Assembly (NCBI RefSeq): GCF_002356295.1
Contig: NZ_AP018042.1
Location: forward strand, 3,752,361-3,816,360
Direction of reading: 5' to 3'
From: Labilibaculum antarcticum
Lineage (GTDB): Bacteria > Bacteroidota > Bacteroidia > Bacteroidales > Marinifilaceae
DNA: 64,000 nt
Shown: positions 1-64,000 of the stretch, piece after piece
Layout of the letters: each line of letters starts with the position of its first letter
Position numbering within the stretch: the stretch's first letter is position 1
Made by a program: the position numbers and the translations under genes
Notes under the pieces: model-generated
What the model was told of the DNA's origin: nothing
Seen by the model: only the letters and a program-made list of their open reading frames with translations
Databases searched by the model: none

Positions 1-1433
1 ATGTTGGCATTTAAATTTGTGACAGGCTGATTGAAAAGTACTGATTTTGTTGATTTTAAATGAAGTTTTGTTTGCAGTTCGCCAGGGGTGAAACCTTGTC
101 CAACGGCTTGCAATTCAAAATTCAGGTCTGATTTTAGATTCTCATCTAAGATTAGTTTGCTCAAATCCAAATTTGAAATTTTCAGTTCTGCATTGTAATT
201 GGTTGATTCAAAAAGCTTTTCAATATGGATTTTTGAATCTAAGTTTCCGAAAATGGTGCTTGCCTTAGCATTTGCATTGAGTTCATTTTTGTTTTTGTCA
301 ACAAGCAGAATAAAATCATCAAGTTGGTAATTCTGGTATTTTAAATCGGCAAACTTAGCTTTGGCGTGAATTGTATTTTCCTTAAAATCCAGTCCTTTTC
401 CAGTCATCTCAAATTCGCCCTTAATGTTCGACTTTAGATCAGCTCGATGAGTCCAGTATTGGCCATTTATGCTATCGGCTTTCAATAAAAAATGATAGCT
501 TGGCAAGTTGTTTATATCGTTAATCTCCCCAATAATTTTAAGAGTCTGACTCTGTTGGCTTAGAGAGAAATCTATCTGACTTTTGTTTTCTTTCTTTGTG
601 ATATTTAAGCTTACGTCGGCCTTGCCGTGAATGGAAGGTATCCATTCGTTTACATCTTCGAAATCAAAGGGGCTTGCCTTGATTGAAACTTCAGAATGAA
701 GCAATTGGTCGAAAGGAACCGAGCCTTTTGAGTTAAGCTTTGAATTTGGAAGCTGAAGTTCAAAATTTGTCCAGCTAAAAACAGAATCAATTAAACTTGC
801 CTGAAATTGTAACTTATTAACTTTTAGAGATGGCTTTTGTGTGCTTAGTTCAAGTTGATGCAGATTAAGATTCATCAAATCAACTGCAAATTTGAAATCG
901 AGAGAAACATCAAATTTTACAATTTGGGGAATTAATTTGGTGCTGTCGTTCGCCACGATTTTTGCCTCAAAATTCGTCGCAGATACATCTGCCAATTCTA
1001 TTTTCCATGAAAATGGATTCGAAGAGACTTTAGGTTCCGAATTTTCTGTAGCAGGAATCAGTTTTTCAAGGTTCCATAAATCATCCTTGTCTTGTTGCAG
1101 GAAAACTGATGTTCCATTTAGTTTCAAATAGGTAATTTCCAGTTTCTTTCCTAAAATTTTCCAAATGTTGTATTTAATTTCGAGTTCTTCAAGTCCGATC
1201 AGCGTGCTATTGTTTTGCTCCAATTGAATTTTCTTCACATGAAGGTGGGAGAGAGGATTGCCCTCAATTTGTTCTATCGTTAGTTGTGCATTTAATTGTT
1301 GATTTGCGATTTGGCAAACAGTTCCGGAAATCCAGTTGTTGAAAAGGCCGGTTGAAATGAGAAATAGCAGAATTGACAGGAGAATTACTATTCCTGCACT
1401 TACAATACCCGCTATTTTTATAAATCGCTTCAT
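1..1433 (-). CDS. TamB/AsmA-like inner-membrane protein, C-terminus cut by window edge
   Basis: This open frame runs off the left edge; about 477 codons are visible from an ATG at 1433. Residues 5-27 form one hydrophobic anchor followed by a large periplasmic region. That region is rich in short beta-strand-like segments, with a motif of the type 'N-x-L-S-H-L-H-V-K-K-I-x-L' close to the anchor, as in AsmA/TamB-type proteins. The Omp85 barrel gene lies directly upstream on the same strand with a 22-bp gap, which is the usual tamA-tamB arrangement. Known role of the family: moving lipids or outer-membrane proteins between the membranes. The pairing and architecture are seen; the TamB assignment is inference, because the diagnostic C-terminal DUF490 domain would lie outside the window. 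Confidence 0.7.
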   Translation of the reverse strand, partial: MKRFIKIAGIVSAGIVILLSILLFLISTGLFNNWISGTVCQIANQQLNAQLTIEQIEGNPLSHLHVKKIQLEQNNSTLIGLEELEIKYNIWKILGKKLEITYLKLNGTSVFLQQDKDDLWNLEKLIPATENSEPKVSSNPFSWKIELADVSATNFEAKIVANDSTKLIPQIVKFDVSLDFKFAVDLMNLNLHQLELSTQKPSLKVNKLQFQASLIDSVFSWTNFELQLPNSKLNSKGSVPFDQLLHSEVSIKASPFDFEDVNEWIPSIHGKADVSLNITKKENKSQIDFSLSQQSQTLKIIGEINDINNLPSYHFLLKADSINGQYWTHRADLKSNIKGEFEMTGKGLDFKENTIHAKAKFADLKYQNYQLDDFILLVDKNKNELNANAKASTIFGNLDSKIHIEKLFESTNYNAELKISNLDLSKLILDENLKSDLNFELQAVGQGFTPGELQTKLHLKSTKSVLFNQPVTNLNAN

Positions 1434-1455
1434 TTTACTCTAATTTGATAAGCTA

Positions 1456-3327
1456 TTAAAATGCATGTCCAATGGTGATAAAGAATTGGGTTCTAAATTT
1501 CCCCTCGAATAGTGGGCTTGCAACATCTATACGAATAGGACCAACCGGGGTTTTTACCCGTAAGCCCAAGCCTGCATCATAATTTAGCTTGTTTAGTTTG
1601 AACTCCCATGAATTTAGCCATGAATTACCAAGATCCATGAAAGCAGTTCCTGAAAATATCCCATATAAGGGAAATCTTATTTCCGCACTGGTTTCCATCA
1701 TGCTGTTTCCGCCCAATTTGCTTCCTAATTCGTTTTCTGGTGAGATTTGATTACGTCCCCAACCACGCAAGGATAATGCGCCTCCCATTAAAAAACGGTC
1801 TTCAATTGGAGTTTGCGAATCACCTTGTGTTGGTTCTATAATTCCATTTTTTACTTTTCCGGCCAAAACAACATTATTTCCAAGAGAATGGAAATACGCT
1901 ACTTCTGTCATAATTTTGTAGTAATGAAATTGAGAATTAAAGCCAATACCCATGAAGGTTAGTGTTCCCTCGTATTTCCATCCTTTTTCGGGCGAAAAAA
2001 GATCGTTGGTGGTGTTCAGGTTGTAGCCAAATGTCACCCCTGATTTATTGTGACTCAGTTTGTCGGCCTCTTCAATCGACAAAGCGGTTTTACTGGTTGA
2101 TAAATCCACTTTATCCTTACCAAAAGTGTAAGATACATAGGCCGCTGATTTTTTTGTTAGCTCCTTTTGCAAGGTAACAGAAGTACCCAATCTGTCTACC
2201 TCATAACTTTCTTCTCTTTCGCGCGAAAAGAACGGATTTAAAATAAGATCCAGGTTTTTACTCCATACATCGGGTTGTATGAATTTGGTTTCTATGCTAA
2301 GTGGAGTAAAGTAGGAGTGTTGTCCTTTGATCGATAAAGTTCGCCCGCCACCCAGAAAATTCAAGCGTTTGAATAATATGGAAGTCCTGATTTTATCTTC
2401 AGTACCATAGCCGGCACCAACTTTTAAGGACCAGCGTGGCAACTCTTTCAAATGAATGGCAATAGGTATTGCATTATTTTCGACACTATCCAACATTGCC
2501 CGAATGGTTACATACCTAAAAAGATTCATGTCGAACAATTCTTCTTGGGTCTTTTCTATTGTTGCTTGCGAAAACACTTCACTTTTTTTAATGCCAACAT
2601 GTTTAAGGATATATAATTTATTGATTAATGAATCACCCGTTAAATTAATTTCGCCAAAATAGCTTTTGTTTCCTGGCGTTACTGTGAAATTAATAGCAGC
2701 AATATGCAGTTTTTCATTTAGGCTGATGCTTTTTTCCACCCTTATGAAAGGATATCCTTTGTGGTTGAATTTTTCACGAATTAAATTTTCTGCAATAATG
2801 ATTTTGTCATCTTGAAACAGCTGTCCGGGTTTAAGGGTGATAATCGCTTTTAAGGACTCTAAAATCTGCATGTTTTCTTCAGTTCCTGTCAGAGAATAAT
2901 TAATTTCACCAAGGGAAACAGGAGTTCCTTTCCGGATGTGAATGAGAAGGTCAAGTTTTTTGTTTCTTTTATCAGGTTGAAGATCGTAGGTAATAGATAC
3001 ATCTAAAAAACCATTCTGCTGATAATATTTTTTCAGTTTAAGTAGGTCTTCATCAAATGTGAAATTGGAAAAACGGGTGCTTTTTTTCCAAAAGGTTAAT
3101 TTCCCGGTAAAAGGTCTGGCTTTGGTATTCATCTGCTTCAAAAGGATTTCCTTTTGCAGCGTATCAATTCCTGTAAACCTTATTTTGTTAACTATTGTAT
3201 TATCCTGTGCAGATGCATTCAGCAGAAGCCCCGTTAAAATTAAAATCTGCAGAAAAATCCTTCTAATATGCACCATATTCATTACCCAGCTTATTTTAAT
3301 GAATAAAGATATAGAATTTTGAAGCAA
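1456..3327 (-). CDS. Omp85-family outer-membrane protein (TamA/BamA-like)
   Basis: This is a 623-residue outer-membrane protein with N-terminal POTRA-like repeats (about residues 40-330) and a C-terminal 16-strand-type barrel (about 330-623) ending in an aromatic-rich strand. Near residue 510 the segment GGALSLRGWGRN matches the conserved (V/L)RG(F/Y/W) loop-6 motif of Omp85 proteins. The signal peptide begins at the internal Met at 3282 (MNMVHIRR, then a hydrophobic stretch ending NASA-QD), so the true start is probably 3282 rather than 3327. It sits 22 bp upstream of the TamB-like gene. Family members insert or translocate proteins at the outer membrane. A TamA role is more likely than BamA because of the neighbour and because fewer POTRA domains appear to be present. 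Confidence 0.85.
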   Translation of the reverse strand: MLQNSISLFIKISWVMNMVHIRRIFLQILILTGLLLNASAQDNTIVNKIRFTGIDTLQKEILLKQMNTKARPFTGKLTFWKKSTRFSNFTFDEDLLKLKKYYQQNGFLDVSITYDLQPDKRNKKLDLLIHIRKGTPVSLGEINYSLTGTEENMQILESLKAIITLKPGQLFQDDKIIIAENLIREKFNHKGYPFIRVEKSISLNEKLHIAAINFTVTPGNKSYFGEINLTGDSLINKLYILKHVGIKKSEVFSQATIEKTQEELFDMNLFRYVTIRAMLDSVENNAIPIAIHLKELPRWSLKVGAGYGTEDKIRTSILFKRLNFLGGGRTLSIKGQHSYFTPLSIETKFIQPDVWSKNLDLILNPFFSREREESYEVDRLGTSVTLQKELTKKSAAYVSYTFGKDKVDLSTSKTALSIEEADKLSHNKSGVTFGYNLNTTNDLFSPEKGWKYEGTLTFMGIGFNSQFHYYKIMTEVAYFHSLGNNVVLAGKVKNGIIEPTQGDSQTPIEDRFLMGGALSLRGWGRNQISPENELGSKLGGNSMMETSAEIRFPLYGIFSGTAFMDLGNSWLNSWEFKLNKLNYDAGLGLRVKTPVGPIRIDVASPLFEGKFRTQFFITIGHAF

Positions 3328-3455
3328 TTTTAGGTCGAAAGATATCGAAGTGAAAGAAAAGTTTCACGAGGTGATTTTGATAAGTTGAGGCTTCAGACTT
3401 ACAAGAGTCTGTTCTCTGATTATACAGAGTTAAACCTACTTTATTGTGCCGTGAA

Positions 3456-3986
3456 TTATTTTAAAACAATCCATTTGATCTCCAATTGAAAGCTTTCTGC
3501 CTTTTTATTACCAATAAGTATTGCAATCTCTCCCAAAACTTTGTTTGGATAGTTTTCTATTTGAAGTTTTTGTCCACGAAAGGTGGGATATAGTTCCGAT
3601 AAAGGAATCTCAATAATTTGCCAGTCGCCCGATGTTAAGAAATATGAAACGTAGGAGTGTTGCTCGCGGGCATTCGATTTAAGTCTGAATTGGTATCTTT
3701 TTCCATCACCTTTTAGTTTCAAAACCACTTTACTATATTGACCAACTTCCATATTCTCAATTGGATGTTTTATCATGGAAAAACCGCCATTGTTTTCAAG
3801 CGAAACAAAGCCTTTGAAAACGGCATTCCCTTCCGGATTCAAATAAAAACCAGAATCAGATCTGCCACCCATGATTATGTCGTCTACTACGAACCAGTCG
3901 GAAATACTACTCGTTGAATTAAATTCTACCAATGTCATTGTATTGGGGTTTATTAAATGCTGTAAAAGAATAAGTTGTATAATCAT
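3456..3986 (-). CDS. CIA30 family protein
   Basis: This 176-residue protein closely follows the CIA30 (complex I intermediate-associated protein 30, NDUFAF1-like) pattern. It has W-x-V-V-D-D-x-I-M-G-G-x-S near residues 32-44, then an F-x-G-x-V-S-L-E-N-N-G-G-F segment and a beta-sandwich rich in aromatic strands. Bacterial members are carbohydrate-binding-like jelly-roll proteins whose role is poorly defined; involvement in NADH dehydrogenase assembly is known only for the mitochondrial protein. The start at 3986 gives a short hydrophobic N-terminus; Met17 at 3938 is an alternative. It is followed after 130 bp by the omp85-tamB pair on the same strand, with no evident terminator. Confidence 0.8.
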   Translation of the reverse strand: MIIQLILLQHLINPNTMTLVEFNSTSSISDWFVVDDIIMGGRSDSGFYLNPEGNAVFKGFVSLENNGGFSMIKHPIENMEVGQYSKVVLKLKGDGKRYQFRLKSNAREQHSYVSYFLTSGDWQIIEIPLSELYPTFRGQKLQIENYPNKVLGEIAILIGNKKAESFQLEIKWIVLK

Positions 3987-4020
3987 ATCAGTAAAATAGA
4001 TAAGTGTGAAAATTGTTTGT

Positions 4021-4554
4021 TTAGCTCTTTAAAGAATAAACCAATTGGACTACACCCGACGAATAAGACTTGGTTGACTTAAGCTGAATGCTTTTGTCGG
4101 TAAGAAAGGTATCAAACAGAGATATGCCATTCGGCAATACGATAGGCATTACAAAAACGATCATTTCATCAATTAGATTTTCTTCAATGAGAACACTGTT
4201 CAAGTTACCTCCACCTATTAACCAAATGTTTTTTCCTTCCTCTTTTTTGATCTTGTTAATTAGATCAAGATGATTCTCACTTACGAAATTAACATGCTCT
4301 GTGTTTTTTAATTCTGTATTGCTTGTGAAAACATAATTTTTCTTTCCCGTGTATGGAAAGTCAATTCCCCAGCTCATGATTTGATTATAGGTTTTTTTTC
4401 CCATGATCGTAGCATCAATCGATTTGTAAAATTCTTCATATCCATAATCTGATTGTGCAGGATTTGGAATAGCCTCAAGCCAATCTACCTCTCCACCTTT
4501 TCTCGCTATTTTACCATTCAAACTCATGGCGATATATAATTTTATCTTTCTCAT
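4021..4554 (-). CDS. Dihydrofolate reductase-like / RibD C-terminal domain protein
   Basis: This 177-residue single-domain protein has the DHFR/RibD-C fold. It starts with K-L-Y-I-A-M-S-L-N-G-K-I-A, followed by a T-I-M-G-K-K-T-Y nucleotide-binding segment and a late W-L-I-G-G-G-N-L motif that binds NADPH in this superfamily. Short stand-alone members (YyaP/YwjB type) are common and their substrates are mostly unknown, so a pteridine or flavin-precursor reductase role is only a family-level guess. It lies 9 bp downstream of the cupin gene on the same strand, so the two are probably co-transcribed. Confidence 0.82.
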   Translation of the reverse strand: MRKIKLYIAMSLNGKIARKGGEVDWLEAIPNPAQSDYGYEEFYKSIDATIMGKKTYNQIMSWGIDFPYTGKKNYVFTSNTELKNTEHVNFVSENHLDLINKIKKEEGKNIWLIGGGNLNSVLIEENLIDEMIVFVMPIVLPNGISLFDTFLTDKSIQLKSTKSYSSGVVQLVYSLKS

Positions 4555-4563
4555 TGTAGTGCT

Positions 4564-4929
4564 TTATTTCAATTGTTCAGTAATATCCTTCGTGATTTCC
4601 GATTTTACATCTCCTGTATGAGCCGTAGTCTTATTTTCTATCAGCATGATTTTGCATTCTTCCTTTGCGGATACTCTGTGTTGAGTGCCTTTCGTAACAA
4701 TGTACATCTCTCCGGCATTCATATCAAATGGTTCCAAACCTTCAACTTCCATCAAAAGACTGCCTTCAATTACATAGAACAATTCATCTTCATTTTTATG
4801 ATCGTGCCACGGCACCTCATTACCTTTTATTTTGGCAATTTTAATGTAAGAATCGTTTACCTCTCCAATAACTTTGGGTGAGAAGTAATCGTTGATTTTT
4901 GTGAAGTTTTCGAGTAGGTTGGTTTTCAT
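4564..4929 (-). CDS. Small cupin-domain protein
   Basis: This 121-residue single-domain cupin has the metal-site pattern H-D-H-x4-E-x6-G in the first cupin motif (PWHDHKNEDELFYVIEG) and a second motif around GTQHRV. The fold is typical of small cytosolic cupins that bind a divalent metal and act as isomerases, dioxygenases or sensors; the substrate cannot be told from sequence. It precedes the DHFR-like gene by 9 bp, suggesting one transcript. Confidence 0.8.
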   Translation of the reverse strand: MKTNLLENFTKINDYFSPKVIGEVNDSYIKIAKIKGNEVPWHDHKNEDELFYVIEGSLLMEVEGLEPFDMNAGEMYIVTKGTQHRVSAKEECKIMLIENKTTAHTGDVKSEITKDITEQLK

Positions 4930-4993
4930 TTCTAGTTGTTTTCTGAAAAGTAAAACTATTTAATAAGGAAACAAAGAAGCTTATCCGATAAGT

Positions 4994-5602
4994 CTATTTT
5001 TGTTCAAGAAGAAATTCCAAATCAAGGATTTCAGATTTATCACCATATTCTTTTTTCAATTCAGCAACTAGAGTAGTGGCAGTATCACATTGTTTCTCAT
5101 TTTCGATACAATCTAAGACATAAGCGTTGGCAGTTACAAAATTGATGCGAAAATCTTTTGGTTTTAGTTGGTGCCCTTTGAATAATACTGTTTTGGCTTT
5201 CTTGTAATCCCCTCTGTTTACAAAGTAACTACCATCTTCTAAAATGTAATTTATCTTCTTTTCAGTGCTAATCATTTTTTTGTACTTGCGGTCTTCCAAT
5301 CTTTTATTTTCCGGATACTGATCAATTTTGTAACCGACCATTAGAAAAATAGTGATTAGGATAGGGCTGATAATTAGGACTGCTAGTAGGCGCTGTCGTT
5401 TGGATTCTTTTTTGGCTTTAATACGAATGTCATTCTTAATTCGTTCTAAATCAGGGGTCGGAATTGTTTTGCACACAAGGTGCCGGCTCTTTAAATGAAA
5501 AATATCATTATCCTTTTTCCTTGTTCTAAAAGCTGTTTTTTTAGGTCTTGCATTGTTTCTTATCGTGCTAATCATTGCTTGAACTGATCCGCCAAATCCC
5601 AT
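4994..5602 (-). CDS. Membrane-anchored TPR-like protein of unknown function
   Basis: The 202-residue product starts MGFGGSVQAMISTIRNN, an N-terminal signature I associate with uncharacterised Bacteroidota proteins. A strongly basic cytosolic stretch is followed by one transmembrane helix (about residues 72-91). The C-terminal part (about 110-195) is helical and TPR-like, with the pattern YFVNRGDYKKAKTVLFKGHQLKP. No enzymatic motif is visible. The gene stands alone, with 64 bp before the cupin gene. Confidence 0.65.
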   Translation of the reverse strand: MGFGGSVQAMISTIRNNARPKKTAFRTRKKDNDIFHLKSRHLVCKTIPTPDLERIKNDIRIKAKKESKRQRLLAVLIISPILITIFLMVGYKIDQYPENKRLEDRKYKKMISTEKKINYILEDGSYFVNRGDYKKAKTVLFKGHQLKPKDFRINFVTANAYVLDCIENEKQCDTATTLVAELKKEYGDKSEILDLEFLLEQK

Positions 5603-5806
5603 AAATATAATCTGTTTGAATTTTTGATATGTACTTTTCTTTTAAATTTATCAATAATAATCTATATAGAAACCGTTAAATTAAATTTATTTTAGGAGAT
5701 GATAATTACCGACTTTGAATGTTATTGTGATTAGATCATGTGTCAGTTTAATAGTCTACCTTGTATGGTAAGCGGTTTTGTTCCGCATACATATTAATCA
5801 ATTCAA

Positions 5807-6400
5807 TTGAATACTACATTCGATGATTTGGTCAGCACTTATTTAGAAAATAATGTTGGCTTGGCAGATAATTTCCTGAGTGAAACTCTGGCTTCTCAGC
5901 TTAGAGGCAATTTATTAAGATTGCTGTCGCAAAAGCAGATGCTTCCTGCAGGGATTGGGAATGATACTGTTTTGATTCACAATGAGCTAATTCGCAGTGA
6001 TAAAATACATTGGCTAGATCGCAAACATCAGGATGAACATGAGGACTGTTTCTTTGATCTCATGGATTGTTTTGTAGCCTATTTAAATCAGACTTGTTAT
6101 ACCGGAATTACCGGATACGAATTTCATTATGCTCTTTATGAAAAGGGAACTTTCTATAAAAAACACCTCGATCAGTTTAAAAATAATAAGGGCAGAGCCT
6201 TTACCATGATCATGTATCTAAATTTAGATTGGAAGTTGGGTGATGGAGGTGAATTGTGTATTTATCATTCGGATCATAAACAGAGCGTGGCTCCACTAAA
6301 TGGCAAATGTGTATTTTTTAAGAGTAGTGAGCTCGAGCACGAAGTGTTGCTGAGTCATAAGCCTAGGCTAAGCATTACCGGATGGTTAAAAACCAATTGA
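5807..6400 (+). CDS. 2OG-Fe(II) oxygenase (prolyl-hydroxylase-like)
   Basis: The 197-residue protein carries the iron-binding triad of 2-oxoglutarate/Fe(II) oxygenases: His120-x-Asp122 in YKKHLDQF and His178 in LEHEV. Arg187 in KPRLSITGW is placed to bind 2-oxoglutarate. Spacing and flanking strands resemble SM-20/PHD-type small prolyl-4-hydroxylases. The start codon is TTG at 5807; no in-frame ATG precedes the conserved part. It is monocistronic and convergent with the J-KTSC gene, separated by a hairpin at 6427-6456. Substrate unknown; a ribosomal protein or translation factor residue is typical for close families. Confidence 0.83.
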   Translation: MNTTFDDLVSTYLENNVGLADNFLSETLASQLRGNLLRLLSQKQMLPAGIGNDTVLIHNELIRSDKIHWLDRKHQDEHEDCFFDLMDCFVAYLNQTCYTGITGYEFHYALYEKGTFYKKHLDQFKNNKGRAFTMIMYLNLDWKLGDGGELCIYHSDHKQSVAPLNGKCVFFKSSELEHEVLLSHKPRLSITGWLKTN

Positions 6401-6426
6401 TTGGTTTGTTGGGAGGTTTAAAAATT

Positions 6427-6456
6427 ATATCCCAAACTCGTAGGAATTTGGGATAT
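6427..6456. terminator. Bidirectional hairpin between convergent genes
   Basis: A perfect 10-bp inverted repeat (ATATCCCAAA / TTTGGGATAT) with a 10-nt loop lies in the 73-bp gap between the convergent oxygenase and J-KTSC genes. T/A-rich flanks on both sides suit a two-way terminator. Confidence 0.6.
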
Positions 6457-6473
6457 GATTTTAAATATATTAT

Positions 6474-6923
6474 TTAGGCTGCTATTGCATCCTTTTTTGA
6501 CTTTCGGTAGAGGTAAGAATTGAATATACTTCTTTTAGCGAAGCGATATTGCTTATCAGAGTTGATGAATTTATTGAATACATTTCTTGGAACCCCAAAG
6601 TATTCATAAGTAGTACCATTGGTGAAAGAAATTTCAAGTAACAAGCCTTTGTGTTTGTAATCAGCAATACCCGATTGGGTTGTTGTACTAGTATATTCTT
6701 CTAAATTCGCTTCAATTGTTTCTGGAGCAACACTTACTAAGAAATGGTAAGCATCAATAATCTCGCGACTTTTGATTTCAGCTTCAGCAAATTTTTCATC
6801 ATCAGATTGAAATTTATCAGGATGCCATTCCTTAACTAAATTTCGATATGTTGATTTTAGTTTCTTAAGATCAGTGTCCTGATCAACATTAAATAATTTT
6901 TTGTACGCATTAACTCGCTTCAT
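6474..6923 (-). CDS. J domain plus KTSC domain protein
   Basis: From the Met at 6923 the protein starts MKRVNAYKKLFNV and has an N-terminal J domain with the essential HPD tripeptide at residues 34-36, as in DnaJ co-chaperones. The C-terminal half (about 85-140) matches the KTSC fold: YTSTTT-x-SGIADY near its start and TYEYFGVP later. J-KTSC fusions are widespread small proteins of uncertain role, presumably recruiting DnaK to a bound target. The frame extends to 6980, but the 19 extra codons precede the normal J-domain start, so I prefer 6923. A TAnnTTTG box lies at 7008-7015. Confidence 0.8.
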   Translation of the reverse strand: MKRVNAYKKLFNVDQDTDLKKLKSTYRNLVKEWHPDKFQSDDEKFAEAEIKSREIIDAYHFLVSVAPETIEANLEEYTSTTTQSGIADYKHKGLLLEISFTNGTTYEYFGVPRNVFNKFINSDKQYRFAKRSIFNSYLYRKSKKDAIAA

Positions 6924-7007
6924 ACAGACTCTTTCTAAATTTCCTGATAGATAAATACTTACTTGCTTTTTTGAATACAATTATTCAAGATTTTTCAAAA
7001 GCAGCCA

Positions 7008-7015
7008 CAAAAGTA
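7008..7015 (-). promoter_or_regulatory. Candidate -7 box for the J-KTSC gene
   Basis: Read on the minus strand this is TACTTTTG, an exact match to the Bacteroidota -7 consensus TAnnTTTG. No clear -33 TTG is present at the usual spacing. A start near 7000 would leave a leader of about 75 nt before the preferred ATG. Confidence 0.35.
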
Positions 7016-7133
7016 CGTATTTTATTTTTTCTTATTGCCACGTATTAATTATTTTCTCAATTACAATACGTATTTTAATTTTAAATGAGCTTATCGTTCC
7101 TGTTTCGAATAATTAACAGAGTAAATAAAAAAA

Positions 7134-7191
7134 GCTTGTTGAGAATAGAATCTTGATATGTGCGATCGTTTCAAAACTCATCTCAACAAGC
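7134..7191 (-). terminator. Terminator-like inverted repeat after the RhaT-like gene
   Basis: An 11-bp perfect inverted repeat (GCTTGTTGAGA / TCTCAACAAGC) is separated by 36 nt. On the minus strand it is followed directly by a run of seven T, so it should end the transporter transcript. The loop is unusually long. Confidence 0.55.
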
Positions 7192-7215
7192 AAACTTGCT
7201 TTTTATATTCGATCT

Positions 7216-8286
7216 TTAATGTATCCCGTTCGCCAATTCTCCGATGTAGCTTCCGTAGGTCATAATCACAAAGGAGATAACTAATATTAGTAAAGCCGAA
7301 ATAAGCGTTACATATGTTTTTCGGTTCACATCTTTCCATTCTTTCATTAGTACACCAATAATGTAACTAAAGAAGATTAGCATAGACATGTGAAGTACCC
7401 AACTTGCAAATTGAAAGCTACCCATTCTAACATGACCTAAGCCATAAAAGAAGAATTGGATGTACCACAAGGAACCTGCTAAGGCGGAAAGAGAAAAGTT
7501 TGATAAATATCTTTTTCCGCCGGTTTTCTTCGTAGAAAACAGCATTTTAATGGAGCCATCTTTTATTGTGACGATACTGAACCAAATTAGATTGGTTAGT
7601 AAACATCCTAAAGAAGAGACGATTAATTTCGCATTTCCTTCGAAATGTCCAGCCCCATGTTGGGCTGCAATATCCGAAATTGGTTGCCCTACTTCTAATG
7701 AAACACCCCAAATTGCTGATAATGATCCTGCTATTAACGTAAGGATAATTCCTTTTTTCATATTAAATCCAGTGGCATTATTGGTGCTGTTTTTAGACAA
7801 GAACTTTTCTTTTAAAAAGCCTGCTCTGCCACACAAGGCAACACCAAGTACCGAAACAATCATCCCAAAAAGCACGATGCCTCCACCTACTTTGGAGAAT
7901 TGCTCTATTAACTGTCCTTTAAGTACCAATGGAATAATCGTGCCTAAAACGGCTGATATTCCTATGGATATGGTGTAAGTAAGAGAGTATCCGATATTTC
8001 TGATGGCGTAACCAAAAGATAAGCCTCCAAATCCGTAAGTAGCACCAAGCAGTAAGGCTGGCCAAAATGCAGACGCTGGCGCTTGTTTAAGAACAATAAA
8101 TAAATCAGGAATTGTGAAGTAGCCAATTATAAGAGGCATTAGTAGCCAGGCAAAGAGAGACTGTACGAGCCAAAATGTGCCCCAAGACCATTGTTTTACC
8201 TTTTCGAAAGGCATGTAACAACTGGCCGCTGACATGCCGCCTATTGCGTGGAGGCCGGTTCCGAATAAAGGATTAGGAGTTATCAT
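7216..8286 (-). CDS. RhaT-family sugar/proton symporter
   Basis: The 356-residue polytopic protein has about ten hydrophobic segments and begins NPLFGTGLHAIGGMSAASCY. With the internal GATYGFGGLSFGYAIRNIG stretch it matches the L-rhamnose/H+ symporter RhaT family (drug/metabolite transporter superfamily), and its length fits. It lies 90 bp downstream of the UroD-type methyltransferase gene on the same strand, without an obvious terminator between them, so it probably imports the substrate for that locus. Because the cluster is about methyl transfer, the cargo could be a methylated deoxysugar rather than rhamnose itself (inference). Confidence 0.8.
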   Translation of the reverse strand: MITPNPLFGTGLHAIGGMSAASCYMPFEKVKQWSWGTFWLVQSLFAWLLMPLIIGYFTIPDLFIVLKQAPASAFWPALLLGATYGFGGLSFGYAIRNIGYSLTYTISIGISAVLGTIIPLVLKGQLIEQFSKVGGGIVLFGMIVSVLGVALCGRAGFLKEKFLSKNSTNNATGFNMKKGIILTLIAGSLSAIWGVSLEVGQPISDIAAQHGAGHFEGNAKLIVSSLGCLLTNLIWFSIVTIKDGSIKMLFSTKKTGGKRYLSNFSLSALAGSLWYIQFFFYGLGHVRMGSFQFASWVLHMSMLIFFSYIIGVLMKEWKDVNRKTYVTLISALLILVISFVIMTYGSYIGELANGIH

Positions 8287-8376
8287 GTTTTGTTATTTAT
8301 AGTGAGATGATTTGCATACTGTGTTTGGCTTCAATATGCTATTTTAATTAAGTTTTTAAGATATTAACAATGATTT

Positions 8377-9411
8377 TTATTTTTTTACAGCATCGAAAAG
8401 AGCTTCTATGTTTTCGGGAGCTATGTCTGGTAAAATGGCCTCATGACTAGGTGAGATAATTAATCCGGTTGGGAATAATTTTTTCAACTCAAGTACTCGT
8501 GAAGTTATTTGTTCTGGTGTGCCGTTAACTAATAATTCCTGTGCATCAACGGCACCACAAAATGCTTTTGAGGTAAACTGACCGCTTAAATGTTCTGCGC
8601 TCATATCTGCCGCTAATGCCTGAATTGGATGTACAATATCAACGCCCATTTCATACAAATCACCTATAATTGGGAAAATTGAGCCACAGGAATGATGCAG
8701 AACTGTAAGGCCATAGCTTTTTGCCTGGTCAATGAGTTTTTTAGTCCCCGGAAAAACATATTCACGCAGCATATCCGGATCTACCATTAAAGCCGATTGG
8801 CTGCCAAAGTCATTTCCGATAAGAACGCCATCTAATTTTCCTTTTGTTGCTTCGTAAAATCGTCCGTTTAAATCAAGATAGAATTCTGTAATTCTATCGA
8901 TCACAGCCTGAAACATTTCCGGATACATCATCATGGTTATGAGAGCATCTTCCATTCCAAAAGCAGCACATGTGTCCTGAAAATGAGCACTCCACATAAT
9001 TCCCATTTTGAAATAATCGTCCGGAGCATTTTCGGCATCCTTTTTAGCCTTTTCAACATCTAAAAAATCGGCAGGATTTGGCCATGGATATTTTTCAACT
9101 TCGGCAGGATCGTTCATTCCTTCAAAATATCCTGGAGCTGTAAGTGTTCGTTCATCTTGAGTGCCATTTGAAGGATCTTCTTTTGCAAAATTAAGAGCAC
9201 AGCCCACATCAAAGTGAGGAGCGTTATTATAGGGTACTATAATTGGCCACACATCATCCTTAATGCGTTTTTTAAGCTCATCGATACTTGACACTTTAAA
9301 ATAGTCGTATAAAGCAGGTAGTGCTGGTGGTACTGGTAAGCCCAACCAACTTGCAGGATAATCAACCTCTTCTCTTCGTATTGTTGCAAATACTCGCTCT
9401 TTTGAATTCAT
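8377..9411 (-). CDS. UroD-superfamily corrinoid methyltransferase
   Basis: This 344-residue protein belongs to the uroporphyrinogen decarboxylase superfamily branch that includes MtaA, MtbA, CmuA and demethylase components. Unlike true HemE it keeps the zinc thiolate pattern of methyltransferases: H-S-C in LHHSCGS near residue 240 and a later Cys in KAFCGAVDAQ. It heads a minus-strand transcript with the RhaT-like transporter and diverges from an AraC regulator. With the corrinoid protein at 11638 it would be the substrate-specific methyltransferase I that moves a methyl group from substrate to cobalamin (inference). The actual methyl donor is unknown. Confidence 0.8.
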   Translation of the reverse strand: MNSKERVFATIRREEVDYPASWLGLPVPPALPALYDYFKVSSIDELKKRIKDDVWPIIVPYNNAPHFDVGCALNFAKEDPSNGTQDERTLTAPGYFEGMNDPAEVEKYPWPNPADFLDVEKAKKDAENAPDDYFKMGIMWSAHFQDTCAAFGMEDALITMMMYPEMFQAVIDRITEFYLDLNGRFYEATKGKLDGVLIGNDFGSQSALMVDPDMLREYVFPGTKKLIDQAKSYGLTVLHHSCGSIFPIIGDLYEMGVDIVHPIQALAADMSAEHLSGQFTSKAFCGAVDAQELLVNGTPEQITSRVLELKKLFPTGLIISPSHEAILPDIAPENIEALFDAVKK

Positions 9412-9478
9412 GATCTACTGTTTTTATAAATATATTTTCCATTTTTAATAGTTAGTTTAACTTGACTATTAGATGATT

Positions 9479-9486
9479 CAAAAGTA
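9479..9486 (-). promoter_or_regulatory. Candidate -7 box for the UroD/RhaT transcript
   Basis: The minus strand reads TACTTTTG, an exact TAnnTTTG match 68 bp upstream of the UroD-type start, in the divergent gap with the AraC gene. No convincing -33 element is seen, suggesting dependence on an activator such as the adjacent AraC protein. Confidence 0.35.
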
Positions 9487-9556
9487 AGTGTCAAAATTTA
9501 TAATTTAAATAAAAAATCGGTAGTCATTTATACATTTCCGACATTTATCACTATGT

Positions 9557-10444
9557 TTGAATATAAATTTATGGCAAATGATATCTCCTGGTTTAATAAA
9601 TGAAATAAAAATTCAGATCTATAATACGGCCAAATGTACTGTTGGGCAGGAATGGAATTATTCTAATATTATAAGTCCTTTTTCAAGGATTTACCTTATT
9701 ACCGAAGGAGAAGGGTATATATTGCCTGATCATAATATGCTGAAGTTGAAACCAGGGTATTTGTATCTGGTTCCGGGTTATACTTTATGTGGGTATCATT
9801 GTGTCGAAAGTCTAAGTCAGTATTATCTGCATTTTTCTCATCAAATGTCGGATGGTTTAAAAATTTTCGATCAAATTCCCGTCACACATCAAGTTGAAGC
9901 CCTTCCCATCGATATCCATTTATTTAAACGACTTCTTGAAATAAACCCAACATTGGGCTTGAAACATTCCGATCCGAATGTATATGAAAAAAGTAGTTGG
10001 AAAAGAAATCCCATGGATCATCGGTCCAATACTATTCAATTAGAAACAGAAGGAATTATAAAGCAGTTGTTTTCCCGATTTATTCGAAGTGGAAATACCG
10101 AAACCTTGCATCTTCAGAAGCAATCGTTTATTAAAAAGTCTTTCGAATTTATTTCGAATCATCTTTATGAGGAAATTAGATTAGAATCATTAGCGAGTCT
10201 TGCCTGTTGTTCCACAGATCATTTTACAAGGCAATTTAAAAGTATCACAGGTATGCGACCCATGGAGTTTATTAATAGGAAGAGGGTAGAGAAAGCACAG
10301 GAACTTTTGATAACAACGACAAAATCGCAAAAAAACATAAGTGAAGAAATAGGTTTTAATAGCCAACAATACTACACGCGAATATTCAAGAAAATCACGA
10401 ACAGCACACCCGAAGAATATAGGAAGATGGGTGGGTTGATATAA
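9557..10444 (+). CDS. AraC-family transcriptional regulator
   Basis: The 295-residue protein has an N-terminal cupin-like sensing domain (about residues 20-110, with a GEGYILPDHNMLKLKPGYLYLVPG segment spanning two glycine turns). It ends in a double helix-turn-helix of AraC type (about 190-290), including LASLACCSTDHFTRQFK and the closing signature IGFNSQQYYTRIFKKITNSTPEEYR. The start is TTG at 9557, or ATG at 9578. It is divergent from the UroD-type methyltransferase gene and probably controls that transcript and/or the corrinoid operon. AraC regulators with this architecture often sense sugars. Confidence 0.85.
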   Translation: MNINLWQMISPGLINEIKIQIYNTAKCTVGQEWNYSNIISPFSRIYLITEGEGYILPDHNMLKLKPGYLYLVPGYTLCGYHCVESLSQYYLHFSHQMSDGLKIFDQIPVTHQVEALPIDIHLFKRLLEINPTLGLKHSDPNVYEKSSWKRNPMDHRSNTIQLETEGIIKQLFSRFIRSGNTETLHLQKQSFIKKSFEFISNHLYEEIRLESLASLACCSTDHFTRQFKSITGMRPMEFINRKRVEKAQELLITTTKSQKNISEEIGFNSQQYYTRIFKKITNSTPEEYRKMGGLI

Positions 10445-10491
10445 ATAGCTATCGCAAGTCATTGATATACTGTGAATTTTTTGTTCGTTAA

Positions 10492-10530
10492 AACTGTGAT
10501 GGTATGTGATTAACTGTGATGGTATGTGAT
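10492..10530 (+). promoter_or_regulatory. Tandem operator-like direct repeat upstream of the GntR gene
   Basis: Two identical 19-bp copies of AACTGTGATGGTATGTGAT start at 10492 and 10512, a period of exactly 20 bp. Each copy has an internal near-repeat, TGTGATGG / TATGTGATGG. They end 47 bp before the GntR-family start codon, just upstream of a TAGATTTA sequence (10551-10558) resembling a -7 box. A binding site for the GntR or AraC regulator is the natural reading. Confidence 0.6.
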
Positions 10531-10577
10531 GGTAGGTTAAAAATAACTTGTAGATTTATGCAATAGATTATTACTCA

Positions 10578-11606
10578 TTGAACTTAAAAGGACACATACC
10601 AATTTACCAAAAACTCACAGAGTTTTATCGGGCACGTATCATCTCTCAGGAGTACATACCCGGTAGTAAAATTGATTCCATAAATAAGATGATGAGTCGG
10701 CATCAAGTGTCGCGGGAAACGGCAAAGAGAGTTTTGAAAGCTCTTATTGATGAGAATTTAGTTGTTTCGCAGGCCGGACGTGGTACTTTTATTAATACTG
10801 CGACCACCCTAATTAAGAAATGGGGAATGGTGATTCCTTTTTATTCTTCCAATATTGAGCAGTTAATATCACAAATAAATATTCATGCTCAAGCCTCGGG
10901 TCGAAAATTGGAGTATTTTCTTCATTACAACAATCCTGATGAGGAAATGAGATCGATCGGACAACTCATTCAGAAAGGCTATGAGGCTATAATCGTTGTT
11001 CCGAATTACGATGAGTCGATAACCGGAGAGTTTTATCGAAAGGTACATCCGGGTAAAACGAAGATTGTATTGGCCGATAATACCATGGCTGGTTCTTATT
11101 TTGAGTATGCTATTCAGAGTTACGATTTAGGAGTAAAGCGAGCAGTTGATTATTTAACGGAGACAGAAAAAGGAAATTATTTACTCTTGAGTAATGAAAA
11201 ATGGCAGGGGCGTAATTTGGTTTTTGAAATGATGAAGCAAACTTTTGAAATGATTTTGGATCTGAAATATCCAGATAGAAAGTTGTTCTTATCTTCAGAT
11301 ATTATGGAGCTGACTTCCGAGTTTTTTACTAAAAATAAAATAAAAGGGATTCTTACGATACAAGATTCAATAGCGGTTAGACTCATTGGAAGACTCCAAA
11401 AATGGGGATTTAAAATACCTGAAGATTTAAAATTGGTGTCGTACGGAAATACTGAATTGAGTGAGTTGTTTACACCATCTATTACTGTGGTGGATTGTAA
11501 ATATGGTGAGATGGCTTTACGAATTACTCAATTGATTAAGAATGATCCAGATTTGAGTGGAAAGCAAGTGGTTGTACAACCCAATTTGATAATAAGAGAA
11601 ACTTAA
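10578..11606 (+). CDS. GntR-type HTH fused to LacI-type effector domain regulator
   Basis: The 342-residue protein starts at TTG 10578. Residues 8-73 form a GntR winged helix (PIYQKLTEFYRARI, later VSRETAKRVLKALIDENLV and GRGTF). Residues 85-340 match a periplasmic-binding/LacI-type sugar-sensing domain, with the hallmark PEDLKLVSYGNTELSELF followed by TPSITVVD. This is the AraR-like architecture, usually responding to a sugar or sugar derivative. It lies 31 bp before the corrinoid protein gene and probably leads the operon and regulates itself through the tandem repeat at 10492-10530. The sensing domain supports a sugar-related substrate for the methyl-transfer system. Confidence 0.85.
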   Translation: MNLKGHIPIYQKLTEFYRARIISQEYIPGSKIDSINKMMSRHQVSRETAKRVLKALIDENLVVSQAGRGTFINTATTLIKKWGMVIPFYSSNIEQLISQINIHAQASGRKLEYFLHYNNPDEEMRSIGQLIQKGYEAIIVVPNYDESITGEFYRKVHPGKTKIVLADNTMAGSYFEYAIQSYDLGVKRAVDYLTETEKGNYLLLSNEKWQGRNLVFEMMKQTFEMILDLKYPDRKLFLSSDIMELTSEFFTKNKIKGILTIQDSIAVRLIGRLQKWGFKIPEDLKLVSYGNTELSELFTPSITVVDCKYGEMALRITQLIKNDPDLSGKQVVVQPNLIIRET

Positions 11607-11637
11607 ATTATAAAATCAGCTAACAGAATTAAAAGCT

Positions 11638-12306
11638 ATGAACGAGTTATTAGAGCAAATTGCCGCATGTGTTGAATTTGGGAAAATTAACAAGCCCTCG
11701 TCTTATCCGCCGAATATGAAAGGACAGGATGGAGCCGATGAATTGGCAAAACAAGCTTTGGAAGAAGGTGTAACTCCTGGTGATATCCTGAAATTTGGCC
11801 TTATGGTTGGAATGGAAAAAGTAGGTCTGAAATTTCGCGAAAATAAAGTGTTTGTTCCTCAGGTATTGATGAGTGCTAAAGCCATGAGTGGAGCAATGGA
11901 ACATTTAAAGCCATTTTTCACCTCTGGAGAAGCTGAGCGAAAAGGTATTTTTGTAATTGGAACTGTAGAAGGTGACTTACATGATATTGGCAAAAATTTG
12001 GTTGCAATGATGGTGGAAGGGAATGGATACGAGGTAATTGACCTTGGTGTTGATGTGAAGGCAGAAAAATTTATTGAGACCGCAGAAATGTATCCAGGAT
12101 GTGTAATTGGTATTTCAGCTCTTTTAACTACAACGATGTCGAATATGAAAAGCATTGTTGCAAAAATTAAAGTGCATAATCCTGATTTTAAAGTATGTAT
12201 TGGTGGTGCTCCTGTAACACAGGATTTTTCAGATAAAATTGGAGCAGATAGTTACAAAGCAGATCCACAGGGAGTGGTTGAGTTTTTAAATTCAATTGCT
12301 TGTTAA
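11638..12306 (+). CDS. Methyltransferase corrinoid (B12-binding) protein
   Basis: The 222-residue protein has the two-part layout of MtaC/MtbC/MttC-type corrinoid proteins. An N-terminal helical cap spans about residues 1-90 (GLMVGMEKVGLKF and FVPQVLMSAKAM). A Rossmann-like B12 domain carries DxHxxG: Asp113, His115, Gly118 in GDLHDIGKN. His115 is the lower cobalt ligand in this family. It accepts a methyl group from the substrate via methyltransferase I and passes it to methyltransferase II. It is the first enzyme-system gene after the GntR regulator and is followed after 86 bp by the MtaA-like gene. Confidence 0.92.
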   Translation: MNELLEQIAACVEFGKINKPSSYPPNMKGQDGADELAKQALEEGVTPGDILKFGLMVGMEKVGLKFRENKVFVPQVLMSAKAMSGAMEHLKPFFTSGEAERKGIFVIGTVEGDLHDIGKNLVAMMVEGNGYEVIDLGVDVKAEKFIETAEMYPGCVIGISALLTTTMSNMKSIVAKIKVHNPDFKVCIGGAPVTQDFSDKIGADSYKADPQGVVEFLNSIAC

Positions 12307-12341
12307 TAACGAGGAAATTGTGTTAGAGTTGGCCTCGAAAA

Positions 12342-12355
12342 TTCAATCGATTGAA
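12342..12355. repeat. 14-bp perfect palindrome between corrinoid and MtaA-like genes
   Basis: TTCAATCGATTGAA lies in the 86-bp gap, preceded by a CGAGG/CCTCG pair. It could be an operator or an RNA hairpin for differential expression; no T-run follows. Confidence 0.4.
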
Positions 12356-12392
12356 CGTTTGTGGCTTTTTGAAATTTTTAAGAATAAAAGAT

Positions 12393-13751
12393 ATGCAAGG
12401 ATTAGAATTGATTAAAAAAGCAATGAAGCTTGAAACAGTGGACAGAATTCCGTGGGTTCCTTTTGTGGGAGCTCATGCTGGTAAACTTATTGGACTTTCG
12501 GCAACCGATTTTCTGAAGTCAGCTGATAATATTGTTGAAGGAGTAAATAAAGCAATTGAATTGTATAATCCTGATGGGATTCCTGTTGCTTTCGATCTAC
12601 AGATTGAGGCGGAAGCATTGGGTTGCAAATTGGTGTGGGCTGACGATAATCCGCCGGCAGTTATTTCTCATCCGTTAATGAACGGAATAAAACTGGAAGA
12701 TCTTAAAGTGCCATGTGCTTGTAAAGATCGTATTCCAATTGTGATGGAAGCAACCCGAAGATTGAGAGAACAGCATCCTGATATTGCTCTTTATGGGCTA
12801 ATTACCGGACCATTTACTTTGGCACTTCACCTTTTGGGAACAGATATTTTCATGCAAATGATGATGGAACCAGAAAAGACACATGATTTGATGCGCTTTG
12901 CAACGGATGTGGCTAAAATGATGGCAGGTAATTACATTGAATCCGGAGCAGATATTATTGCGATTGTTGATCCAATGACGAGTCAGATTGATCCTGAAAG
13001 TTTCGAAACTTTCGTATCTCCTTGCGTGAAAGAAATTAACGATTTTATTAGAGAGGCTGATGCTTTAAGTTCATTCTTTGTTTGCGGTAACGCAATACAA
13101 AATATCGACGTGATGTGTAAGACCAAACCGGATAATATTTCCATTGATGAGAATATTCCATTGGATGTTGTAAGAGATATGGCATTAAAACACAATGTTA
13201 GTTTTGGTGGAAATATGAAGCTTACGGTTGTGTTGCTAATGGGCGATGAAGACGCTTCCAGAAGAGATGCATTGGAATGTATGGATATTGGAGGTAAAAA
13301 AGGATTTATTCTGGCTCCAGGATGCGATTTAGCAATGGAGACTCCAATAGCAAATTTGGTTGCTGTTTCAGAATTGGTTCACGATGAAATTTTACAAGGA
13401 GAATTGAGAGCTTCAGAGGCAACTACTGCTGATATTGAATTGTTAGATCTTACGAATCATTGGGATGAAAATAAAGTGATTATTGATGTGATTACCTTAG
13501 ATTCAGGTTCATGTGCACCTTGTCAATACATGGTTGATGCTGTTTCGCGTGCAGCAGAACCTTATGGAGATAAAGTAGTTTATAAAGAATTTAGCATTAA
13601 AGGGGTAGAAGGTATTCAAATGATGACTAGTTTGGGTGTTAAAAACATACCGACTATTGTTATTGATGGACACATTGAATTTAGTTCTCAAATTCCACCT
13701 CTTTCTGAGATTCAGACAAAAATTGAAGGATATTTAGCAGGTAAAAATTAA
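12393..13751 (+). CDS. MtaA/CmuA-like methyltransferase with C-terminal thioredoxin-like domain
   Basis: From the ATG at 12393 (an upstream TTG at 12351 only adds an unlikely leader) the product is 452 residues. Residues 1-345 are a UroD-superfamily corrinoid:acceptor methyltransferase (MQGLELIKKAM, RIPWVPFVGAH). Residues about 363-452 form a thioredoxin/glutaredoxin-like domain with a CAPC redox motif at 374-377 and a cis-Pro turn (VKNIPTIVI). The family zinc site is H-x-C plus a downstream Cys; here the first part reads FFVCGN, so Phe replaces the usual His, while the later Cys (APGCDL) is kept. MtaA-like enzymes methylate a thiol (coenzyme M in methanogens), so a thiol acceptor handled by the fused domain is plausible (inference). 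Confidence 0.88.
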   Translation: MQGLELIKKAMKLETVDRIPWVPFVGAHAGKLIGLSATDFLKSADNIVEGVNKAIELYNPDGIPVAFDLQIEAEALGCKLVWADDNPPAVISHPLMNGIKLEDLKVPCACKDRIPIVMEATRRLREQHPDIALYGLITGPFTLALHLLGTDIFMQMMMEPEKTHDLMRFATDVAKMMAGNYIESGADIIAIVDPMTSQIDPESFETFVSPCVKEINDFIREADALSSFFVCGNAIQNIDVMCKTKPDNISIDENIPLDVVRDMALKHNVSFGGNMKLTVVLLMGDEDASRRDALECMDIGGKKGFILAPGCDLAMETPIANLVAVSELVHDEILQGELRASEATTADIELLDLTNHWDENKVIIDVITLDSGSCAPCQYMVDAVSRAAEPYGDKVVYKEFSIKGVEGIQMMTSLGVKNIPTIVIDGHIEFSSQIPPLSEIQTKIEGYLAGKN

Positions 13752-13769
13752 TTAGAAGTTAGTTGGTGG

Positions 13770-13802
13770 AAACCCGGTTCCGGTTCAGGCCGAATCGGGT
13801 TT
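13770..13802 (+). terminator. Intra-operon hairpin after the MtaA-Trx gene
   Basis: AAACCCG at 13770 pairs with CGGGTTT at 13796 around a partly self-complementary CCGG/CC interior. It is followed by TTATATAT. It sits in the 102-bp gap before the CobW-like gene, so it may partially terminate or stabilise the upstream message. Confidence 0.55.
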
Positions 13803-13853
13803 TATATATCTGTAAGAAAATAACCATTTACGATAAAAACAAGCGATAGCAAG

Positions 13854-14771
13854 ATGATTTCTTTTAATTTGATAACCGGTTTTTTGGGGAGTGGAAAAAC
13901 CACTTTGCTAAGTAATTTACTGAATGAATTGTCAGCAAGTAAACGAATTGCAGTCATTCAGAATGAATTTGCGCCTTCGGGAGTCGATGGCAAGGAGCTT
14001 AAACAAACAAATGCAGATTTTAAGTTGGTGGAAATCAATAACGGATCGGTTTTTTGTGTTTGTCAGCTGGGGAATTTTGAGAATAACCTGCAAAAATTAA
14101 TTGTCGATTATCAACCTGAAATGATCTTTTTAGAAGCTTCAGGTCTTGCCGATCCGATAAGTATAATTGAATTGTTACAGTCGCCTGGATTAAAGGATAA
14201 AATTAGTCTGGACAAGATTATTAGTTTGGTTGATACTCCAAATTTTTTTAAGGGATTTTCTACTTTGGTTCGGTTTAAGCATCAAATTATGATTGCCGAT
14301 AAAATCATTTTGAATAAAACTGATTTATTGGATGATGGGATGGAAAAAGTGAAGGAAGCGATTAAGGAGTTAAATCCATTTGCCGAAATTATTCCTTCGG
14401 TTTATGCAAAGGTAAATTGGGAGAAACTTGTAGTTCAAGAGGAGAATAAAAGCATTGCAGCAAATAGATATCTTGGAGTTGTATCTGAAGGAAGACCTGA
14501 TATGAATGCTTGTGTATTAAGAACTCATGATAAGATCGAACGCTCAAATCTTCAACTGTTTCTTAAACATCTACAATCTACATGTCCTCGAATAAAAGGT
14601 TTCCTTAATCTTACTGATGGCAAAATAGTATCTGTTAATAGTGTTTATGAAAAGGCAGAAATAAAAGATCTGGAAAACTATATGGGACCCTCGGAATTAA
14701 TCGCTTTTGGGCATAACTTGTCGGTAAGTGATTTACGAGCTACCTTTAAGCAATACGCAGTTAAAAAATAA
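13854..14771 (+). CDS. CobW/P47K-family GTP-binding protein
   Basis: The 305-residue protein has a G1 loop GFLGSGKTT at residues 9-17, a Walker B-like region (MIFLEASGLADP) and an NKTD guanine-specificity motif in DKIILNKTDLL. The usual CxCC metal motif of CobW/ZNG proteins is reduced to CVCQ in SVFCVCQLGNF. The C-terminal CobW_C domain is short. CobW-like GTPases are metal chaperones; in corrinoid methyltransferase operons they are thought to help cofactor or metal insertion. It is followed almost immediately by the MetH-activation-like gene, so the two are tightly coupled. Confidence 0.85.
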   Translation: MISFNLITGFLGSGKTTLLSNLLNELSASKRIAVIQNEFAPSGVDGKELKQTNADFKLVEINNGSVFCVCQLGNFENNLQKLIVDYQPEMIFLEASGLADPISIIELLQSPGLKDKISLDKIISLVDTPNFFKGFSTLVRFKHQIMIADKIILNKTDLLDDGMEKVKEAIKELNPFAEIIPSVYAKVNWEKLVVQEENKSIAANRYLGVVSEGRPDMNACVLRTHDKIERSNLQLFLKHLQSTCPRIKGFLNLTDGKIVSVNSVYEKAEIKDLENYMGPSELIAFGHNLSVSDLRATFKQYAVKK

Positions 14772-14782
14772 GTTTGGATTTG

Positions 14783-15490
14783 ATGAAAGAAGGAACTGAA
14801 ATCGGGAAGGACGTGAGAAAAATAATATTTAGAGTTAAAGATTTGGCAATTTCCAGCGAAGATGTGGAGGTTTTTGCTCAAATGGGAGATGATATGCCTT
14901 CTTATCAAGATTTTATAAATAAAGAACTTTCTTTTTTAGATGAAGTAGCATCTGTTTCTGGAGGTTACACAATTATTTCACCTGTTCAGCTTCAAAAAGC
15001 TTCGGTTGAAATTGATGGGATGGAGTTCCAAGTTGGAGAGCAGGTTAGTGGCTATTATACAGGAATGGAAAAAGCTGCTCTGTTTGTCTGTACAGCTGGT
15101 GATGAGGTAAGTAAGAGATCTAAAGAGTTGTTTGATAATGGTGATTTTTTAGAAGGTTATTTGGTTGATGTGCTGGGATCGGTTTTGGTTGAGAAAGCCA
15201 TGGATCAATTGCAGGCTATAATTCATGCTGAGTGTTTGCAGGATGGATTAAATATCACCAATAGATATAGTCCTGGTTATTGTAACTGGAACGTGGGTGA
15301 ACAACAGAAACTTTTTTCATTTTTCCCGGATCAATTTTGTGGCATTTTATTGAGTGAATCCAGTTTAATGAGTCCTGCTAAATCGGTGAGTGGAATTATT
15401 GGGATTGGTGAAAAGGTGTCGTTTCAGAAACATGTTTGCAGTGCCTGTAGTAGTCGGAATTGTTTGTATCGGAATAAAAAAAAGAAATAA
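14783..15490 (+). CDS. MetH activation-domain-like protein
   Basis: The product of about 235 residues resembles the C-terminal activation domain of cobalamin-dependent methionine synthase. The segment NRYSPGYCNWNVGEQQKLF followed by SESSLMSPAKSVSGIIGIG corresponds to the AdoMet-binding signature. The C-terminal cluster CSACSSRNC is Cys-rich. Stand-alone copies occur beside corrinoid methyltransferases and are thought to bind the corrinoid protein during reductive reactivation. I prefer the ATG at 14783 over the TTG at 14774. The stop at 15490 is 2 bp before the RACo-like gene. Confidence 0.82.
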   Translation: MKEGTEIGKDVRKIIFRVKDLAISSEDVEVFAQMGDDMPSYQDFINKELSFLDEVASVSGGYTIISPVQLQKASVEIDGMEFQVGEQVSGYYTGMEKAALFVCTAGDEVSKRSKELFDNGDFLEGYLVDVLGSVLVEKAMDQLQAIIHAECLQDGLNITNRYSPGYCNWNVGEQQKLFSFFPDQFCGILLSESSLMSPAKSVSGIIGIGEKVSFQKHVCSACSSRNCLYRNKKKK

Positions 15491-15492
15491 AT

Positions 15493-16986
15493 ATGCCAGA
15501 TATTTTTGTTCTTGAGAACGGTGAAGAAAAAAGAATTGAATATGCCGTAGGTGAAAGCTTACTGCAGATTTTAAGACAGGGGAATTTTCATGTTTCTTCC
15601 CCATGTGGAGGAAACGGAACATGTGGAAAATGTAGGGTTCAAATAAAAGGAAATGGTTTTGTAAATTCTTGTAGCTATTATCCTAATTCGGATTTAAAAG
15701 TAGTTTTGCCAAATAAAAGAGAGGAGAAAATTCTTACCAATCAGTATCAAAATACCTTGCATTTGCCTTTAAAAACTGCGCCATTTATTTCACAGGAAGC
15801 ATATCCTTTGGGTTTGGCAATAGATATAGGTACTACAAGCATTGTATTTTATTGGGTAAGTCTGATATCGGGTAGTATTTTAAAAACAAAAGGCATTGGT
15901 AATCCGCAAAGTAAATATGGTGCAGATGTAATTAGTAGAATTAGCTATAGCAATACTACAGGCGGAATTGAAAAACTGCAACAGGAAATTATTGGTGCTA
16001 TTAACCAACAGATAAAAGAATATACAGAGAAAGAGGATATCGCGAGGGAAAATTTGGTGAAAATCTCAGTATCTGCAAATACAACAATGCTTCACATGTT
16101 GTTGGGAGTTGACCCAATGTCAATTGCATTGGCTCCATTTAAACCTAAATTTACAGAGGCAAAATGTGTGAAAGCTTCGGAGTTGAATATTAAAGCACAT
16201 CAAGATGCCACGATTCATCTTTTACCTTCCATTTCGGCCTATGTGGGGGCTGATATTGTATCGGGATTAGCTTCCTTACAACCGTCTTCGGATATTAAAA
16301 AATATCTTTTTATTGATATTGGAACCAATGGCGAAATGGCTGTTGTAACGCCTAATAAAATTTACTGTTGTGCTACCGCTGCAGGACCAGCATTCGAAGG
16401 AGCCAATATTTCTTGTGGAATGGGAGCTTTTGATGGAGCCATATCTGTATATAACAAGGATGGTTATCAGACAATTTCAGGAGATAAACCAGTTGGGCTA
16501 TGCGGTTCAGGTTTGCTTGATGCAGTTGCTTATTTGCTTGATAATAAGATGATATTGTCGGATGGGGAATTGGCAAATGATTTTGTACTTGCAAAGGCAG
16601 AAGAGTCGGGGACAGGTGAAAATATTGTTGTTACACCGCAAGATATTCGTGAAGTGCAATTGGCTAAGAGTGCAATTATTACAGGTGTTAAAATACTACT
16701 TCAGGCAGCGGGTATTACCGTTGATGATCTGGATGCGGTTTATGTGGCTGGAGGATTTGGGAATTATATGAACCCTGAAAGTGCTGTGAAAGTAGGTTTG
16801 TTGCCGGCCGAAGTTGCAGGGAAAATTGTAATGGTAGGCAATACATCTGGTGCTGGTGTGGTATTGCACGTTATTTCAGACGATTTCGATAACTATCTTA
16901 ATGCAATAGTAGAAAAATGCGAGAACATTGAATTGTCTAAACATGCTGAATTTGAACTAGAATTTGCCATGAATATGTTCTTTTAA
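15493..16986 (+). CDS. RACo-like corrinoid activation protein (2Fe-2S ferredoxin + ASKHA)
   Basis: The 497-residue protein begins with a plant-type 2Fe-2S ferredoxin domain with Cys38, Cys44, Cys47 and Cys60 (C-x5-C-x2-C-x12-C). After a linker comes an ASKHA ATPase core with phosphate-1 LAIDIGTTSIVFY near residue 108 and phosphate-2 FIDIGTNGEMAV near 275, then an adenosine-loop segment (VYVAGGFGNYM). This is the layout of RACo, the ATP-dependent activator that re-reduces inactive Co(II) corrinoid to Co(I). It is shorter than classical RACo/RamA (about 600 residues) because the linker is short. It closes the methyl-transfer operon and is convergent with the LysR gene. Confidence 0.9.
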   Translation: MPDIFVLENGEEKRIEYAVGESLLQILRQGNFHVSSPCGGNGTCGKCRVQIKGNGFVNSCSYYPNSDLKVVLPNKREEKILTNQYQNTLHLPLKTAPFISQEAYPLGLAIDIGTTSIVFYWVSLISGSILKTKGIGNPQSKYGADVISRISYSNTTGGIEKLQQEIIGAINQQIKEYTEKEDIARENLVKISVSANTTMLHMLLGVDPMSIALAPFKPKFTEAKCVKASELNIKAHQDATIHLLPSISAYVGADIVSGLASLQPSSDIKKYLFIDIGTNGEMAVVTPNKIYCCATAAGPAFEGANISCGMGAFDGAISVYNKDGYQTISGDKPVGLCGSGLLDAVAYLLDNKMILSDGELANDFVLAKAEESGTGENIVVTPQDIREVQLAKSAIITGVKILLQAAGITVDDLDAVYVAGGFGNYMNPESAVKVGLLPAEVAGKIVMVGNTSGAGVVLHVISDDFDNYLNAIVEKCENIELSKHAEFELEFAMNMFF

Positions 16987-17015
16987 AAACTAAGTTCATT
17001 GACTATTTCTAAATT

Positions 17016-17900
17016 TTAAGCTGTAGTAAGTTGTAGAAAGTTTTTTAAAATTGGATTCGTGTTCTTGTTGTTCCAGACAGCACGCAAGGTGGTCCGTTGA
17101 GGTATTTTATTTAATTCGATAAATTTGATTCCCATGTCGTAGCCTAGTTTTAAAGATGTCGGTACAATTGAAACACCAAATTTATTTTCTACCAATCGGA
17201 ATATCGAACTGGCATTAACGGTATTGTGTGAGATTAATGGAGTAAAACCACTTTCATCGAAAATCTGCATTACTTTTTCGAAATACGATTCACTGTACGA
17301 TGCATCAAAAAAGATAAAAGAATCATTTTTAAATTGAGACAAATTCGTGAAGGTCGATTCATTAATTGGATGATCTATGGGCAGAACTAAGGAAAAAGTA
17401 TCTTCAAAAACCGATTGAATGCTCAATCCTCTGGGCACTCGTTCCATTCTCACAAAACCGACATCAATTTCATGATTAAGAAGTGCTTGGATCTGTTTGT
17501 TGTTGTCCATTTCTTTTAGACTGAAAAGAACATCAGGATGTGTCTTTTTAAATTTCAGTAAAAGTTCTGGAATCACATCCTGCATGGCAGATCCAACATA
17601 AGCGAGGTTTAAATTTCCATTCAATCCATCACTTAATAATTTGGCATGATTTACAATTTCATCCAAACGTTTAAAGTTATTCGTTAATTCTTTTTGAAGG
17701 TATTGACCTGCCATTGTGAGATTAACTTTACGGTTATGGCGTTCGAATAAGCTCATACCAAGAATTTCTTCCATTTGTTTAATCTGTCGGCTTAGTCCAG
17801 GTTGAGAGATAAACAAGCGTTCTGCAGCTTTTCTAAAATGCAGATCTTCGGCTAAAGCAAGGAAATATTTGTAATGTCGAAACTCTATTTGATTACTCAT
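17016..17900 (-). CDS. LysR-family regulator divergent from hut genes
   Basis: The 294-residue protein has an N-terminal winged helix (residues 4-63: FRHYKYFLALAEDLHFRKAA, then LFISQPGLSRQIKQME) and a LysR substrate-binding domain (about 90-290). It is transcribed divergently from hutH with an 82-bp gap, so it is the likely activator of the histidine-use genes; its ligand would be urocanate or histidine (inference). Confidence 0.88.
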   Translation of the reverse strand: MSNQIEFRHYKYFLALAEDLHFRKAAERLFISQPGLSRQIKQMEEILGMSLFERHNRKVNLTMAGQYLQKELTNNFKRLDEIVNHAKLLSDGLNGNLNLAYVGSAMQDVIPELLLKFKKTHPDVLFSLKEMDNNKQIQALLNHEIDVGFVRMERVPRGLSIQSVFEDTFSLVLPIDHPINESTFTNLSQFKNDSFIFFDASYSESYFEKVMQIFDESGFTPLISHNTVNASSIFRLVENKFGVSIVPTSLKLGYDMGIKFIELNKIPQRTTLRAVWNNKNTNPILKNFLQLTTA

Positions 17901-17927
17901 GGTTATTAAATATGGACAGTAATAGTC

Positions 17928-17958
17928 TTGTTGGGTATCAAAAATACGAATAACTTTA
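17928..17958 (+). promoter_or_regulatory. hutH promoter
   Basis: TTG at 17928-17930 and TAACTTTA at 17951-17958 are separated by 20 bp, matching the Bacteroidota -33/-7 promoter layout (TTG, about 19-21 bp, TAnnTTTG). The start codon of hutH is 25 bp further on. The promoter lies in the gap shared with the LysR gene. Confidence 0.6.
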
Positions 17959-17982
17959 CTAAAAAATAAATCTACTAGAACT

Positions 17983-19473
17983 ATGTTTAAATACGGGATA
18001 GATCAACTAACTGTTGACAAGACAATTCAGATAGCTCGAGGGGAGCTAAAAGCTGGTTTAACTCCAGAAGCTATCAGTAAAGTAAATGCTTGCAGAGCTA
18101 AGGTTGAAAAGATGGCTGCATCTGAAAAAGCTGTTTACGGAATCAATACAGGATTTGGACCTTTGTGCGATACTCAAATTTCTCCTGAACAAACAAGTAA
18201 GCTTCAAGAAAATTTACTGATTACTCATGCTGTAGGTGTTGGAAATCCTATTGGTAAAGAGTTGTCGAAGATCATGATGATTTGCAAGGTGCAAGCATTG
18301 TCTCAAGGTTTTTCGGGTGTTCGTTTAGAGCTTATTGAACGTATTCTATTCTTTATTGAAAATGATTTATTACCAGTTGTTCCTGAGCAAGGTTCAGTAG
18401 GTGCATCGGGAGATTTAGCTCCATTGTCTCATCTGTTTTTACCTCTTTTAGGGGAAGGTGAATTTTGGGTAGGTAAAGATATCGTTCCCGCCAAAGAAAT
18501 TTTGGCAAAGCATGGTTTAGAGGCTATTCGTTTGGAAGCAAAAGAAGGTTTGGGACTGATTAATGGGACTCAGTTTATTTTAGCTCATACCATTCGTGGT
18601 TTATATAAAATGGAATATCTTCTTGATTTGGCAGATGTTGCAGGTGCAATGAGTTTGGAAGGTTATCAGGGAAGTGCAGCTCCATATAGAAAGGAATTGC
18701 ATGCTATTCGTCCGTTTAAAGGGAATATTAAGGTGGCTGAACGCATGCAAATGTTATTGAAAAATTCAGAGAATTTAGCGGGTCACATTGATTGTGAACG
18801 TGTTCAGGATCCATATTCATTGCGCTGTATTCCTCAGGTGCATGGTGCATCTAGAAACGCCTGGTATCACCTAAGTGAGTTGGCTGAAATCGAAATGAAT
18901 TCAGTTACTGATAATCCAATTGTATTAAGCGATACGGAAGCCATTTCTGGTGGTAACTTCCACGGACAGCCTTTGGCAATGGCTTTGGATTACTGTTCCA
19001 TTGCAGCTTCTGAGCTTGGAAATATTTCTGACAGAAGATGTTATTTGCTATTGGAAGGTAAATTTGGTTTGCCTCGTTTGTTAACTGCAAACGGAGGACT
19101 GAATTCTGGTTTTATGATTCCTCAATATACTACTGCAGCTTTGGTAACTGAGAATAAATCACTTTGTTTTCCTCCATCGGCTGATAGTGTGCCAACTTCT
19201 TTAGGACAGGAAGATCACGTTTCTATGGGAAGTATTTCCGGACGAAAGTTTAATCAAATATTGGGTAATATCGAGAAAATATTTGCCATTGAATTGATGT
19301 ATGCGGCTCAGGCATTGGAGTTCCGAAGTCCTAATCATTTTTCAGATATCATGACAGAGAACTTTGAGATTATCAGAAGTAAAGTTGATAAGCTGGAAGA
19401 CGATCGCGTGTTGAAAGATGATATTTACGCAATGATTGATTTTGTGAAGACAAGAGCATTTGTTGTGAAATAG
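17983..19473 (+). CDS. hutH: Histidine ammonia-lyase
   Basis: The 496-residue protein carries the self-forming MIO prosthetic triad Ala141-Ser142-Gly143 in GSVGASGDLAPLSH and the catalytic Tyr52 in VYGINTGFGP. Later conserved parts include GLINGTQ and SVTDNPIV. Length is typical of the family (about 500). It deaminates L-histidine to urocanate in the cytosol. It is the first gene of hutHUG, 13 bp before hutU. Confidence 0.95.
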   Translation: MFKYGIDQLTVDKTIQIARGELKAGLTPEAISKVNACRAKVEKMAASEKAVYGINTGFGPLCDTQISPEQTSKLQENLLITHAVGVGNPIGKELSKIMMICKVQALSQGFSGVRLELIERILFFIENDLLPVVPEQGSVGASGDLAPLSHLFLPLLGEGEFWVGKDIVPAKEILAKHGLEAIRLEAKEGLGLINGTQFILAHTIRGLYKMEYLLDLADVAGAMSLEGYQGSAAPYRKELHAIRPFKGNIKVAERMQMLLKNSENLAGHIDCERVQDPYSLRCIPQVHGASRNAWYHLSELAEIEMNSVTDNPIVLSDTEAISGGNFHGQPLAMALDYCSIAASELGNISDRRCYLLLEGKFGLPRLLTANGGLNSGFMIPQYTTAALVTENKSLCFPPSADSVPTSLGQEDHVSMGSISGRKFNQILGNIEKIFAIELMYAAQALEFRSPNHFSDIMTENFEIIRSKVDKLEDDRVLKDDIYAMIDFVKTRAFVVK

Positions 19474-19486
19474 TAAAGACGAAAGT

Positions 19487-21484
19487 ATGACATTTAAAGA
19501 ACAGCTATTGCAAGGGATTCCAGCTGAATTACCTGCAAAAAAAGCATATCCAAAGGATGCTAACAGAGCTCCTAAAAGAAAAGATATTTTATCGGTAGAG
19601 GAAAAGCAATTGGCAATTCGAAATGCCCTGCGCTATTTCCCTAAGAATTGGCACAAAGAGTTGGCTGTTGAATTTGCTCAGGAGTTACTTGATTTTGGGC
19701 GTATTTACATGTACCGATTCAAGCCGGAATACAAAATGTATGCAAGGCCGATTCAGGAATATCCTGCTAAATCGATGCAGGCAGCAGGAATCATGCTGAT
19801 GATGCAAAACAATTTGAATCCAGCGGTAGCTCAGCATCCTGAGGAGTTGATTACTTATGGTGGTAACGGAGCTGTTTTTCAAAATTGGGCGCAATACCTG
19901 CTTACCATGCAGTATTTGGCGACCATGACCGATGAGCAAACTTTAAATCTATATTCAGGTCATCCAATGGGATTGTTTCCTTCTTCGAAGGGTGCACCAA
20001 GAGTGGTGGTGACCAATGGAATGGTTGTTCCTAATTACTCCAAACCTGATGATTGGGAAAAATTTAATGCGCTAGGAGTTTCCCAGTACGGACAAATGAC
20101 GGCTGGATCGTTTATGTATATTGGTCCGCAAGGAATTGTTCATGGTACTACCATTACGGTGATGAACGCTTTTCGTAAAATCTTGAAAAAAGGGGAGATT
20201 CCTGCAGGAAAGATTTTCTTAACTGCCGGTTTAGGTGGAATGAGTGGAGCACAACCAAAAGCCGGAAACATTGCCGGATGCATTACCATTGCAGCCGAAG
20301 TGAATCCAAAAGCAGCTACAAAGCGTCATGAACAGGGATGGGTTGATGTTTTGATTGATTCTATGGACGAATTGCTTGTTCGTGTGCGAACAGCTCAGGA
20401 GAACAATGAAGTTGTTTCTATTGCCTTTATTGGTAATGTGGTTGATGTTTGGGAGCGTTTCGATAAGGAGAATATCTATATTCATATTGGTTCGGATCAA
20501 ACATCTTTGCACATTCCCTGGACTGGTGGATATTATCCTGTGGATACTTCTTATGAGGAAGCCAATAGATTGATTCGAGAGGAACCAGAGTTATTTAAAG
20601 AAAAGGTTCAGGCAACATTGCGTCGTCACGCAGCTTCGATAAATAATCATACTGCAAAAGGAACTTATTTCTTCGATTATGGGAATGCATTCCTATTGGA
20701 AGCTTCTCGCGCTGGCGCGGATATAATGGCCGAGAATGGAATTGATTTCAGATACAAATCGTACGTTCAGGATATTGTTGGACCGATGTGTTTCGATTAT
20801 GGATTCGGACCCTTTCGTTGGGTTTGTGCATCTGGTAATGCATCAGATTTAGATCAGACTGATGAAATTGCAATGAATGTATTGCAGAAAATCATGGAAA
20901 GTTCTCCGGAAGAAATCCAATTGCAAATGCAGGATAACATTACCTGGATTAGGGATGCTAAAAAGAATAAAATGGTAGTGGGTTCGCAGGCTCGTATTTT
21001 ATATGCCGATGCTGAAGGACGTACTAAAATTGCAGAAGCATTCAACAATGCGATTGCAGCAGGTAAAATTGGACCTGTAGTTTTAGGTCGCGATCATCAC
21101 GATGTAAGTGGAACTGATTCTCCTTACCGTGAGACTTCTAATATTTACGATGGTAGTAAGTTTACTGCTGATATGGCCATTCAGAATGTGATTGGCGATA
21201 GCTTTAGAGGTGCAACCTGGGTATCGATTCACAACGGCGGTGGCGTTGGTTGGGGAGAGGTTACCAACGGCGGTTTCGGAATGCTATTGGATGGAACTAG
21301 AGAAGCCGATGCTCGTTTAAAAAGCATGTTGTTTTACGACGTAAATAACGGTATTGCCCGACGTAGCTGGGCGAGAAACGAAGGAGCAATCTTCGCTGTT
21401 AAAAGAGAAATGGAACGCACACCTAATTTAAAGGTAACAGTCCCAAATCTTGTAGATGATAATTTGCTGGAAAAGCTTTTTTAA
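19487..21484 (+). CDS. hutU: Urocanate hydratase
   Basis: This 665-residue protein is of the long urocanase type found in Bacteroidota and animals, rather than the form of about 555 residues in Pseudomonas. Recognisable blocks are YGGNGAVFQNWAQY, a NAD-binding region around GLGGMSGAQPKAGNIAGC and a C-terminal DSPYRETSNIYDGS / NGGGVGWGE region. It hydrates urocanate to 4-imidazolone-5-propionate using NAD+ as an electrophile. It lies between hutH and hutG. Confidence 0.95.
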   Translation: MTFKEQLLQGIPAELPAKKAYPKDANRAPKRKDILSVEEKQLAIRNALRYFPKNWHKELAVEFAQELLDFGRIYMYRFKPEYKMYARPIQEYPAKSMQAAGIMLMMQNNLNPAVAQHPEELITYGGNGAVFQNWAQYLLTMQYLATMTDEQTLNLYSGHPMGLFPSSKGAPRVVVTNGMVVPNYSKPDDWEKFNALGVSQYGQMTAGSFMYIGPQGIVHGTTITVMNAFRKILKKGEIPAGKIFLTAGLGGMSGAQPKAGNIAGCITIAAEVNPKAATKRHEQGWVDVLIDSMDELLVRVRTAQENNEVVSIAFIGNVVDVWERFDKENIYIHIGSDQTSLHIPWTGGYYPVDTSYEEANRLIREEPELFKEKVQATLRRHAASINNHTAKGTYFFDYGNAFLLEASRAGADIMAENGIDFRYKSYVQDIVGPMCFDYGFGPFRWVCASGNASDLDQTDEIAMNVLQKIMESSPEEIQLQMQDNITWIRDAKKNKMVVGSQARILYADAEGRTKIAEAFNNAIAAGKIGPVVLGRDHHDVSGTDSPYRETSNIYDGSKFTADMAIQNVIGDSFRGATWVSIHNGGGVGWGEVTNGGFGMLLDGTREADARLKSMLFYDVNNGIARRSWARNEGAIFAVKREMERTPNLKVTVPNLVDDNLLEKLF

Positions 21485-21511
21485 AAGAATTTATATTTTG
21501 CATAAATAAAG

Positions 21512-21540
21512 AATTGGTTCAGGTATTTCCTGAACCAATT
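21512..21540 (+). terminator. Hairpin between hutU and hutG
   Basis: A perfect 12-bp stem (AATTGGTTCAGG / CCTGAACCAATT) with a 5-nt loop sits 27 bp after hutU and 16 bp before hutG. Only a weak T stretch follows, so it may act as a partial terminator or processing site that lowers hutG relative to hutU. Confidence 0.6.
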
Positions 21541-21556
21541 TTACATATAAGAAATT

Positions 21557-22579
21557 GTGGAAAGAAGAGAAACAGAATCAATAAATGCTGAATACAGGCC
21601 TGCAGAAAAAGGCCATTGGGAAGGACGCAAGTCAAATCCAGACATTGGAAAACAGTATTGGCACCAGCAAATTGAATTTGTGGATTGGAACGATCTGCCT
21701 AAGCATGCTGCAGATTTACCAAAGATCGATATTGCTTTGCTTGGTTATGTTTGCGATGAGGGAGTGCGTCGTAACCGCGGAAGAATGGGAGCGCACGAAG
21801 GACCTAAGGTGATTCGCGATCGATTGGCCAAATTGCCCATTCATTTTGAATCGAAACGCGTGATTGATGCAGGGAATATTGTCTGTATTGATGATGATAT
21901 GGAAGCTTGCCAGGACTTATTCTCAAATGCGATCTCGGATCTGCTAAAACAAAATATATTTCCAATTGCAATAGGCGGTGGTCACGACATGTCTTACGCA
22001 CATTTTATGGGCATTAAGAATGCGATACTAGACAGTCCAAAGCAACGTATCGGAATCATAAATTTTGATGCTCATTTCGATCTTCGACCAGTTGAAACTA
22101 AAGGGAATTCAGGGACTCCTTTCAATCAGATTCTTTCGGAATGCCATGAAAAAGGCGATCAGGTAGATTATTATGCCATTGGTATTCAGCAACAATCCAA
22201 TACCCGAGAGCTGTTTGATGTCGCAAAGAAAGAGAATGTCAACTATTCCATCAACTACGATTGTGAATCATCAGCAATGGAAATGGAGAGCCTAAAACAG
22301 AAGTTGGCGCCAATCATTGCGAATAACGATTACCTGTACATTACCATCGATATGGATGGCTTTTCATCTGCTTATGCACCTGGTGTCAGTGCTCCGTCTC
22401 CATTGGGTTTTACGCCTTATTTTGTGTTTAAATTGCTGAGTTTCCTATTCGTAACAAAGAAAGTAATTGCTTTCGATATCGCTGAATTAAATCCTTCTCT
22501 CGATAGGGATATGCATACGGCTAGTTTGGCTGCTAAAATTGTTGATTTTGTGGTAATAAATTATGAATCATCGATATAA
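21557..22579 (+). CDS. hutG: Formimidoylglutamase (arginase/ureohydrolase family)
   Basis: The 340-residue protein has the binuclear manganese motifs of ureohydrolases: GGGHDMSY, FDAHFD and TIDMDGFSSAYAPGVSAP. Position after hutHU indicates that it hydrolyses N-formimino-L-glutamate to glutamate and formamide. Agmatinase would be the alternative from sequence alone. The start is GTG at 21557, just after the hairpin. hutI is not found nearby, so that step must be encoded elsewhere. Confidence 0.88.
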   Translation: MERRETESINAEYRPAEKGHWEGRKSNPDIGKQYWHQQIEFVDWNDLPKHAADLPKIDIALLGYVCDEGVRRNRGRMGAHEGPKVIRDRLAKLPIHFESKRVIDAGNIVCIDDDMEACQDLFSNAISDLLKQNIFPIAIGGGHDMSYAHFMGIKNAILDSPKQRIGIINFDAHFDLRPVETKGNSGTPFNQILSECHEKGDQVDYYAIGIQQQSNTRELFDVAKKENVNYSINYDCESSAMEMESLKQKLAPIIANNDYLYITIDMDGFSSAYAPGVSAPSPLGFTPYFVFKLLSFLFVTKKVIAFDIAELNPSLDRDMHTASLAAKIVDFVVINYESSI

Positions 22580-22607
22580 AGTGGAGGGGATGGCGTTTTA
22601 ACTAATG

Positions 22608-22660
22608 CCATAGAATTAGGATTCCTTATTCTTATGTTTCCAAATTCCGTAGTTCTATGG
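22608..22660. repeat. Inverted repeat downstream of hutG
   Basis: CCATAGAA (22608) and TTCTATGG (22653) flank 37 nt, just after a smaller ATGGC/GCCAT hairpin. This is a candidate structured 3' end; no T-run follows. Confidence 0.3.
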
Positions 22661-22902
22661 GAACGGAGCAAATGGTCTTTTTCTCAAATCATGATATTGG
22701 AGCTTCATCTACAATTGAGATTTTCACTTGTGTGTTTGATTTTTTAATTGTCTTCAGAAATAAAATTATGTACATTCACACTTTATAATTATTATGTGCG
22801 TTTTTAGCCTTGGTGCATTTACAATACAATTGATTTAAAAACATACAATTTTTATTAGATATTGTGTTTTTCACTATTTTAATAATCATCACATTAACTA
22901 CC

Positions 22903-24690
22903 ATGAAAATAAAGCAATTACTATTACTTCTTATTTGTGTTTTTTCTTCTGTACTTCTTTTCTCGCAAGAGTATAAATACAAGGATAATGATGGTGTAAA
23001 AACCTTTCATGACGGCAGTATGTTTATCAAAGAGGGCGTTCCCTTTTTAACAGTTAAAGGTGAATCGTACGAAATGGGCTTGCAATATGGAGTTCTGATG
23101 AATGATCAGATTCTAGAATTAGATGTGAAAGTGGATAGTATTGTTGAAACTTTCGTTGGTAAATTCTTCCTGAAAAAATGGATTGCCAATAAGGTATTAA
23201 AATCTAAGATTAGGAAGATTGAAAAAAGAATGCCCAAAGAGTTTTTGGAAGAATTGGAAGGAATGGCAGAAGGTTGTGATTTGAATTTAAAAGAGGTAAA
23301 AACCATTGCATATTTTCCCCAGATATTTTTTGATATCAGTTGTACTTCTTTTGTTCTGAAAAATGAAGATGGAATTGTTCATGGGCGAAATTTAGATTGG
23401 CCGGGTATTGAAATATTCACCCATTACCCATTAATTGTGAATTATCACCGCAAAGGAAAAATTCCAACAACTATTTTGACCTTTGTAAGCTATCCAGGAG
23501 CCTACACCGGAATGAACCATAATGGGTTGAGCTTGTCGATTAATATGAATGGTTGCCCTGTCCCGGAAGGGAAAAAAAAGAGCGATTACAACACCGACAT
23601 GCCCATGCCATATAAATTAAGACAGGTAATGGAAAATGCCGACGAATTATCGGAGGTAGATGAAATGTTTAAAAATTATAGCACTCATGCATGGTTTATT
23701 ACGGTAGGTAGTAAAAAAGATCATTCTGCTGCTATGTATGAACTGACTCGTGGTGAACTCATTAAAAACGATATGAAGGGCAACATGATAGCTGTTACCA
23801 ATCTTTCTTTATCGGATAAAGGACGATTTGAATACAGTCCTATCAACATGCACAGTGATTTGAATATTGCCAGAGAGGATAAATTGAAGGAACTAAATCG
23901 GGAAATCAAAAATCAAGATTTGGTTGAAAAAGCCTATCAAATGATTTCTTCAACCGAATATTATCATCTTCAACACGATCCGTTTTACATTGCTATTAAT
24001 AATGATATGACTGTGAAAAGCTGTATTATGGACAATACGAACAATAAAATATATTTCTCATATTCTGAAAGACTAGCTGGTTTAGGGCAGTTCTTAGAGT
24101 ATGATATTACAAGTGGAAAGGTATCTGTTTTTAAAGAAGCGAAAGTCAGCCCAACTTTAAACGATTTAAATAGCAAGTTAGCTTTTTTCAAATGGCATAG
24201 AGAGAACTTTGCTAGTGGAAAGAAGCATGATAATGAGTATTATATGGCTTTAATTAAATATGCAAAAAGTTCGAAGTTTGAACCGGCTTATAAAAATAGA
24301 TTGATTGCCGTTTGTTATTCGAATATAGGGAATCAAGATAAAGCTTTGGAGTTTGCTAATAAATACATTGAGAACAGACCAAAGTATAATTCAGCGTATA
24401 CTACTAAAATTAATATTCTAAATGATTTTAAAGATTATAAAGCAGTAATCAGTACTATCGATGAGATGCTAAAAGTTGCAATTGTAACACCAGCAGATCA
24501 ATTTTATGTAAAAAAAGATTTAGTAATTGCATACGATAAATTACAAGTACAATCTCCAGATCAAAAAAATATCGATAGAATTAGGCAATTGGCTAAGGAG
24601 ATTACGGAAGAGGCAAATAAATACTTTCTAGCAGAGAGGATCAAAAAAGATTTATCTCAAATTGATAAAATTGTAGCCAAGTACAATTAG
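22903..24690 (+). CDS. Secreted C45-type (acyltransferase/choloylglycine-like) hydrolase with TPR-like tail
   Basis: Starting at ATG 22903 (the GTG at 22864 only adds a poor leader), the 595-residue protein has a signal peptide MKIKQLLLLLICVFSS...LLFSQ. It has the N-terminal-nucleophile hydrolase signature of peptidase C45 / penicillin acyltransferase-like enzymes: Cys147 in ISCTSFVLKNEDG followed by HGRNLDWPG. These enzymes self-cleave before the Cys and hydrolyse or transfer amide bonds. The last 200 residues or so are helical and TPR-like (CYSNIGNQDKALEFANKYIENRPKYN), an unusual addition. Probable periplasmic amidase; substrate unknown. A terminator follows at 24711-24746. Confidence 0.8.
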   Translation: MKIKQLLLLLICVFSSVLLFSQEYKYKDNDGVKTFHDGSMFIKEGVPFLTVKGESYEMGLQYGVLMNDQILELDVKVDSIVETFVGKFFLKKWIANKVLKSKIRKIEKRMPKEFLEELEGMAEGCDLNLKEVKTIAYFPQIFFDISCTSFVLKNEDGIVHGRNLDWPGIEIFTHYPLIVNYHRKGKIPTTILTFVSYPGAYTGMNHNGLSLSINMNGCPVPEGKKKSDYNTDMPMPYKLRQVMENADELSEVDEMFKNYSTHAWFITVGSKKDHSAAMYELTRGELIKNDMKGNMIAVTNLSLSDKGRFEYSPINMHSDLNIAREDKLKELNREIKNQDLVEKAYQMISSTEYYHLQHDPFYIAINNDMTVKSCIMDNTNNKIYFSYSERLAGLGQFLEYDITSGKVSVFKEAKVSPTLNDLNSKLAFFKWHRENFASGKKHDNEYYMALIKYAKSSKFEPAYKNRLIAVCYSNIGNQDKALEFANKYIENRPKYNSAYTTKINILNDFKDYKAVISTIDEMLKVAIVTPADQFYVKKDLVIAYDKLQVQSPDQKNIDRIRQLAKEITEEANKYFLAERIKKDLSQIDKIVAKYN

Positions 24691-24710
24691 AGGCAATCAA
24701 AGAAATATTA

Positions 24711-24746
24711 AAAAATCCTGAGCAATTTAATTTGTTCGGGATTTTT
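24711..24746 (+). terminator. Terminator after the C45-type gene
   Basis: AAAAATCCTGA pairs with TCGGGATTTTT (one G-U pair) across a 14-nt loop, 20 bp after the stop codon, and ends in a T-run. Confidence 0.7.
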
Positions 24747-24771
24747 CGAATACAGTTAATTCTTTTTTGGC

Positions 24772-24816
24772 ATCTGCCAGTTCTGCCAGTTCTGCCAGTT
24801 CTGCCAGTTCTAGCAA
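24772..24816. repeat. 9-bp tandem repeat TTCTGCCAG
   Basis: Four near-perfect 9-bp units, with a degenerate fifth, lie in the 496-bp gap before the gene at 25187. On the minus strand the block reads as Leu-Ala-Glu repeats ending ADAKKEL, resembling the ELADDKKEL segment of the amidohydrolase at 27288, so it may be a slipped fragment of a related gene. The rest of the gap shows no gene. Confidence 0.5.
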
Positions 24817-25186
24817 TTCAAGAAATCATAAAAAGGATTACTATTTACTCTTTTTGAGTTGAGACAGTAGGTTTCTAGCAGTTTTGTTCTGTCAGGTTAA
24901 TTGTATGTAATAGACTTGTTCGTTATTGGCTTTAATTTTTAGGCATGCTACTGGTTTTGGAAACTGAAAAGGCTAGGGCTGAGGCGGAATTCTTTCTTAT
25001 AAGTAGTTGCGTGGTGGTTGTTTTGTTAGTTGTATTTGTGTGTAAAAGTTTTATTATTTAACTGTAATTTCTTAGCTTAGTTATCCTTATCAAAAAAATG
25101 ATTGTTAGCCGAAATCACTTATTTAAAATCATTTTTGAGGGGAGATTAGTGGAGAGGGATAATATTTACAGTTTAAATTTATTGTT

Positions 25187-25930
25187 ATGTCAGATCAGCA
25201 AAATTTACTAGATCATCTGGAAGAAATAACAGCACTAACCGAAGAAAAAATTCTGCATTGCAGCATACCCTATAAGGTTTTTATTAACGAAGCAGAGGCA
25301 TTGCACACTCATGCGAGCATCGATTTACCTTCGCTACAAGCAATTAATTTTAATCCAGAAAAACTGGATCGCTTGCTATCGCTAACCGGAGCATTGCGCA
25401 CCGCACAATCGAATTGGGAAGCCAAGAAAACCGATAAGCAAAAACGTGAAGAGTGTTGGAGAAACGAGGCTCCTGAAATGTATGATCTTCACAGTGAAAT
25501 TATTGATCACATGGGATTTGCATTTAGAGGAGATGAAGCTTTGCTAAGAACGTTGAATGGAATAAAAGAAGGAAAATCAAAGGCGGATATGATTCAAGAT
25601 ATGGCAAGTTTAGCAGTCTTGGGAAAGGAGAATGCAGAATTGCTACAAGCTATTAATTTTGACTTGGCATCATTGGATACCGCTGCTCAAATGGCCGACC
25701 ATATGGGTGGGTTGTTAGGAGACATTAATGGTAGAATGTATTTCGCAGATGATTTGAAATTAACCAGAGACAAGTCTTACACCTTGTGTAAAGTGCTCGT
25801 AGACGAAATTCGAACTTATGGCAAGTTTGTGTTTCGAAATAATGATGAAAAACGCAAAGCTTATGCTAGCAAATACAATCGCGAGCGTGTGACTGCTTAC
25901 CGTAAGACAAAAGCGTCAGAAGCAATGTAA
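25187..25930 (+). CDS. Unrecognised helical protein upstream of the 21-bp array
   Basis: The 247-residue product starts MSDQQNLLDHLEEI. I do not recognise the family. It is predicted to be soluble and mostly helical, has no signal peptide or membrane segment, and carries no enzyme motif that I can identify. Internally, SLQAINFNPEKLDRLLSL and LLQAINFDLASLDTAA look like a duplicated element about 105 residues apart. The C-terminus is basic (RNNDEKRKAYASKYNRER), compatible with nucleic-acid contact. The 3' end is only 60 bp from the first unit of the inverted repeat array, so the two may form a unit (inference). Codon use looks like that of its neighbours. Confidence 0.65.
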   Translation: MSDQQNLLDHLEEITALTEEKILHCSIPYKVFINEAEALHTHASIDLPSLQAINFNPEKLDRLLSLTGALRTAQSNWEAKKTDKQKREECWRNEAPEMYDLHSEIIDHMGFAFRGDEALLRTLNGIKEGKSKADMIQDMASLAVLGKENAELLQAINFDLASLDTAAQMADHMGGLLGDINGRMYFADDLKLTRDKSYTLCKVLVDEIRTYGKFVFRNNDEKRKAYASKYNRERVTAYRKTKASEAM

Positions 25931-25990
25931 ATTAACACTTACATCTATAAATTAATATTTTGGAGGCAGAAATGCACTCCATTTTTTTTG

Positions 25991-26342
25991 TCTGTACAGG
26001 TAGAAGCTTCATTTGTGCAAAGGTGGATGCTTTCCGTTACAGGACTTTGCAAATCCGTACGCGCTATCAAGAGTTCCGTAACAGGTGTTTTGTCTTCTGT
26101 ACGGTAAGTCACTTGCTCCGTAACATCAAGTTGTGCATCTGTCCACCACTTCTGTTCTTCCGTAACAGTTGGTAGGGTTTCCTTCTTGTTACGGCAAGCC
26201 ATTGCGATGTTACGGAAAAGTAAAAGTTTGTTACGGATGCGTCTATTCATGTATCTGAAGCTATGTTCCGTGTTACTGAACGTCTATCGGATGTTACGTA
26301 AGCCTTGAATCATGTTACGGAAAGGATAAGCATTGTTACGGA
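25991..26342. repeat. Inverted array of 9-bp motifs at exact 21-bp spacing
   Basis: Nine units of TCCGTAACA or close variants start at 25991, 26012, 26033, 26054, 26075, 26096, 26117, 26138 and 26159. Eight units of the reverse complement TGTTACGGA follow at 26187, 26208, 26229, 26250, 26271, 26292, 26313 and 26334. Spacing within each arm is always exactly 21 bp (9-bp motif, 12-bp unique spacer), and the arms are mirror images about 26177. A 21-bp period keeps every site on one face of the helix. Because 21 is a multiple of 3, short shadow frames with (F/L/I)RN or VTE heptads appear, but in-frame stops and divergent units argue against a protein. No cas genes are present. Confidence 0.85.
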
Positions 26343-27287
26343 TTAGTGTTCATGGGGATTGTAGGTTTCTTTTGCCTTATCAGGAATACTTTTTGTTGGT
26401 GAATTAATGCCATAGGGATTTGATGTTTATAGCATTTGGTGGAAAAATGGTATTTGACCCCAGCGGGGTGATGTTTCTCGCTGTATTGAATTATCTATAA
26501 ACATTTGACTCCTCTGGATTCTGATTTTTTCTCTGTGTTCCCCTGTGTAAATCTGCGCTCTCTGTGGTTGAAACTGATTGTCATGCTCTGACTATGAGTA
26601 AGCCATTCATGTCAGGGTATGACTTGAATCAGACTTCTGGTAATAGGTTCTTATTGAAACTTACTTTGTGTTTTTTGTATTGTCCTCAAGTCGGACGGAC
26701 TTTTACTTTTGATTCATTCATAATTTTCACGGGCATTCATGATCTCACTTCGATCGGTACATTGATGAAAAGTAAACAATCCCGAAAGCTTTCGGGACTA
26801 GGAGAGAGCCCTCGGTGACCCATAACGGATCAATGATGAAAAGAAATAATAGTGTAGTTCGTCCCTCGCTCCACAGAATTTCTTTTTTTGTCATCATTTT
26901 CACCTATGGGGTCCCCACCTGCTTTGCTTATTCCACCCATCTTGAATTGACAGTGCAAATTATTTTCTTTGTGTTCTTTTGTGATATTTTCGGGCTCCTT
27001 TAGATTGCCTACTTCTTCAAACCTTTGTTTTCAATTTGCTTAGCGTCTCGGCAATATTTGTGATTACCTTCTAATTTCCATTCGCCAGTTTTTTCAATGT
27101 AAAACCTAATTGTTTTCTCAACAACTTCTGAATAACCACCATAGGATGTTAACATATTTTGCACTATATTCCATATAGTCAGTGCTGTCCAGTTCATCAG
27201 TTTTTACAAGATCTCACAGCTTATTAATTCGTTTTGATTTCTCTTTGCAAATAGGGTCTATCGTTTTGTTGGACATTAAAAAAGAGA
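26343..27287. other. 945-bp gap without a convincing gene
   Basis: Short open frames here (up to 84 codons) lack family features and have stop-rich surroundings. The stretch contains an 18-bp palindrome at 26780-26797 and phrases typical of decayed Bacteroidota intergenic DNA. A 62-codon minus-strand frame at 27009-27197 is possible but unsupported. Confidence 0.5.
26780..26797. repeat. 18-bp perfect palindrome
   Basis: TCCCGAAAGCTTTCGGGA is a fully self-complementary site in non-coding DNA, possibly an interspersed palindromic element. Confidence 0.5.
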
Positions 27288-28097
27288 TTAGAATTTTGAT
27301 GTGTCAATTTTAAAAAGTTCTGCCGCATTTTTCCACATAATCAATTCCTTTTTGTCATCTGCCAGTTCTAGCTGATCCATAAATTTTAAATAGGATTTCA
27401 TATTGGATATTGGCCAATCAGTTCCATATAACAAATAATTAGGATCGCCTGCATAATTAATCATTTCTTCAATTTCATTTTTCATATGGCGTTCAAACTT
27501 ATCTGAGAAATCGCCTAGCACCAATCCTGAAATATCTGCGTACACATTTTTATTTTTATACACCATTTCCATACAGTCCCTAATCCAGGGGTTTCCAACG
27601 TGACAAATTACTATTTTTAGATCAGGATAATCAACAGCTAAATCATCAATATGCAGAGGGTGGGAATACTTCACTTTTCCCGTTGGTGCATAAGTGTCTC
27701 CGGAATGAAACATCACAGGTACATCAAACTCTATAGCCATTTCGTACATCACTTTCATTCTGCTGTCGTTGGGATAAAAAGGTTCGTAACCTGGATAAAA
27801 TTTTAAGCCTTTAATGAGTCCGGCTTCAAGATATTCACTAATTTCCCTTAGATCTCTATGATTATAGTGCAGATAACTAATGCCAGCAACTACACCAAGA
27901 TTATCTCTTCCTCTTATTGCTTCAACTACCTGCTTGGTGCTTGGTCTGTGTTGGTTGACTTTGTATGAGGATAAAACCAATGAGTAATCAACCTTATTTT
28001 CCTTCATAGTGTCTGAAAGGTGGTTAAGGCTTGCTTCAAGGGAAGTTACTCTTTCTTCGTGGTAATTATTTATGTGTGTGTGAACGTCAATAATCAT
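27288..28097 (-). CDS. Amidohydrolase family (COG2159-type) metal-dependent hydrolase
   Basis: The 269-residue TIM-barrel protein has the N-terminal metal motif DVHTHIN (His6, His8). Further ligand regions are VMFHSGDT and VICHVGNPW, with a C-terminal YGTDWP carrying the catalytic Asp. This matches the ACMSD/amidohydrolase-2 branch (hydrolases or decarboxylases of small acids and lactones); the substrate cannot be told. It stands alone, with no signal peptide. Confidence 0.85.
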   Translation of the reverse strand: MIIDVHTHINNYHEERVTSLEASLNHLSDTMKENKVDYSLVLSSYKVNQHRPSTKQVVEAIRGRDNLGVVAGISYLHYNHRDLREISEYLEAGLIKGLKFYPGYEPFYPNDSRMKVMYEMAIEFDVPVMFHSGDTYAPTGKVKYSHPLHIDDLAVDYPDLKIVICHVGNPWIRDCMEMVYKNKNVYADISGLVLGDFSDKFERHMKNEIEEMINYAGDPNYLLYGTDWPISNMKSYLKFMDQLELADDKKELIMWKNAAELFKIDTSKF

Positions 28098-28683
28098 ATT
28101 TGCAATGTTTTTTTATAAGGTTAAGGAGGTTTTGTGACTTAAAAGATAGCCTATTTATGGGATATTTGTTTAGCTCAGCGAAAGTTTTTTCAGGTGTACT
28201 ATTTACTAAAATCGGGTACTATTCCATTTTTAGAGAATTTGCATGCCCTTAATAATGAATATAGTAAGAGTTTTTGAAGTTAAGGATAATGAAAGAAAGT
28301 CCTTTTCAATAATGGACTACAGCGGATGTTAGTAAAAGATTAAGATAATGGTCAATCAGGCCATTACTTGATTTTCTTTTATTACAAGCCAGCTTGGCTT
28401 TTTTCAGTTTCTTTTATGGCAGATGAAATTGAAATCTATACGCCGGAAAAATAGAGTCCTAAAAGCCAAATAAATGTTCAATTCACAAGGGTAAATCTTG
28501 TTTTTGAAATGCTAGAGCGAGGTGCAACGGTTACTCCTTTTAGTAATTTGGCGATCTTGTCAATATTTCGGTGACATTGAAAACTTTTCTCATGTAATTA
28601 CCCTGTTTTGGGTCATTATAGCATTATTCCTCACATAATTCCTGATATTAATTTACAACTAAATACATTTGTGTTTATCCAAA
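28098..28683. other. Gap of about 590 bp without a gene
   Basis: Stops are frequent in all frames and I see no RNA gene. It ends at the conserved promoter motif beginning at 28684. Confidence 0.5.
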
Positions 28684-28750
28684 TGTGTAAATTATGTAAC
28701 TGATATACAGAAATATGTAATGCTTTATTTAATTAATCGGTGAACCTTTG
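28684..28750 (+). promoter_or_regulatory. Shared bipartite promoter motif, plus-strand copy
   Basis: TGTGTAAATTATGTAAC is followed by a second half-site ATATGTAA with the TGTAA cores 21 bp apart. After 22 bp comes AACCTTTG (28743-28750), a -7-like box. It is the only plus-strand member of the ten-promoter set in this window, and drives the CsbD remnant and the sll1863-like lipoprotein gene. Confidence 0.7.
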
Positions 28751-28808
28751 TAAGGTGAAATTTTATTCACCATTGTATTGCCAGTTGCAACAGCTAAAAT
28801 TCAAAGTC

Positions 28809-28905
28809 ATGAAGATAACTGAACTAAAAGGAAACTGGAAAAAAAGCTAAACTCAAAAACAGAAGGCAAAAATAGTTCTGGCAAGAGAGTTTGAAATACA
28901 CACTC
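28809..28905 (+). pseudogene. Degraded CsbD-like gene
   Basis: An ATG at 28809 opens MKITELKGNWKK, the typical start of Bacteroidota CsbD-family stress proteins. A stop follows after 13 codons, and the remaining reading (K-L-K-N-R-R-Q-K) continues only in another frame. It sits directly behind the shared stress promoter, where an intact CsbD gene would be expected (compare the intact copy at 34247-34435). Confidence 0.4.
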
Positions 28906-28977
28906 GTCCCATATTTAAGAATCTATATTTGCAATTTTAATCTTTTAAAAGACAAATAAATTAATAAAAATATAACT

Positions 28978-29439
28978 ATGAGAAAATCAATTTTAATCCT
29001 GGGAAGCACACTACTTATGACTGTAACACTATTTTCCAGCTGCCAATCATCAGCAAAAAAAGTTGAAAATGCAGAAGCGAAAGTACAGGAAGCCAAAAAG
29101 GATTTGTCAGATTCTAAAACTGATTTGTATTATGCCAAACAAGATTCTATTAGTGATTATCAGCAATTCAAAAAAGAAGCTGAAATAAAAATAATGGCTC
29201 GTGAAAAAAGCATTTCTGAATTCAAATCAAGAATAGCAAAAGAGAAAAAGGAAGTAAAAGATGACTATGAAAAAAAATTGGTTGAATTGGAGAATAAAAA
29301 CAGTGATTTTAAAAAGAAGCTAGCCGATCTTAAAGATGACGGTCAAGACAAATGGATAGCTTTCAAAGTTGAATTTGATCGTGATATGGATGAATTGGGC
29401 AAAGCGTTTAAAGATTTGACTGTAAATAACGCCCATTAA
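28978..29439 (+). CDS. sll1863-type stress-response coiled-coil lipoprotein
   Basis: The 153-residue product has a signal peptide with a lipobox (TLFSSCQSS, Cys23), then an almost uninterrupted charged coiled coil (residues 30-130). It ends with KWIAFKVEFDRDMDELGKAFKDL, the conserved tail of sll1863-family stress proteins in Bacteroidota. It is expected to be anchored in the periplasm. It is transcribed from the shared motif promoter about 220 bp upstream, behind the CsbD remnant. A paralogue follows at 29582. Confidence 0.75.
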   Translation: MRKSILILGSTLLMTVTLFSSCQSSAKKVENAEAKVQEAKKDLSDSKTDLYYAKQDSISDYQQFKKEAEIKIMAREKSISEFKSRIAKEKKEVKDDYEKKLVELENKNSDFKKKLADLKDDGQDKWIAFKVEFDRDMDELGKAFKDLTVNNAH

Positions 29440-29581
29440 TTAATAAGATTGAACTTGCAACAACTGATTATTTAACGGAAAATTAAATGCATGTTTTTGT
29501 GAAAGAATATTTTGAAAAAGTCGGCTAAATACAAAAAAACACTTGAAACTGGCTTCTAATCTTTTAATAAACGATATTATC

Positions 29582-30025
29582 ATGAAAAAAAATATTTTAA
29601 GGCATATAACAGTAGAAGGTTTTGCCCATAGCTCTGATTTATCCAATTGTGAACTATTAGAAAAAGAATTTAATGAGGCAAAGGGTAGATTTAAGATTGC
29701 TAAAAAAGAGTTGAAAATAGCAAAGAAAAAACTAAACGGAGCTTTGGATGAAATAATTACTGAAATAGAGAGTAAGAAAAAAGAAGCTCAGAATAATTTG
29801 GATGATAATTCTGATTCCTCATCAGTTTTTAATAGCGAAAATATAAAATCAAAGCATGAAGAAACAATCGTCGAATTGGAAGTAATGAAAGACAAAATAA
29901 AAACGAAGGTTGAGGAATACAATACAAAAGGAACTGAAAATTGGGACTCGTTTAAACATAAACTAAATCATGACTTGGAAGAACTCGGTATAGCTTTAAA
30001 GAGCTTTGTGACTAAGTCTAAGTAG
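29582..30025 (+). CDS. Cytosolic coiled-coil paralogue of the sll1863-type protein
   Basis: Starting at ATG 29582 (an upstream in-frame TTG is less likely), the 147-residue protein lacks a signal peptide. It has a Lys/Glu-rich coiled coil with heptads KGRFKIAKKELKIAKKKLNG. Its C-terminus (NWDSFKHKLNHDLEELGIAL) aligns with the tail of the upstream lipoprotein, so the two are paralogues, one exported and one cytosolic. The 142-bp gap between them has no clear promoter motif, suggesting co-transcription. Function unknown. Confidence 0.65.
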   Translation: MKKNILRHITVEGFAHSSDLSNCELLEKEFNEAKGRFKIAKKELKIAKKKLNGALDEIITEIESKKKEAQNNLDDNSDSSSVFNSENIKSKHEETIVELEVMKDKIKTKVEEYNTKGTENWDSFKHKLNHDLEELGIALKSFVTKSK

Positions 30026-30558
30026 ATAAATAAGGATAAGAGACACTATCCCGCAAAGTGTAAGTGATATTTCCAGGGTTGGACTTTAGTGAAGTCTGAC
30101 CCTTTTTCCAAATATAGTTAAAAGCTGTTTGTATATCACTGCTCGTTTTTGGATTGACAAAGTCTATTTTACAGCTGCTTTCTTCGTCCCGAAATAGGCT
30201 GATTTTATTACCATTTCATCAGAGGGAAGGACAATTTACCCTTGTACTTGCTAATTTTTCTAATCTTCAGAGGAAACTCGAAATTACTTGATCGGGAATA
30301 CAGGAGATGGTACAGACTTTAGAATTATAAACCCCTGAATTTGCTGTTGAATGTCACTATTACTCATTCTCTTCGAGAAGAGCGATACAATGAATATCTT
30401 CAGACTTTTAACCATTTCTCATGTGCAAGGATAAGTTTGAAAGTGGCATCCCGATCACGAGCTACGATGATTCCAGAATTTATTAAATTTGCGTGTACTT
30501 TGGACCAGATCCCTTTCCGGAGTTATTATTGGTATTAATTCTTTATGTATAAAAAATA
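30026..30558. other. About 530 bp without a recognisable gene
   Basis: A 65-codon frame at 30341-30538 has no family features. The sequence has the look of decayed coding DNA, but I cannot name the source. Confidence 0.4.
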
Positions 30559-30583
30559 AACCACGAATATATTATTCGTGGTT
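30559..30583 (-). terminator. Terminator of the 30604 lipoprotein gene
   Basis: An 11-bp perfect stem (AACCACGAATA / TATTCGTGGTT) with a 3-nt loop, followed on the minus strand by a T-rich stretch, 21 bp after the stop. Confidence 0.7.
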
Positions 30584-30603
30584 CCGTCATTAGTGCATCG
30601 CGA

Positions 30604-31191
30604 TTAATCGAGATATAAATTAGCGTTTATTCGCTTTAATTTATTTCGTTTAAAATAGAACAAGTATGTTGCATTACCATTGGAATTATTTAACTGCACC
30701 TTTTCATTAATTAATTCAGTTATTTTAAATTTTCGAATAAAAGCATCCTTTGACATACCCGTTGTAATATCTCCTGGGAACTTAAATCTAGAGTTGGTTA
30801 CATCAAGATTAAAGATAAAATCTTTGGATTGTGTTCTGTAAAACTGTATTATATTCTTATTGTCTGAGAAAGTATATATTGTATCGATGATAGCCGGGTT
30901 ATGTATATTTATTTTAGGTTTCTGAGAGGATTTCAAAAATTGATAATCCTGTCTAATGGATGCAATCGAATAATTATCCAGGGCATTTGATACAAAATTA
31001 TCACACTCATAGCTTGCAGCATTATTCGAATTAATATCTATAAATTTTGTATTATAGTGTAAAGTATCCTCCGAAATAGACTCCTCCGAAATAGGCTTTT
31101 CAGATTCATTTACCCGAAGAGTATTACAACTTGACAGACCCAGCAAGATGCTTATTACCAGTAGATTTGTGTTTAAATGTATTGCTTTCAT
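30604..31191 (-). CDS. Hypothetical lipoprotein
   Basis: This 195-residue protein has a signal peptide and lipobox (LLGLSSCNT, Cys22). The mature part is rich in Asn and Ser, with predicted beta strands such as TYLFYFKRNKLKRINANLYL at the C-terminus. No family recognised. It has its own terminator and no copy of the shared motif upstream. Confidence 0.6.
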   Translation of the reverse strand: MKAIHLNTNLLVISILLGLSSCNTLRVNESEKPISEESISEDTLHYNTKFIDINSNNAASYECDNFVSNALDNYSIASIRQDYQFLKSSQKPKINIHNPAIIDTIYTFSDNKNIIQFYRTQSKDFIFNLDVTNSRFKFPGDITTGMSKDAFIRKFKITELINEKVQLNNSNGNATYLFYFKRNKLKRINANLYLD

Positions 31192-31369
31192 ATTTTAAAA
31201 TTTTAGATTATATCATTACAACTAGTAAATCATTCTTTACTATCTATATCAAAATAGTAAGCAATGGCAGTAACACTCTATCTGCTAAAGCTACTTGCGC
31301 TTTTATAACTACGGCTAAAAAAATGCTTGCCTTTAATTTCACAAAAAAACATTTTTAGGAGCACACTTA

Positions 31370-31867
31370 TTAATGTTTGTTTAAGGAATCATATTTGACT
31401 AGTAAAGTCCTGTCAAATTCTATTGGCATCAGACTATCATTTGCAATATCATATTCAAATAACTGCTTATTCTCAGGATTGAATGAAAATCTGGAAGTGT
31501 TTAATTGTCTGTCTTCATACATTTCATAAATTCTAAAGTCGTAAGTCTTAGAATAGTTGCTTTCCTTTTGCTTTCCTCCTTGAGGACTTTTTTGCAGAAA
31601 AACGCCAAAGTATAAGCCTCCATTTTTCACTACCTTTTTCTGTAAACCCTTTGTCAACTTTATATAGCGTGGAGAAGTGGTCAGTATTTCTTTTACTGCC
31701 AATTCTATTGCCTGCAAATTTTCCTCTGTTTCTTTACTTAAAGATTTATCAATTGTTTGATTCCTGATTTCATAATTGACCGAATCTTCTTTTTTGATAT
31801 TCTTGTTATGACAGGAATATACTGCAATTGACAAATAAAGAAGAGCAATTAGCTTTATTAATTTCAT
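31370..31867 (-). CDS. Hypothetical lipoprotein
   Basis: The 165-residue product begins MKLIKLIALLYLSIAVYSCH, a short signal peptide ending at a lipobox Cys19. A charged helix and a beta-rich C-terminal half follow. Family not recognised. A 178-bp gap separates it from the next lipoprotein gene on the same strand. Confidence 0.6.
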   Translation of the reverse strand: MKLIKLIALLYLSIAVYSCHNKNIKKEDSVNYEIRNQTIDKSLSKETEENLQAIELAVKEILTTSPRYIKLTKGLQKKVVKNGGLYFGVFLQKSPQGGKQKESNYSKTYDFRIYEMYEDRQLNTSRFSFNPENKQLFEYDIANDSLMPIEFDRTLLVKYDSLNKH

Positions 31868-32112
31868 TTGTTTACATTTTTAATGATCAGAAACCTGCCT
31901 CTCTGGAGGTAAATATCATAAAATCAAGCAACCCGCATTTATATTCAACTTTATTAAATTTGATGAATAATGCGGGTTAAAATACTAAACTTGCCGGGGT
32001 TTTATATCCCGACAGGTAGTATTAAAAATAAAATTGTTCTTGTTAATCAATAACATCATCGACAATCTTTTTTTGATTGGCTTGTGTTTGCAAAACACAG
32101 GTGTTTAATTAT

Positions 32113-32991
32113 CTATAGTCTTCTGAAATCTTTCAGGTTAAAACCATCCTTGTTTTCATTTGTGATTTTGCGTGAATTGTAATAGTACAGGTTTCCATAT
32201 ACATCAAAAATCATTTCAAAACATTTTCCTGCAGCGTCTTCCTGTGCCGGACCAACATGAAAATTAAACAAGGCATTAGAAGGATCGGTTGCTATTTCTT
32301 TTTGGATTTCGTCTCCACTTAAAAATTTCACATAATAGGAATATGTCGATTTTATTTTTTCAGGTGAATTGGCTTCTATAGCCATCATATCTTTGTTTAG
32401 TAACAATACTTTATCTTTAAAGCTTGATGAACCATTGTAATATTTTAATCCTCTCAATGATATCATGAAACGATGTGATTCAAGCTTTAATGCATGTTTC
32501 TGCATGAATTTAACCATTGCGGGAATTACATATCCAAAATCCATCGTATTGTCATCACTGTATGAAATAGGAAAACTGCACAATTCAGGCATGTTAGTAA
32601 GGTCGGCTGATTTGTCGCCCAACACAAGGCTAAGGTAATTATAGCTCACCCCATCAGGGTCATTGTCAAAAACACCTTTCATGAGTACTAAAAAAGAATA
32701 CTTCGAGTCGAAGTGACGCTGATTAAACTCTTCTTGACTAATAAATTCATAATCGGTAGATTTCCAGTGCTTTTTAACTGCTTCTTTAATAAGTATATTA
32801 TATTCAATAGTACCATCTTCAAGCACCACACAAAGGGTAGAGTTTTTAAACATTCCGATTTGCTGTTTTGATGCCAATTTAGGATTTGCCGATGCTCCTA
32901 AGCTAAAGAATCCTATGGTAATGATACAAAGAAGTAATTTTAGATTACCTGCTATAGATTGGTATATGGTATTAACAAAAGATTTTTTCAT
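32113..32991 (-). CDS. Exported hypothetical protein under the shared promoter
   Basis: The 292-residue protein has an N-terminal signal sequence ending near SLGASANP. The mature domain is mixed alpha/beta, including LCVVLEDGTIEYNILIKEAV and a C-terminal GKCFEMIFDVYGNLYYYNSR. No family recognised. A member of the shared bipartite promoter set lies 41-108 bp upstream, linking it to the DUF3494/CsbD genes. Confidence 0.6.
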   Translation of the reverse strand: MKKSFVNTIYQSIAGNLKLLLCIITIGFFSLGASANPKLASKQQIGMFKNSTLCVVLEDGTIEYNILIKEAVKKHWKSTDYEFISQEEFNQRHFDSKYSFLVLMKGVFDNDPDGVSYNYLSLVLGDKSADLTNMPELCSFPISYSDDNTMDFGYVIPAMVKFMQKHALKLESHRFMISLRGLKYYNGSSSFKDKVLLLNKDMMAIEANSPEKIKSTYSYYVKFLSGDEIQKEIATDPSNALFNFHVGPAQEDAAGKCFEMIFDVYGNLYYYNSRKITNENKDGFNLKDFRRL

Positions 32992-33031
32992 GATAATATT
33001 TTTTTAAATGGCAAGTGATTTTTCACCTGAT

Positions 33032-33099
33032 TAAAGGTACTTAGGCTTGTAAAAAAGCTTATTACACAACTTTAACAATAAGTTACATCATTCACACAT
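33032..33099 (-). promoter_or_regulatory. Shared bipartite promoter motif of the 32113 gene
   Basis: On the minus strand: TGTGTGAATGATGTAAC, second half-site GTTGTGTAA, then 22 bp and a TACCTTTA box (33032-33039). This is a near-consensus copy. Confidence 0.75.
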
Positions 33100-33200
33100 T
33101 TTTAGATGTGATATTTATTAATCATGATGTTGTTATGGATAACTTTTATGACCGAGTAGCCTCAAATTTAATTATATGCAGATCTCTTTTTTAATCGCAT

Positions 33201-33230
33201 AAAAAAAGAGCCGCCTTTTTGGGGCAACTC
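33201..33230 (-). terminator. Terminator of DUF3494 gene at 33252
   Basis: On the minus strand GAGTTGCC pairs with GGCGGCTC (two G-U pairs), followed by seven T. Confidence 0.65.
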
Positions 33231-33251
33231 GTTTACGTATTCTGCAAATGC

Positions 33252-33989
33252 TTACTGTTTTACAATAGTATTACCTTCCAAAGTAACTCCGCCAGTTCTT
33301 GTTAATGCCCGACCATCAAGTGTTGCTCCTGTATTGAAGGTTATTGATTCAGTTGCTAAAACAGTTCCTTTCATAACAGATGTAGTCCCAAAAGTTGCAG
33401 AACTACCCACATTCCAAAAAATATTGGATGCTAATGCACCTCCGCTAAGAATAACCTTACGGCCTGATGTTGTGGTAAATGCTGATGCTATCTGTACTAT
33501 AAATACGGCACCTGCATCTCCCCGTGCATCAAAAGTAAGATCGCCTGATGAAATATCTAGGGATGAAGTAGAAAAATAGAGTCCGGGAGTAAGTGTAAGT
33601 CCACCAATATTTCCTGACAATGTTACTACGTCAGCACATGTTCTTGCTGCAATATCATTATATGTATCAACGATATCAAGTTTAGCCTGATTAGCTATTG
33701 CATCATTAATATGCTGTGTTCCGTTCAAAATTCCTGGAGGAAATCCTCCTATTGAAGTACCAGGACTTAATCCAATATCACCAGTAATCACTGTTGCTCC
33801 CGTGTTGGTAACTTCTGAACCTGCAAGAATCGCAAAGTTAGATGCAGCATCAAGTGAAATTGTTGTTTGAACTGTTGTTTGAACAGGAATAGTTATTAGG
33901 TTGCCTAAATCATCATCATCATTGTTGCAACCGGCTATTAAAATAACTAATGCTATCGCAAAAATTGGTAGTATATTTTTTATTTTCAT
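33252..33989 (-). CDS. DUF3494 (ice-binding-like) lipoprotein
   Basis: From ATG 33989 the 245-residue protein has a lipobox (VILIAGCNN) and a DUF3494 domain over most of its length. Hallmarks are AASNFAILAGSEVTNTGATV, GDIGLSPGTS, LTPGLYFSTSSLDIS and FWNVGSSATFGTTSVMKG. The fold is a beta-helix known from ice-binding proteins, but most members outside cold habitats are surface or adhesion proteins, so ice binding is not claimed. The frame extends to 34043 without a plausible start. It is the shortest of four DUF3494 genes here and has the shared motif upstream. Confidence 0.88.
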   Translation of the reverse strand: MKIKNILPIFAIALVILIAGCNNDDDDLGNLITIPVQTTVQTTISLDAASNFAILAGSEVTNTGATVITGDIGLSPGTSIGGFPPGILNGTQHINDAIANQAKLDIVDTYNDIAARTCADVVTLSGNIGGLTLTPGLYFSTSSLDISSGDLTFDARGDAGAVFIVQIASAFTTTSGRKVILSGGALASNIFWNVGSSATFGTTSVMKGTVLATESITFNTGATLDGRALTRTGGVTLEGNTIVKQ

Positions 33990-34028
33990 ATTGGGATTTA
34001 TTGATGTGTCTGAAAAAATATCACAGAA

Positions 34029-34095
34029 CAAAGCTAAGATCATTAGCTGTTGAGAGTGTTATACAACTTTTTATAAAAGTTACATTGTTCACATA
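34029..34095 (-). promoter_or_regulatory. Shared bipartite promoter motif of the 33252 gene
   Basis: Minus strand: TGTGAACAATGTAAC, half-site GTTGTATAA, 22 bp, then TAGCTTTG (34029-34036), an exact TAnnTTTG box. Confidence 0.75.
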
Positions 34096-34246
34096 TTATT
34101 GGGAAAAAAATCAGTACTTATAATTCAATGTTGTTTAAGGATAAAAAAGACTTTCATGAATTGTTGGGAATAAATCTGAAAGTCAGCCTGTTCCGATTGA
34201 TGTATGGACGGAGTAGGAGGGTGTATTTTACTTAAAATAATTGAGT

Positions 34247-34435
34247 TTACAGCGATTCAATAATATTTTGCACCTCTTTTTTTGTTTTGCCTAACTTAAT
34301 TTGAAGTCTTTCCTCCAATGCTTCTTTTTTACCTTTTTCAAACAATGAATCATTGTTTACGAGTACAGCAAATTTCTGTTTAAGTTTATCTTTTTTATTT
34401 TCCCAGTTTCGATATGATTTTGATGTATCTGTCAT
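34247..34435 (-). CDS. CsbD-family stress protein
   Basis: The 62-residue protein matches the small helical CsbD family: W-x-x-K-K-D-K-L-K-Q-K-F-A near the start and LGKTKKEVQNII at the end. CsbD proteins are abundant general-stress proteins of unknown biochemistry. It is cytosolic and monocistronic, and its promoter carries the shared bipartite motif. Confidence 0.82.
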   Translation of the reverse strand: MTDTSKSYRNWENKKDKLKQKFAVLVNNDSLFEKGKKEALEERLQIKLGKTKKEVQNIIESL

Positions 34436-34474
34436 TATACTCTAGTTATATTTTATCATTGAATGCTCTAGATA

Positions 34475-34541
34475 CAAAGGTGAGTATATTAGGCACGAAA
34501 GGAGTTACATAAATTTAGATTAAAGTTGTAACATTCACACT
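34475..34541 (-). promoter_or_regulatory. Shared bipartite promoter motif of csbD-like gene
   Basis: Minus strand: GTGTGAATGTTACAAC, second half-site TTATGTAAC, 22 bp, then CACCTTTG (34475-34482). The first half-site core is slightly divergent. Confidence 0.65.
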
Positions 34542-34769
34542 TATTGAAAATTTGTTTTTTAAATCCTAAACTTCTTTAGACTTATTCTACCTAAGAATCA
34601 CTCGAAAAATTTAGTGTGGATAATATAGAGTTTTGCAGATAGTAACTTAAAGCCATAGGCAAAGAAAGATTGCGTCATCTTTGTACCTTGCCATTGTGAT
34701 AACGTAAAATGAAGAAATCGATCACTCTACATCATAATTGAGACGATACTAGTTAAACGTAATATAAAT

Positions 34770-34808
34770 AAAGATGCTGCCTGAACTAACTTTCAGACAG
34801 CATCTTTT
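34770..34808 (-). terminator. Terminator of DUF3494 gene at 34830
   Basis: AAAGATGCTG / CAGCATCTTT with an additional inner CTGA/TCAG pairing, 22 bp after the stop codon, followed by a T-rich stretch on the minus strand. Confidence 0.7.
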
Positions 34809-34829
34809 AAGATTTTTATTTAAAACTTA

Positions 34830-35675
34830 TTATGGTTTTACAACAGTACTCATTTGAAGGGTAACAGCAGTTTGTGCTAACATTCTTCCATTCAAAGTTG
34901 CACCTGTTTTCATATTAATAGCTGTTTGTCCTAAAATGTTTCCTTCAAAATGACTAGTCGTTCCGAAAGTTACGGACCCAGCTACTACCCAGAAAATATT
35001 TTTAGCCTGAGCACCACCTTCTAAAGTAACTCTTACTGCAGAGTTCATATTTAGATTTCCTGCAACTTGAAAAATGAAAATATCTGTAGAGTTACCAGAA
35101 ATTGTGATATCAGTTGGGATTTCAACAGAACTTGACCAGTTGTAAAGACCTGAAGTAAGGGTTTTGCCACCAATGGTTCCAGCACCTAAATTCAAGTAAT
35201 CAGGATTAGATCTTCCTGCTGCGTCTGTGTAAGCTGCTTGCATATCAAGTACAGCAATTCCTAATCTGGTAGCACTTGTAATTTTGCAAGCTGGGCCTGC
35301 TGCATCAACAGAGAATATAGAACCTGTTACTTCATCACAACTTAATGTAATAGCAGCACCGGTGATAGGACTTGTTCCAATATCTCCTAAAATAGAAGAT
35401 TTATAAACACTAGTTATTCCTGTTTTTGAAAGAATTGCGAATTCGCCTGCAAGCCCTAGATTTACTGTTTCCAAACTACTATTTGTACTTTTTAATGACA
35501 TGTCTGACGAAAGCGTTGAAGCAGATTGTGCTGCCAGTTTTTCAGAAGCTAAGGTTTCTGAGTTCGCTACTGCAGCTTGTTCTGATGCTGGATTTACACC
35601 CATGTTTTTATCACAGCTAGAAATTAATCCTGCCATTAATACGATTGAGATTAGAAATGCATTTTTCAGTTTCAT
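34830..35675 (-). CDS. DUF3494 (ice-binding-like) lipoprotein
   Basis: From ATG 35675 the 281-residue protein has a signal peptide and lipobox (LISSCDKN), then a low-complexity Ala/Ser linker (about residues 25-70). A DUF3494 beta-helix domain fills the rest, with GEFAILSKTGITSV, GDIGTSPITGAA, LTSGLYNWSSSVEIP and FWVVAGSVTFGTTSHFEG. The frame extends upstream to 35789 but the signal peptide fixes the start. It carries the shared promoter motif and a strong terminator. Confidence 0.88.
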   Translation of the reverse strand: MKLKNAFLISIVLMAGLISSCDKNMGVNPASEQAAVANSETLASEKLAAQSASTLSSDMSLKSTNSSLETVNLGLAGEFAILSKTGITSVYKSSILGDIGTSPITGAAITLSCDEVTGSIFSVDAAGPACKITSATRLGIAVLDMQAAYTDAAGRSNPDYLNLGAGTIGGKTLTSGLYNWSSSVEIPTDITISGNSTDIFIFQVAGNLNMNSAVRVTLEGGAQAKNIFWVVAGSVTFGTTSHFEGNILGQTAINMKTGATLNGRMLAQTAVTLQMSTVVKP

Positions 35676-35710
35676 TTTATTTGTTTTATTTATGAATAAT
35701 TTTGATAAAA

Positions 35711-35778
35711 CAAAGTAAGGGAACTTAACAGGGTCGTATGTTGCATAATTGTGTCTATAAGTTGTGTTATTCACACAT
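35711..35778 (-). promoter_or_regulatory. Shared bipartite promoter motif of the 34830 gene
   Basis: Minus strand: TGTGTGAATAACACAAC, second half-site TTATGCAAC, 22 bp, then TTACTTTG (35711-35718). A divergent copy that keeps all spacings. The remaining 290 bp up to 36071 hold nothing recognisable. Confidence 0.6.
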
Positions 35779-36071
35779 TTTTTTTGCAATATTATTTTTA
35801 CAGCAGATAAAATGACTGCCTAAACGATTGTTTAGGTATAAACTTATATTTTATTTGAAATAAGAAAGCAAAGTTTGATTTCGGGGACTTACTGTTACCT
35901 GAAGTTTGCTGTTTATAGCCTTAGAGGCTGCAGTCGTTTTTTTTATTCGTGCTTGAAATGACAAAGCGTTATTATATTCTGCAAATGGTTGCCAGATAAT
36001 AAGCTTTGTCTTTTATGATTGAGTATAGCTGTTGAATTGCGTTTATCGGAGTATGATGGGGTAAAAAGTGC

Positions 36072-36521
36072 TTACATCCGATCCATATACCAACTTAATT
36101 CTTTTTCCATTTTTTTGTATGAAAAAATAGTTGTAATAATTTTTTGCAAACGCATAAAGGCAGTTTCACTTTTCACGACATAGTCGAAAGCCTTGTGATG
36201 CATACAGTTGATAGCCACATCAATTTTATCTTGAGATGACAGCATTACAACAGGGATATCCGGATTGAACGATTTTATTTCATCCAATGTTTTGATTCCG
36301 TTTATCGCGTTTTTATTAATTCCGTCAAGATGATAATCTAAAATTATTACATCGGGTTTGTGTGATAAATTCTCTAAACAAACTTCGCCTGTTTCAAATG
36401 TTTCAATTTCAAAATCAGCCTGTTGCATAAAATCTATCTCTAATGATTTTAGATACAAAGCATCATCATCAACCAGAAAAATTTTGATTCGATTGCTATC
36501 TGAGTTATTATTGTTACTCAT
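36072..36521 (-). CDS. Stand-alone response regulator receiver protein
   Basis: The product of about 149 residues is a single CheY-like receiver domain: acidic pair in FLVDDDALYL, phospho-acceptor Asp in VIILDYHLDG, Thr/Ser in VVMLSSQDK and Lys in YVVKSE. A short helical tail replaces any DNA-binding output domain, so it should signal by protein contact. Met at 36521 overlaps the end of the hybrid kinase gene, implying translational coupling; the frame extends to 36542. It completes the AraC-kinase-receiver operon. Confidence 0.85.
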   Translation of the reverse strand: MSNNNNSDSNRIKIFLVDDDALYLKSLEIDFMQQADFEIETFETGEVCLENLSHKPDVIILDYHLDGINKNAINGIKTLDEIKSFNPDIPVVMLSSQDKIDVAINCMHHKAFDYVVKSETAFMRLQKIITTIFSYKKMEKELSWYMDRM

Positions 36522-39372
36522 TTTTTTGTGTTTTAATTGCATTAAACTCTTCTTCTAATTCTTCACATGCCTGTATACAAACGTCTTCAAGTTGCAGAAC
36601 CATTTCAGAGATTCCTTCAGATTGTTCTTGAGTGCTGGCATATTCCTGTACTTTTTTTGCCATGTCTTCGAAATCGGTACTAATACCCATTATCGAAAAT
36701 GATGGTATCATTTTATGAACAGCTGTGTACAGTGATTTCCAGTCTTTATTTTCCAGACCTTGTTTCATTGTAGTAATTAAAGCTGGAGTTTGTTTCAGAT
36801 AAAGCGAAATCATATCCATCATTAGTTTTGGATTTGATTTTGTCCTGCGATTTAAATAATCTAAGTCAGTACATTTCTCCTTTTCACTAGGGTCTAATCT
36901 GTTTTTTTCAGCTTCTATACTATTGGGATTCATTTTTATCAGACCAACCATTTTACTATATAATAGTCTTTCGTCGACAGGTTTCGCTATGTAATCATCC
37001 ATTCCAACAGATTTGCATTTCGCCAAATCAACAGTAGTAACATCCGCTGTTAAGGCAATGATAGGAATATTGGAATTCAATGTATTCCGAATATATTCGG
37101 TAGCTTCAAATCCATTCATTTCCGGCATTTGCAGGTCCATCAAAATAATATCGTGCGATTTGGTTTGCATTTTCTCGATAGCAATTTTTCCGTTAGCAGC
37201 AATATCGCTTTCAAATTCGAAATCATCCAAGAGCGTTTTCATCAGTAATTGATTGAGAGGAATATCTTCAACCACCAATACTTTTATATTTTTAAGGTCA
37301 GTGCACAATTCAGCCATCTCTGGCTCAAAATCAGCTTTAGCCTTTGTTTTCTGGAAACTTAATGTAAATCTAAAAGTAGAGCCTTCATTAATTTTACTGG
37401 ATACATGAATGCTGCCGCCCTGCGTTTCTACTAATTGTTTAACAATGGCAAGCCCCAAACCAGTTCCTCCAAACAAACGTGAAGTACCGCTGGTTGCCTG
37501 CTGGAAATTCTCGAAAATCGCTTCTATTTTATCTTCAGGGATTCCAATTCCAGTATCCGAAACGGTAAATTCAAGGATTACTTTCTTTTCATCTTCATCC
37601 AACAATTTAATCCCGAATGTAACTTTGCCTTTCGAAGTAAATTTCACAGCATTACTTAACAGATTTGAAATAATCTGGTGTAACCTAACCGGGTCGCCAA
37701 CCACCACATCAGGAATATTGGTATCGTAGTCTTTTACTAATTTTAAATTCTTTTCCTGAATTTTAATGTCAAAAAGATGCAGCATTGCTGCTATAGACTG
37801 AGATATTTTGAAAGGTATTTTCTCAAATGTCAGTTTTCCGGCATCTACTTTTGCCAAATCGAGTATGTCATTTATAAGAACGATTAATGCATCACCACTT
37901 ATTTTTATGGCTTTTAAATATTCTTTTTGTTTTTCAGACAATTCGGTTTTAAGCATTACTTTGGTAAATCCGATAATCGCATTCATAGGAGTGCGAATTT
38001 CATGACTCATATTTGATAAAAACAACTGTTTTGCTTTTACCGCATCTTCAGCAATTAATGTGGCTTTTTCTGCTTTACTCTTTGCTTCTTCAGCAATCAA
38101 TGTTGCCATTTCGGCAAATACGATAGCTTCTGTAAGCTCTGTAGCAATTCTTTTTTGTTCGGTAACATCTCTTGCAACAATCACTACTCCATCTACATCT
38201 CCATTTTCATTTTTATAAACCGATCCGTTGAATAGTACATCGGTTAGCTTACCATTTCTATGGCGAATTGTAAGTGGTGAATCGGCAACAGATCCCTTAG
38301 CGAAAACTTCTAAATAAACTTCACGTGCTTTTAGTGGTTCGGTAAAATAATTCAGAAAGTCAGTATCTGTTAATTCTTCACGTGTCAGCCCTGTAATTTT
38401 TGTCAAAGCCTCATTCATATCGGTTATCTTACCTTCGATATTTATAGTAATCAAAGGATCAAGACTCGCTTCAATAAGACTTAGTGTATATTGAGAATCT
38501 GATTCGATCTCATCGTTAAACGCCTCCAGTTCTTTTGTTGCAATTTTCTGCTTTTCTTTTTCTTTGTTTTGAAAAGCAAGCTCTTTATTGGCGATAATTA
38601 ACTCAGCTGCCCTTTTTTCTTTCTCATTGTTTTGAAAAGCAAGTTCTTTATTGGCAATGATTAATTCAGCCGCTCTTTTTTCTTTGACTTCATTTTGAAA
38701 AGCAAGTTCTTTGTTTGCAATGACAAGTTCTGCTGCTCGTTTTTCTTTCTCATCGTTCTGGAAAGCAAGCTCTTGATTGGCAATGATTAGTTCTTGAGCC
38801 CGTTTTTCCTTCTCAACGTTTTGAAAAGCAAGTTCTTTGTTGGCAACGACCAATTCAGCAGCCCGTTTTTCCTTCTCAACGTTTTGAAAAGCAAGTTCTT
38901 TGTTGGCAACGATTAACTCAGCAGCTCGTTTTTCTTTCACTTCGTTTTGAAAAGCAAGTTCTTTATTCGCTCTTCTTAACTCCATTACCCATTTTTGATT
39001 TGTAACAATACGGGCTGACGCAAAAACGCCGATAATATTTCCTTTATCATCTTTATAAACGGAAGCATTGAATGATACATCGGTTAAACTCCCGTTTTTA
39101 TGTATTAGAATTAAGGCGTAATCAACTACAAAACCTTTTTCAAAAACCAGAAGATAAGCTTCCTGTGCTTTTTTAGGATCTGTAAAATAATTTGAGAAAT
39201 CAGTATTCATCAACTCTTCACGCGAAACACCGGTCACTTTTATCAAGGCTTCGTTACCATCTGTAATCTTTCCTTTAGCACTGATCGTAACCAGTGGATC
39301 TATACTGGCTTCTATCAAACTTCTGGTGTATTGATCTCTATATCTATCGGGTTTTCTTTTTGTTGTTTCCAT
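36514..39372 (-). CDS. Hybrid sensor histidine kinase (PAS-coiled coil-PAS-HisKA-HATPase-REC-HPt)
   Basis: In the 952-residue cytosolic kinase, PAS1 spans about 13-130, PAS2 about 296-410 and HisKA has its H-box in SNMSHEIRTPMNA. HATPase_c carries an N-box (QIISNLLSNAVKF) and G-boxes. REC has Asp in IILMDLQMPEMNG, and a C-terminal HPt has a His in AVHKM. Between the PAS domains is a coiled coil of seven near-identical 21-residue units of the type ANKELAFQN-x-EKEKRAAEL (about 134-280). No transmembrane segment is visible, so it senses an internal signal. The phosphorelay probably ends on the receiver protein at 36072. It is 42 bp downstream of the AraC gene. Confidence 0.9.
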   Translation of the reverse strand: METTKRKPDRYRDQYTRSLIEASIDPLVTISAKGKITDGNEALIKVTGVSREELMNTDFSNYFTDPKKAQEAYLLVFEKGFVVDYALILIHKNGSLTDVSFNASVYKDDKGNIIGVFASARIVTNQKWVMELRRANKELAFQNEVKEKRAAELIVANKELAFQNVEKEKRAAELVVANKELAFQNVEKEKRAQELIIANQELAFQNDEKEKRAAELVIANKELAFQNEVKEKRAAELIIANKELAFQNNEKEKRAAELIIANKELAFQNKEKEKQKIATKELEAFNDEIESDSQYTLSLIEASLDPLITINIEGKITDMNEALTKITGLTREELTDTDFLNYFTEPLKAREVYLEVFAKGSVADSPLTIRHRNGKLTDVLFNGSVYKNENGDVDGVVIVARDVTEQKRIATELTEAIVFAEMATLIAEEAKSKAEKATLIAEDAVKAKQLFLSNMSHEIRTPMNAIIGFTKVMLKTELSEKQKEYLKAIKISGDALIVLINDILDLAKVDAGKLTFEKIPFKISQSIAAMLHLFDIKIQEKNLKLVKDYDTNIPDVVVGDPVRLHQIISNLLSNAVKFTSKGKVTFGIKLLDEDEKKVILEFTVSDTGIGIPEDKIEAIFENFQQATSGTSRLFGGTGLGLAIVKQLVETQGGSIHVSSKINEGSTFRFTLSFQKTKAKADFEPEMAELCTDLKNIKVLVVEDIPLNQLLMKTLLDDFEFESDIAANGKIAIEKMQTKSHDIILMDLQMPEMNGFEATEYIRNTLNSNIPIIALTADVTTVDLAKCKSVGMDDYIAKPVDERLLYSKMVGLIKMNPNSIEAEKNRLDPSEKEKCTDLDYLNRRTKSNPKLMMDMISLYLKQTPALITTMKQGLENKDWKSLYTAVHKMIPSFSIMGISTDFEDMAKKVQEYASTQEQSEGISEMVLQLEDVCIQACEELEEEFNAIKTQKNE
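38545..38985 (-). repeat. 63-bp in-gene tandem repeats encoding the kinase coiled coil
   Basis: Seven copies of a 63-bp unit encode 21-residue signalling-helix repeats. 21 residues are three heptads, so copy-number change keeps the coiled-coil register and could tune signal transmission length. Confidence 0.75.
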
Positions 39373-39414
39373 CTTATTTTTTTGTGCTGCTATTGAAACA
39401 GTAAGTTTTGTCGT

Positions 39415-39996
39415 TTAAATACAATCGGGCGTGTTTCCAATTTCTTCAATAGGTCTTCGTCTTTTATTCTTCAATTTTTTAAAATGAGAGGGGGTAAGCC
39501 CTGTAATTTTTTTAAACTGATTAGATAAATGAGCTACACTGCTGTAATTCATTTTCCATGCAATTTCGGTAATGCTTAACTCATCATAAATAATCAATTC
39601 TTTTATCCGTTCAATTTTATGAGAAATCATAAATTTTTCGATAGTAGTTCCTTGTACTTCTGAAAATAAATTAGAGAGATAAGTATAATCGTGATTTAAT
39701 TTCTCACTTAAAAAATCAGAAAAGTTTGTTTTAATCATTTCATCCGTATAATGGATCATTTCAATAATTAGAGTTTTTATTTTTTCAATCAATATAGCTT
39801 TCTTATCATCCATTAATTCAAGTCCTGTGATGTGTAAAGCTTTTTTCAGTTCTTCCCTTTGTTCTTCCGAAATGTTTTCCATGATCTCAACTTCGCCTAA
39901 TTCTACAACAATGAAATGTAGTCGAAGCTTTTTTAACTCCTCTTTAACCGCGGTTTTACAACGGTTACTTACCATGTACTTGATATATAATTTCAT
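39415..39996 (-). CDS. AraC-family regulator, candidate master of the local regulon
   Basis: From ATG 39996 the 193-residue protein has an N-terminal ferredoxin-like domain (MKLYIKYMVSNRCK, then LHFIVVELGEVEIMENIS). Its C-terminal AraC double HTH (about 95-180) ends SVAHLSNQFKKITGLTPSHF. I know this type from Bacteroidota stress loci next to CsbD genes and hybrid kinases. It heads the operon with the kinase and receiver. Its own promoter carries the shared bipartite motif with half-sites 21 bp apart, the typical geometry for two AraC monomers in tandem, so autoregulation and control of the other sites are likely (inference). Confidence 0.83.
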   Translation of the reverse strand: MKLYIKYMVSNRCKTAVKEELKKLRLHFIVVELGEVEIMENISEEQREELKKALHITGLELMDDKKAILIEKIKTLIIEMIHYTDEMIKTNFSDFLSEKLNHDYTYLSNLFSEVQGTTIEKFMISHKIERIKELIIYDELSITEIAWKMNYSSVAHLSNQFKKITGLTPSHFKKLKNKRRRPIEEIGNTPDCI

Positions 39997-40016
39997 GTTT
40001 TTTATATAAATCCTTA

Positions 40017-40084
40017 CAAAAATGGTCCTTTTTAACTCGAAAAGTGTTACACAACCTTTACTATAAATTACATCATTCACGCAC
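40017..40084 (-). promoter_or_regulatory. Shared bipartite promoter motif of the araC-kinase-receiver operon
   Basis: Minus strand: GTGCGTGAATGATGTAAT, second half-site GGTTGTGTAAC, 22 bp, then CATTTTTG (40017-40024). The -7 box is the weakest of the set, suggesting stronger dependence on the activator. Confidence 0.7.
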
Positions 40085-40213
40085 TTCTGATAACATATAA
40101 TACTTAATATGTTTTTAGAAAAATGGAATGATTCTTAATCGTGAAACAATAGTTAAGTTCTCTTACGGAAATTATCAATTTAGTTTTTTAAAAATACTCT
40201 TTTTTTAATTAAA

Positions 40214-40245
40214 AAAAGAGGTAGTCTTATAAGACCACCTCTTTT
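40214..40245 (-). terminator. Terminator of DUF3494 gene at 40268
   Basis: AAAAGAGGT / ACCTCTTTT with an inner GTCTTATAAGAC, followed by T-rich sequence on the minus strand. Nearly the same terminator is found after the paralogue (42763-42794). Confidence 0.75.
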
Positions 40246-40267
40246 AAATCTGGCTATTCTAATTCTA

Positions 40268-42622
40268 TTATGGCTCTACAATTACATTACTGTCTAGGAT
40301 TACAGCAGTTTGTGCTAAAGCTCTTCCATTAAATGATGCTCCTGTTTTAAAAGTAATAGCTGTCTGCGACAAAATAATACCTTCAAAATGAGATGTTGCT
40401 CCAAAAGTTGCTTCACCGGCTACCTGCCAGAAAATGTTTTTTGCTTGTGCGCCTCCTTCAAGAGTAACGTTAACTCCTGCACTCATGTTAAGCCCCTCTG
40501 CAATTTGGAAAATCCAAACATCATTAGGTCCACCCGAAATAGTAACATCAGAAGGCAATGTAACAGCAGTTCCCCAATTATATAATCCTGGAACAAGGGT
40601 TTTGCCACCAATATTTCCAGTTCCTAAATTTAAAAAATCAGGAGTAGGTCGACCGGCAGCATCTGTATAGGCTGTAAGCATATTTTCAACAGCTGTAGTT
40701 AAATTACTTGAAGTAGGAGTTACCATATCGGCGGCAAAAATCTGACCAGTAACTTGAGCCGATTCTGCATATCCTGTAAAATCGGTTAAGGAAAGTCCAG
40801 TAATGTACGATGTGGCTGCCGGACTTAAACCCAAATCTCCGGTAATATCGGAAGTGGGATTGTTATTGATCGCGGTTTTAGCAAGAATTGCATAATCACC
40901 TGCAGTTCCAAGATTAACTACAGCTAGGCCAGTTGGTGCAGCTTCAGTTGTGAAACTCCATTCTTTATCAGCAGCAAGTGCATTACCAGCTAAGTCTTTT
41001 ACTTCAGTAGTTAGCGTTGCAGTATAAGTTGTTGCAGCGACTAAGCTATTATCTGGTGTAAAAGTTGCTGTTGTTCCTGAATAATCCACAGCACCGGAAA
41101 CTACATTTGATCCTTCCATTACTGTAAATGTTGAATTAGTGATCGTTAAAGCATCCATTTCTTCACTGAATTCTGCAGTAATTTTTTTACTGCGAATTAT
41201 ATCCACTGCATTATCTAAAGGGTCTGTTGAATTTATTTTCGGAGATGTTTCATCCGGAGCATCTTCAGTTGTAAAACTCCATACTTTAGTAGTTGCAAGT
41301 GCATTACCAGCTAAGTCTTTTGCTTCAATAGTCAGCGTTGCAGTATAAATTGTTGCAAAGGCCAAGCTATTATCTGGTGTAAAAGTTGCTGTTGTTCCTG
41401 AATAATCCACAGCACCGGAAACTACATTTGTTCCTTCCATTACTGTAAATGTTGAATTAGTGATCGTTGAAGCATCCATTTCTTCACTGAATTCTGCAGT
41501 AATTATTTTACTAGGAAGTACATTCACTGCATCGTTTACAGGGTCTGTTGAAGTTACCTCAGGTAATGTATCATCAGGTATAATACCAGTTGTAAAACTC
41601 CATACTTTAGCAGTCGCAAGTGCATTGCCAGCTAAGTCTTTTGCTTCGGTAGTTAGCGTTGCAGTATAAATAGTTTCAGCGACCAAGCTATTAGTTGGTG
41701 TAAAAGTTGCTGTTGTTCCTGAATAATCCACAGCACCGGAAACTACATTTGTTCCTTGCATTACTGTAAATGATTCAGCATTGATCGTTGAAGCATCCAT
41801 TGCTTCGCTGAATTCTGCAGTAATTATTTTACTAGGAAGTACATCCACTGCATCGTTTACAGGATCTGTTAAAGTTACTTCCGGTAATGTATCATCTGAT
41901 AAAAGACCAGTTGTAAAGCTCCATACTTTAGCAGTTGCAAGTGCATTACCAGCTAAGTCTTTTGCTTCAGTAGTTAAGGTTGCAGTATAAATAGTTTCAG
42001 CGTCCAAGCTGTTAGCTGGTGTAAAAGTTGCTGTTGTTACAGAATAATCCACAACACCGGAAACTTCATTTGTTCCTTGCATTACTATAAATGATTCAGC
42101 ATTGATCGTTGAAGCATCCATTGCCTCATTAAATGTAACAGCAATTGTCTTGTTAAGAACTACGTCTTTAGCATCGCTTGCAGGGTCTGTTAAAGTTATC
42201 GCAGGTGATATATCATCTAGTAAAAGACCAGTTGTAAAACTCCATACTTTATCAGCAGCAAGTGCCTTGCCTGCTAAGTCTTCTGCTCCGGTCGTTATAG
42301 TAGCCGTATAAATTGTTTCAGCAGATAAAGTATTTGTTGGATTGAATGTTGCCACTAATCCCGAATAATCCACAACACCTGTAACTGCATCTGTTCCTTG
42401 CATTACTCTAAATGTTGAAGTATTGATCGTTAAAGAATCCATTGCCTCACTAAATGTAACAGCAACTATCTTATCAAGAGCTACATCTGCAGCTTCGTTT
42501 GCCGGATCGGAAGAATTCACTGTTGGTGCAGTATTTAAATTGATATCGTCGTCTTCTGAACAACCAAACATCAAAACAACCGTTGCAATTGCAAGGGTTG
42601 ATAATAAATTTTTTAATTTCAT
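40268..42622 (-). CDS. Lipoprotein with five SbsA-type Ig-like domains and DUF3494
   Basis: This 784-residue surface protein has a lipobox (VLMFGCSEDDD, Cys21). Five tandem Ig-like domains of 107 residues (about 32-565) follow the SbsA_Ig pattern, each with F-(S/N)-E-x-M-D, Y-T-A-T-(I/L)-T and DLAG-x-ALA-x-x-K-x-W-SFTT. A C-terminal DUF3494 domain spans about 570-784 (GTAGDYAILAKTAINNNPTS, GDLGLSPAATSYITG, FWQVAGEATFGATSHFEG). The Ig-like domains probably act as a stalk projecting the DUF3494 head. At DNA level the units repeat at 321 bp with high identity. The neighbour at 42816 is a shorter paralogue with the same signal peptide, terminator and promoter. Confidence 0.9.
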   Translation of the reverse strand: MKLKNLLSTLAIATVVLMFGCSEDDDINLNTAPTVNSSDPANEAADVALDKIVAVTFSEAMDSLTINTSTFRVMQGTDAVTGVVDYSGLVATFNPTNTLSAETIYTATITTGAEDLAGKALAADKVWSFTTGLLLDDISPAITLTDPASDAKDVVLNKTIAVTFNEAMDASTINAESFIVMQGTNEVSGVVDYSVTTATFTPANSLDAETIYTATLTTEAKDLAGNALATAKVWSFTTGLLSDDTLPEVTLTDPVNDAVDVLPSKIITAEFSEAMDASTINAESFTVMQGTNVVSGAVDYSGTTATFTPTNSLVAETIYTATLTTEAKDLAGNALATAKVWSFTTGIIPDDTLPEVTSTDPVNDAVNVLPSKIITAEFSEEMDASTITNSTFTVMEGTNVVSGAVDYSGTTATFTPDNSLAFATIYTATLTIEAKDLAGNALATTKVWSFTTEDAPDETSPKINSTDPLDNAVDIIRSKKITAEFSEEMDALTITNSTFTVMEGSNVVSGAVDYSGTTATFTPDNSLVAATTYTATLTTEVKDLAGNALAADKEWSFTTEAAPTGLAVVNLGTAGDYAILAKTAINNNPTSDITGDLGLSPAATSYITGLSLTDFTGYAESAQVTGQIFAADMVTPTSSNLTTAVENMLTAYTDAAGRPTPDFLNLGTGNIGGKTLVPGLYNWGTAVTLPSDVTISGGPNDVWIFQIAEGLNMSAGVNVTLEGGAQAKNIFWQVAGEATFGATSHFEGIILSQTAITFKTGASFNGRALAQTAVILDSNVIVEP
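40930..42535 (-). repeat. Five 321-bp tandem units encoding Ig-like domains
   Basis: Units repeat every 321 bp (107 codons). The inner copies are closest to each other, which fits copy-number change by recombination, while the N-terminal copy is more divergent and resembles the first domain of the neighbour gene. Confidence 0.75.
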
Positions 42623-42652
42623 ATAATTGTTTTAATTAATATTGTAACAAAA

Positions 42653-42720
42653 CAAAGGTAAATACACTAACAGTCTGAAATGTTACACCAAAATGCTATT
42701 AAGTTACATCATTCACGCAC
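42653..42720 (-). promoter_or_regulatory. Shared bipartite promoter motif of the 40268 gene
   Basis: Minus strand: GTGCGTGAATGATGTAAC, second half-site TTGGTGTAAC, 22 bp, then TACCTTTG (42653-42660), a perfect -7 box. Confidence 0.8.
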
Positions 42721-42762
42721 TTTTTTTTGTGACACTTTTACAAAATGCTTTTGTAAATTAAA

Positions 42763-42794
42763 AAAAGAGGTAGCCTTATTAGACTACCTCTTTT
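42763..42794 (-). terminator. Terminator of DUF3494 gene at 42816
   Basis: An 11-bp perfect stem (AAAAGAGGTAG / CTACCTCTTTT) 22 bp after the stop codon, nearly identical to the terminator of the paralogue. Confidence 0.75.
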
Positions 42795-42815
42795 AAATCT
42801 GGTTATAATATTCTA

Positions 42816-44207
42816 TTATGGCTCTACAATTGCATTACCATCTAGACTTACAGCAGTTTGTGCTAAGGCTCTTCCATTAAAGGATGCTCCTGTTTGAAAA
42901 TTAATCCCCTTCATTGATAAAATGATACCTTCAAAATGAGATGTTGCTCCAAAAGTTGCTTCACCGGCTACCTGCCAGAAAATATTTTTAGCTTGGGCTC
43001 CACCTTCAAGCGTTACATTTACTGCAGCACTCATATTAAGATCACCTGAAATCTGGAAAATCCAAACATCGTCAGCTCCACCCGAAATAGTAACATCAGT
43101 AGGCAATGTAACAGTACTTGTCCATTTATATAAACCTGGAACAAGCGTTTTACCTCCTAAATTTCCAGTTCCTAACTCAAGAAAGTCAGGAGAGGGACGA
43201 CCTGCCGCATCATTATAAGCGGTAATCATATTTTCAACAGATGTAGTTAAATTAATTGGAGTTGGATCTGCCATATTGGATGCAAAAATTTGACCGGTAA
43301 CCTGATCAGATGTTGCATACCCCGTTGCATCTGTTAACGCAAACCCTGTTATATAGGAAGTGGCTGCCGGACTTAAACCCAAATCTCCGGTAATATCAGA
43401 AGTAGGATTGTTACTGATCGCGGTTTTAGCAAGAATTGCATAATCACCTGCAGTTCCAAGTTCAACTGCAGCCAGGCCAGCTGGTGCATCTTCAGTTGTA
43501 AAACTCCATACTTTCTCAGCAGCAAGGGCATTACCAGCTAAATCTTTTGCTTCGGTAGTTAGGGTTGCAGTATAAATTGTTGAAGCGACTAAGCTATTAG
43601 TTGGTGTAAAAGTTGCTGTTGTTCCTGAATAATCCACAACGCCGGAAACTGTGTTTGTTCCTTGCATTACTATAAATGATTCAGTATTTATCGTTGAAGC
43701 ATCCATTGCTTCGCTGAATTCAGCAGTAATTATTTTACTGCGAAGTAAATCCACTGCATTGTTTGCAGGGTCTGTTAAAGTTATCTCCGGTGATATATCA
43801 TCTGGTAAAAGGCCAGTTGTAAAACTCCATACTACATCAGCAGCAAGTGCTTTGCCGGCTAAATTTTCTGCTCCGGTTGTTATTGTAGCCGTATAAATAG
43901 TTTCAGCAGATAAAGCATTTGTTGGATTGAATGTTGCCACTAATCCTGAATAATCCACAACACCAGCAACAGCATCTGTTCCTTGCTTTACTATAAATGT
44001 TGAAGTATTGATCGTTAAAGGATCCATTGCCTCATTAAATGTAACAGCAAGGTTTCTATTAAGAGCTACATCTGCGGTATTGTTTACCGGATCAGAAGAA
44101 ACCATCGTTGGTGCAATATTTAAATCGGTATCGTCATCTTTTGAACAACCCGACATCAAAACAACCGCTGCAATTGCAAGGGTTGAAAATAGATTTTTTA
44201 ATTTCAT
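42816..44207 (-). CDS. Lipoprotein with two SbsA-type Ig-like domains and DUF3494
   Basis: The 463-residue protein has a lipobox (VLMSGCSKDDD) and two Ig-like domains (about 32-245), each with the F-(N/S)-EAMD and VWSFTT landmarks. A DUF3494 domain follows (about 248-463), very close to that of the 784-residue neighbour (GDLGLSPAATSYITG, FWQVAGEATFGATSHFEG). The two genes are tandem duplicates differing mainly in Ig copy number. Probable surface-exposed adhesin-like protein. Its promoter has a near-perfect copy of the shared motif. Confidence 0.9.
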   Translation of the reverse strand: MKLKNLFSTLAIAAVVLMSGCSKDDDTDLNIAPTMVSSDPVNNTADVALNRNLAVTFNEAMDPLTINTSTFIVKQGTDAVAGVVDYSGLVATFNPTNALSAETIYTATITTGAENLAGKALAADVVWSFTTGLLPDDISPEITLTDPANNAVDLLRSKIITAEFSEAMDASTINTESFIVMQGTNTVSGVVDYSGTTATFTPTNSLVASTIYTATLTTEAKDLAGNALAAEKVWSFTTEDAPAGLAAVELGTAGDYAILAKTAISNNPTSDITGDLGLSPAATSYITGFALTDATGYATSDQVTGQIFASNMADPTPINLTTSVENMITAYNDAAGRPSPDFLELGTGNLGGKTLVPGLYKWTSTVTLPTDVTISGGADDVWIFQISGDLNMSAAVNVTLEGGAQAKNIFWQVAGEATFGATSHFEGIILSMKGINFQTGASFNGRALAQTAVSLDGNAIVEP

Positions 44208-44237
44208 ATAATTGTTTTAATTAATATTTCAATAAAA

Positions 44238-44304
44238 CAAAGGTAAATACATTAACACCCTGAAATGTTACACAAGACTGTTCTTAAGTTACATCATTCA
44301 CACC
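44238..44304 (-). promoter_or_regulatory. Shared bipartite promoter motif of the 42816 gene
   Basis: Minus strand: GGTGTGAATGATGTAAC, second half-site CTTGTGTAAC, 22 bp, then TACCTTTG (44238-44245). Best single example of the set. Confidence 0.8.
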
Positions 44305-44503
44305 TCTTAGAGATTTACGTTGTTGAATAGGAAAGGTAAATCAGTAAAGAGTGTCCAGAAGCCGTTTCTCGAACAGATATCTATTACTGCGAAGGCCGAA
44401 ACTGTTTTCATGAGCAAATCTATTGAATGCTTATAAATTACAGGTTTCGGCCTACGCAAGAAAGATAGTTTGCAGAACGTTTTGAAACACTTCTGCTTTA
44501 TCC

Positions 44504-44974
44504 CTAAAATATATATCGTATAGAAAGTGCACCACCGTCACCCCAAAAACCGCTATATCCAAAAACATTCAAAGTGGGCTTCCAATCAATGCCAATATTA
44601 ATTGGTATTTCAGTAAAGTTATATTCCAATCCAATAATACCATCAAGTCCTACAACGGTATAGCTTTCTCCACGGTTTCCCCAATCTGCATGATCACCAT
44701 CCCAGATTCCAATATGAGCACCGAATCCAAAATACCAATTCAACCTTTCAGCATTGGCAATCCTATTTTGAATTTCATAAAGGCCTGTTAGTTCAACCCC
44801 TTGCCATCTTGATGAAAGAATACCTTCAAGAGCCGTTTTATTACTAATGAAATGCTTAATTGTTAAACCATTTGAATATCCGGCCCTTAGACCGATTCCA
44901 GTGTTGTAATCTTGTGCAAAATTGACTGAAGACACACATAATAGAATCAATAAAGTCGCAACAATTTTTTTCAT
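44504..44974 (-). CDS. Small outer-membrane beta-barrel protein
   Basis: The 156-residue protein has a signal peptide (MKKIVATLLILLCVSSVNFA) and alternating hydrophobic strands. It has repeated Gly-Tyr/Phe turns (WYFGFGAHIGIWDG) and a C-terminal aromatic strand ending SIRYIF, typical of an eight-strand barrel. Function unknown. The gene lies 129 bp downstream of the small membrane protein gene and may share its motif promoter. Confidence 0.75.
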   Translation of the reverse strand: MKKIVATLLILLCVSSVNFAQDYNTGIGLRAGYSNGLTIKHFISNKTALEGILSSRWQGVELTGLYEIQNRIANAERLNWYFGFGAHIGIWDGDHADWGNRGESYTVVGLDGIIGLEYNFTEIPINIGIDWKPTLNVFGYSGFWGDGGALSIRYIF

Positions 44975-45103
44975 GATATTTAAATTAATTAATTCCTACT
45001 CGTTTGGCTTTTCGGGTACGCCTCGTTTGAAATGGTTTTCAGACTCCATCTGTAATTGTTTTAAATCCAGACCAGTTGGTAATGATACCGTCTGTATTTC
45101 AAA

Positions 45104-45331
45104 TTATTTTTTCCTTGTAGCCAAGATGATTACAATACCACCCAGTCCCATTACCGCTAGTCCTATAAATGGCGACCACTCCAGGTTATGGTGTTGATTT
45201 CTTGTAATTTGAATATCGCCCATGTCAATTACATTTTCCTTAGTAAAGAAACTGAAGGTTGTGAAAATGGTCATAACTACACCAATAAGCAGAATAATTA
45301 ATCCCCCTTTTTTTATGTTCCCTTTATTCAT
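45104..45331 (-). CDS. Small two-helix membrane protein (DUF3185-like)
   Basis: The 75-residue product has two transmembrane helices (about 9-29 and 53-71) separated by a short polar loop (NVIDMGDIQITRNQHHN) and a basic C-terminal RKK. Size and layout resemble the DUF3185 family, but I am not certain. Its upstream region (45565-45631) carries the shared bipartite promoter, about 235 bp from the start codon. Confidence 0.6.
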   Translation of the reverse strand: MNKGNIKKGGLIILLIGVVMTIFTTFSFFTKENVIDMGDIQITRNQHHNLEWSPFIGLAVMGLGGIVIILATRKK

Positions 45332-45564
45332 ATCTTAAATTATTAGTAATAAATTGTAATTTTTTTTTAAAATCTCTATCCTGGATAATCCTTGATAAGT
45401 GCAGCTACTATTGCAATGGTAAATAGAATGTGAATAGCTTCACCTGTATTACATCCAAAGCAGTTGATAATCTATATTATAGTACATCCTGCAGGGGATG
45501 CATAGAGCAAAGTTATTATTGTATCTATTTCTTTTTAATTTATACAAGTAATTATTTTACAAGA

Positions 45565-45631
45565 CAAAGATGAGCATGTTCAAATCAAAATAGCTTACAC
45601 AACTCTAACTGAATATTACATCATTCACACA
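45565..45631 (-). promoter_or_regulatory. Shared bipartite promoter motif upstream of 45331
   Basis: Minus strand: TGTGTGAATGATGTAAT, second half-site AGTTGTGTAA, 22 bp, then CATCTTTG (45565-45572). It leaves an unusually long leader of over 200 nt before the next start codon. The rest of 45332-45892 shows no gene. Confidence 0.7.
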
Positions 45632-45892
45632 TTTCGTGTACGAAAAATGAAGTTGATCTTACGTAAAGGATCCCTATTTAAAAAGCATTCTTCCAATGGG
45701 TTCTCTAAAAATACTAAATTTTGATATTGAAGATGCATTGTTATCACGTGAAATTTTTGAGTAAACGCTTTGACAATTCAGAATAATGTAGTCTTGAGAA
45801 TAAAATGAAAATTAGATATGTAATCTTTTTCAATGCTGTTAATTAAAATTATTTTTTTGTGAACAATTGAATTGAGGTGTTTTTAAATAGAA

Positions 45893-46078
45893 TTATTTAT
45901 GATGTTTCCCATGGTGTTTTTTTGATTTTGACTGATGGGAATTATGTGGGTTATTAGAATTTTTGTACCATCCCTTATGTTTTCCGTTATTTGTTTTATA
46001 ACCTACAACGCAGGATGATGTTCCAAATAAAAGACATATACTCAAAGCTAATATCGCGAATGTTCTGAATTTTTTCAT
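45893..46078 (-). CDS. Tiny His/Lys-rich lipoprotein
   Basis: The 61-residue product has a clear signal peptide and lipobox (LLFGTSSCVV, Cys23). The short mature tail is full of Asn, Lys and His (SKSKKHHGKHHK). Function unknown; metal or polyanion binding is possible. No shared motif upstream. Confidence 0.55.
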   Translation of the reverse strand: MKKFRTFAILALSICLLFGTSSCVVGYKTNNGKHKGWYKNSNNPHNSHQSKSKKHHGKHHK

Positions 46079-46297
46079 ATCTAAATTAAATAAGTTGAAG
46101 TGTTTATTAATGGTGAAGAAAATATTTTTTTGTCATTTACTTTTGAATATAAAAAATCAGTTAATAAACCAATAGAATAATGACAACAACAGATGTAATG
46201 GCTTTACGATAAAGTTTTTTTGTTTTAGTAATACTTCATATTACTTTATTTTAAGGCATTCAATTTGTTCATCAACGCTCATGACAGTTTATCTTTT

Positions 46298-46650
46298 GTG
46301 TGTGCGAATGGTAAATTTAATAAAATAAAGTCCAGAGAGTGAAAGTCTGAACTGACGAAGAGTGCCTAGCTCGTGAATACCATTTTAGAAAGGCAGGAAT
46401 GAATCAACGGAATAGGAGGTATTGTTTTATTTCTGCAAAACCCATGATTACCAAAAGGATAGCAATGTAGATGGGGCGCGCCAAGCTAAAGGTACTGCAG
46501 AATTAGATGGAAGGACATTTACCTTACCAAGGGAGATCGAATCAACCAAGCTTTGGTACTGATGAGAATTGGAGCGGAGCGGAAATCTGGAATTCCTTTG
46601 GATTTATGTCATGAGCAACTCAGCCGAAGCCATCGTAAATGTTGGGTAAT
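46298..46650 (+). mobile_element. Group II intron-like 5' remnant
   Basis: Sequence from GTGTGCGA onward, including AGAGAGTGAAAGTCTGAACT (about 46334) and GAGTGCCTAGCTCGTGAATA, resembles the 5' ribozyme region of Bacteroidota group II introns. A following stretch reads like the decayed leader of their reverse-transcriptase frame (KGTAELDGRTFTLP, MSNSAEA). No intact reverse transcriptase follows, so this is a truncated relic. Confidence 0.5.
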
Positions 46651-46666
46651 GAGCTCAAAATATGCC

Positions 46667-47002
46667 TTAATCAATAGTCAAATCAATAACTTCAGCTTTG
46701 TGCGCATTCTTGTTTACTGAATCAATCCCTTGGTCTCTACTTTGTTTTGATGTGTACATTTGACTTGTGCCAATAATTTGACTATTTACCGCGGTCAGGT
46801 TAAAATATGGACTTCCATCTGAAGCTGTTTCCTGTTTAAACATTTCCTTATCAAGACTATTGGTTTTAACAGATTCAATTCCATTTTGGCAAGCCTCTTT
46901 TGTTGTATAACCCTGGCTTGTCATAATAATTAAGCCATTTGGCGCTTTAAGGTTAAACATAAAGCTTGCGTCTACTCTTTTTGTAATTTCAAATTTTTCC
47001 AT
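46667..47002 (-). CDS. YegP-like protein with two DUF1508 repeats
   Basis: The 111-residue protein is made of two copies of the DUF1508 module: FMFNLKAPNGLIIMTSQGYTTKEACQ and PYFNLTAVNSQIIGTSQMYTSKQSRD, each with F-x-L-x-A-x-N-x-x-I-I and S-x-x-Y-T/S followed by an x-GI-x-SV helix. Family members are small cytosolic proteins of unknown role, often stress-induced. The shared bipartite promoter motif lies upstream, tying it to the CsbD/DUF3494 set. Confidence 0.85.
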   Translation of the reverse strand: MEKFEITKRVDASFMFNLKAPNGLIIMTSQGYTTKEACQNGIESVKTNSLDKEMFKQETASDGSPYFNLTAVNSQIIGTSQMYTSKQSRDQGIDSVNKNAHKAEVIDLTID

Positions 47003-47175
47003 GATTTATTGTTTTTATGTGAGTTAAAATGATGTGACCCTTTTACGTCAATGTTCAATAGCCTTTTCGTCAATTAAGAATTCCCAGGCTAACTCGTTAA
47101 TTCTCTTTCACAGCATACAGTTGATCGGGTTCACCTATATTAACTAATTAAAATATCATCTGAATGATAATACTG

Positions 47176-47240
47176 TAAAGGTAAGCACCTTTGTTTCTGG
47201 AATATTACACAATTTTATAAAAGAATTACATCATACACAT
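47176..47240 (-). promoter_or_regulatory. Shared bipartite promoter motif of the YegP-like gene
   Basis: Minus strand: ATGTGTATGATGTAAT, second half-site ATTGTGTAAT, 21 bp, then TACCTTTA (47176-47183). One bp shorter spacing than the other copies. Confidence 0.65.
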
Positions 47241-47261
47241 ATTAAAGTAACGGCTGTTACA

Positions 47262-47463
47262 ATATGAAACGTCCATGCCAAAGTGATTTTGACACACATG
47301 GAGATGATTATCATAGCATGGTAAGTTCCATATGGCAACTAAAAAACAAATTATAATCATATGAAACGTCCATGTATAAAGCTTTCTACACACAGGGAGA
47401 TGATTATTCCAGCATGGTAACTTCCATATGACAAATAAAAAACGAATAAAAAAACATATGAAA
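47262..47463. repeat. 97-bp tandem repeat, two copies and the start of a third
   Basis: Copies start at 47262, 47359 and 47456 with ATATGAAAC (third copy only ATATGAAA). The two full copies share GTCCATG, GGAGATGATTAT, AGCATGGTAA and TTCCATATG blocks, with a variable middle. Non-coding; function unknown. Confidence 0.65.
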
Positions 47464-47916
47464 TAATCCTTTTAATTTGGGTTCGTTTTAAGTCATACAG
47501 AGTGATTAATCTAAGAAAATTGACAATTACGGCATCACTCTTTCCATTAGGTTTTTATTGAATACGGATCATTTAAAGTGCTCTAGTTTGGAAAATGAAA
47601 TCCTCTCTATTATCCGGTTATTTCCAAAGAATACTTCCCAAAACAGCATAAACTGTCGATAAAAGCATGAAAGGCAAAACCCAGCCTACTGACTGGGATG
47701 TAGTTCAATCCCGAAGCCAAATCGGGCAAGGATATGAAATCATTGCCGGCTCTAACAGACTGCTCATAGTTCAACTCTTATCAATGCGCCAAGTAAGCAA
47801 GCCGATTAAATTCACTTATTTATATTTTGAGAAAACCAATTATAGAGGCTTGCTGGTGTTTGTTAATCGTACCGAACAATAAAACTGCTCATCATGGCCC
47901 GTGGCAATTTAGCTTT
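47464..47916. other. About 450 bp without a supported gene
   Basis: A 71-codon frame at 47667-47882 has no recognisable features and may be part of the decayed intron-like DNA on both sides. Confidence 0.4.
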
Positions 47917-48090
47917 TGTGTGCGCCCTGAATGGTAAATTTAATAAAAGGCCTTTTTAATGTTAAGTTTCGTAAAAGAAAGTCCTAATGGAGTAAGCTAT
48001 TTTAAATAAAGGTCCACAATCGAGGTGTTTGTTATTGCTCATGAGGGCGATTCAATTTACTGAGTTTACCCCGTGCGCGCACCCGAACAG
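47917..48090 (+). mobile_element. Second group II intron-like remnant
   Basis: TTTTGTGTGCGCCCTGAATG followed by GTAAATTTAATAAAA repeats the boundary seen at 46296-46325 (same GGTAAATTTAATAAAA block), then a short region with AAAGAAAGTCCTAATGG. It probably derives from the same type of element but is more decayed. From 48091 to 48426 I see no gene. Confidence 0.35.
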
Positions 48091-48426
48091 AGGTGTTGAA
48101 GAAGATACAAACGATATAAATGTCTTTTATTATTATAAATTATGACAGTTACAATTAGTAATTAACTCTTGATTATTAGAATAACTTCTGAATTATTCTT
48201 ATATATTTGTGACTCTATTTAAACATATTGTTCTTGTCTTGCTTAGCCATATTTTGTCTAGGAAAGATTAATGTTTTCAAAAATGATAAAATCAGGAAGA
48301 GTATTTATGTGCTCTGATGTTGTTATTACCCAAAATCCTGAGAATATATTTAATTCGTATAAAGACTCTTTATTTTTACTCGAATAGAGTGTAACATATT
48401 GTTTTTACCCTAAACCAAATTAAATA

Positions 48427-49203
48427 ATGAAACCAAAAATTTATTTGAATTTAACGCCCGAAGCTTTAATTGCTTCTATGCTTTCACCTGAAGAATTTGG
48501 AAGCTATATGGCGGTTGGTACCCAAAAACGCACGCATGGTCAGGTTCTTTTTCTTGAGGTTGACAGTAATGCTATCCAGGATATTCTTCCAATGGACTAC
48601 ATAAATGAAAGATGCGTTCCTCAGGAAGAGGGCCGACCAAAAAGCTCCGTTTATCTTTCCATTTACCGTGTATTGGAAAGCATTCCTGTTTCAGCTTTAA
48701 AAAGTTTATATCTGACAACGGATGACGGGCGAACAATGGAAATTAAAAAAGGAGATTATCCTGGCGATATTAAATCCAGTGCACACTTGTATCAGGAACT
48801 TTGCCCGGTTACACCAAGGATTATTAGTAAATTGGCTCCCTTGCAATTCATAGATTATATGACAAAAGGAACAGAAAAAATTAATCTTCCTAAACTGGCA
48901 TTTGTAGAATTGCAATTGAATGGATTGACAGAAGATTTTGAAAATTCGCCGGCCCATAATTTGCCTTATCCAGAGTTAGATCATTTAAGAGATTGTCTGA
49001 AGATTCTTAATAATGAGCCAGGTAAAATTCAAAAAACCATTAGGCGTTTCTTTTCACGGGATCTTCTTTTTAGAACAATTAAGAATGGTTTTTTTATTGG
49101 TGATAGTAATGAAATGGTTTATTATCCTTTCCCTTCAGAAGAAGAGTTGAATGATAAGAATTATGTATGGTGGAGATCAGCTAAATCGAACCGGTTTAAT
49201 TAA
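48427..49203 (+). CDS. Hypothetical protein with duplicated domain
   Basis: The 258-residue cytosolic protein contains two related halves. LTPEALIASMLSPEEFGSYM followed by a VGTQKRTHGQVLFLEVD strand (residues 8-47) corresponds to PRIISKLAPLQFIDYMTKGT followed by LPKLAFVELQL (about 127-165). No known family or catalytic motif recognised. It lies 27 bp before the membrane pyrophosphatase gene on the same strand, so the two are probably co-transcribed. Confidence 0.65.
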   Translation: MKPKIYLNLTPEALIASMLSPEEFGSYMAVGTQKRTHGQVLFLEVDSNAIQDILPMDYINERCVPQEEGRPKSSVYLSIYRVLESIPVSALKSLYLTTDDGRTMEIKKGDYPGDIKSSAHLYQELCPVTPRIISKLAPLQFIDYMTKGTEKINLPKLAFVELQLNGLTEDFENSPAHNLPYPELDHLRDCLKILNNEPGKIQKTIRRFFSRDLLFRTIKNGFFIGDSNEMVYYPFPSEEELNDKNYVWWRSAKSNRFN

Positions 49204-49230
49204 GAAAAACAAACGAAAATTTAAAAAATA

Positions 49231-51447
49231 ATGCAAAACGTTGATAATATTTTTTGGTTTATTCCATTTAGTTCTTTAGTTGCTTTAGGATTTGCCTTTT
49301 ACTTTTTTAAACAGGTAATGAAAGAAAGTGAAGGTACCGATAAAATGATAACAATAGCTTCTCATGTTCGAAAGGGAGCAATGGCCTATTTAAAGCAGCA
49401 ATATAAAGTAGTAGGTATCTTTTTCCTGGTTATTGTGGTTATGTTTTCGGTATTGGCATATGGTTTTAATTTACAAAATGAATGGGTTCCCGGAGCTTTT
49501 TTAACGGGAGGATTTTTTTCAGCATTGGCTGGTTTTTTTGGGATGAAAACGGCAACTTATGCTTCAGCCCGAACAGCAAATGCAGCTCGAACTTCTCTTA
49601 GCCTGGCTCTTCGGGTAGCTTTTAGAAGTGGTGCAGTTATGGGCCTTGTTGTAGTAGGGCTTGGACTTTTTGATATCTCGGCATGGTTTATTGTTCTTAA
49701 TTACTTTGTTGATGAGCCAAGTGTGGCAGAAAAGATGATGATTATTACCACTACCATGTTAACATTTGGTATGGGAGCATCAGCACAGGCTTTATTTGCC
49801 AGAGTAGGTGGCGGAATTTTTACAAAAGCTGCTGATGTTGGTGGTGACCTTGTGGGAAAAATAGAAGCGGGTATTCCCGAAGATGATCCAAGAAATCCGG
49901 CTACGATTGCTGATAATGTTGGTGATAACGTAGGTGATGTTGCTGGTATGGGTGCCGATTTATACGAATCGTACTGTGGCTCAATATTGGCTACTGCGGC
50001 TCTTGGTGCTGCGGCTTTTATGGGAAATGCCGAATTACAAATGAAGGCAATTTTGGCCCCTATGTTGATTGCTGCTGTTGGAATTATTCTTTCGATTATT
50101 GGTATTTTCATGGTTAAAGCTAACGAGGGTGCCACTCAAAGACAATTGCTAAAATCATTGGGAAGAGGAACAAATATAAGCTCAGCTTTAATTATCGTAT
50201 TCTCATGGGTAATTCTTTATATTCTCGAACTTGAAAATATTTGGGGAATATGGGGTGCCATTGTTACCGGATTGATTACAGGAATAATCATAGGACGGGC
50301 AACTGAATATTACACATCAGAAGAGTACCGACCAACACAGAAAATTGCGGAAAGTTCCAGTACAGGAGCTGCTACCGTTATTATTTCGGGTTTGGGAATG
50401 GGTATGATTTCAACAGCAATTCCTGTTATGGCAGTTGTTGTAGGTATTATCTTCTCATTTTTATTTGCTTCCGGATTTGATATGGATAACATGGGCTTAG
50501 GATTATATGGTATTGGTATTGCTGCAGTAGGAATGCTTTCTACTTTGGGAATCACTTTAGCTACTGATGCTTATGGCCCTATTGCCGATAACGCAGGTGG
50601 TAATGCCGAAATGTGTGAACTCGGACCTGAAGTTAGAAAACGTACTGATGCTCTTGATTCTCTTGGAAACACTACCGCAGCAACAGGTAAAGGATTCGCT
50701 ATTGGTTCTGCCGCTTTAACTGCTTTGGCATTATTGGCTTCTTATATCGAAGAACTTAAAATTGGAATTATTCGTTTGCTTGAAACTGCTGAAAGTTATG
50801 CCTTCCCAAATGGGAATGTAGTGTTTACAGCTAGCGACGTTAGCTCAATAAGCCTAATGGATTTCATGGACTTTTTTAAGGTTAACCTAATGAATCCAAT
50901 AGTATTAATTGGAATATTTATTGGTTCAATGATGGCATTTGTATTCTGTGGATTAACCATGAATGCTGTTGGCCGGGCTGCAGGGAAAATGGTGGATGAA
51001 GTAAGAAGACAATTTCGCGAAATACCAGGTATTCTAACAGGAAAAAACGAACCTGATTATGCAAATTGTGTTGCCATTTCGACTAAAGGGGCTCAAAAAG
51101 AAATGTTGTTGCCTTCTATCTTGGCAATTTCTGTTCCTATCGTGGTCGGCTTGGTGTTCGGAGTTGCTGGTACTATGGGATTATTAGTTGGTGGATTAGG
51201 TGCAGGTTTTGTTTTAGCTGTTTTTATGGCAAATTCCGGGGGTGCTTGGGATAATGCTAAAAAATATGTTGAAGCCGGACATTTAGGAGGTAAAGGTTCT
51301 GAAGCTCACAAAGCAACCGTAATTGGTGATACTGTTGGAGATCCTTTTAAAGATACCTCAGGTCCAAGTCTTAATATTTTAATTAAACTAATGAGTATGG
51401 TTGCCATTGTAATGTCTGGAGTAACCGTTGCCTATAGCTTAATGTAA
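49231..51447 (+). CDS. hppA: Membrane-bound ion-pumping pyrophosphatase
   Basis: This 738-residue, roughly 16-helix pump has the hallmark hydrolytic segments [40 protein letters not shown] and [15 protein letters not shown]. The potassium-dependence position reads [10 protein letters not shown], with Ala where K+-independent enzymes have Lys, so it should need K+. Bacteroidota members of this type pump Na+ or both Na+ and H+; the ion is not settled here. It uses pyrophosphate energy to build an ion gradient. A strong terminator follows. Confidence 0.95.
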
Positions 51448-51478
51448 AATAATTATTTTTGGATAAAATATAAATTTG

Positions 51479-51509
51479 AATGGGGTTGAACAAATTGTTC
51501 AACCCCATT
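51479..51509 (+). terminator. Terminator of hppA
   Basis: A perfect 14-bp stem (AATGGGGTTGAACA / TGTTCAACCCCATT) with a 3-nt loop, 31 bp after the stop codon. It lacks a long T-run but is very stable. Confidence 0.7.
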
Positions 51510-51608
51510 CTTGCGTTCAGATGTAACTGAAAATCGGATAATTTTTGCGTATTTGTTAGTACAGGATGTTGGCGAGGCGATATCTGTGGCTTTTAATGCT
51601 CAAAACTT

Positions 51609-51890
51609 CACTGCTTTGCGGAGCAGTTCACTTCTGAGGCATTCAAACTACACTGCTCTGCGGGGCAGTCTGCTTTTAAAGGAATAATAGTGTGCTGCCC
51701 TGCGGAGCAATTCACTTTTTAGGCAACAAACAACCACTGCTCCGCCGGGCAGTGGGCTTCCGAAGCATAATAAGTATTCTGCCCCAGCGGGCAGTCTGCT
51801 TTTTAGCCATCAATTGTTAGTTGCCTTGCCGGGCAGTGTGCTTTTTATGCCTTGAGCAGGCATTGCTCCACTTTTCCGCGAACTATTTGG
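51609..51890. repeat. 42-bp tandem array of small hairpins
   Basis: Units start at 51609, 51651, 51693, 51735, 51777, 51819 and 51861 (last partial), a period of exactly 42 bp (four helical turns). The core is CACTGCTCTGCGGGGCAGT, a hairpin of CTGC(T/C)C with G(G/A)GCAG, followed by TCTGCTTTTTAGGC-like sequence. Loop and flank vary while the stem is kept, including paired changes. It lies between the hppA terminator and the YyaL-like gene. Confidence 0.7.
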
Positions 51891-52127
51891 GAATCGCCTC
51901 CGCTAAAATCCTTTTTTCTGCTTGCGGTCTTCGGAAACAATCTATCGTCAAAGGTTTTTACTGCATCCCGCTATTGGTAAGTGCTGGTTTCTCTTTAGCA
52001 GGATTTTTTTTAAAAGTGTGTGGTATTATTTATATGAATTTATTCCTTGGTTGGAATGTGTTTTTCCTGTCTTATTTAAAATGATTAAAAATAATTTCTA
52101 TCTTTAGTTTACTTTAAAATAAAGGAG

Positions 52128-54254
52128 ATGATGCGAATTAAATTTACACGGGCGGTATTGCTTTTATCGCTTTTGCTGATAAAAGGAAATCTTGCTCATT
52201 CTCAAAATCACAATAATACAATGAAACACGCACATACAAATCACTTAATTAAGGAGAATAGTCCTTACCTGTTACAGCATGCTCACAATCCGGTCAATTG
52301 GTATCCTTGGGGCGAAGAGGCCTTGGCTAAAGCCAAAAAAGAGAACAAACCCATATTGGTGAGCATTGGTTATGCGGCTTGCCACTGGTGTCATGTAATG
52401 GAGCGGGAGAGTTTCGAGAACGAAGAAGTCGCCAAGCTGATGAACGAATTTTTTGTCTGCATAAAAGTCGATCGCGAAGAGCGGCCCGATATCGATCAAA
52501 TTTACATGGATGCCGTGCAAATGATGACTGGCAGTGGGGGATGGCCCTTAAATTGTTTTGCCATGCCCGATGGGAAACCATTTTTTGGAGGGACCTATTT
52601 CCCTGCCGATAATTGGATGAATGTGCTGAAAGGAATTCACAATGCCTGGGTCAACGAAACTGAAAAGGTGAAGGGCGTAGCGGAACAGTTGGCCAAGGGA
52701 ATCCGTGAAAACGAAATAATTACGGTAAAGGCCGAAGCAGAGCCATTCGCTGTCGCGGATTTAGAAAAAGCATTTCGCCAGTGGGAATCCGAATTCGATA
52801 CCCGCGAAGGGGGGACTAATCGGGCCCCAAAATTCCCATTGCCCAATTCTCTTCAGTTTTTGCTGCGTTACTATTATTTCACTAAAAATATGGACGCATT
52901 AAATCAGGTAACGCTTACGCTTGATAAAATGGCCATGGGAGGTATTTACGATCAGGTGGGCGGAGGTTTTTCCCGTTACTCGGTCGATGCCATCTGGAAA
53001 GTACCGCACTTCGAAAAAATGTTATACGACAACGGACAGTTAATAAGCCTTTATGCCGAGGCCTATCAGCTCACTAAAATTCCCGAGTACAAACAGGTAA
53101 TAGAACAAACACTCGAGTTTATCGATAGGGAATTAAGCTTGCCCGAAGGGGGTTTTTACTCCTCGCTCGATGCCGATAGCGAAGGGGTTGAAGGTAAATT
53201 TTATGTGTGGGAAAAGGCGGAAGTTGATCAGCTTTTGGGCAATCAATCCGAGCTGTTTTGTGAGTATTATGGCATTACTGATCGAGCCAATTGGGAGGAA
53301 GGAAATATTCTCATGATTCAGAGCGAAAAAGCGACATTGGCCGATCAATTTCAGATATCCGTAAAGAAACTGGAAGAAGTTTTAGAGAAGGGGAGAAGAG
53401 CTCTTCTGGAGAAAAGAAAGGACCGAATTCGGCCAGGTTTGGACGATAAATCGCTAACCAGTTGGAATGCGCTCATGCTAAAGGGATACGTAGATGCGTA
53501 CAAGGCTTTGGGTGATGAAGAGTATTTGAATAAAGCCATTAAAAATGCTGAGTTCATTCAGAAATACCTTTGGAAAGGGAAAGCACATTTGCACCGCAAT
53601 TACAAAGATGGGAATTCGAAAATCAATGGGTTTTTAGACGATTACAGCTTTACCATCGAAGCTTTTGTTGCACTTTATCAGGCAACTTTTAACGAGGAAT
53701 GGTTGCTGAAAGCGAATGATTTGCTCGAGCATGTTATCCTTCATTTTTCCGATGAGCAGTCGGGCATGTTTTTCTATACATCCGACGAAGATCCTAATTT
53801 AATTGCCCGCAAAATGGAATTGATTGATAATGTGATTCCATCATCGAATTCATCCATTGCAAAAAGCTTGTTTTTAGTAGGAACTTATTTAGATAAGGGC
53901 AGATACATAGAGCGTTCCGGGCAGATGCTAGCGAATGTGAAGCCACGCCTCGAAAAATCAATATCCTATCATTCCAATTGGGGACAGTTGTATTTTTGGT
54001 TGGTAAATCCACTCATCGAAATTGTTGTTGTAGGAGAAGATGCCATAGCTCAGAAACGGAAAATTGAAGAATTGTTTTTACCCAATGTCTTGATTTCTGG
54101 GAGCAAATCAGAAAGTATTCTGCCCTTACTTCAAAATCGTTATGTAAATGGACAAACAACTTTCTATCTTTGTAAAAATCATACCTGTAAATTGCCTGTA
54201 TCCAATGTGAATGATCTGCTAAAACAATTAAACACAATGAACGGTTATCAGTAA
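52128..54254 (+). CDS. Exported YyaL/DUF255 thioredoxin-domain protein
   Basis: The 708-residue protein begins with a signal peptide ([20 protein letters not shown]...AHSQ). It has an N-terminal DUF255 thioredoxin-like domain with [19 protein letters not shown] and the redox motif C85-H-W-C88 in [15 protein letters not shown] long six-hairpin-glycosidase-like alpha/alpha barrel follows, with [17 protein letters not shown] and [14 protein letters not shown]. It matches the YyaL/SSP411 (SPATA20) family, whose biochemical role is unsettled. Most family members are cytosolic, so the signal peptide is noteworthy. An alternative start at an internal Met (52221) would remove it. Confidence 0.9.
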
Positions 54255-54300
54255 ATAGTTATCAGTGAACAGTGAACAGAGGGGATGATTTTTTTTGAAA

Positions 54301-55293
54301 GCCTGAAGGGCTTTAAGATTTTAGCCTGAGGCATCGTCTTGGGATTGAATCACGGGTGTAAACCGTCGCACGAACAAGCGTGAATTAAAGGATGAATGTT
54401 TTTTGCGACGAAACATGCAAGAATAAAAAGAGATGGTATTTTTGGCATTAAGTCCGCAAGCCGGAAGCCATTTAGCGAAGATTGGATTAAGAATATAAAG
54501 TTGTTTGAACAAATAGAAAGCCTGAAGGGCTTTAAGATTTCAGCCCAGGGCAACGCCCTGGGAATTGAATCACGGGTGTAAACCGTCGCACGAGCAACCG
54601 TTAATTAAAGAATGAATGTTTTTTGCGACGAAACATGCAAGAATAAAAAGAGATGGTATTTTTGGCATTAAGTCCGCAAGCCGGGAGCCATTTAGCGAAG
54701 ATTGGATTAAGAATATAAAGTTGTTTGAACAAATAGAAAGCCTGAAGCGCTTTAAGATTTAAGACCAGGGCATCGTCTTGGGATTGAATCACGGGTGTAA
54801 ACCGTCGCACGAGCAAGCGTGAATTAAAGGATGAATGTTTTTTGCGACGAAACATGCAAGAATAAAAAGAGATGGTATTTTTGGCATTAAGTCCGCAAGC
54901 CGGGAGCCATTTAGCGAAGATTGGATTAAGAATATAAAGTTGTTTGAACAAATAGAAAGCCTGAAGCGCTTTAAGATTTAAGACCAGGGCATCGTCTTGG
55001 GATTGAATCACGGGTGTAAACCGTCGCACGAGCAAGCGTGAATTAAAGGATGAATGTTTTTTGCGACGAAACATGCAAGAATAAAAAGAGATGGTATTTT
55101 TGGCATTAAGTCCGCAAGCCGGGAGCCATTTAGCGAAGATTGGATTAAGAATATAAAGTTGTTTGAACAAATAGAAAGCCTGAAGGGCTTTAAGATTTCA
55201 GCCCAGGGCAACGCCCTGGGAATTGAATCATGGGTGTAAACCGTCGCACGAGCAATCGTCAATTAAAGAATGAATGTTTTTTGCGACGAAACG
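54301..55293. repeat. 219-bp tandem repeat, four full copies plus a partial fifth
   Basis: Copies start at 54301, 54520, 54740, 54959 and 55178 (period 219-220 bp), the last ending near 55293. Each has an AAAGCC/GGCTTT hairpin, then CCCAGGGC(AAC)GCCCTGGG or a GU-paired variant, a GTGTAAACCGTCGCACGAGC block and a longer segment with TTTTTTGCGACGAAAC. Copies three and four are nearly identical. Because 219 is divisible by 3, long shadow frames appear on both strands, but these are not genes. The block fills the whole gap between the YyaL-like and M48 genes. Confidence 0.85.
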
Positions 55294-55340
55294 GAAATGA
55301 ATATTAAAAAGAACCAATTACTAAAAATCAAAATAAGAAA

Positions 55341-56144
55341 ATGATGAAGAAAAACATGCGTACCATTTTGCTTTCGGGCTTTTTGTTGTTTGCAATTGCA
55401 TGTGCAACAGTGCCTATCACCGGAAGAAAACAAATGAATCTGTTTCCGGAAACAGAAATGATTGCTACCAGTTTAACTCAATACGATGCTTTTTTAAAGG
55501 AGAGCAAACTCTCCGACAACAAGGAACAAACCGCCATGGTAAAATCCTGCGGTGCCCGAATTTCTGCGGCAGTCGAAAAATTCATGACTGATAATGGTCT
55601 GAGCGATCGCATTGCAAATTTCGTTTGGGAGTTCAACTTAGTTGATGATGAAACCCCTAACGCATGGTGCATGCCAGGCGGTAAAGTGGTTTTCTATACC
55701 GGAATTTTACCCTACACACAAACCGAAACGGGTCTGGCTGTTGTGATGGGACACGAAATTGCTCACGCCATTGCCCGTCATGGTAACGAGCGAATGAGTC
55801 AGCAAATGGGTATTCAGGCTCTAGGTACAGGACTCTCAATGGCTTTAAATGAGAAGCCTGCCGAAACACAACAAATTTGGATGACTGCCTTTGGTGTTGG
55901 TGCCAATGTTGGTGTAATGCTTCCCTTCTCGCGTTCTCACGAATCCGAAGCCGATAAAATGGGTTTGATATTTATGGCTATGGCCGGATACAATCCTGCA
56001 GAAGCAATTGAATTTTGGAAACGAATGGCTGAGAGTGGAGGCGAAAAGCCACCGGAATTCTTATCGACTCACCCAGCTGATGATACTCGTGTGAAAGATC
56101 TACAGGCATACCTGCCAGAAGCAATGAAGTATTACAAGAAGTAG
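55341..56144 (+). CDS. M48-family metalloprotease lipoprotein
   Basis: The 267-residue protein has a signal peptide with lipobox (LLFAIACATV, Cys21) and a zinc-protease core. HEIAH is at about residue 138, with the third ligand Glu in SHESEADKMG near residue 201. An NAWCMPGGKVVFYTG strand precedes the active site, as in BepA/LoiP-type proteases. It is probably a periplasmic-side outer-membrane quality-control protease. Length is typical of LoiP-like forms without a TPR tail. Confidence 0.92.
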   Translation: MMKKNMRTILLSGFLLFAIACATVPITGRKQMNLFPETEMIATSLTQYDAFLKESKLSDNKEQTAMVKSCGARISAAVEKFMTDNGLSDRIANFVWEFNLVDDETPNAWCMPGGKVVFYTGILPYTQTETGLAVVMGHEIAHAIARHGNERMSQQMGIQALGTGLSMALNEKPAETQQIWMTAFGVGANVGVMLPFSRSHESEADKMGLIFMAMAGYNPAEAIEFWKRMAESGGEKPPEFLSTHPADDTRVKDLQAYLPEAMKYYKK

Positions 56145-56242
56145 AACTTTTTATTGGGAAACCTTTTCTAGAATATAAAATGTGGCGTTCTCATTATAGA
56201 TGAGGATGCCATATCATTAAATTAAGAAATTAGTACAATACA

Positions 56243-56758
56243 ATGAGAATAAAACTCTTCTTGCTTTTACTATTCACTATAGTAATTACATCAAGCATTT
56301 TTGCCCAATCGGAGGAACATACACACGATCATGAACATGATGAAGAAGCTGAAGTACACCATCACGAGCATCCTGGTTCTGAGATTGGAGTAGGAAATTC
56401 TATCATTTATTTTGCCAAGGAAAAAGAATTTGCGTACGGATTTCACATTCATTACGTAAAAAGCATTCCAAATTCAAAATTGGGAATCGGATTTGGTTAC
56501 GAAAGAATATTCGATGAGCACGGTCACAATACATTTGGTCCTGAATTGGTGTACCGACCAATCGAAAAATTAAGCGTAAGCTTTTCACCGGGAGTAACAC
56601 TGGAAGATGAACATCCTGAAGCCAAATTTGCCGCTCACATCGAAACCTCTTACGAATTTGAATTACATGATTTTCACATTGGCCCGGCTGTCGGCTTTGC
56701 TTACGATGCGGAAGATCATCATTTTAGCATAGGTATTCATATCGGTTACGGTTTTTAA
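56243..56758 (+). CDS. His-rich outer-membrane-type barrel protein
   Basis: The 171-residue protein has a signal peptide (ends SSIFAQ). A strongly His/Glu-rich stretch follows right after cleavage (SEEHTHDHEHDEEAEVHHHEH). Strands of barrel type end in GIHIGYGF. The His cluster suggests metal binding, so it may be an outer-membrane protein involved in zinc, nickel or copper handling (inference). It follows the M48 gene after 98 bp and ends with a good terminator. Confidence 0.7.
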   Translation: MRIKLFLLLLFTIVITSSIFAQSEEHTHDHEHDEEAEVHHHEHPGSEIGVGNSIIYFAKEKEFAYGFHIHYVKSIPNSKLGIGFGYERIFDEHGHNTFGPELVYRPIEKLSVSFSPGVTLEDEHPEAKFAAHIETSYEFELHDFHIGPAVGFAYDAEDHHFSIGIHIGYGF

Positions 56759-56813
56759 TCCATACCGCTATCAGTGGTCCTTATCTCTGGCAGTAGTATT
56801 ATAAAAATATTAG

Positions 56814-56840
56814 AGCTTCACTTTACAGTGAGGCTTTTTT
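56814..56840 (+). terminator. Terminator of the His-rich barrel gene
   Basis: AGCTTCACT / AGTGAGGCT (one G-U pair) with a 4-nt loop, followed by six T. Confidence 0.75.
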
Positions 56841-56993
56841 AAAACCAAACAGCGTCGAAGACTTCGTATGTTTATTTTGAAGCCATATACTCTTCTCTAG
56901 GAAAGGCCTAGCTATCTATCGGAAAGGGTGAGGTTTTAATTATAAAAGAGGTAAATGTTTCGGTACGCTTTCCCTACAATAATTTATTTTTCG

Positions 56994-57028
56994 CTAACTA
57001 CTAACTACTAACTACTAACTACTAACTG
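56994..57028. repeat. 7-bp tandem repeat CTAACTA
   Basis: Five units of CTAACTA (last ends in G) lie directly before the stop codon of the rhomboid gene on the other strand, in non-coding DNA; prone to slippage. Confidence 0.6.
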
Positions 57029-57031
57029 CTT

Positions 57032-57712
57032 TCACTTTCTCAACACTTCCTTATCTTCAAAATCCTCCGAATTCCATATTTCCTCGGGTATTGAATCATC
57101 ATCTTCGGGAATAGTAATTTTAGGTTTTTTAGGCCCTTGGTTGCGATAAGCCAATGCGTAAATCATTCCAGAGAATCCACCAAACAAATGACCTTCCCAC
57201 GAAACATCTTTCAGGATCGGAAACACGCCCCAGAACAGCCCGCCATAAAGGAAAACGACAATAAATGAGATTGCAATTAAACGATAATAATTTCGGATGA
57301 TTCCACTGAAAAAAAGGAATGAGGCAAACGCATAAACCAATCCACTGGCACCAATGTGGTAAGCTTCTCGAGCACCAAACCAAACTAAGATGTTTGCAGT
57401 TAAGTAGCACAAAATGAATATTTTGTAGGCGAGCGGACGATAGAAATAGAAGATTCCCCAGCTTAATACCAGAAAAGGCATCGTATTAGCCATTAGATGA
57501 CTAAAATCTTTATGAATGAACGGGCTGGTGAGAATTCCAATCAATCCTTTTGTGTGCAAAGGGAAAATTCCTAAATAATACAGATTCAAACCAAGTCCCC
57601 ATTCGAATAGTTTAACTGCCCACATTACGAAGATGAAGGTCAAAGGAAAAATCAAACTGTGTTTCAGCTTCAATTTTTCAAAATCCTTGTCATATGGTCT
57701 CGTTTCTCTCAA
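57032..57712 (-). CDS. Rhomboid-family intramembrane serine protease
   Basis: The 226-residue protein has six hydrophobic segments with the catalytic Ser in GASGLVYAFAS (about residue 123) and the catalytic His in EGHLFGGFSG (about 172). Loop 1 is W-A-V-K-L-F-E-W-G and the helix-2 motif is FSHLMANTMPFL. Family members cleave transmembrane substrates. The C-terminal tail is acidic and polar. It lies downstream of the FtsE gene (59-bp gap, same strand). Confidence 0.88.
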   Translation of the reverse strand: MRETRPYDKDFEKLKLKHSLIFPLTFIFVMWAVKLFEWGLGLNLYYLGIFPLHTKGLIGILTSPFIHKDFSHLMANTMPFLVLSWGIFYFYRPLAYKIFILCYLTANILVWFGAREAYHIGASGLVYAFASFLFFSGIIRNYYRLIAISFIVVFLYGGLFWGVFPILKDVSWEGHLFGGFSGMIYALAYRNQGPKKPKITIPEDDDSIPEEIWNSEDFEDKEVLRK

Positions 57713-57771
57713 AATTCAGGCCTTATTAGGTATGTGAAGTCCCTTTCGGGTTTGTGGTGTTTTCGGATGTT

Positions 57772-58524
57772 TTAATCCAATTCAATCTCTATTTCTTCAT
57801 CGGTTTTAGGATTCGATATCTCAATCACTTTTCCATCTTTGCACTCAAGAGTACGAGCAGGGAATTTCTTTAACAAATCGTGCTGATGAGTGGCCATTAC
57901 AATTGTTCTTCCATTTTTACTGATATCCATTAGCAATTCGGCCAATTCATCAGAGGTTTCAGGGTCAAGATTTCCGGTTGGCTCATCAGCCAAAATAATA
58001 TCCGGAGAATTTAGTAAAGCGCGGGCGATCACTATTCTTTGCTGTTCTCCTCCCGAAAGCTCATGAGGCATTTTGTATCCTTTTTTGCCCATTTTCACTT
58101 TTTCCAACACCTCTTCAATTCTGTTGTCAATTTCCTTTTTGCTTTTCCAGCCGGTAGCCTTTAAAACAAATTCCAGGTTGTCATGAACATTACGATCGGT
58201 AAGCAACTGAAAATCCTGAAATACAATCCCAATTTTTCTTCTTAGAAAAGGAACCTGTTTTGTTTTGATGATAGGAAGATAAAAACCAGCAACAGATCCA
58301 CCACCTTCTTTAATTGGTAATTCGGCATACAATGTTTTCATTAAACTCGTTTTGCCGCTACCTACTTTGCCAATGATATAAACAAATTCTCCTTTTTCAA
58401 TTTCAAGGCTAACATCTGTAAGAATAATGTTATCCGCCTGACGGATAATGGCATTTTTAAGTTCAATGATAGGAGATTCGATCATGTATTTCGATTTTTT
58501 AGAATTCAAATTTTGTGCTGACAT
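57772..58524 (-). CDS. ftsE: FtsE-type ABC ATPase
   Basis: The 250-residue ABC ATPase has Walker A IIGKVGSGKTS, a Q-loop (GIVFQDFQLLTDRNV), signature LSGGEQQR, Walker B IILADEPTGN and an H-loop (MATHQHD). The RKIGIVFQDFQLL and (D/N)RNV-x-(D/E)N-(L/V) segments are typical of FtsE, the cell-division ATPase that works with FtsX to control peptidoglycan hydrolases. FtsX is not in the window, as is common in Bacteroidota. Met14 at 58485 is an alternative start. Confidence 0.85.
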   Translation of the reverse strand: MSAQNLNSKKSKYMIESPIIELKNAIIRQADNIILTDVSLEIEKGEFVYIIGKVGSGKTSLMKTLYAELPIKEGGGSVAGFYLPIIKTKQVPFLRRKIGIVFQDFQLLTDRNVHDNLEFVLKATGWKSKKEIDNRIEEVLEKVKMGKKGYKMPHELSGGEQQRIVIARALLNSPDIILADEPTGNLDPETSDELAELLMDISKNGRTIVMATHQHDLLKKFPARTLECKDGKVIEISNPKTDEEIEIELD

Positions 58525-58750
58525 ACAAATCTAAAAAATATTTCGGCAGAAGCTTTTTAATTGCGCTTTTTCTTTATCCAAAAAGCATGCAATTTTTCTT
58601 TTATTCCTCCGTTTCAGATACGGTAAGCTTACAGATTATTTATACCTTTAAAGCTGATTTTGTAAACGGAGTTTTGAGTTATGAATCAGCCGCAACAAGG
58701 CACACGTAATCAGCTTTTTTTACTTATAGAACCTACACACGCAAAGCAGT

Positions 58751-61700
58751 ATGAGAAACAAATTTAGTTTGTGGATTTTAACTTCCCTGTTTTTTTTATG
58801 TTTGGGATTTACCGTTCAAGCCCAAAAATCATTAACTCATAAAAGCAGTAATCAAGTTTGGCAATCGGCCATGGAAATGTTCCAAAATAAAAATTATGGA
58901 GGAGCAAGGCACGAATTTGCCGATTTTGTGAATATGGAGCAGGATCGTTATTCCGATAGAGCAACAAAAGCCGATTTTTATATGGCATGGTGCTCCATTG
59001 AACTTTTTCGTCCTGAAGCAGAAAAGGAAATGAAATCCTTTATTCGAAAACACCCCGAGAGTAATTTAAAGCAATCGGCTTATTTTCAATTGGGAAGACA
59101 GCAGTATCGAAGCAAAAAATACAAGGATGCTTTGGTTTGGTTCAATCAGGTTGATACCTATGCTTTGGATCGTGATCAGCTAACAGAATATCAGTTTAAA
59201 ATGGGATACTCTTATTTCAGTGAAAAGGAATATGATGAGGCCAGAAAGTACTTTTTTGATATTACAGAGGTGGCGGGAGAGTATAATGCTCCTGCAAACT
59301 ATTACTATTCACACATTGCGTATCTGAATGAGAATTATCAAACGGCATTAATCGGATTCGAAAAGCTAATTAAGAATAAAACCTTTAAACCAATTGTTCC
59401 TTACTACATCACACAAATTTATTACCTGCAGGAAAAGTATGCGAAGGTAATTGAGTATGCGCCACAATTTTTAGATGATGCTACCGTAAAGCGTAGTGAG
59501 GAAATCGCAAAAATGATTGGTCTTTCGCATTATCAGTTAAAAGAATATCAAAAGGCAATTCCATTTCTGGATAAAGGAAAGACTAGTTTGACACGTGAGG
59601 ATAAGTTTGCTTATGGGTATTGCCTCTACAAACAAAAGCAGTTTGATGAAGCAATTGAGCAATTCGAGAACGTTGGTGGCGAAAATGATGAACTGTTAAT
59701 GGTGGCCAATTACTGCTTGGCAGATTGTTATTTGCAGTCGGGAGATAAAAACGGAGCAAAAGTTGCTTTTGCAGCAACTGCAGGAATGGATTTTGACAAG
59801 GATATGCAACAGGATGCCTTGTTCAATTTTGCCAAATTAACCTACGAGCTTTCTTATTCTCCTTTTAACGAAACCATAAAAGCCTTCGATGAATATTTGC
59901 AGAAGTATCCAAATTCTGATCGAAATGATGAGGCCTACGATTATTTGGTGAAAGTGTACATGACCAGCAAGAACTATGGCGATGCATTATTGTCGATGAA
60001 TAAAATTGTAAGCAAAACGCCTGAGATTAAAAAGGCATATCAAAGAGTTTCCTGGCTTCGTGGTTTAGAATTGATGAAACAGCTTAATTATTCGGAGGCA
60101 ATTGAGTCTTTTACTGCTTCATTGCAGTACCCAATATATAACTCGCAAATAGCTGCCGAGTGTATTTACTGGAAAGCTGAAGCTAATTACCGAATGGGTG
60201 AATTTAGCGAGGCTACAGCACTTTATAATGAGTTCATCGTATCACCGGGATCAGGATCTTCGGATTACTATAAGCGTGCTTACTACAATATTGCTTATGC
60301 GTATTTCGAACAGGATAAATACGATGACGCATCTGACTGGTTTCGAAAGTTTGTCAATCAATCAGATGAAAAAAGCAATTTTGTTTCGGATGCTTGTAAC
60401 CGAATTGGCGACTGTTTCTTTTTGAAGAGAGATTATCGAAATGCTTCAGAATACTACAATAAATCGGTTAATGCCGGCAAGTGGGATCCTGATTATGCTT
60501 TGTATCAGCAAGCCCTTTCGGTAGGATTGCTGGGTGACTCTGCAGAGGAATCGCGTTTGCTGGAACAGATACGTAGCTCTTACACCGATTCAGAGTATTT
60601 GGATGATGCCTTGTTTGAACTAGCCAAAGCAAAAGTGAAATTAGACGATCAGGCAACAGCCGTATCTATTTATAAAGAGTTGGTCTCCAAATTTCCAACA
60701 AGTAGTTATGCGCCAAAATCATTATTGCAGTTAGGACAGCTGAATTACAATGCCAAAGAATATCAAAAAGCCATTAGTTATTACAAAGAAGTGGTTCTAA
60801 AATATCCGCAAAGCGAAGAAAAGAAAAGTGCCTTTATCGGATTAAAAAATGTGTACGTGGACATGAATAAGGTGAATGATTATTTTGCTTTTGCAGAGTC
60901 CTTCCAAGGTGGTGGAGTTATTAGGAGTTCCGAGAAAGATTCTCTTTCCTACATTTCTGCTGAACGATTATACATGTCGGGCGAAACAGAAAGAGGAACG
61001 AATGCATTGGGTGAGTATTTATCTAATTTTCCAAATGGAATGTTCCGATTGAATGCCCAGTTTTACAAAGCAAATGCAGCTCTGGATCTGGAAAAATACG
61101 ATGAAGCGCTGGTCGGATTCGAACAGGTTTTGAATCAGCCCAACAATTTGTTTACTGAAAAAGCATTGTTGGCTTCATCTCAACTAAACTATCGGAATAA
61201 GAATTATTTGCAGGCGAAAGGCCAGTTTTCAAGATTAAAAGGGATGGCTGAGATTCCGGAGAATGTAAAATTGGCTAAAGTGGGTTACATGAGATCCGTT
61301 TATAGTCTTAAAGAGTATGAAAATACAATTCAGGCAGTAAGCGATGTGTTGGAGGTAGCCAAATCGAAGGAGGAGTTAATTCGAGAAGCAAGATACAAAC
61401 GAGGAAAATCTTATTTGGCCTTGGGAAATACTGCATCGGCAATGAGTGACTTTAAAGTATTGTCGAAGGAGACTCAGAGTGTCGAAGGAGCTGAATCAAA
61501 ATATCTATTGGCAAAAATACATTCGGAAAAAACCGAATACGATTTGGCCGAAAAAGAAATCAATTCGTTTATCGAAATGAATTCTCCGCATCATTATTGG
61601 CTGGCAGAAAGTTTTCTTTTACTTTCCGATGTATTCCTAAAAAAGGATGATGCCTTTCAGGCTAGATATACGCTGCAAAGTATTGTCGATAATTATGACG

Positions 61701-61936
61701 TAAAGGACGATGGAATTGTGGAGAGAGCGCAGGCTAAATTAGATATTCTGCTTGCTGCAGATAAAAAGGAAGAAGAGAAAATAACCAATAAAGAAGTAAA
61801 AATTCAGTTCGAAGGAGCCGATAGTACCGAAAGTAATAAGTTATTTAAAAATGCATCAGTAAAATCAGATTCTCTTGGCTTGGATGAGGAGAGAATCATG
61901 TTGGAGAAGATGTTGAATAGATTAGAAATAAAATAA
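58751..61936 (+). CDS. Large exported tetratricopeptide-repeat protein
   Basis: The 1061-residue protein has a signal peptide (SLFFLCLGFTVQAQ). It contains at least twenty TPR-like helical pairs along nearly its full length, for example YDEARKYFFDITEVAGEY, FDEAIEQFENVGG and YQKAISYYKEVVLKYPQSE (YbgF/CpoB-like). The C-terminal 60 residues are charged and disordered-looking. It is a periplasmic protein scaffold. It is followed after 21 bp by a TonB-receptor-like barrel gene, so the pair is likely one operon for an envelope process. Confidence 0.88.
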   Translation: MRNKFSLWILTSLFFLCLGFTVQAQKSLTHKSSNQVWQSAMEMFQNKNYGGARHEFADFVNMEQDRYSDRATKADFYMAWCSIELFRPEAEKEMKSFIRKHPESNLKQSAYFQLGRQQYRSKKYKDALVWFNQVDTYALDRDQLTEYQFKMGYSYFSEKEYDEARKYFFDITEVAGEYNAPANYYYSHIAYLNENYQTALIGFEKLIKNKTFKPIVPYYITQIYYLQEKYAKVIEYAPQFLDDATVKRSEEIAKMIGLSHYQLKEYQKAIPFLDKGKTSLTREDKFAYGYCLYKQKQFDEAIEQFENVGGENDELLMVANYCLADCYLQSGDKNGAKVAFAATAGMDFDKDMQQDALFNFAKLTYELSYSPFNETIKAFDEYLQKYPNSDRNDEAYDYLVKVYMTSKNYGDALLSMNKIVSKTPEIKKAYQRVSWLRGLELMKQLNYSEAIESFTASLQYPIYNSQIAAECIYWKAEANYRMGEFSEATALYNEFIVSPGSGSSDYYKRAYYNIAYAYFEQDKYDDASDWFRKFVNQSDEKSNFVSDACNRIGDCFFLKRDYRNASEYYNKSVNAGKWDPDYALYQQALSVGLLGDSAEESRLLEQIRSSYTDSEYLDDALFELAKAKVKLDDQATAVSIYKELVSKFPTSSYAPKSLLQLGQLNYNAKEYQKAISYYKEVVLKYPQSEEKKSAFIGLKNVYVDMNKVNDYFAFAESFQGGGVIRSSEKDSLSYISAERLYMSGETERGTNALGEYLSNFPNGMFRLNAQFYKANAALDLEKYDEALVGFEQVLNQPNNLFTEKALLASSQLNYRNKNYLQAKGQFSRLKGMAEIPENVKLAKVGYMRSVYSLKEYENTIQAVSDVLEVAKSKEELIREARYKRGKSYLALGNTASAMSDFKVLSKETQSVEGAESKYLLAKIHSEKTEYDLAEKEINSFIEMNSPHHYWLAESFLLLSDVFLKKDDAFQARYTLQSIVDNYDVKDDGIVERAQAKLDILLAADKKEEEKITNKEVKIQFEGADSTESNKLFKNASVKSDSLGLDEERIMLEKMLNRLEIK

Positions 61937-61957
61937 AAAATCAATAATAAAGAATCA

Positions 61958-63664
61958 ATGTTTAGAAAGATCATATTTACTGTTGCTATAGCTGGTTTGG
62001 CATGTTCTGTGTCAAACGCTCAGGAACAAAGAGATTTAAATAAAGAGGTTAAGGTAAAAACAGCTTACCAGCCAAAAATCAATAAATCAAAACGAATTGG
62101 TGAATTGCCTGTCGTTCAGGATACGGCAACTTTTACTCCTTCCTTTTCTTATTTTATACAAACGAAGCCTCTTACAGTTGGATTTTCGCCGGCTTTAATT
62201 CCAGCAGCTCGAATTGTTGGTGAGCCTTTAAAATCAATAAATAGTCACGTGTTAACTCTTGCCGGCGGTAATTATTCTACCCTTTTAGGGGATTATCGAT
62301 TCAATAACCAGCGTTCTAAGACTACTGATTTTGGAATTCATATTCGCCACTATTCAACCAATGGGAAATTGGAATTGAAAAATGACCGAAAGGTAAAACC
62401 TGATTGGACAGAACAATTGGTTGAAGCATATGGCAGTACCTATTTAGATGAGGCTAAAGTTGCAGGAAGGGTTTATTACAAACACAAAGGATATAACTTT
62501 TTTGGTTCTCAATTAAGCGATGATCTTCCTGCAAATTATATTGATTTATTTCCATATTCTGAACAGGTTCAAAATCGTTTTGGTTTTGCTACTGACTTTA
62601 AAACCACCTTTAAAGATGAGGAAAAATTGAATTTTGGCATTGGCTTGCAATACGAGCATTTCTCGGATGATATATTTGTTACCGAGAATGATGTTTTGAT
62701 TAGCGCAGAGGCTAAAATTCGTCGTGGTGATGGCTTTTGGAGTTTGCGTTCTGCTTTTGATTATTTTGCAACCGATGGATTGTATAATCTTGATCAGCTT
62801 GGTTTATCTGAAAGAAAAACCATGCTTTGGAATTTGAATCCTCAATATTCGCTTCAAACCGGTCAGTTGAATCTTAAATTGGGCGTGAATACCGTAATTG
62901 CAATCGGTGATGACTCAGAAGCAAAAATATATCCTGATATCGCTATCGATTTTGAAGCGATTGATGGCATTATGACCCTGTTTGCTGGTATCGATGGGAA
63001 TTTAAATATGAATAATTACAACAATATTATTGCAGAGAATCCATTCGTTTATTCAGGTTTGGATGTAATGTCTTCCAATCAGAAATACAGATTGTTTGGT
63101 GGCTTTAAAGGGAGTCTGTCTTCTAATTCATCATTTAAATTATCTGCAGAATATAGTTCTGTTGATGATCAGTATTTCTTTGTGCAAAGAAGTGCTGGTG
63201 CTGCAAATACGGCTTACTCTGGCCCAACTTATTCAAATAAATTCGATGTGGTTTACGATGACATCAGTTTGTTTCGTTTAGGAGCAGAAGTAACCATTGG
63301 TTGGACCGATAAAATGCAATTGAATTCATCGGTTTGGTTTAACAAGTATACTCTCGATAAACAGGATGAAGCTTGGCATAAACCGGAATTTGAAATGAAT
63401 GTAAATGCTACTTATGCTTTTACTTCAGAATTGGAGTTTCAGGCAGGAGTAAACTTATTAGGCGAGAGATCAATTTTGGTAGGTTCTCAGACTCAAACTA
63501 TAGATGCCGTATATGATCTGAATATTGGTGCTAATTATAGTTTAAATAAGCATTTTACGGCTTTTGGTAAAATCAATAACCTATTTGCAGATAAATATTA
63601 CCAGTGGGATGGATATCCTTCTCAGGGACTAAATTTTTTATTAGGTGTGAAAGTTGTATTTTAG
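61958..63664 (+). CDS. TonB-dependent-receptor-like outer-membrane barrel
   Basis: The 568-residue protein has a signal peptide (ACSVSNAQ), a short N-terminal segment with KVKTAYQPKINKS, and then a barrel of about 22 strands. It ends with the typical receptor C-terminus (INNLFADKYYQWDGYP...VKVVF). A full plug domain is not apparent, and the protein is shorter than true receptors (usually over 650 residues), so it may be a plugless relative working with the TPR protein upstream (inference). A terminator follows. Confidence 0.8.
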   Translation: MFRKIIFTVAIAGLACSVSNAQEQRDLNKEVKVKTAYQPKINKSKRIGELPVVQDTATFTPSFSYFIQTKPLTVGFSPALIPAARIVGEPLKSINSHVLTLAGGNYSTLLGDYRFNNQRSKTTDFGIHIRHYSTNGKLELKNDRKVKPDWTEQLVEAYGSTYLDEAKVAGRVYYKHKGYNFFGSQLSDDLPANYIDLFPYSEQVQNRFGFATDFKTTFKDEEKLNFGIGLQYEHFSDDIFVTENDVLISAEAKIRRGDGFWSLRSAFDYFATDGLYNLDQLGLSERKTMLWNLNPQYSLQTGQLNLKLGVNTVIAIGDDSEAKIYPDIAIDFEAIDGIMTLFAGIDGNLNMNNYNNIIAENPFVYSGLDVMSSNQKYRLFGGFKGSLSSNSSFKLSAEYSSVDDQYFFVQRSAGAANTAYSGPTYSNKFDVVYDDISLFRLGAEVTIGWTDKMQLNSSVWFNKYTLDKQDEAWHKPEFEMNVNATYAFTSELEFQAGVNLLGERSILVGSQTQTIDAVYDLNIGANYSLNKHFTAFGKINNLFADKYYQWDGYPSQGLNFLLGVKVVF

Positions 63665-63686
63665 ATCAGGTTAAAAGTATTTATAT

Positions 63687-63719
63687 AAGGATGTTCTGTT
63701 CATAGAGCATCCTTTTTTT
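63687..63719 (+). terminator. Terminator after the TonB-receptor-like gene
   Basis: AGGATGTTCT / AGAGCATCCT (one G-U pair) followed by seven T, 23 bp after the stop codon. Confidence 0.85.
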
Positions 63720-63803
63720 ATTTTGCTTATGTTTGTAAATTGTTTTTAGCACGCTTTTTGCTAATTTTAATACTATTATTAATTAGTAATCAAATTTAGG
63801 CTC

Positions 63804-64000
63804 TTGAAATTGATCAATAAATTTAAATATATACTTCTATTTACGTTCATACTTTTTATGCATGTAAGTAAGCTTAGTGCTCAAAAAGAAGAACGTTGGA
63901 AGCTTTCAGTTAATAAGGACCGTAAAGCACTTGAAATAGTAATGGATCTTGGTGCGGATGCTAAGGGAGTAATCTATTTGTTTGATATCACCAGAGATAC
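63804..64000 (+). CDS. Exported protein, 3' part outside window
   Basis: A frame open to the window end starts at TTG 63804 with a good signal peptide (KYILLFTFILFMHVSKLSAQ). Met at 63858 would cut into the signal peptide, so TTG is preferred. The 47 residues visible after the signal peptide (KEERWKLSVNKDRKALEIVM) do not identify a family. Confidence 0.6.
   Translation, partial: MKLINKFKYILLFTFILFMHVSKLSAQKEERWKLSVNKDRKALEIVMDLGADAKGVIYLFDITRD

Follow-up and report, generated by a model that had tools for sequence, protein, structure and literature searches.

We propose that a bipartite motif, TGTGAATGATGTAACTT-N10-TTGTGTAAC, found at ten promoters of a 64,000 nt stretch of the Labilibaculum antarcticum genome (NZ_AP018042.1, positions 3,752,361–3,816,360 of the forward strand; hereafter the window, from whose start its sites are numbered), is probably the operator of the AraC-type regulator encoded at 39415–39996, and that this protein switches on a general-stress-like regulon by class II activation; its binding, the activation, the signal and induction are inferred. 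A first-pass annotation, made from the sequence alone, had named this AraC protein as the best candidate for the activator, a choice that the comparative data support, with binding remaining an inference; it had not noted the N-terminal domain resembling a copper chaperone, the branch of the family linked to copper exporters or the stress-like nature of many targets.

The motif and its geometry are shown by computation. The half-site cores lie 21 bp apart at all ten window sites, and a TAnCTTTG box follows 20–21 nt past the second half-site, without a −33 element, the gap being 21 nt at nine sites and 20 nt at 47176. Nine of the ten align without gaps from the first through the second half-site, with leave-one-out scores of 21.0–38.9 bits; the next-best window match to the matrix of all ten sites reached only 13.5 bits, and 30 copies generated from the window by a third-order Markov model gave maximum scores with a mean of 11.4 and a highest value of 19.0 bits. 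The remaining site, originally given as starting at 28684, scores −22.5 in that register, which we reject; started 2 bp further on, at 28686, it scores 18.7 bits (with slightly different pseudocounts). This score alone does not beat the best of the 30 random copies, and we accept the site as real because its ACCTTTG box is correctly spaced and because the same site recurs in a sister genome, G002 (L127:5731, 30.7 bits). The annotated claims of a bipartite motif shared by ten promoters, of TGTAAC cores 21 bp apart and of a near-constant distance to a TA(C)CTTTG-type box, 1 nt shorter at 47176, held, apart from the 2 bp shift of the tenth site. Since ten of the fourteen sites form the training set of the matrix, the binomial value for their clustering is not counted as evidence. 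A candidate elsewhere in the organism's own genome (4214607, E 0.0089) was dropped, the best score in the surrounding stretch being only 6.8 bits.

Table 1. Putative operators, regulatory genes and putative target genes in the window
Feature	Position	Strand	Remarks
Operator and −7 box	28686–28750	+	Before broken CsbD-like ORF and sll1863-like 28978; 18.7 bits leave-one-out; kept in G002
Operator and −7 box (TACCTTTA)	33032–33096	−	Before exported protein 32113–32991; 35.8 bits
Operator and −7 box	34029–34093	−	Before ice-binding-like 33252–33989; 27.6 bits
Operator and −7 box	34475–34539	−	Before CsbD-like 34247–34435; 28.2 bits
Operator and −7 box	35711–35775	−	Before ice-binding-like 34830–35675; 21.6 bits
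Operator and −7 box	40017–40081	−	Before araC-kinase-receiver operon; 34.9 bits
Operator and −7 box	42653–42717	−	Before Big_5/ice-binding-like 40268–42622; 33.3 bits
Operator and −7 box	44238–44302	−	Before Big_5/ice-binding-like 42816–44207; 37.6 bits
Operator and −7 box	45565–45629	−	Before small membrane protein 45104–45331; box to start codon ~230 nt; 28.9 bits
Operator and −7 box, spacer 1 nt shorter	47176–47239	−	Before DUF1508/YegP-like 46667–47002; 27.4 bits
AraC-type regulator, 193 aa	39415–39996	−	Predicted Atx1/CopZ-like fold, residues 1–62 (SxxC); AraC HTH, residues 96–174
Hybrid histidine kinase	36514–39372	−	PAS-(21-aa repeats)-PAS-HisKA-HATPase-receiver, weak Hpt
Stand-alone receiver protein	36072–36542	−	Pfam Response_reg 4.2e-18, sole family
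sll1863-like exported protein	28978–29439	+	Top match (43%) of L188:16997-17440, a protein above the sll1863_fam cut-off
Exported protein, unknown family	32113–32991	−	Putative target
Ice-binding-like (DUF3494) lipoprotein	33252–33989	−	PF11999 5.1e-61
CsbD-like protein	34247–34435	−	PF05532 7e-5, 23.1 bits, under the Pfam cut-off of 40
Ice-binding-like lipoprotein	34830–35675	−	PF11999 1.1e-60
Five Big_5 domains and ice-binding-like domain	40268–42622	−	Putative target
Two Big_5 domains and ice-binding-like domain	42816–44207	−	Putative target
Small membrane protein	45104–45331	−	Putative target
DUF1508, two copies (YegP-like)	46667–47002	−	PF07411 2e-38

The genes behind the ten sites (Table 1) include four ice-binding-like (DUF3494) genes and one CsbD-like gene, and an sll1863-like pair sits behind the broken CsbD-like ORF; the annotated view that unrelated genes (sll1863-like, CsbD, DUF3494, YegP-like, membrane, exported and araC-kinase-receiver) lie behind one motif held. 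Domain searches of chosen proteins give CsbD-, sll1863-, Dps-, OsmY-, YtxH- and ice-binding-like genes as predicted targets of the window's clade; relatives of YjbJ, YegP and DnaJ-type proteins also count among the predicted targets. The genes behind the operator seem to resemble stress-protection genes, though this rests on chosen targets, not all of them, several of which fall under equivalog cut-offs, no enrichment statistic stands behind the stress character, and induction by stress is inferred. As side observations, the promoters and gene starts at 42653 and 44238 are near-copies of each other, a leader sequence is common to promoters 28686, 1995309 and 2165218, and a hairpin after the 28686 box folds no better than its shuffles (z −1.2).

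The motif co-occurs with relatives of the regulator in other genomes. In a sample of 296 Bacteroidota genomes, with motif matches taken at E≤1e-3, it was present in all seven that carry a relative of ≥77% identity (6/6 without the window's own genome) and in 14/26 with a relative of ≥60%, vs 7/270 of the others; in a second sample of 115 nearer genomes it was found in 6/9 with such a relative vs 8/106 of the others. A column-permuted control model matched only one of the 296. At the same threshold no match was obtained in 12 of the 26 phylum genomes that have a ≥60% relative or in three of the nine nearer ones; because the model was trained on the window, drifted sites are lost from the search. 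Related genomes and rows stand among the counts, and the Fisher values are therefore too small. The annotation had held that absence of the motif from genomes keeping the AraC orthologue would refute its proposal, and on this point the counts (7/7 at ≥77%, 14/26 at ≥60%) mostly favour it. Among the 80 closest named loci, 59 contain a total of 146 matches (E≤0.1), vs none for the column-permuted model over the same loci and the window. When half-site 1 alone was required, the spacing to the best half-site 2 was exactly 21 bp in 131 of 190 matches, and no other distance was seen more than twice. With the two half-sites upstream of the −7 box and TTG at the −33 place in only 1/100 sites with a clear box, the layout is that of activator-dependent promoters.

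Adjacency to the regulator gene, again a computed result, was scored at >15 bits over 127 regulator rows (126 distinct, one locus appearing twice as L134 and L206). The motif adjoins the gene in 68/127 rows (67/126 distinct), with a background of 1.9% of random 160-bp windows; no site above this threshold lies beside the gene in 59/126. The adjoining motif has two placements, either 5′ of the araC-kinase-receiver operon or over the araC stop codon, and occurs in three branches of the family, including members to which neither a kinase nor a receiver is linked. All 45 kinase-linked rows are SxxC and have the site 5′ in 30 and 3′ in none, whereas none of the 42 distinct CxxC rows is kinase-linked, their site being 3′ in 16 and 5′ in none. 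Flavobacterium fluvii DSM 19978 (L160) and F. urumqiense (L151) are cultured environmental relatives that carry the operon together with the 5′ site. As 26 of the 36 3′ sites overlap the stop codon by five bases, they might be an artefact of the coding end, yet the signal survives without the columns concerned: 43/81 kinase-free rows still exceed 10 bits, vs 0/45 kinase-linked rows and a background of 2.6%. Presence of the motif also follows the recognition helix, the motif adjoining 67/109 rows with HLS and 0/17 without it (two unreadable by pattern). In some of the relatives retaining CxxC the motif precedes copper exporters, and in six CxxC members with a 3′ site (38–54% identity) the next gene is of copper type in 6/6 (families checked for five). 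The FastTree tree covers 126/127 rows, with 23/122 inner branches well supported, and the independent-pairs comparison had only two pairs, too few to be informative.

The start of araC at 39996, giving 193 aa, is the most likely one; a longer ORF from 40080 overlaps the operator promoter. The protein matches HTH_18 (1.4e-16) and HTH_AraC (5.4e-8), both over the Pfam cut-off, and Foldseek matches its DNA-binding half to those of AraC, MarA and SoxS. Its AlphaFold2 model (mean pLDDT 85) and a predicted model of the N-terminal half of a CxxC relative, L225 (mean pLDDT 85), both show an N-terminal beta-alpha-beta-beta-alpha-beta ferredoxin-like fold. For the relative the top PDB matches are TTHA1718, the HMA7 copper domain and CopZ, and its top matches are mostly copper chaperones or HMA domains, alongside some further ferredoxin-like folds. 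We suggest, as a new assignment that remains a model prediction with weak E-values (2.1e-3 at best for the CxxC relative, 0.099 for the 39415 protein itself), that the N-terminal half of the regulator has the Atx1/CopZ copper-chaperone fold. Pfam HMA found no match in the 39415 protein or in L141, and L139 reached 14.4 bits, below the cut-off of 24.8. In many relatives, that at L145 included, the first loop ends in CxxC, where the 39415 protein has SxxC and so lacks the metal motif; the structure-model alignment covers 41/80 related loci and leaves out L174, L196, L224, L226 and L227. The predicted fold and the Cys and kinase patterns are computational results; copper sensing and control by the kinase are inferred. 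No DNA-binding domain was detected by Pfam in the receiver protein.

In the mechanism we favour, two regulator molecules or a dimer would occupy the two direct half-sites on one helix face, 21 bp apart, with the downstream half-site taking the place of the missing −33 element, from which the regulator would help the housekeeping sigma factor to start at the TAnCTTTG box. Cu(I) is probably the signal of those CxxC members that precede copper-export genes; in the window's clade the first Cys would have been lost and araC placed in one operon with genes for a PAS-hybrid kinase and a receiver, and the regulator of this clade may now drive the general-stress-like regulon, its own operon included. 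No binding, footprint or expression data bear on these steps.

The most serious rival is that another, unidentified activator binds the motif, with the araC operon no more than one target among others and adjacency being incidental. In its support, at least eight of the 34 distinct genomes that bear the motif are without a family member whose recognition helix matches. There is no family match at E≤1e-6 in G101 (seven sites), G059 (four) and G308 (one); in G068 (two sites) and G077 (one) only the HTH part of longer proteins matches the family; and G127 (four sites), G132 (five) and G180 (one) possess a CxxC member, but with the recognition helix AHFS and with no motif site beside it. Only 2/14 genomes of G059's family have a regulator-family member, and in G127 another AraC-type gene lies close to variant sites. 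Against this rival, the motif tracks close relatives of the regulator, adjoins it in three branches, is present beside members free of kinase and receiver and is absent beside all 17 members with a changed helix, and we consider it unlikely.

Less probable still are two readings that alter the function of the motif. The regulator might bind but repress, or act both ways depending on the signal; many metal sensors do repress, and the present data do not bear on direction, but the position of both half-sites upstream of the −7 box and the rarity of TTG at −33 make this very unlikely, the I2 half-site of AraC overlapping −35 likewise (PMC11434276). Alternatively, the motif could be what an alternative (ECF) sigma factor recognises. 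TGTAAC resembles some ECF −35 elements; however, a housekeeping-type TAnCTTTG box stands at a fixed 20–21 nt, with no sigma-specific −35/−10 pair in its place (the Bacteroides promoter consensus being TTTG/TAnnTTTG; PMC10620806), and two half-sites two helical turns apart are not a sigma layout, so that we give this reading very little weight too. An origin of the promoters by copying of a mobile or duplicated element, which would make them alike through recent descent, could draw on the near-copies and the common leader noted above, but is practically excluded, as the spacers differ among most sites while half-sites and distances stay, also in distant genera.

Considering known systems, the proposed activator shares the HTH_18 domain with AraC at PBAD, XylS and SoxS/MarA, and its operator resembles those of AraC/XylS in having two direct half-sites about two helical turns apart, the proximal one at −35/−33 (a likeness of sequence geometry only). 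Unlike AraC, its N-terminal half is a predicted copper-chaperone-like ferredoxin fold instead of a cupin domain, and unlike the AraC/XylS systems it works, as proposed, with a Bacteroidota-type −7 box in a clade linked to a hybrid kinase and receiver. The predicted fold and the CxxC of many relatives recall Atx1, CopZ and HMA domains, but the domain falls below the Pfam HMA cut-off, is fused to a DNA-binding domain and has Ser for the first Cys in the window protein. CueR (MerR), CsoR and CopY are copper-sensing regulators of DNA-binding families different from the AraC type; like them, some CxxC members adjoin copper exporters, but the putative metal domain of the present family resembles the chaperone itself. 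RpoS, SigB and PhyR/EcfG are general stress regulators, of which RpoS and SigB are not known in Bacteroidota. The predicted targets, related to CsbD/YjbJ, YtxH, OsmY, Dps, YegP and DnaJ-type proteins, recall their regulons, with the difference that an activator acting at a housekeeping-type box would replace an alternative sigma factor (stress induction being inferred).

A bolder reading, towards which we remain slightly more sceptical than inclined, is that Bacteroidota conduct a general stress response through AraC-type activators derived from a copper sensor of copper-chaperone fold, the operator and class II layout having been kept while the metal ligand was lost and the hybrid kinase and receiver became the input; if true, the family would be the Bacteroidota counterpart of RpoS or SigB. 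The regulator family, the motif and such a regulon were not found in the open-access (PMC) titles and abstracts searched, which is weak evidence of novelty because subscription journals and preprints were outside the scope. For the coordination of stress genes in Bacteroidota, the family supplies, across many genera, a regulator with its operator, its promoter layout and its predicted targets, and it points to a way in which a metal sensor may become a kinase-linked regulator with its DNA site unchanged. Relatives of the regulator–motif pair are present in many Bacteroidota, and cultured carriers include Flavobacterium, Sunxiuqinia, Ancylomarina, Mucilaginibacter, Dyadobacter and Algoriphagus species.

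The bipartite motif is real. Read towards the gene, a site consists of TGTGAATGATGTAACTT and TTGTGTAAC with 10 loose bases between them and, after another 20 or 21 loose bases, TACCTTTG or a variant of it; the cores lie 21 bp apart in all ten window sites, and the box follows after 21 nt in nine of them and 20 nt in one. Extraction and alignment left the stretch from half-site 1 to half-site 2 gap-free in nine sites, with leave-one-out scores of 21.0 to 38.9 bits; the best non-site place in the window reached 13.5 bits, and the top score in 30 Markov copies of the window was 19.0 bits. A column-permuted model matched one of 296 phylum genomes, barely (E 9.6e-4), and gave no match in the window and related loci, 1.33 Mb in all. 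The first-pass annotation, which described ten promoters sharing this arrangement, held in substance, except that the site it placed at 28684 has to be shifted by 2 bp, to 28686, where it scores lower than the others (18.7 bits).

In a scan of the whole 5.72 Mb genome, the sequence-only profile R1 ranked the ten window sites, which are its own training set, first, and four further sites were accepted (E 3.8e-7 to 0.0041), before genes for a DUF302 protein, an ice-binding-like protein and two lmo0937-type membrane proteins (family checked for one of the two). A fifth candidate outside the window was rejected. Scoring was limited to 150 of the 9094 first-look candidates, so that further weak sites may have escaped it. 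Known sites cluster around araC, with the caveat that the motif was discovered by reading the window itself.

The same annotation proposed the AraC-type protein at 39415 as the binder, and co-occurrence and adjacency make it very likely that this protein is the motif's regulator, binding itself being inferred. Among 115 related genomes, the motif was found in 14, a relative of the regulator (E<=1e-25) in 44 and both in 10; it was present in 6 of 9 genomes with a relative at least 60% identical versus 8 of 106 without. Across the 296 phylum genomes (21 with the motif), the corresponding figures were 14 of 26, the window's own genome included, versus 7 of 270 (Fisher 2.5e-12, overstated because of kinship among genomes), and all seven genomes with a relative >=77% identical carried the motif. 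Genus mates lacking a close orthologue (G001, G003–G008) gave no motif match. Moreover, a site accompanied 67 of 109 family members (rows) whose second recognition helix is YSSVAHLSNQF-like (xxHLS) and none of the remaining 17, for example those with YSSSQHFSRQF (two of the 17 unreadable by pattern, six close relatives). The YSSSQHFSRQF helix occurs in the own-genome paralogue and in genus mates.

The geometry is retained among relatives. Of the 80 closest loci from named genomes (the top of a longer list), 59 contain matches, 146 in all; the cores are 21 bp apart in 137 of these matches, and the box comes 20–21 nt later in 123; the model itself is biased to this geometry, and with half-site 1 alone required, the best half-site 2 lay exactly 21 bp away in 131 of 190 cases. 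A site adjoins the regulator gene in 67 of 126 distinct rows, against 1.9% of random 160-bp stretches of the same loci. In the 45 kinase-linked rows it lies 5' in 30 and never 3'; in the 39 SxxC rows without a linked kinase, 3' in 20 and 5' in one; and in the 42 CxxC rows, 3' in 16 and never 5'. A 3' site is present in 36 rows, and in 26 of them it starts within the end of araC, the TGTGA of the operator including the TGA stop codon (L156, L185, L189, L206, L219, L136, L139, L141 and others), so that overlap of coding end and operator is a conserved arrangement. With the five stop-overlapping columns dropped, 43 of 81 kinase-free rows still exceeded 10 bits, versus none of 45 kinase-linked rows and a background of 2.6%. 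On a rough tree, site position requires one change, Cys state two and kinase linkage three. Since kinase-free branches keep the motif, neither kinase nor receiver is needed as its binder.

The family shares DNA-binding domain (the C-terminal half) and operator layout with AraC/XylS activators but differs in its sensor half. The predicted N-terminal fold is strand-helix-strand-strand-helix-strand both in the window protein and in the CxxC relative L225, whose best solved-structure matches were TTHA1718, the HMA7 copper domain and CopZ (E 2.1e-3 at best); Atox1 and Atx1 ranked lower, and a few different ferredoxin-like folds came in between. Given such E values, we regard this predicted match as fold likeness and not proof of kinship; the window protein found Atx1 at E 0.099. 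Many relatives carry CxxC (IKNMVCxRC) where copper chaperones have theirs; SxxC is found in the window protein and in every kinase-linked row. The kinase lies 3' of araC in the 45 linked rows, mostly with a receiver behind it.

Genes behind the sites differ by branch. Among CxxC members of 38–54% identity with a 3' site, a copper-type gene is next in 6/6: a P-type ATPase in L136, L139, L142 and L145 (three were checked, and L139 passes the copper-ATPase cut-off) and an SO_0444 Cu/Zn exporter in L141 and L107. In a seventh member, L143, the site scores 14.5 bits, slightly under the threshold used, and the gene behind it is an HYC_CC_PP gene. Among distinct CxxC members at 62–69%, a short cupin-like protein (one checked) is next in 7 of 10 with a 3' site, and is the commonest directly 3' gene of that branch (L135, L186, L206, L210, L219, L223, L225). 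Kinase-linked and intermediate branches have CsbD-like, sll1863-like, lmo0937-type, YtxH, YiaD-like, BON/OsmY-like, Dps-like and DnaJ genes, and many for ice-binding-like proteins. Elsewhere, SigB or RpoS regulons include homologues of CsbD/YjbJ, YtxH, OsmY, Dps and YegP. Several target names rest on a best hit that stays under the equivalog cut-off, and no enrichment statistic stands behind the list. The first-pass annotation, right about the motif and very likely right about the regulator, missed the broader meaning; we found no paper on the regulator family in the open-access literature searched.

We suggest that two regulator molecules would occupy the direct half-sites, which lie two turns of the helix from each other, the proximal molecule standing against the −33 position. 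Bacteroides promoters use TTTG/TAnnTTTG (PMC10620806), but of 100 related sites whose box is clear, 1 has TTG at the −33 place. For AraC at PBAD, I2 covers −35 to −51 (PMC11434276), a layout these sites share, and because of this match, with −33 TTG nearly absent, activation is the likely direction, as inferred from promoter layout. In the window's clade the PAS-hybrid kinase and stand-alone receiver probably provide the input, an inference from linkage, the route to the regulator being unknown.

Exceptions remain among the 34 distinct motif-bearing genomes. No family match at E<=1e-6 was found in G101 (7 sites), G059 (4) or G308 (1); G068 (2) and G077 (1) gave only matches to the HTH part within longer proteins; and G127 (4), G132 (5) and G180 (1) do possess a CxxC member, but its helix differs and no site adjoins it. 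In the remaining motif-bearing genomes the helix was read for only part of the members. The exception genomes are mostly drafts (79 to 100% estimated completeness), and assembly gaps could account for some exceptions but surely not all. A member is lacking in 12 of 14 genomes of G059's family and present in 0 of 3 of G101's. Conceivably, a second regulator recognizes a similar operator, and a different AraC-type gene of G127 (Table) might mark one of a related operator. Genes for Usp and a ribosome hibernation factor were also seen behind sites, in each case in a genome that lacks a fitting regulator (G077, G127, G132, G101). Strong sites before the same target families, without detectable family regulator, are seen in L110/L111 (G101) and L108/L109 (G059).

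Coordinates of the proposed regulator, associated genes and side features
Feature	Location	Remark
AraC-type regulator	window 39415-39996 (-)	193 aa
Hybrid kinase	window 36514-39372	seven ELAFQN repeats at exactly 21-residue spacing between PAS domains; sub-threshold Hpt domain at end
CxxC paralogue, own genome	G000:C1:5317813-5318388 (L102)	~48% identity; helix YSSSQHFSRQF; no adjoining motif
Different AraC-type gene	L244:12789-13685 (G127)	~298 aa; variant sites (TGGGATAAATGTAAC type) lie nearby, in front of Usp and other genes
Tandem family members, motif between	L149:9337-10573; L156:8772-10564; L129:4015-5883	
Counterpart of 28686 site	L127:5731 (sister genome G002)	better preserved, 30.7 bits
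CsbD-like ORF directly behind 28686 promoter	window 28809-28850	broken after 13 codons
Remnant at same place in G002	L127:5867	31 aa only
GGTGAA...TTCACC inverted repeat and similar leader	window 28750-28800; L023, L024	behind −7 boxes of 28686, 1995309 and 2165218 promoters
Two tandem Big_5/ice-binding-like genes	window 40268-44207	near-identical promoters

The hairpin of the 28686 leader folded no better than shuffles (z -1.2). In the tandem family pairs, one member may possibly drive the other's operon. The orthologous contig of G002 shows only one Big_5/ice-binding-like gene, and the window pair may therefore be a recent duplication.
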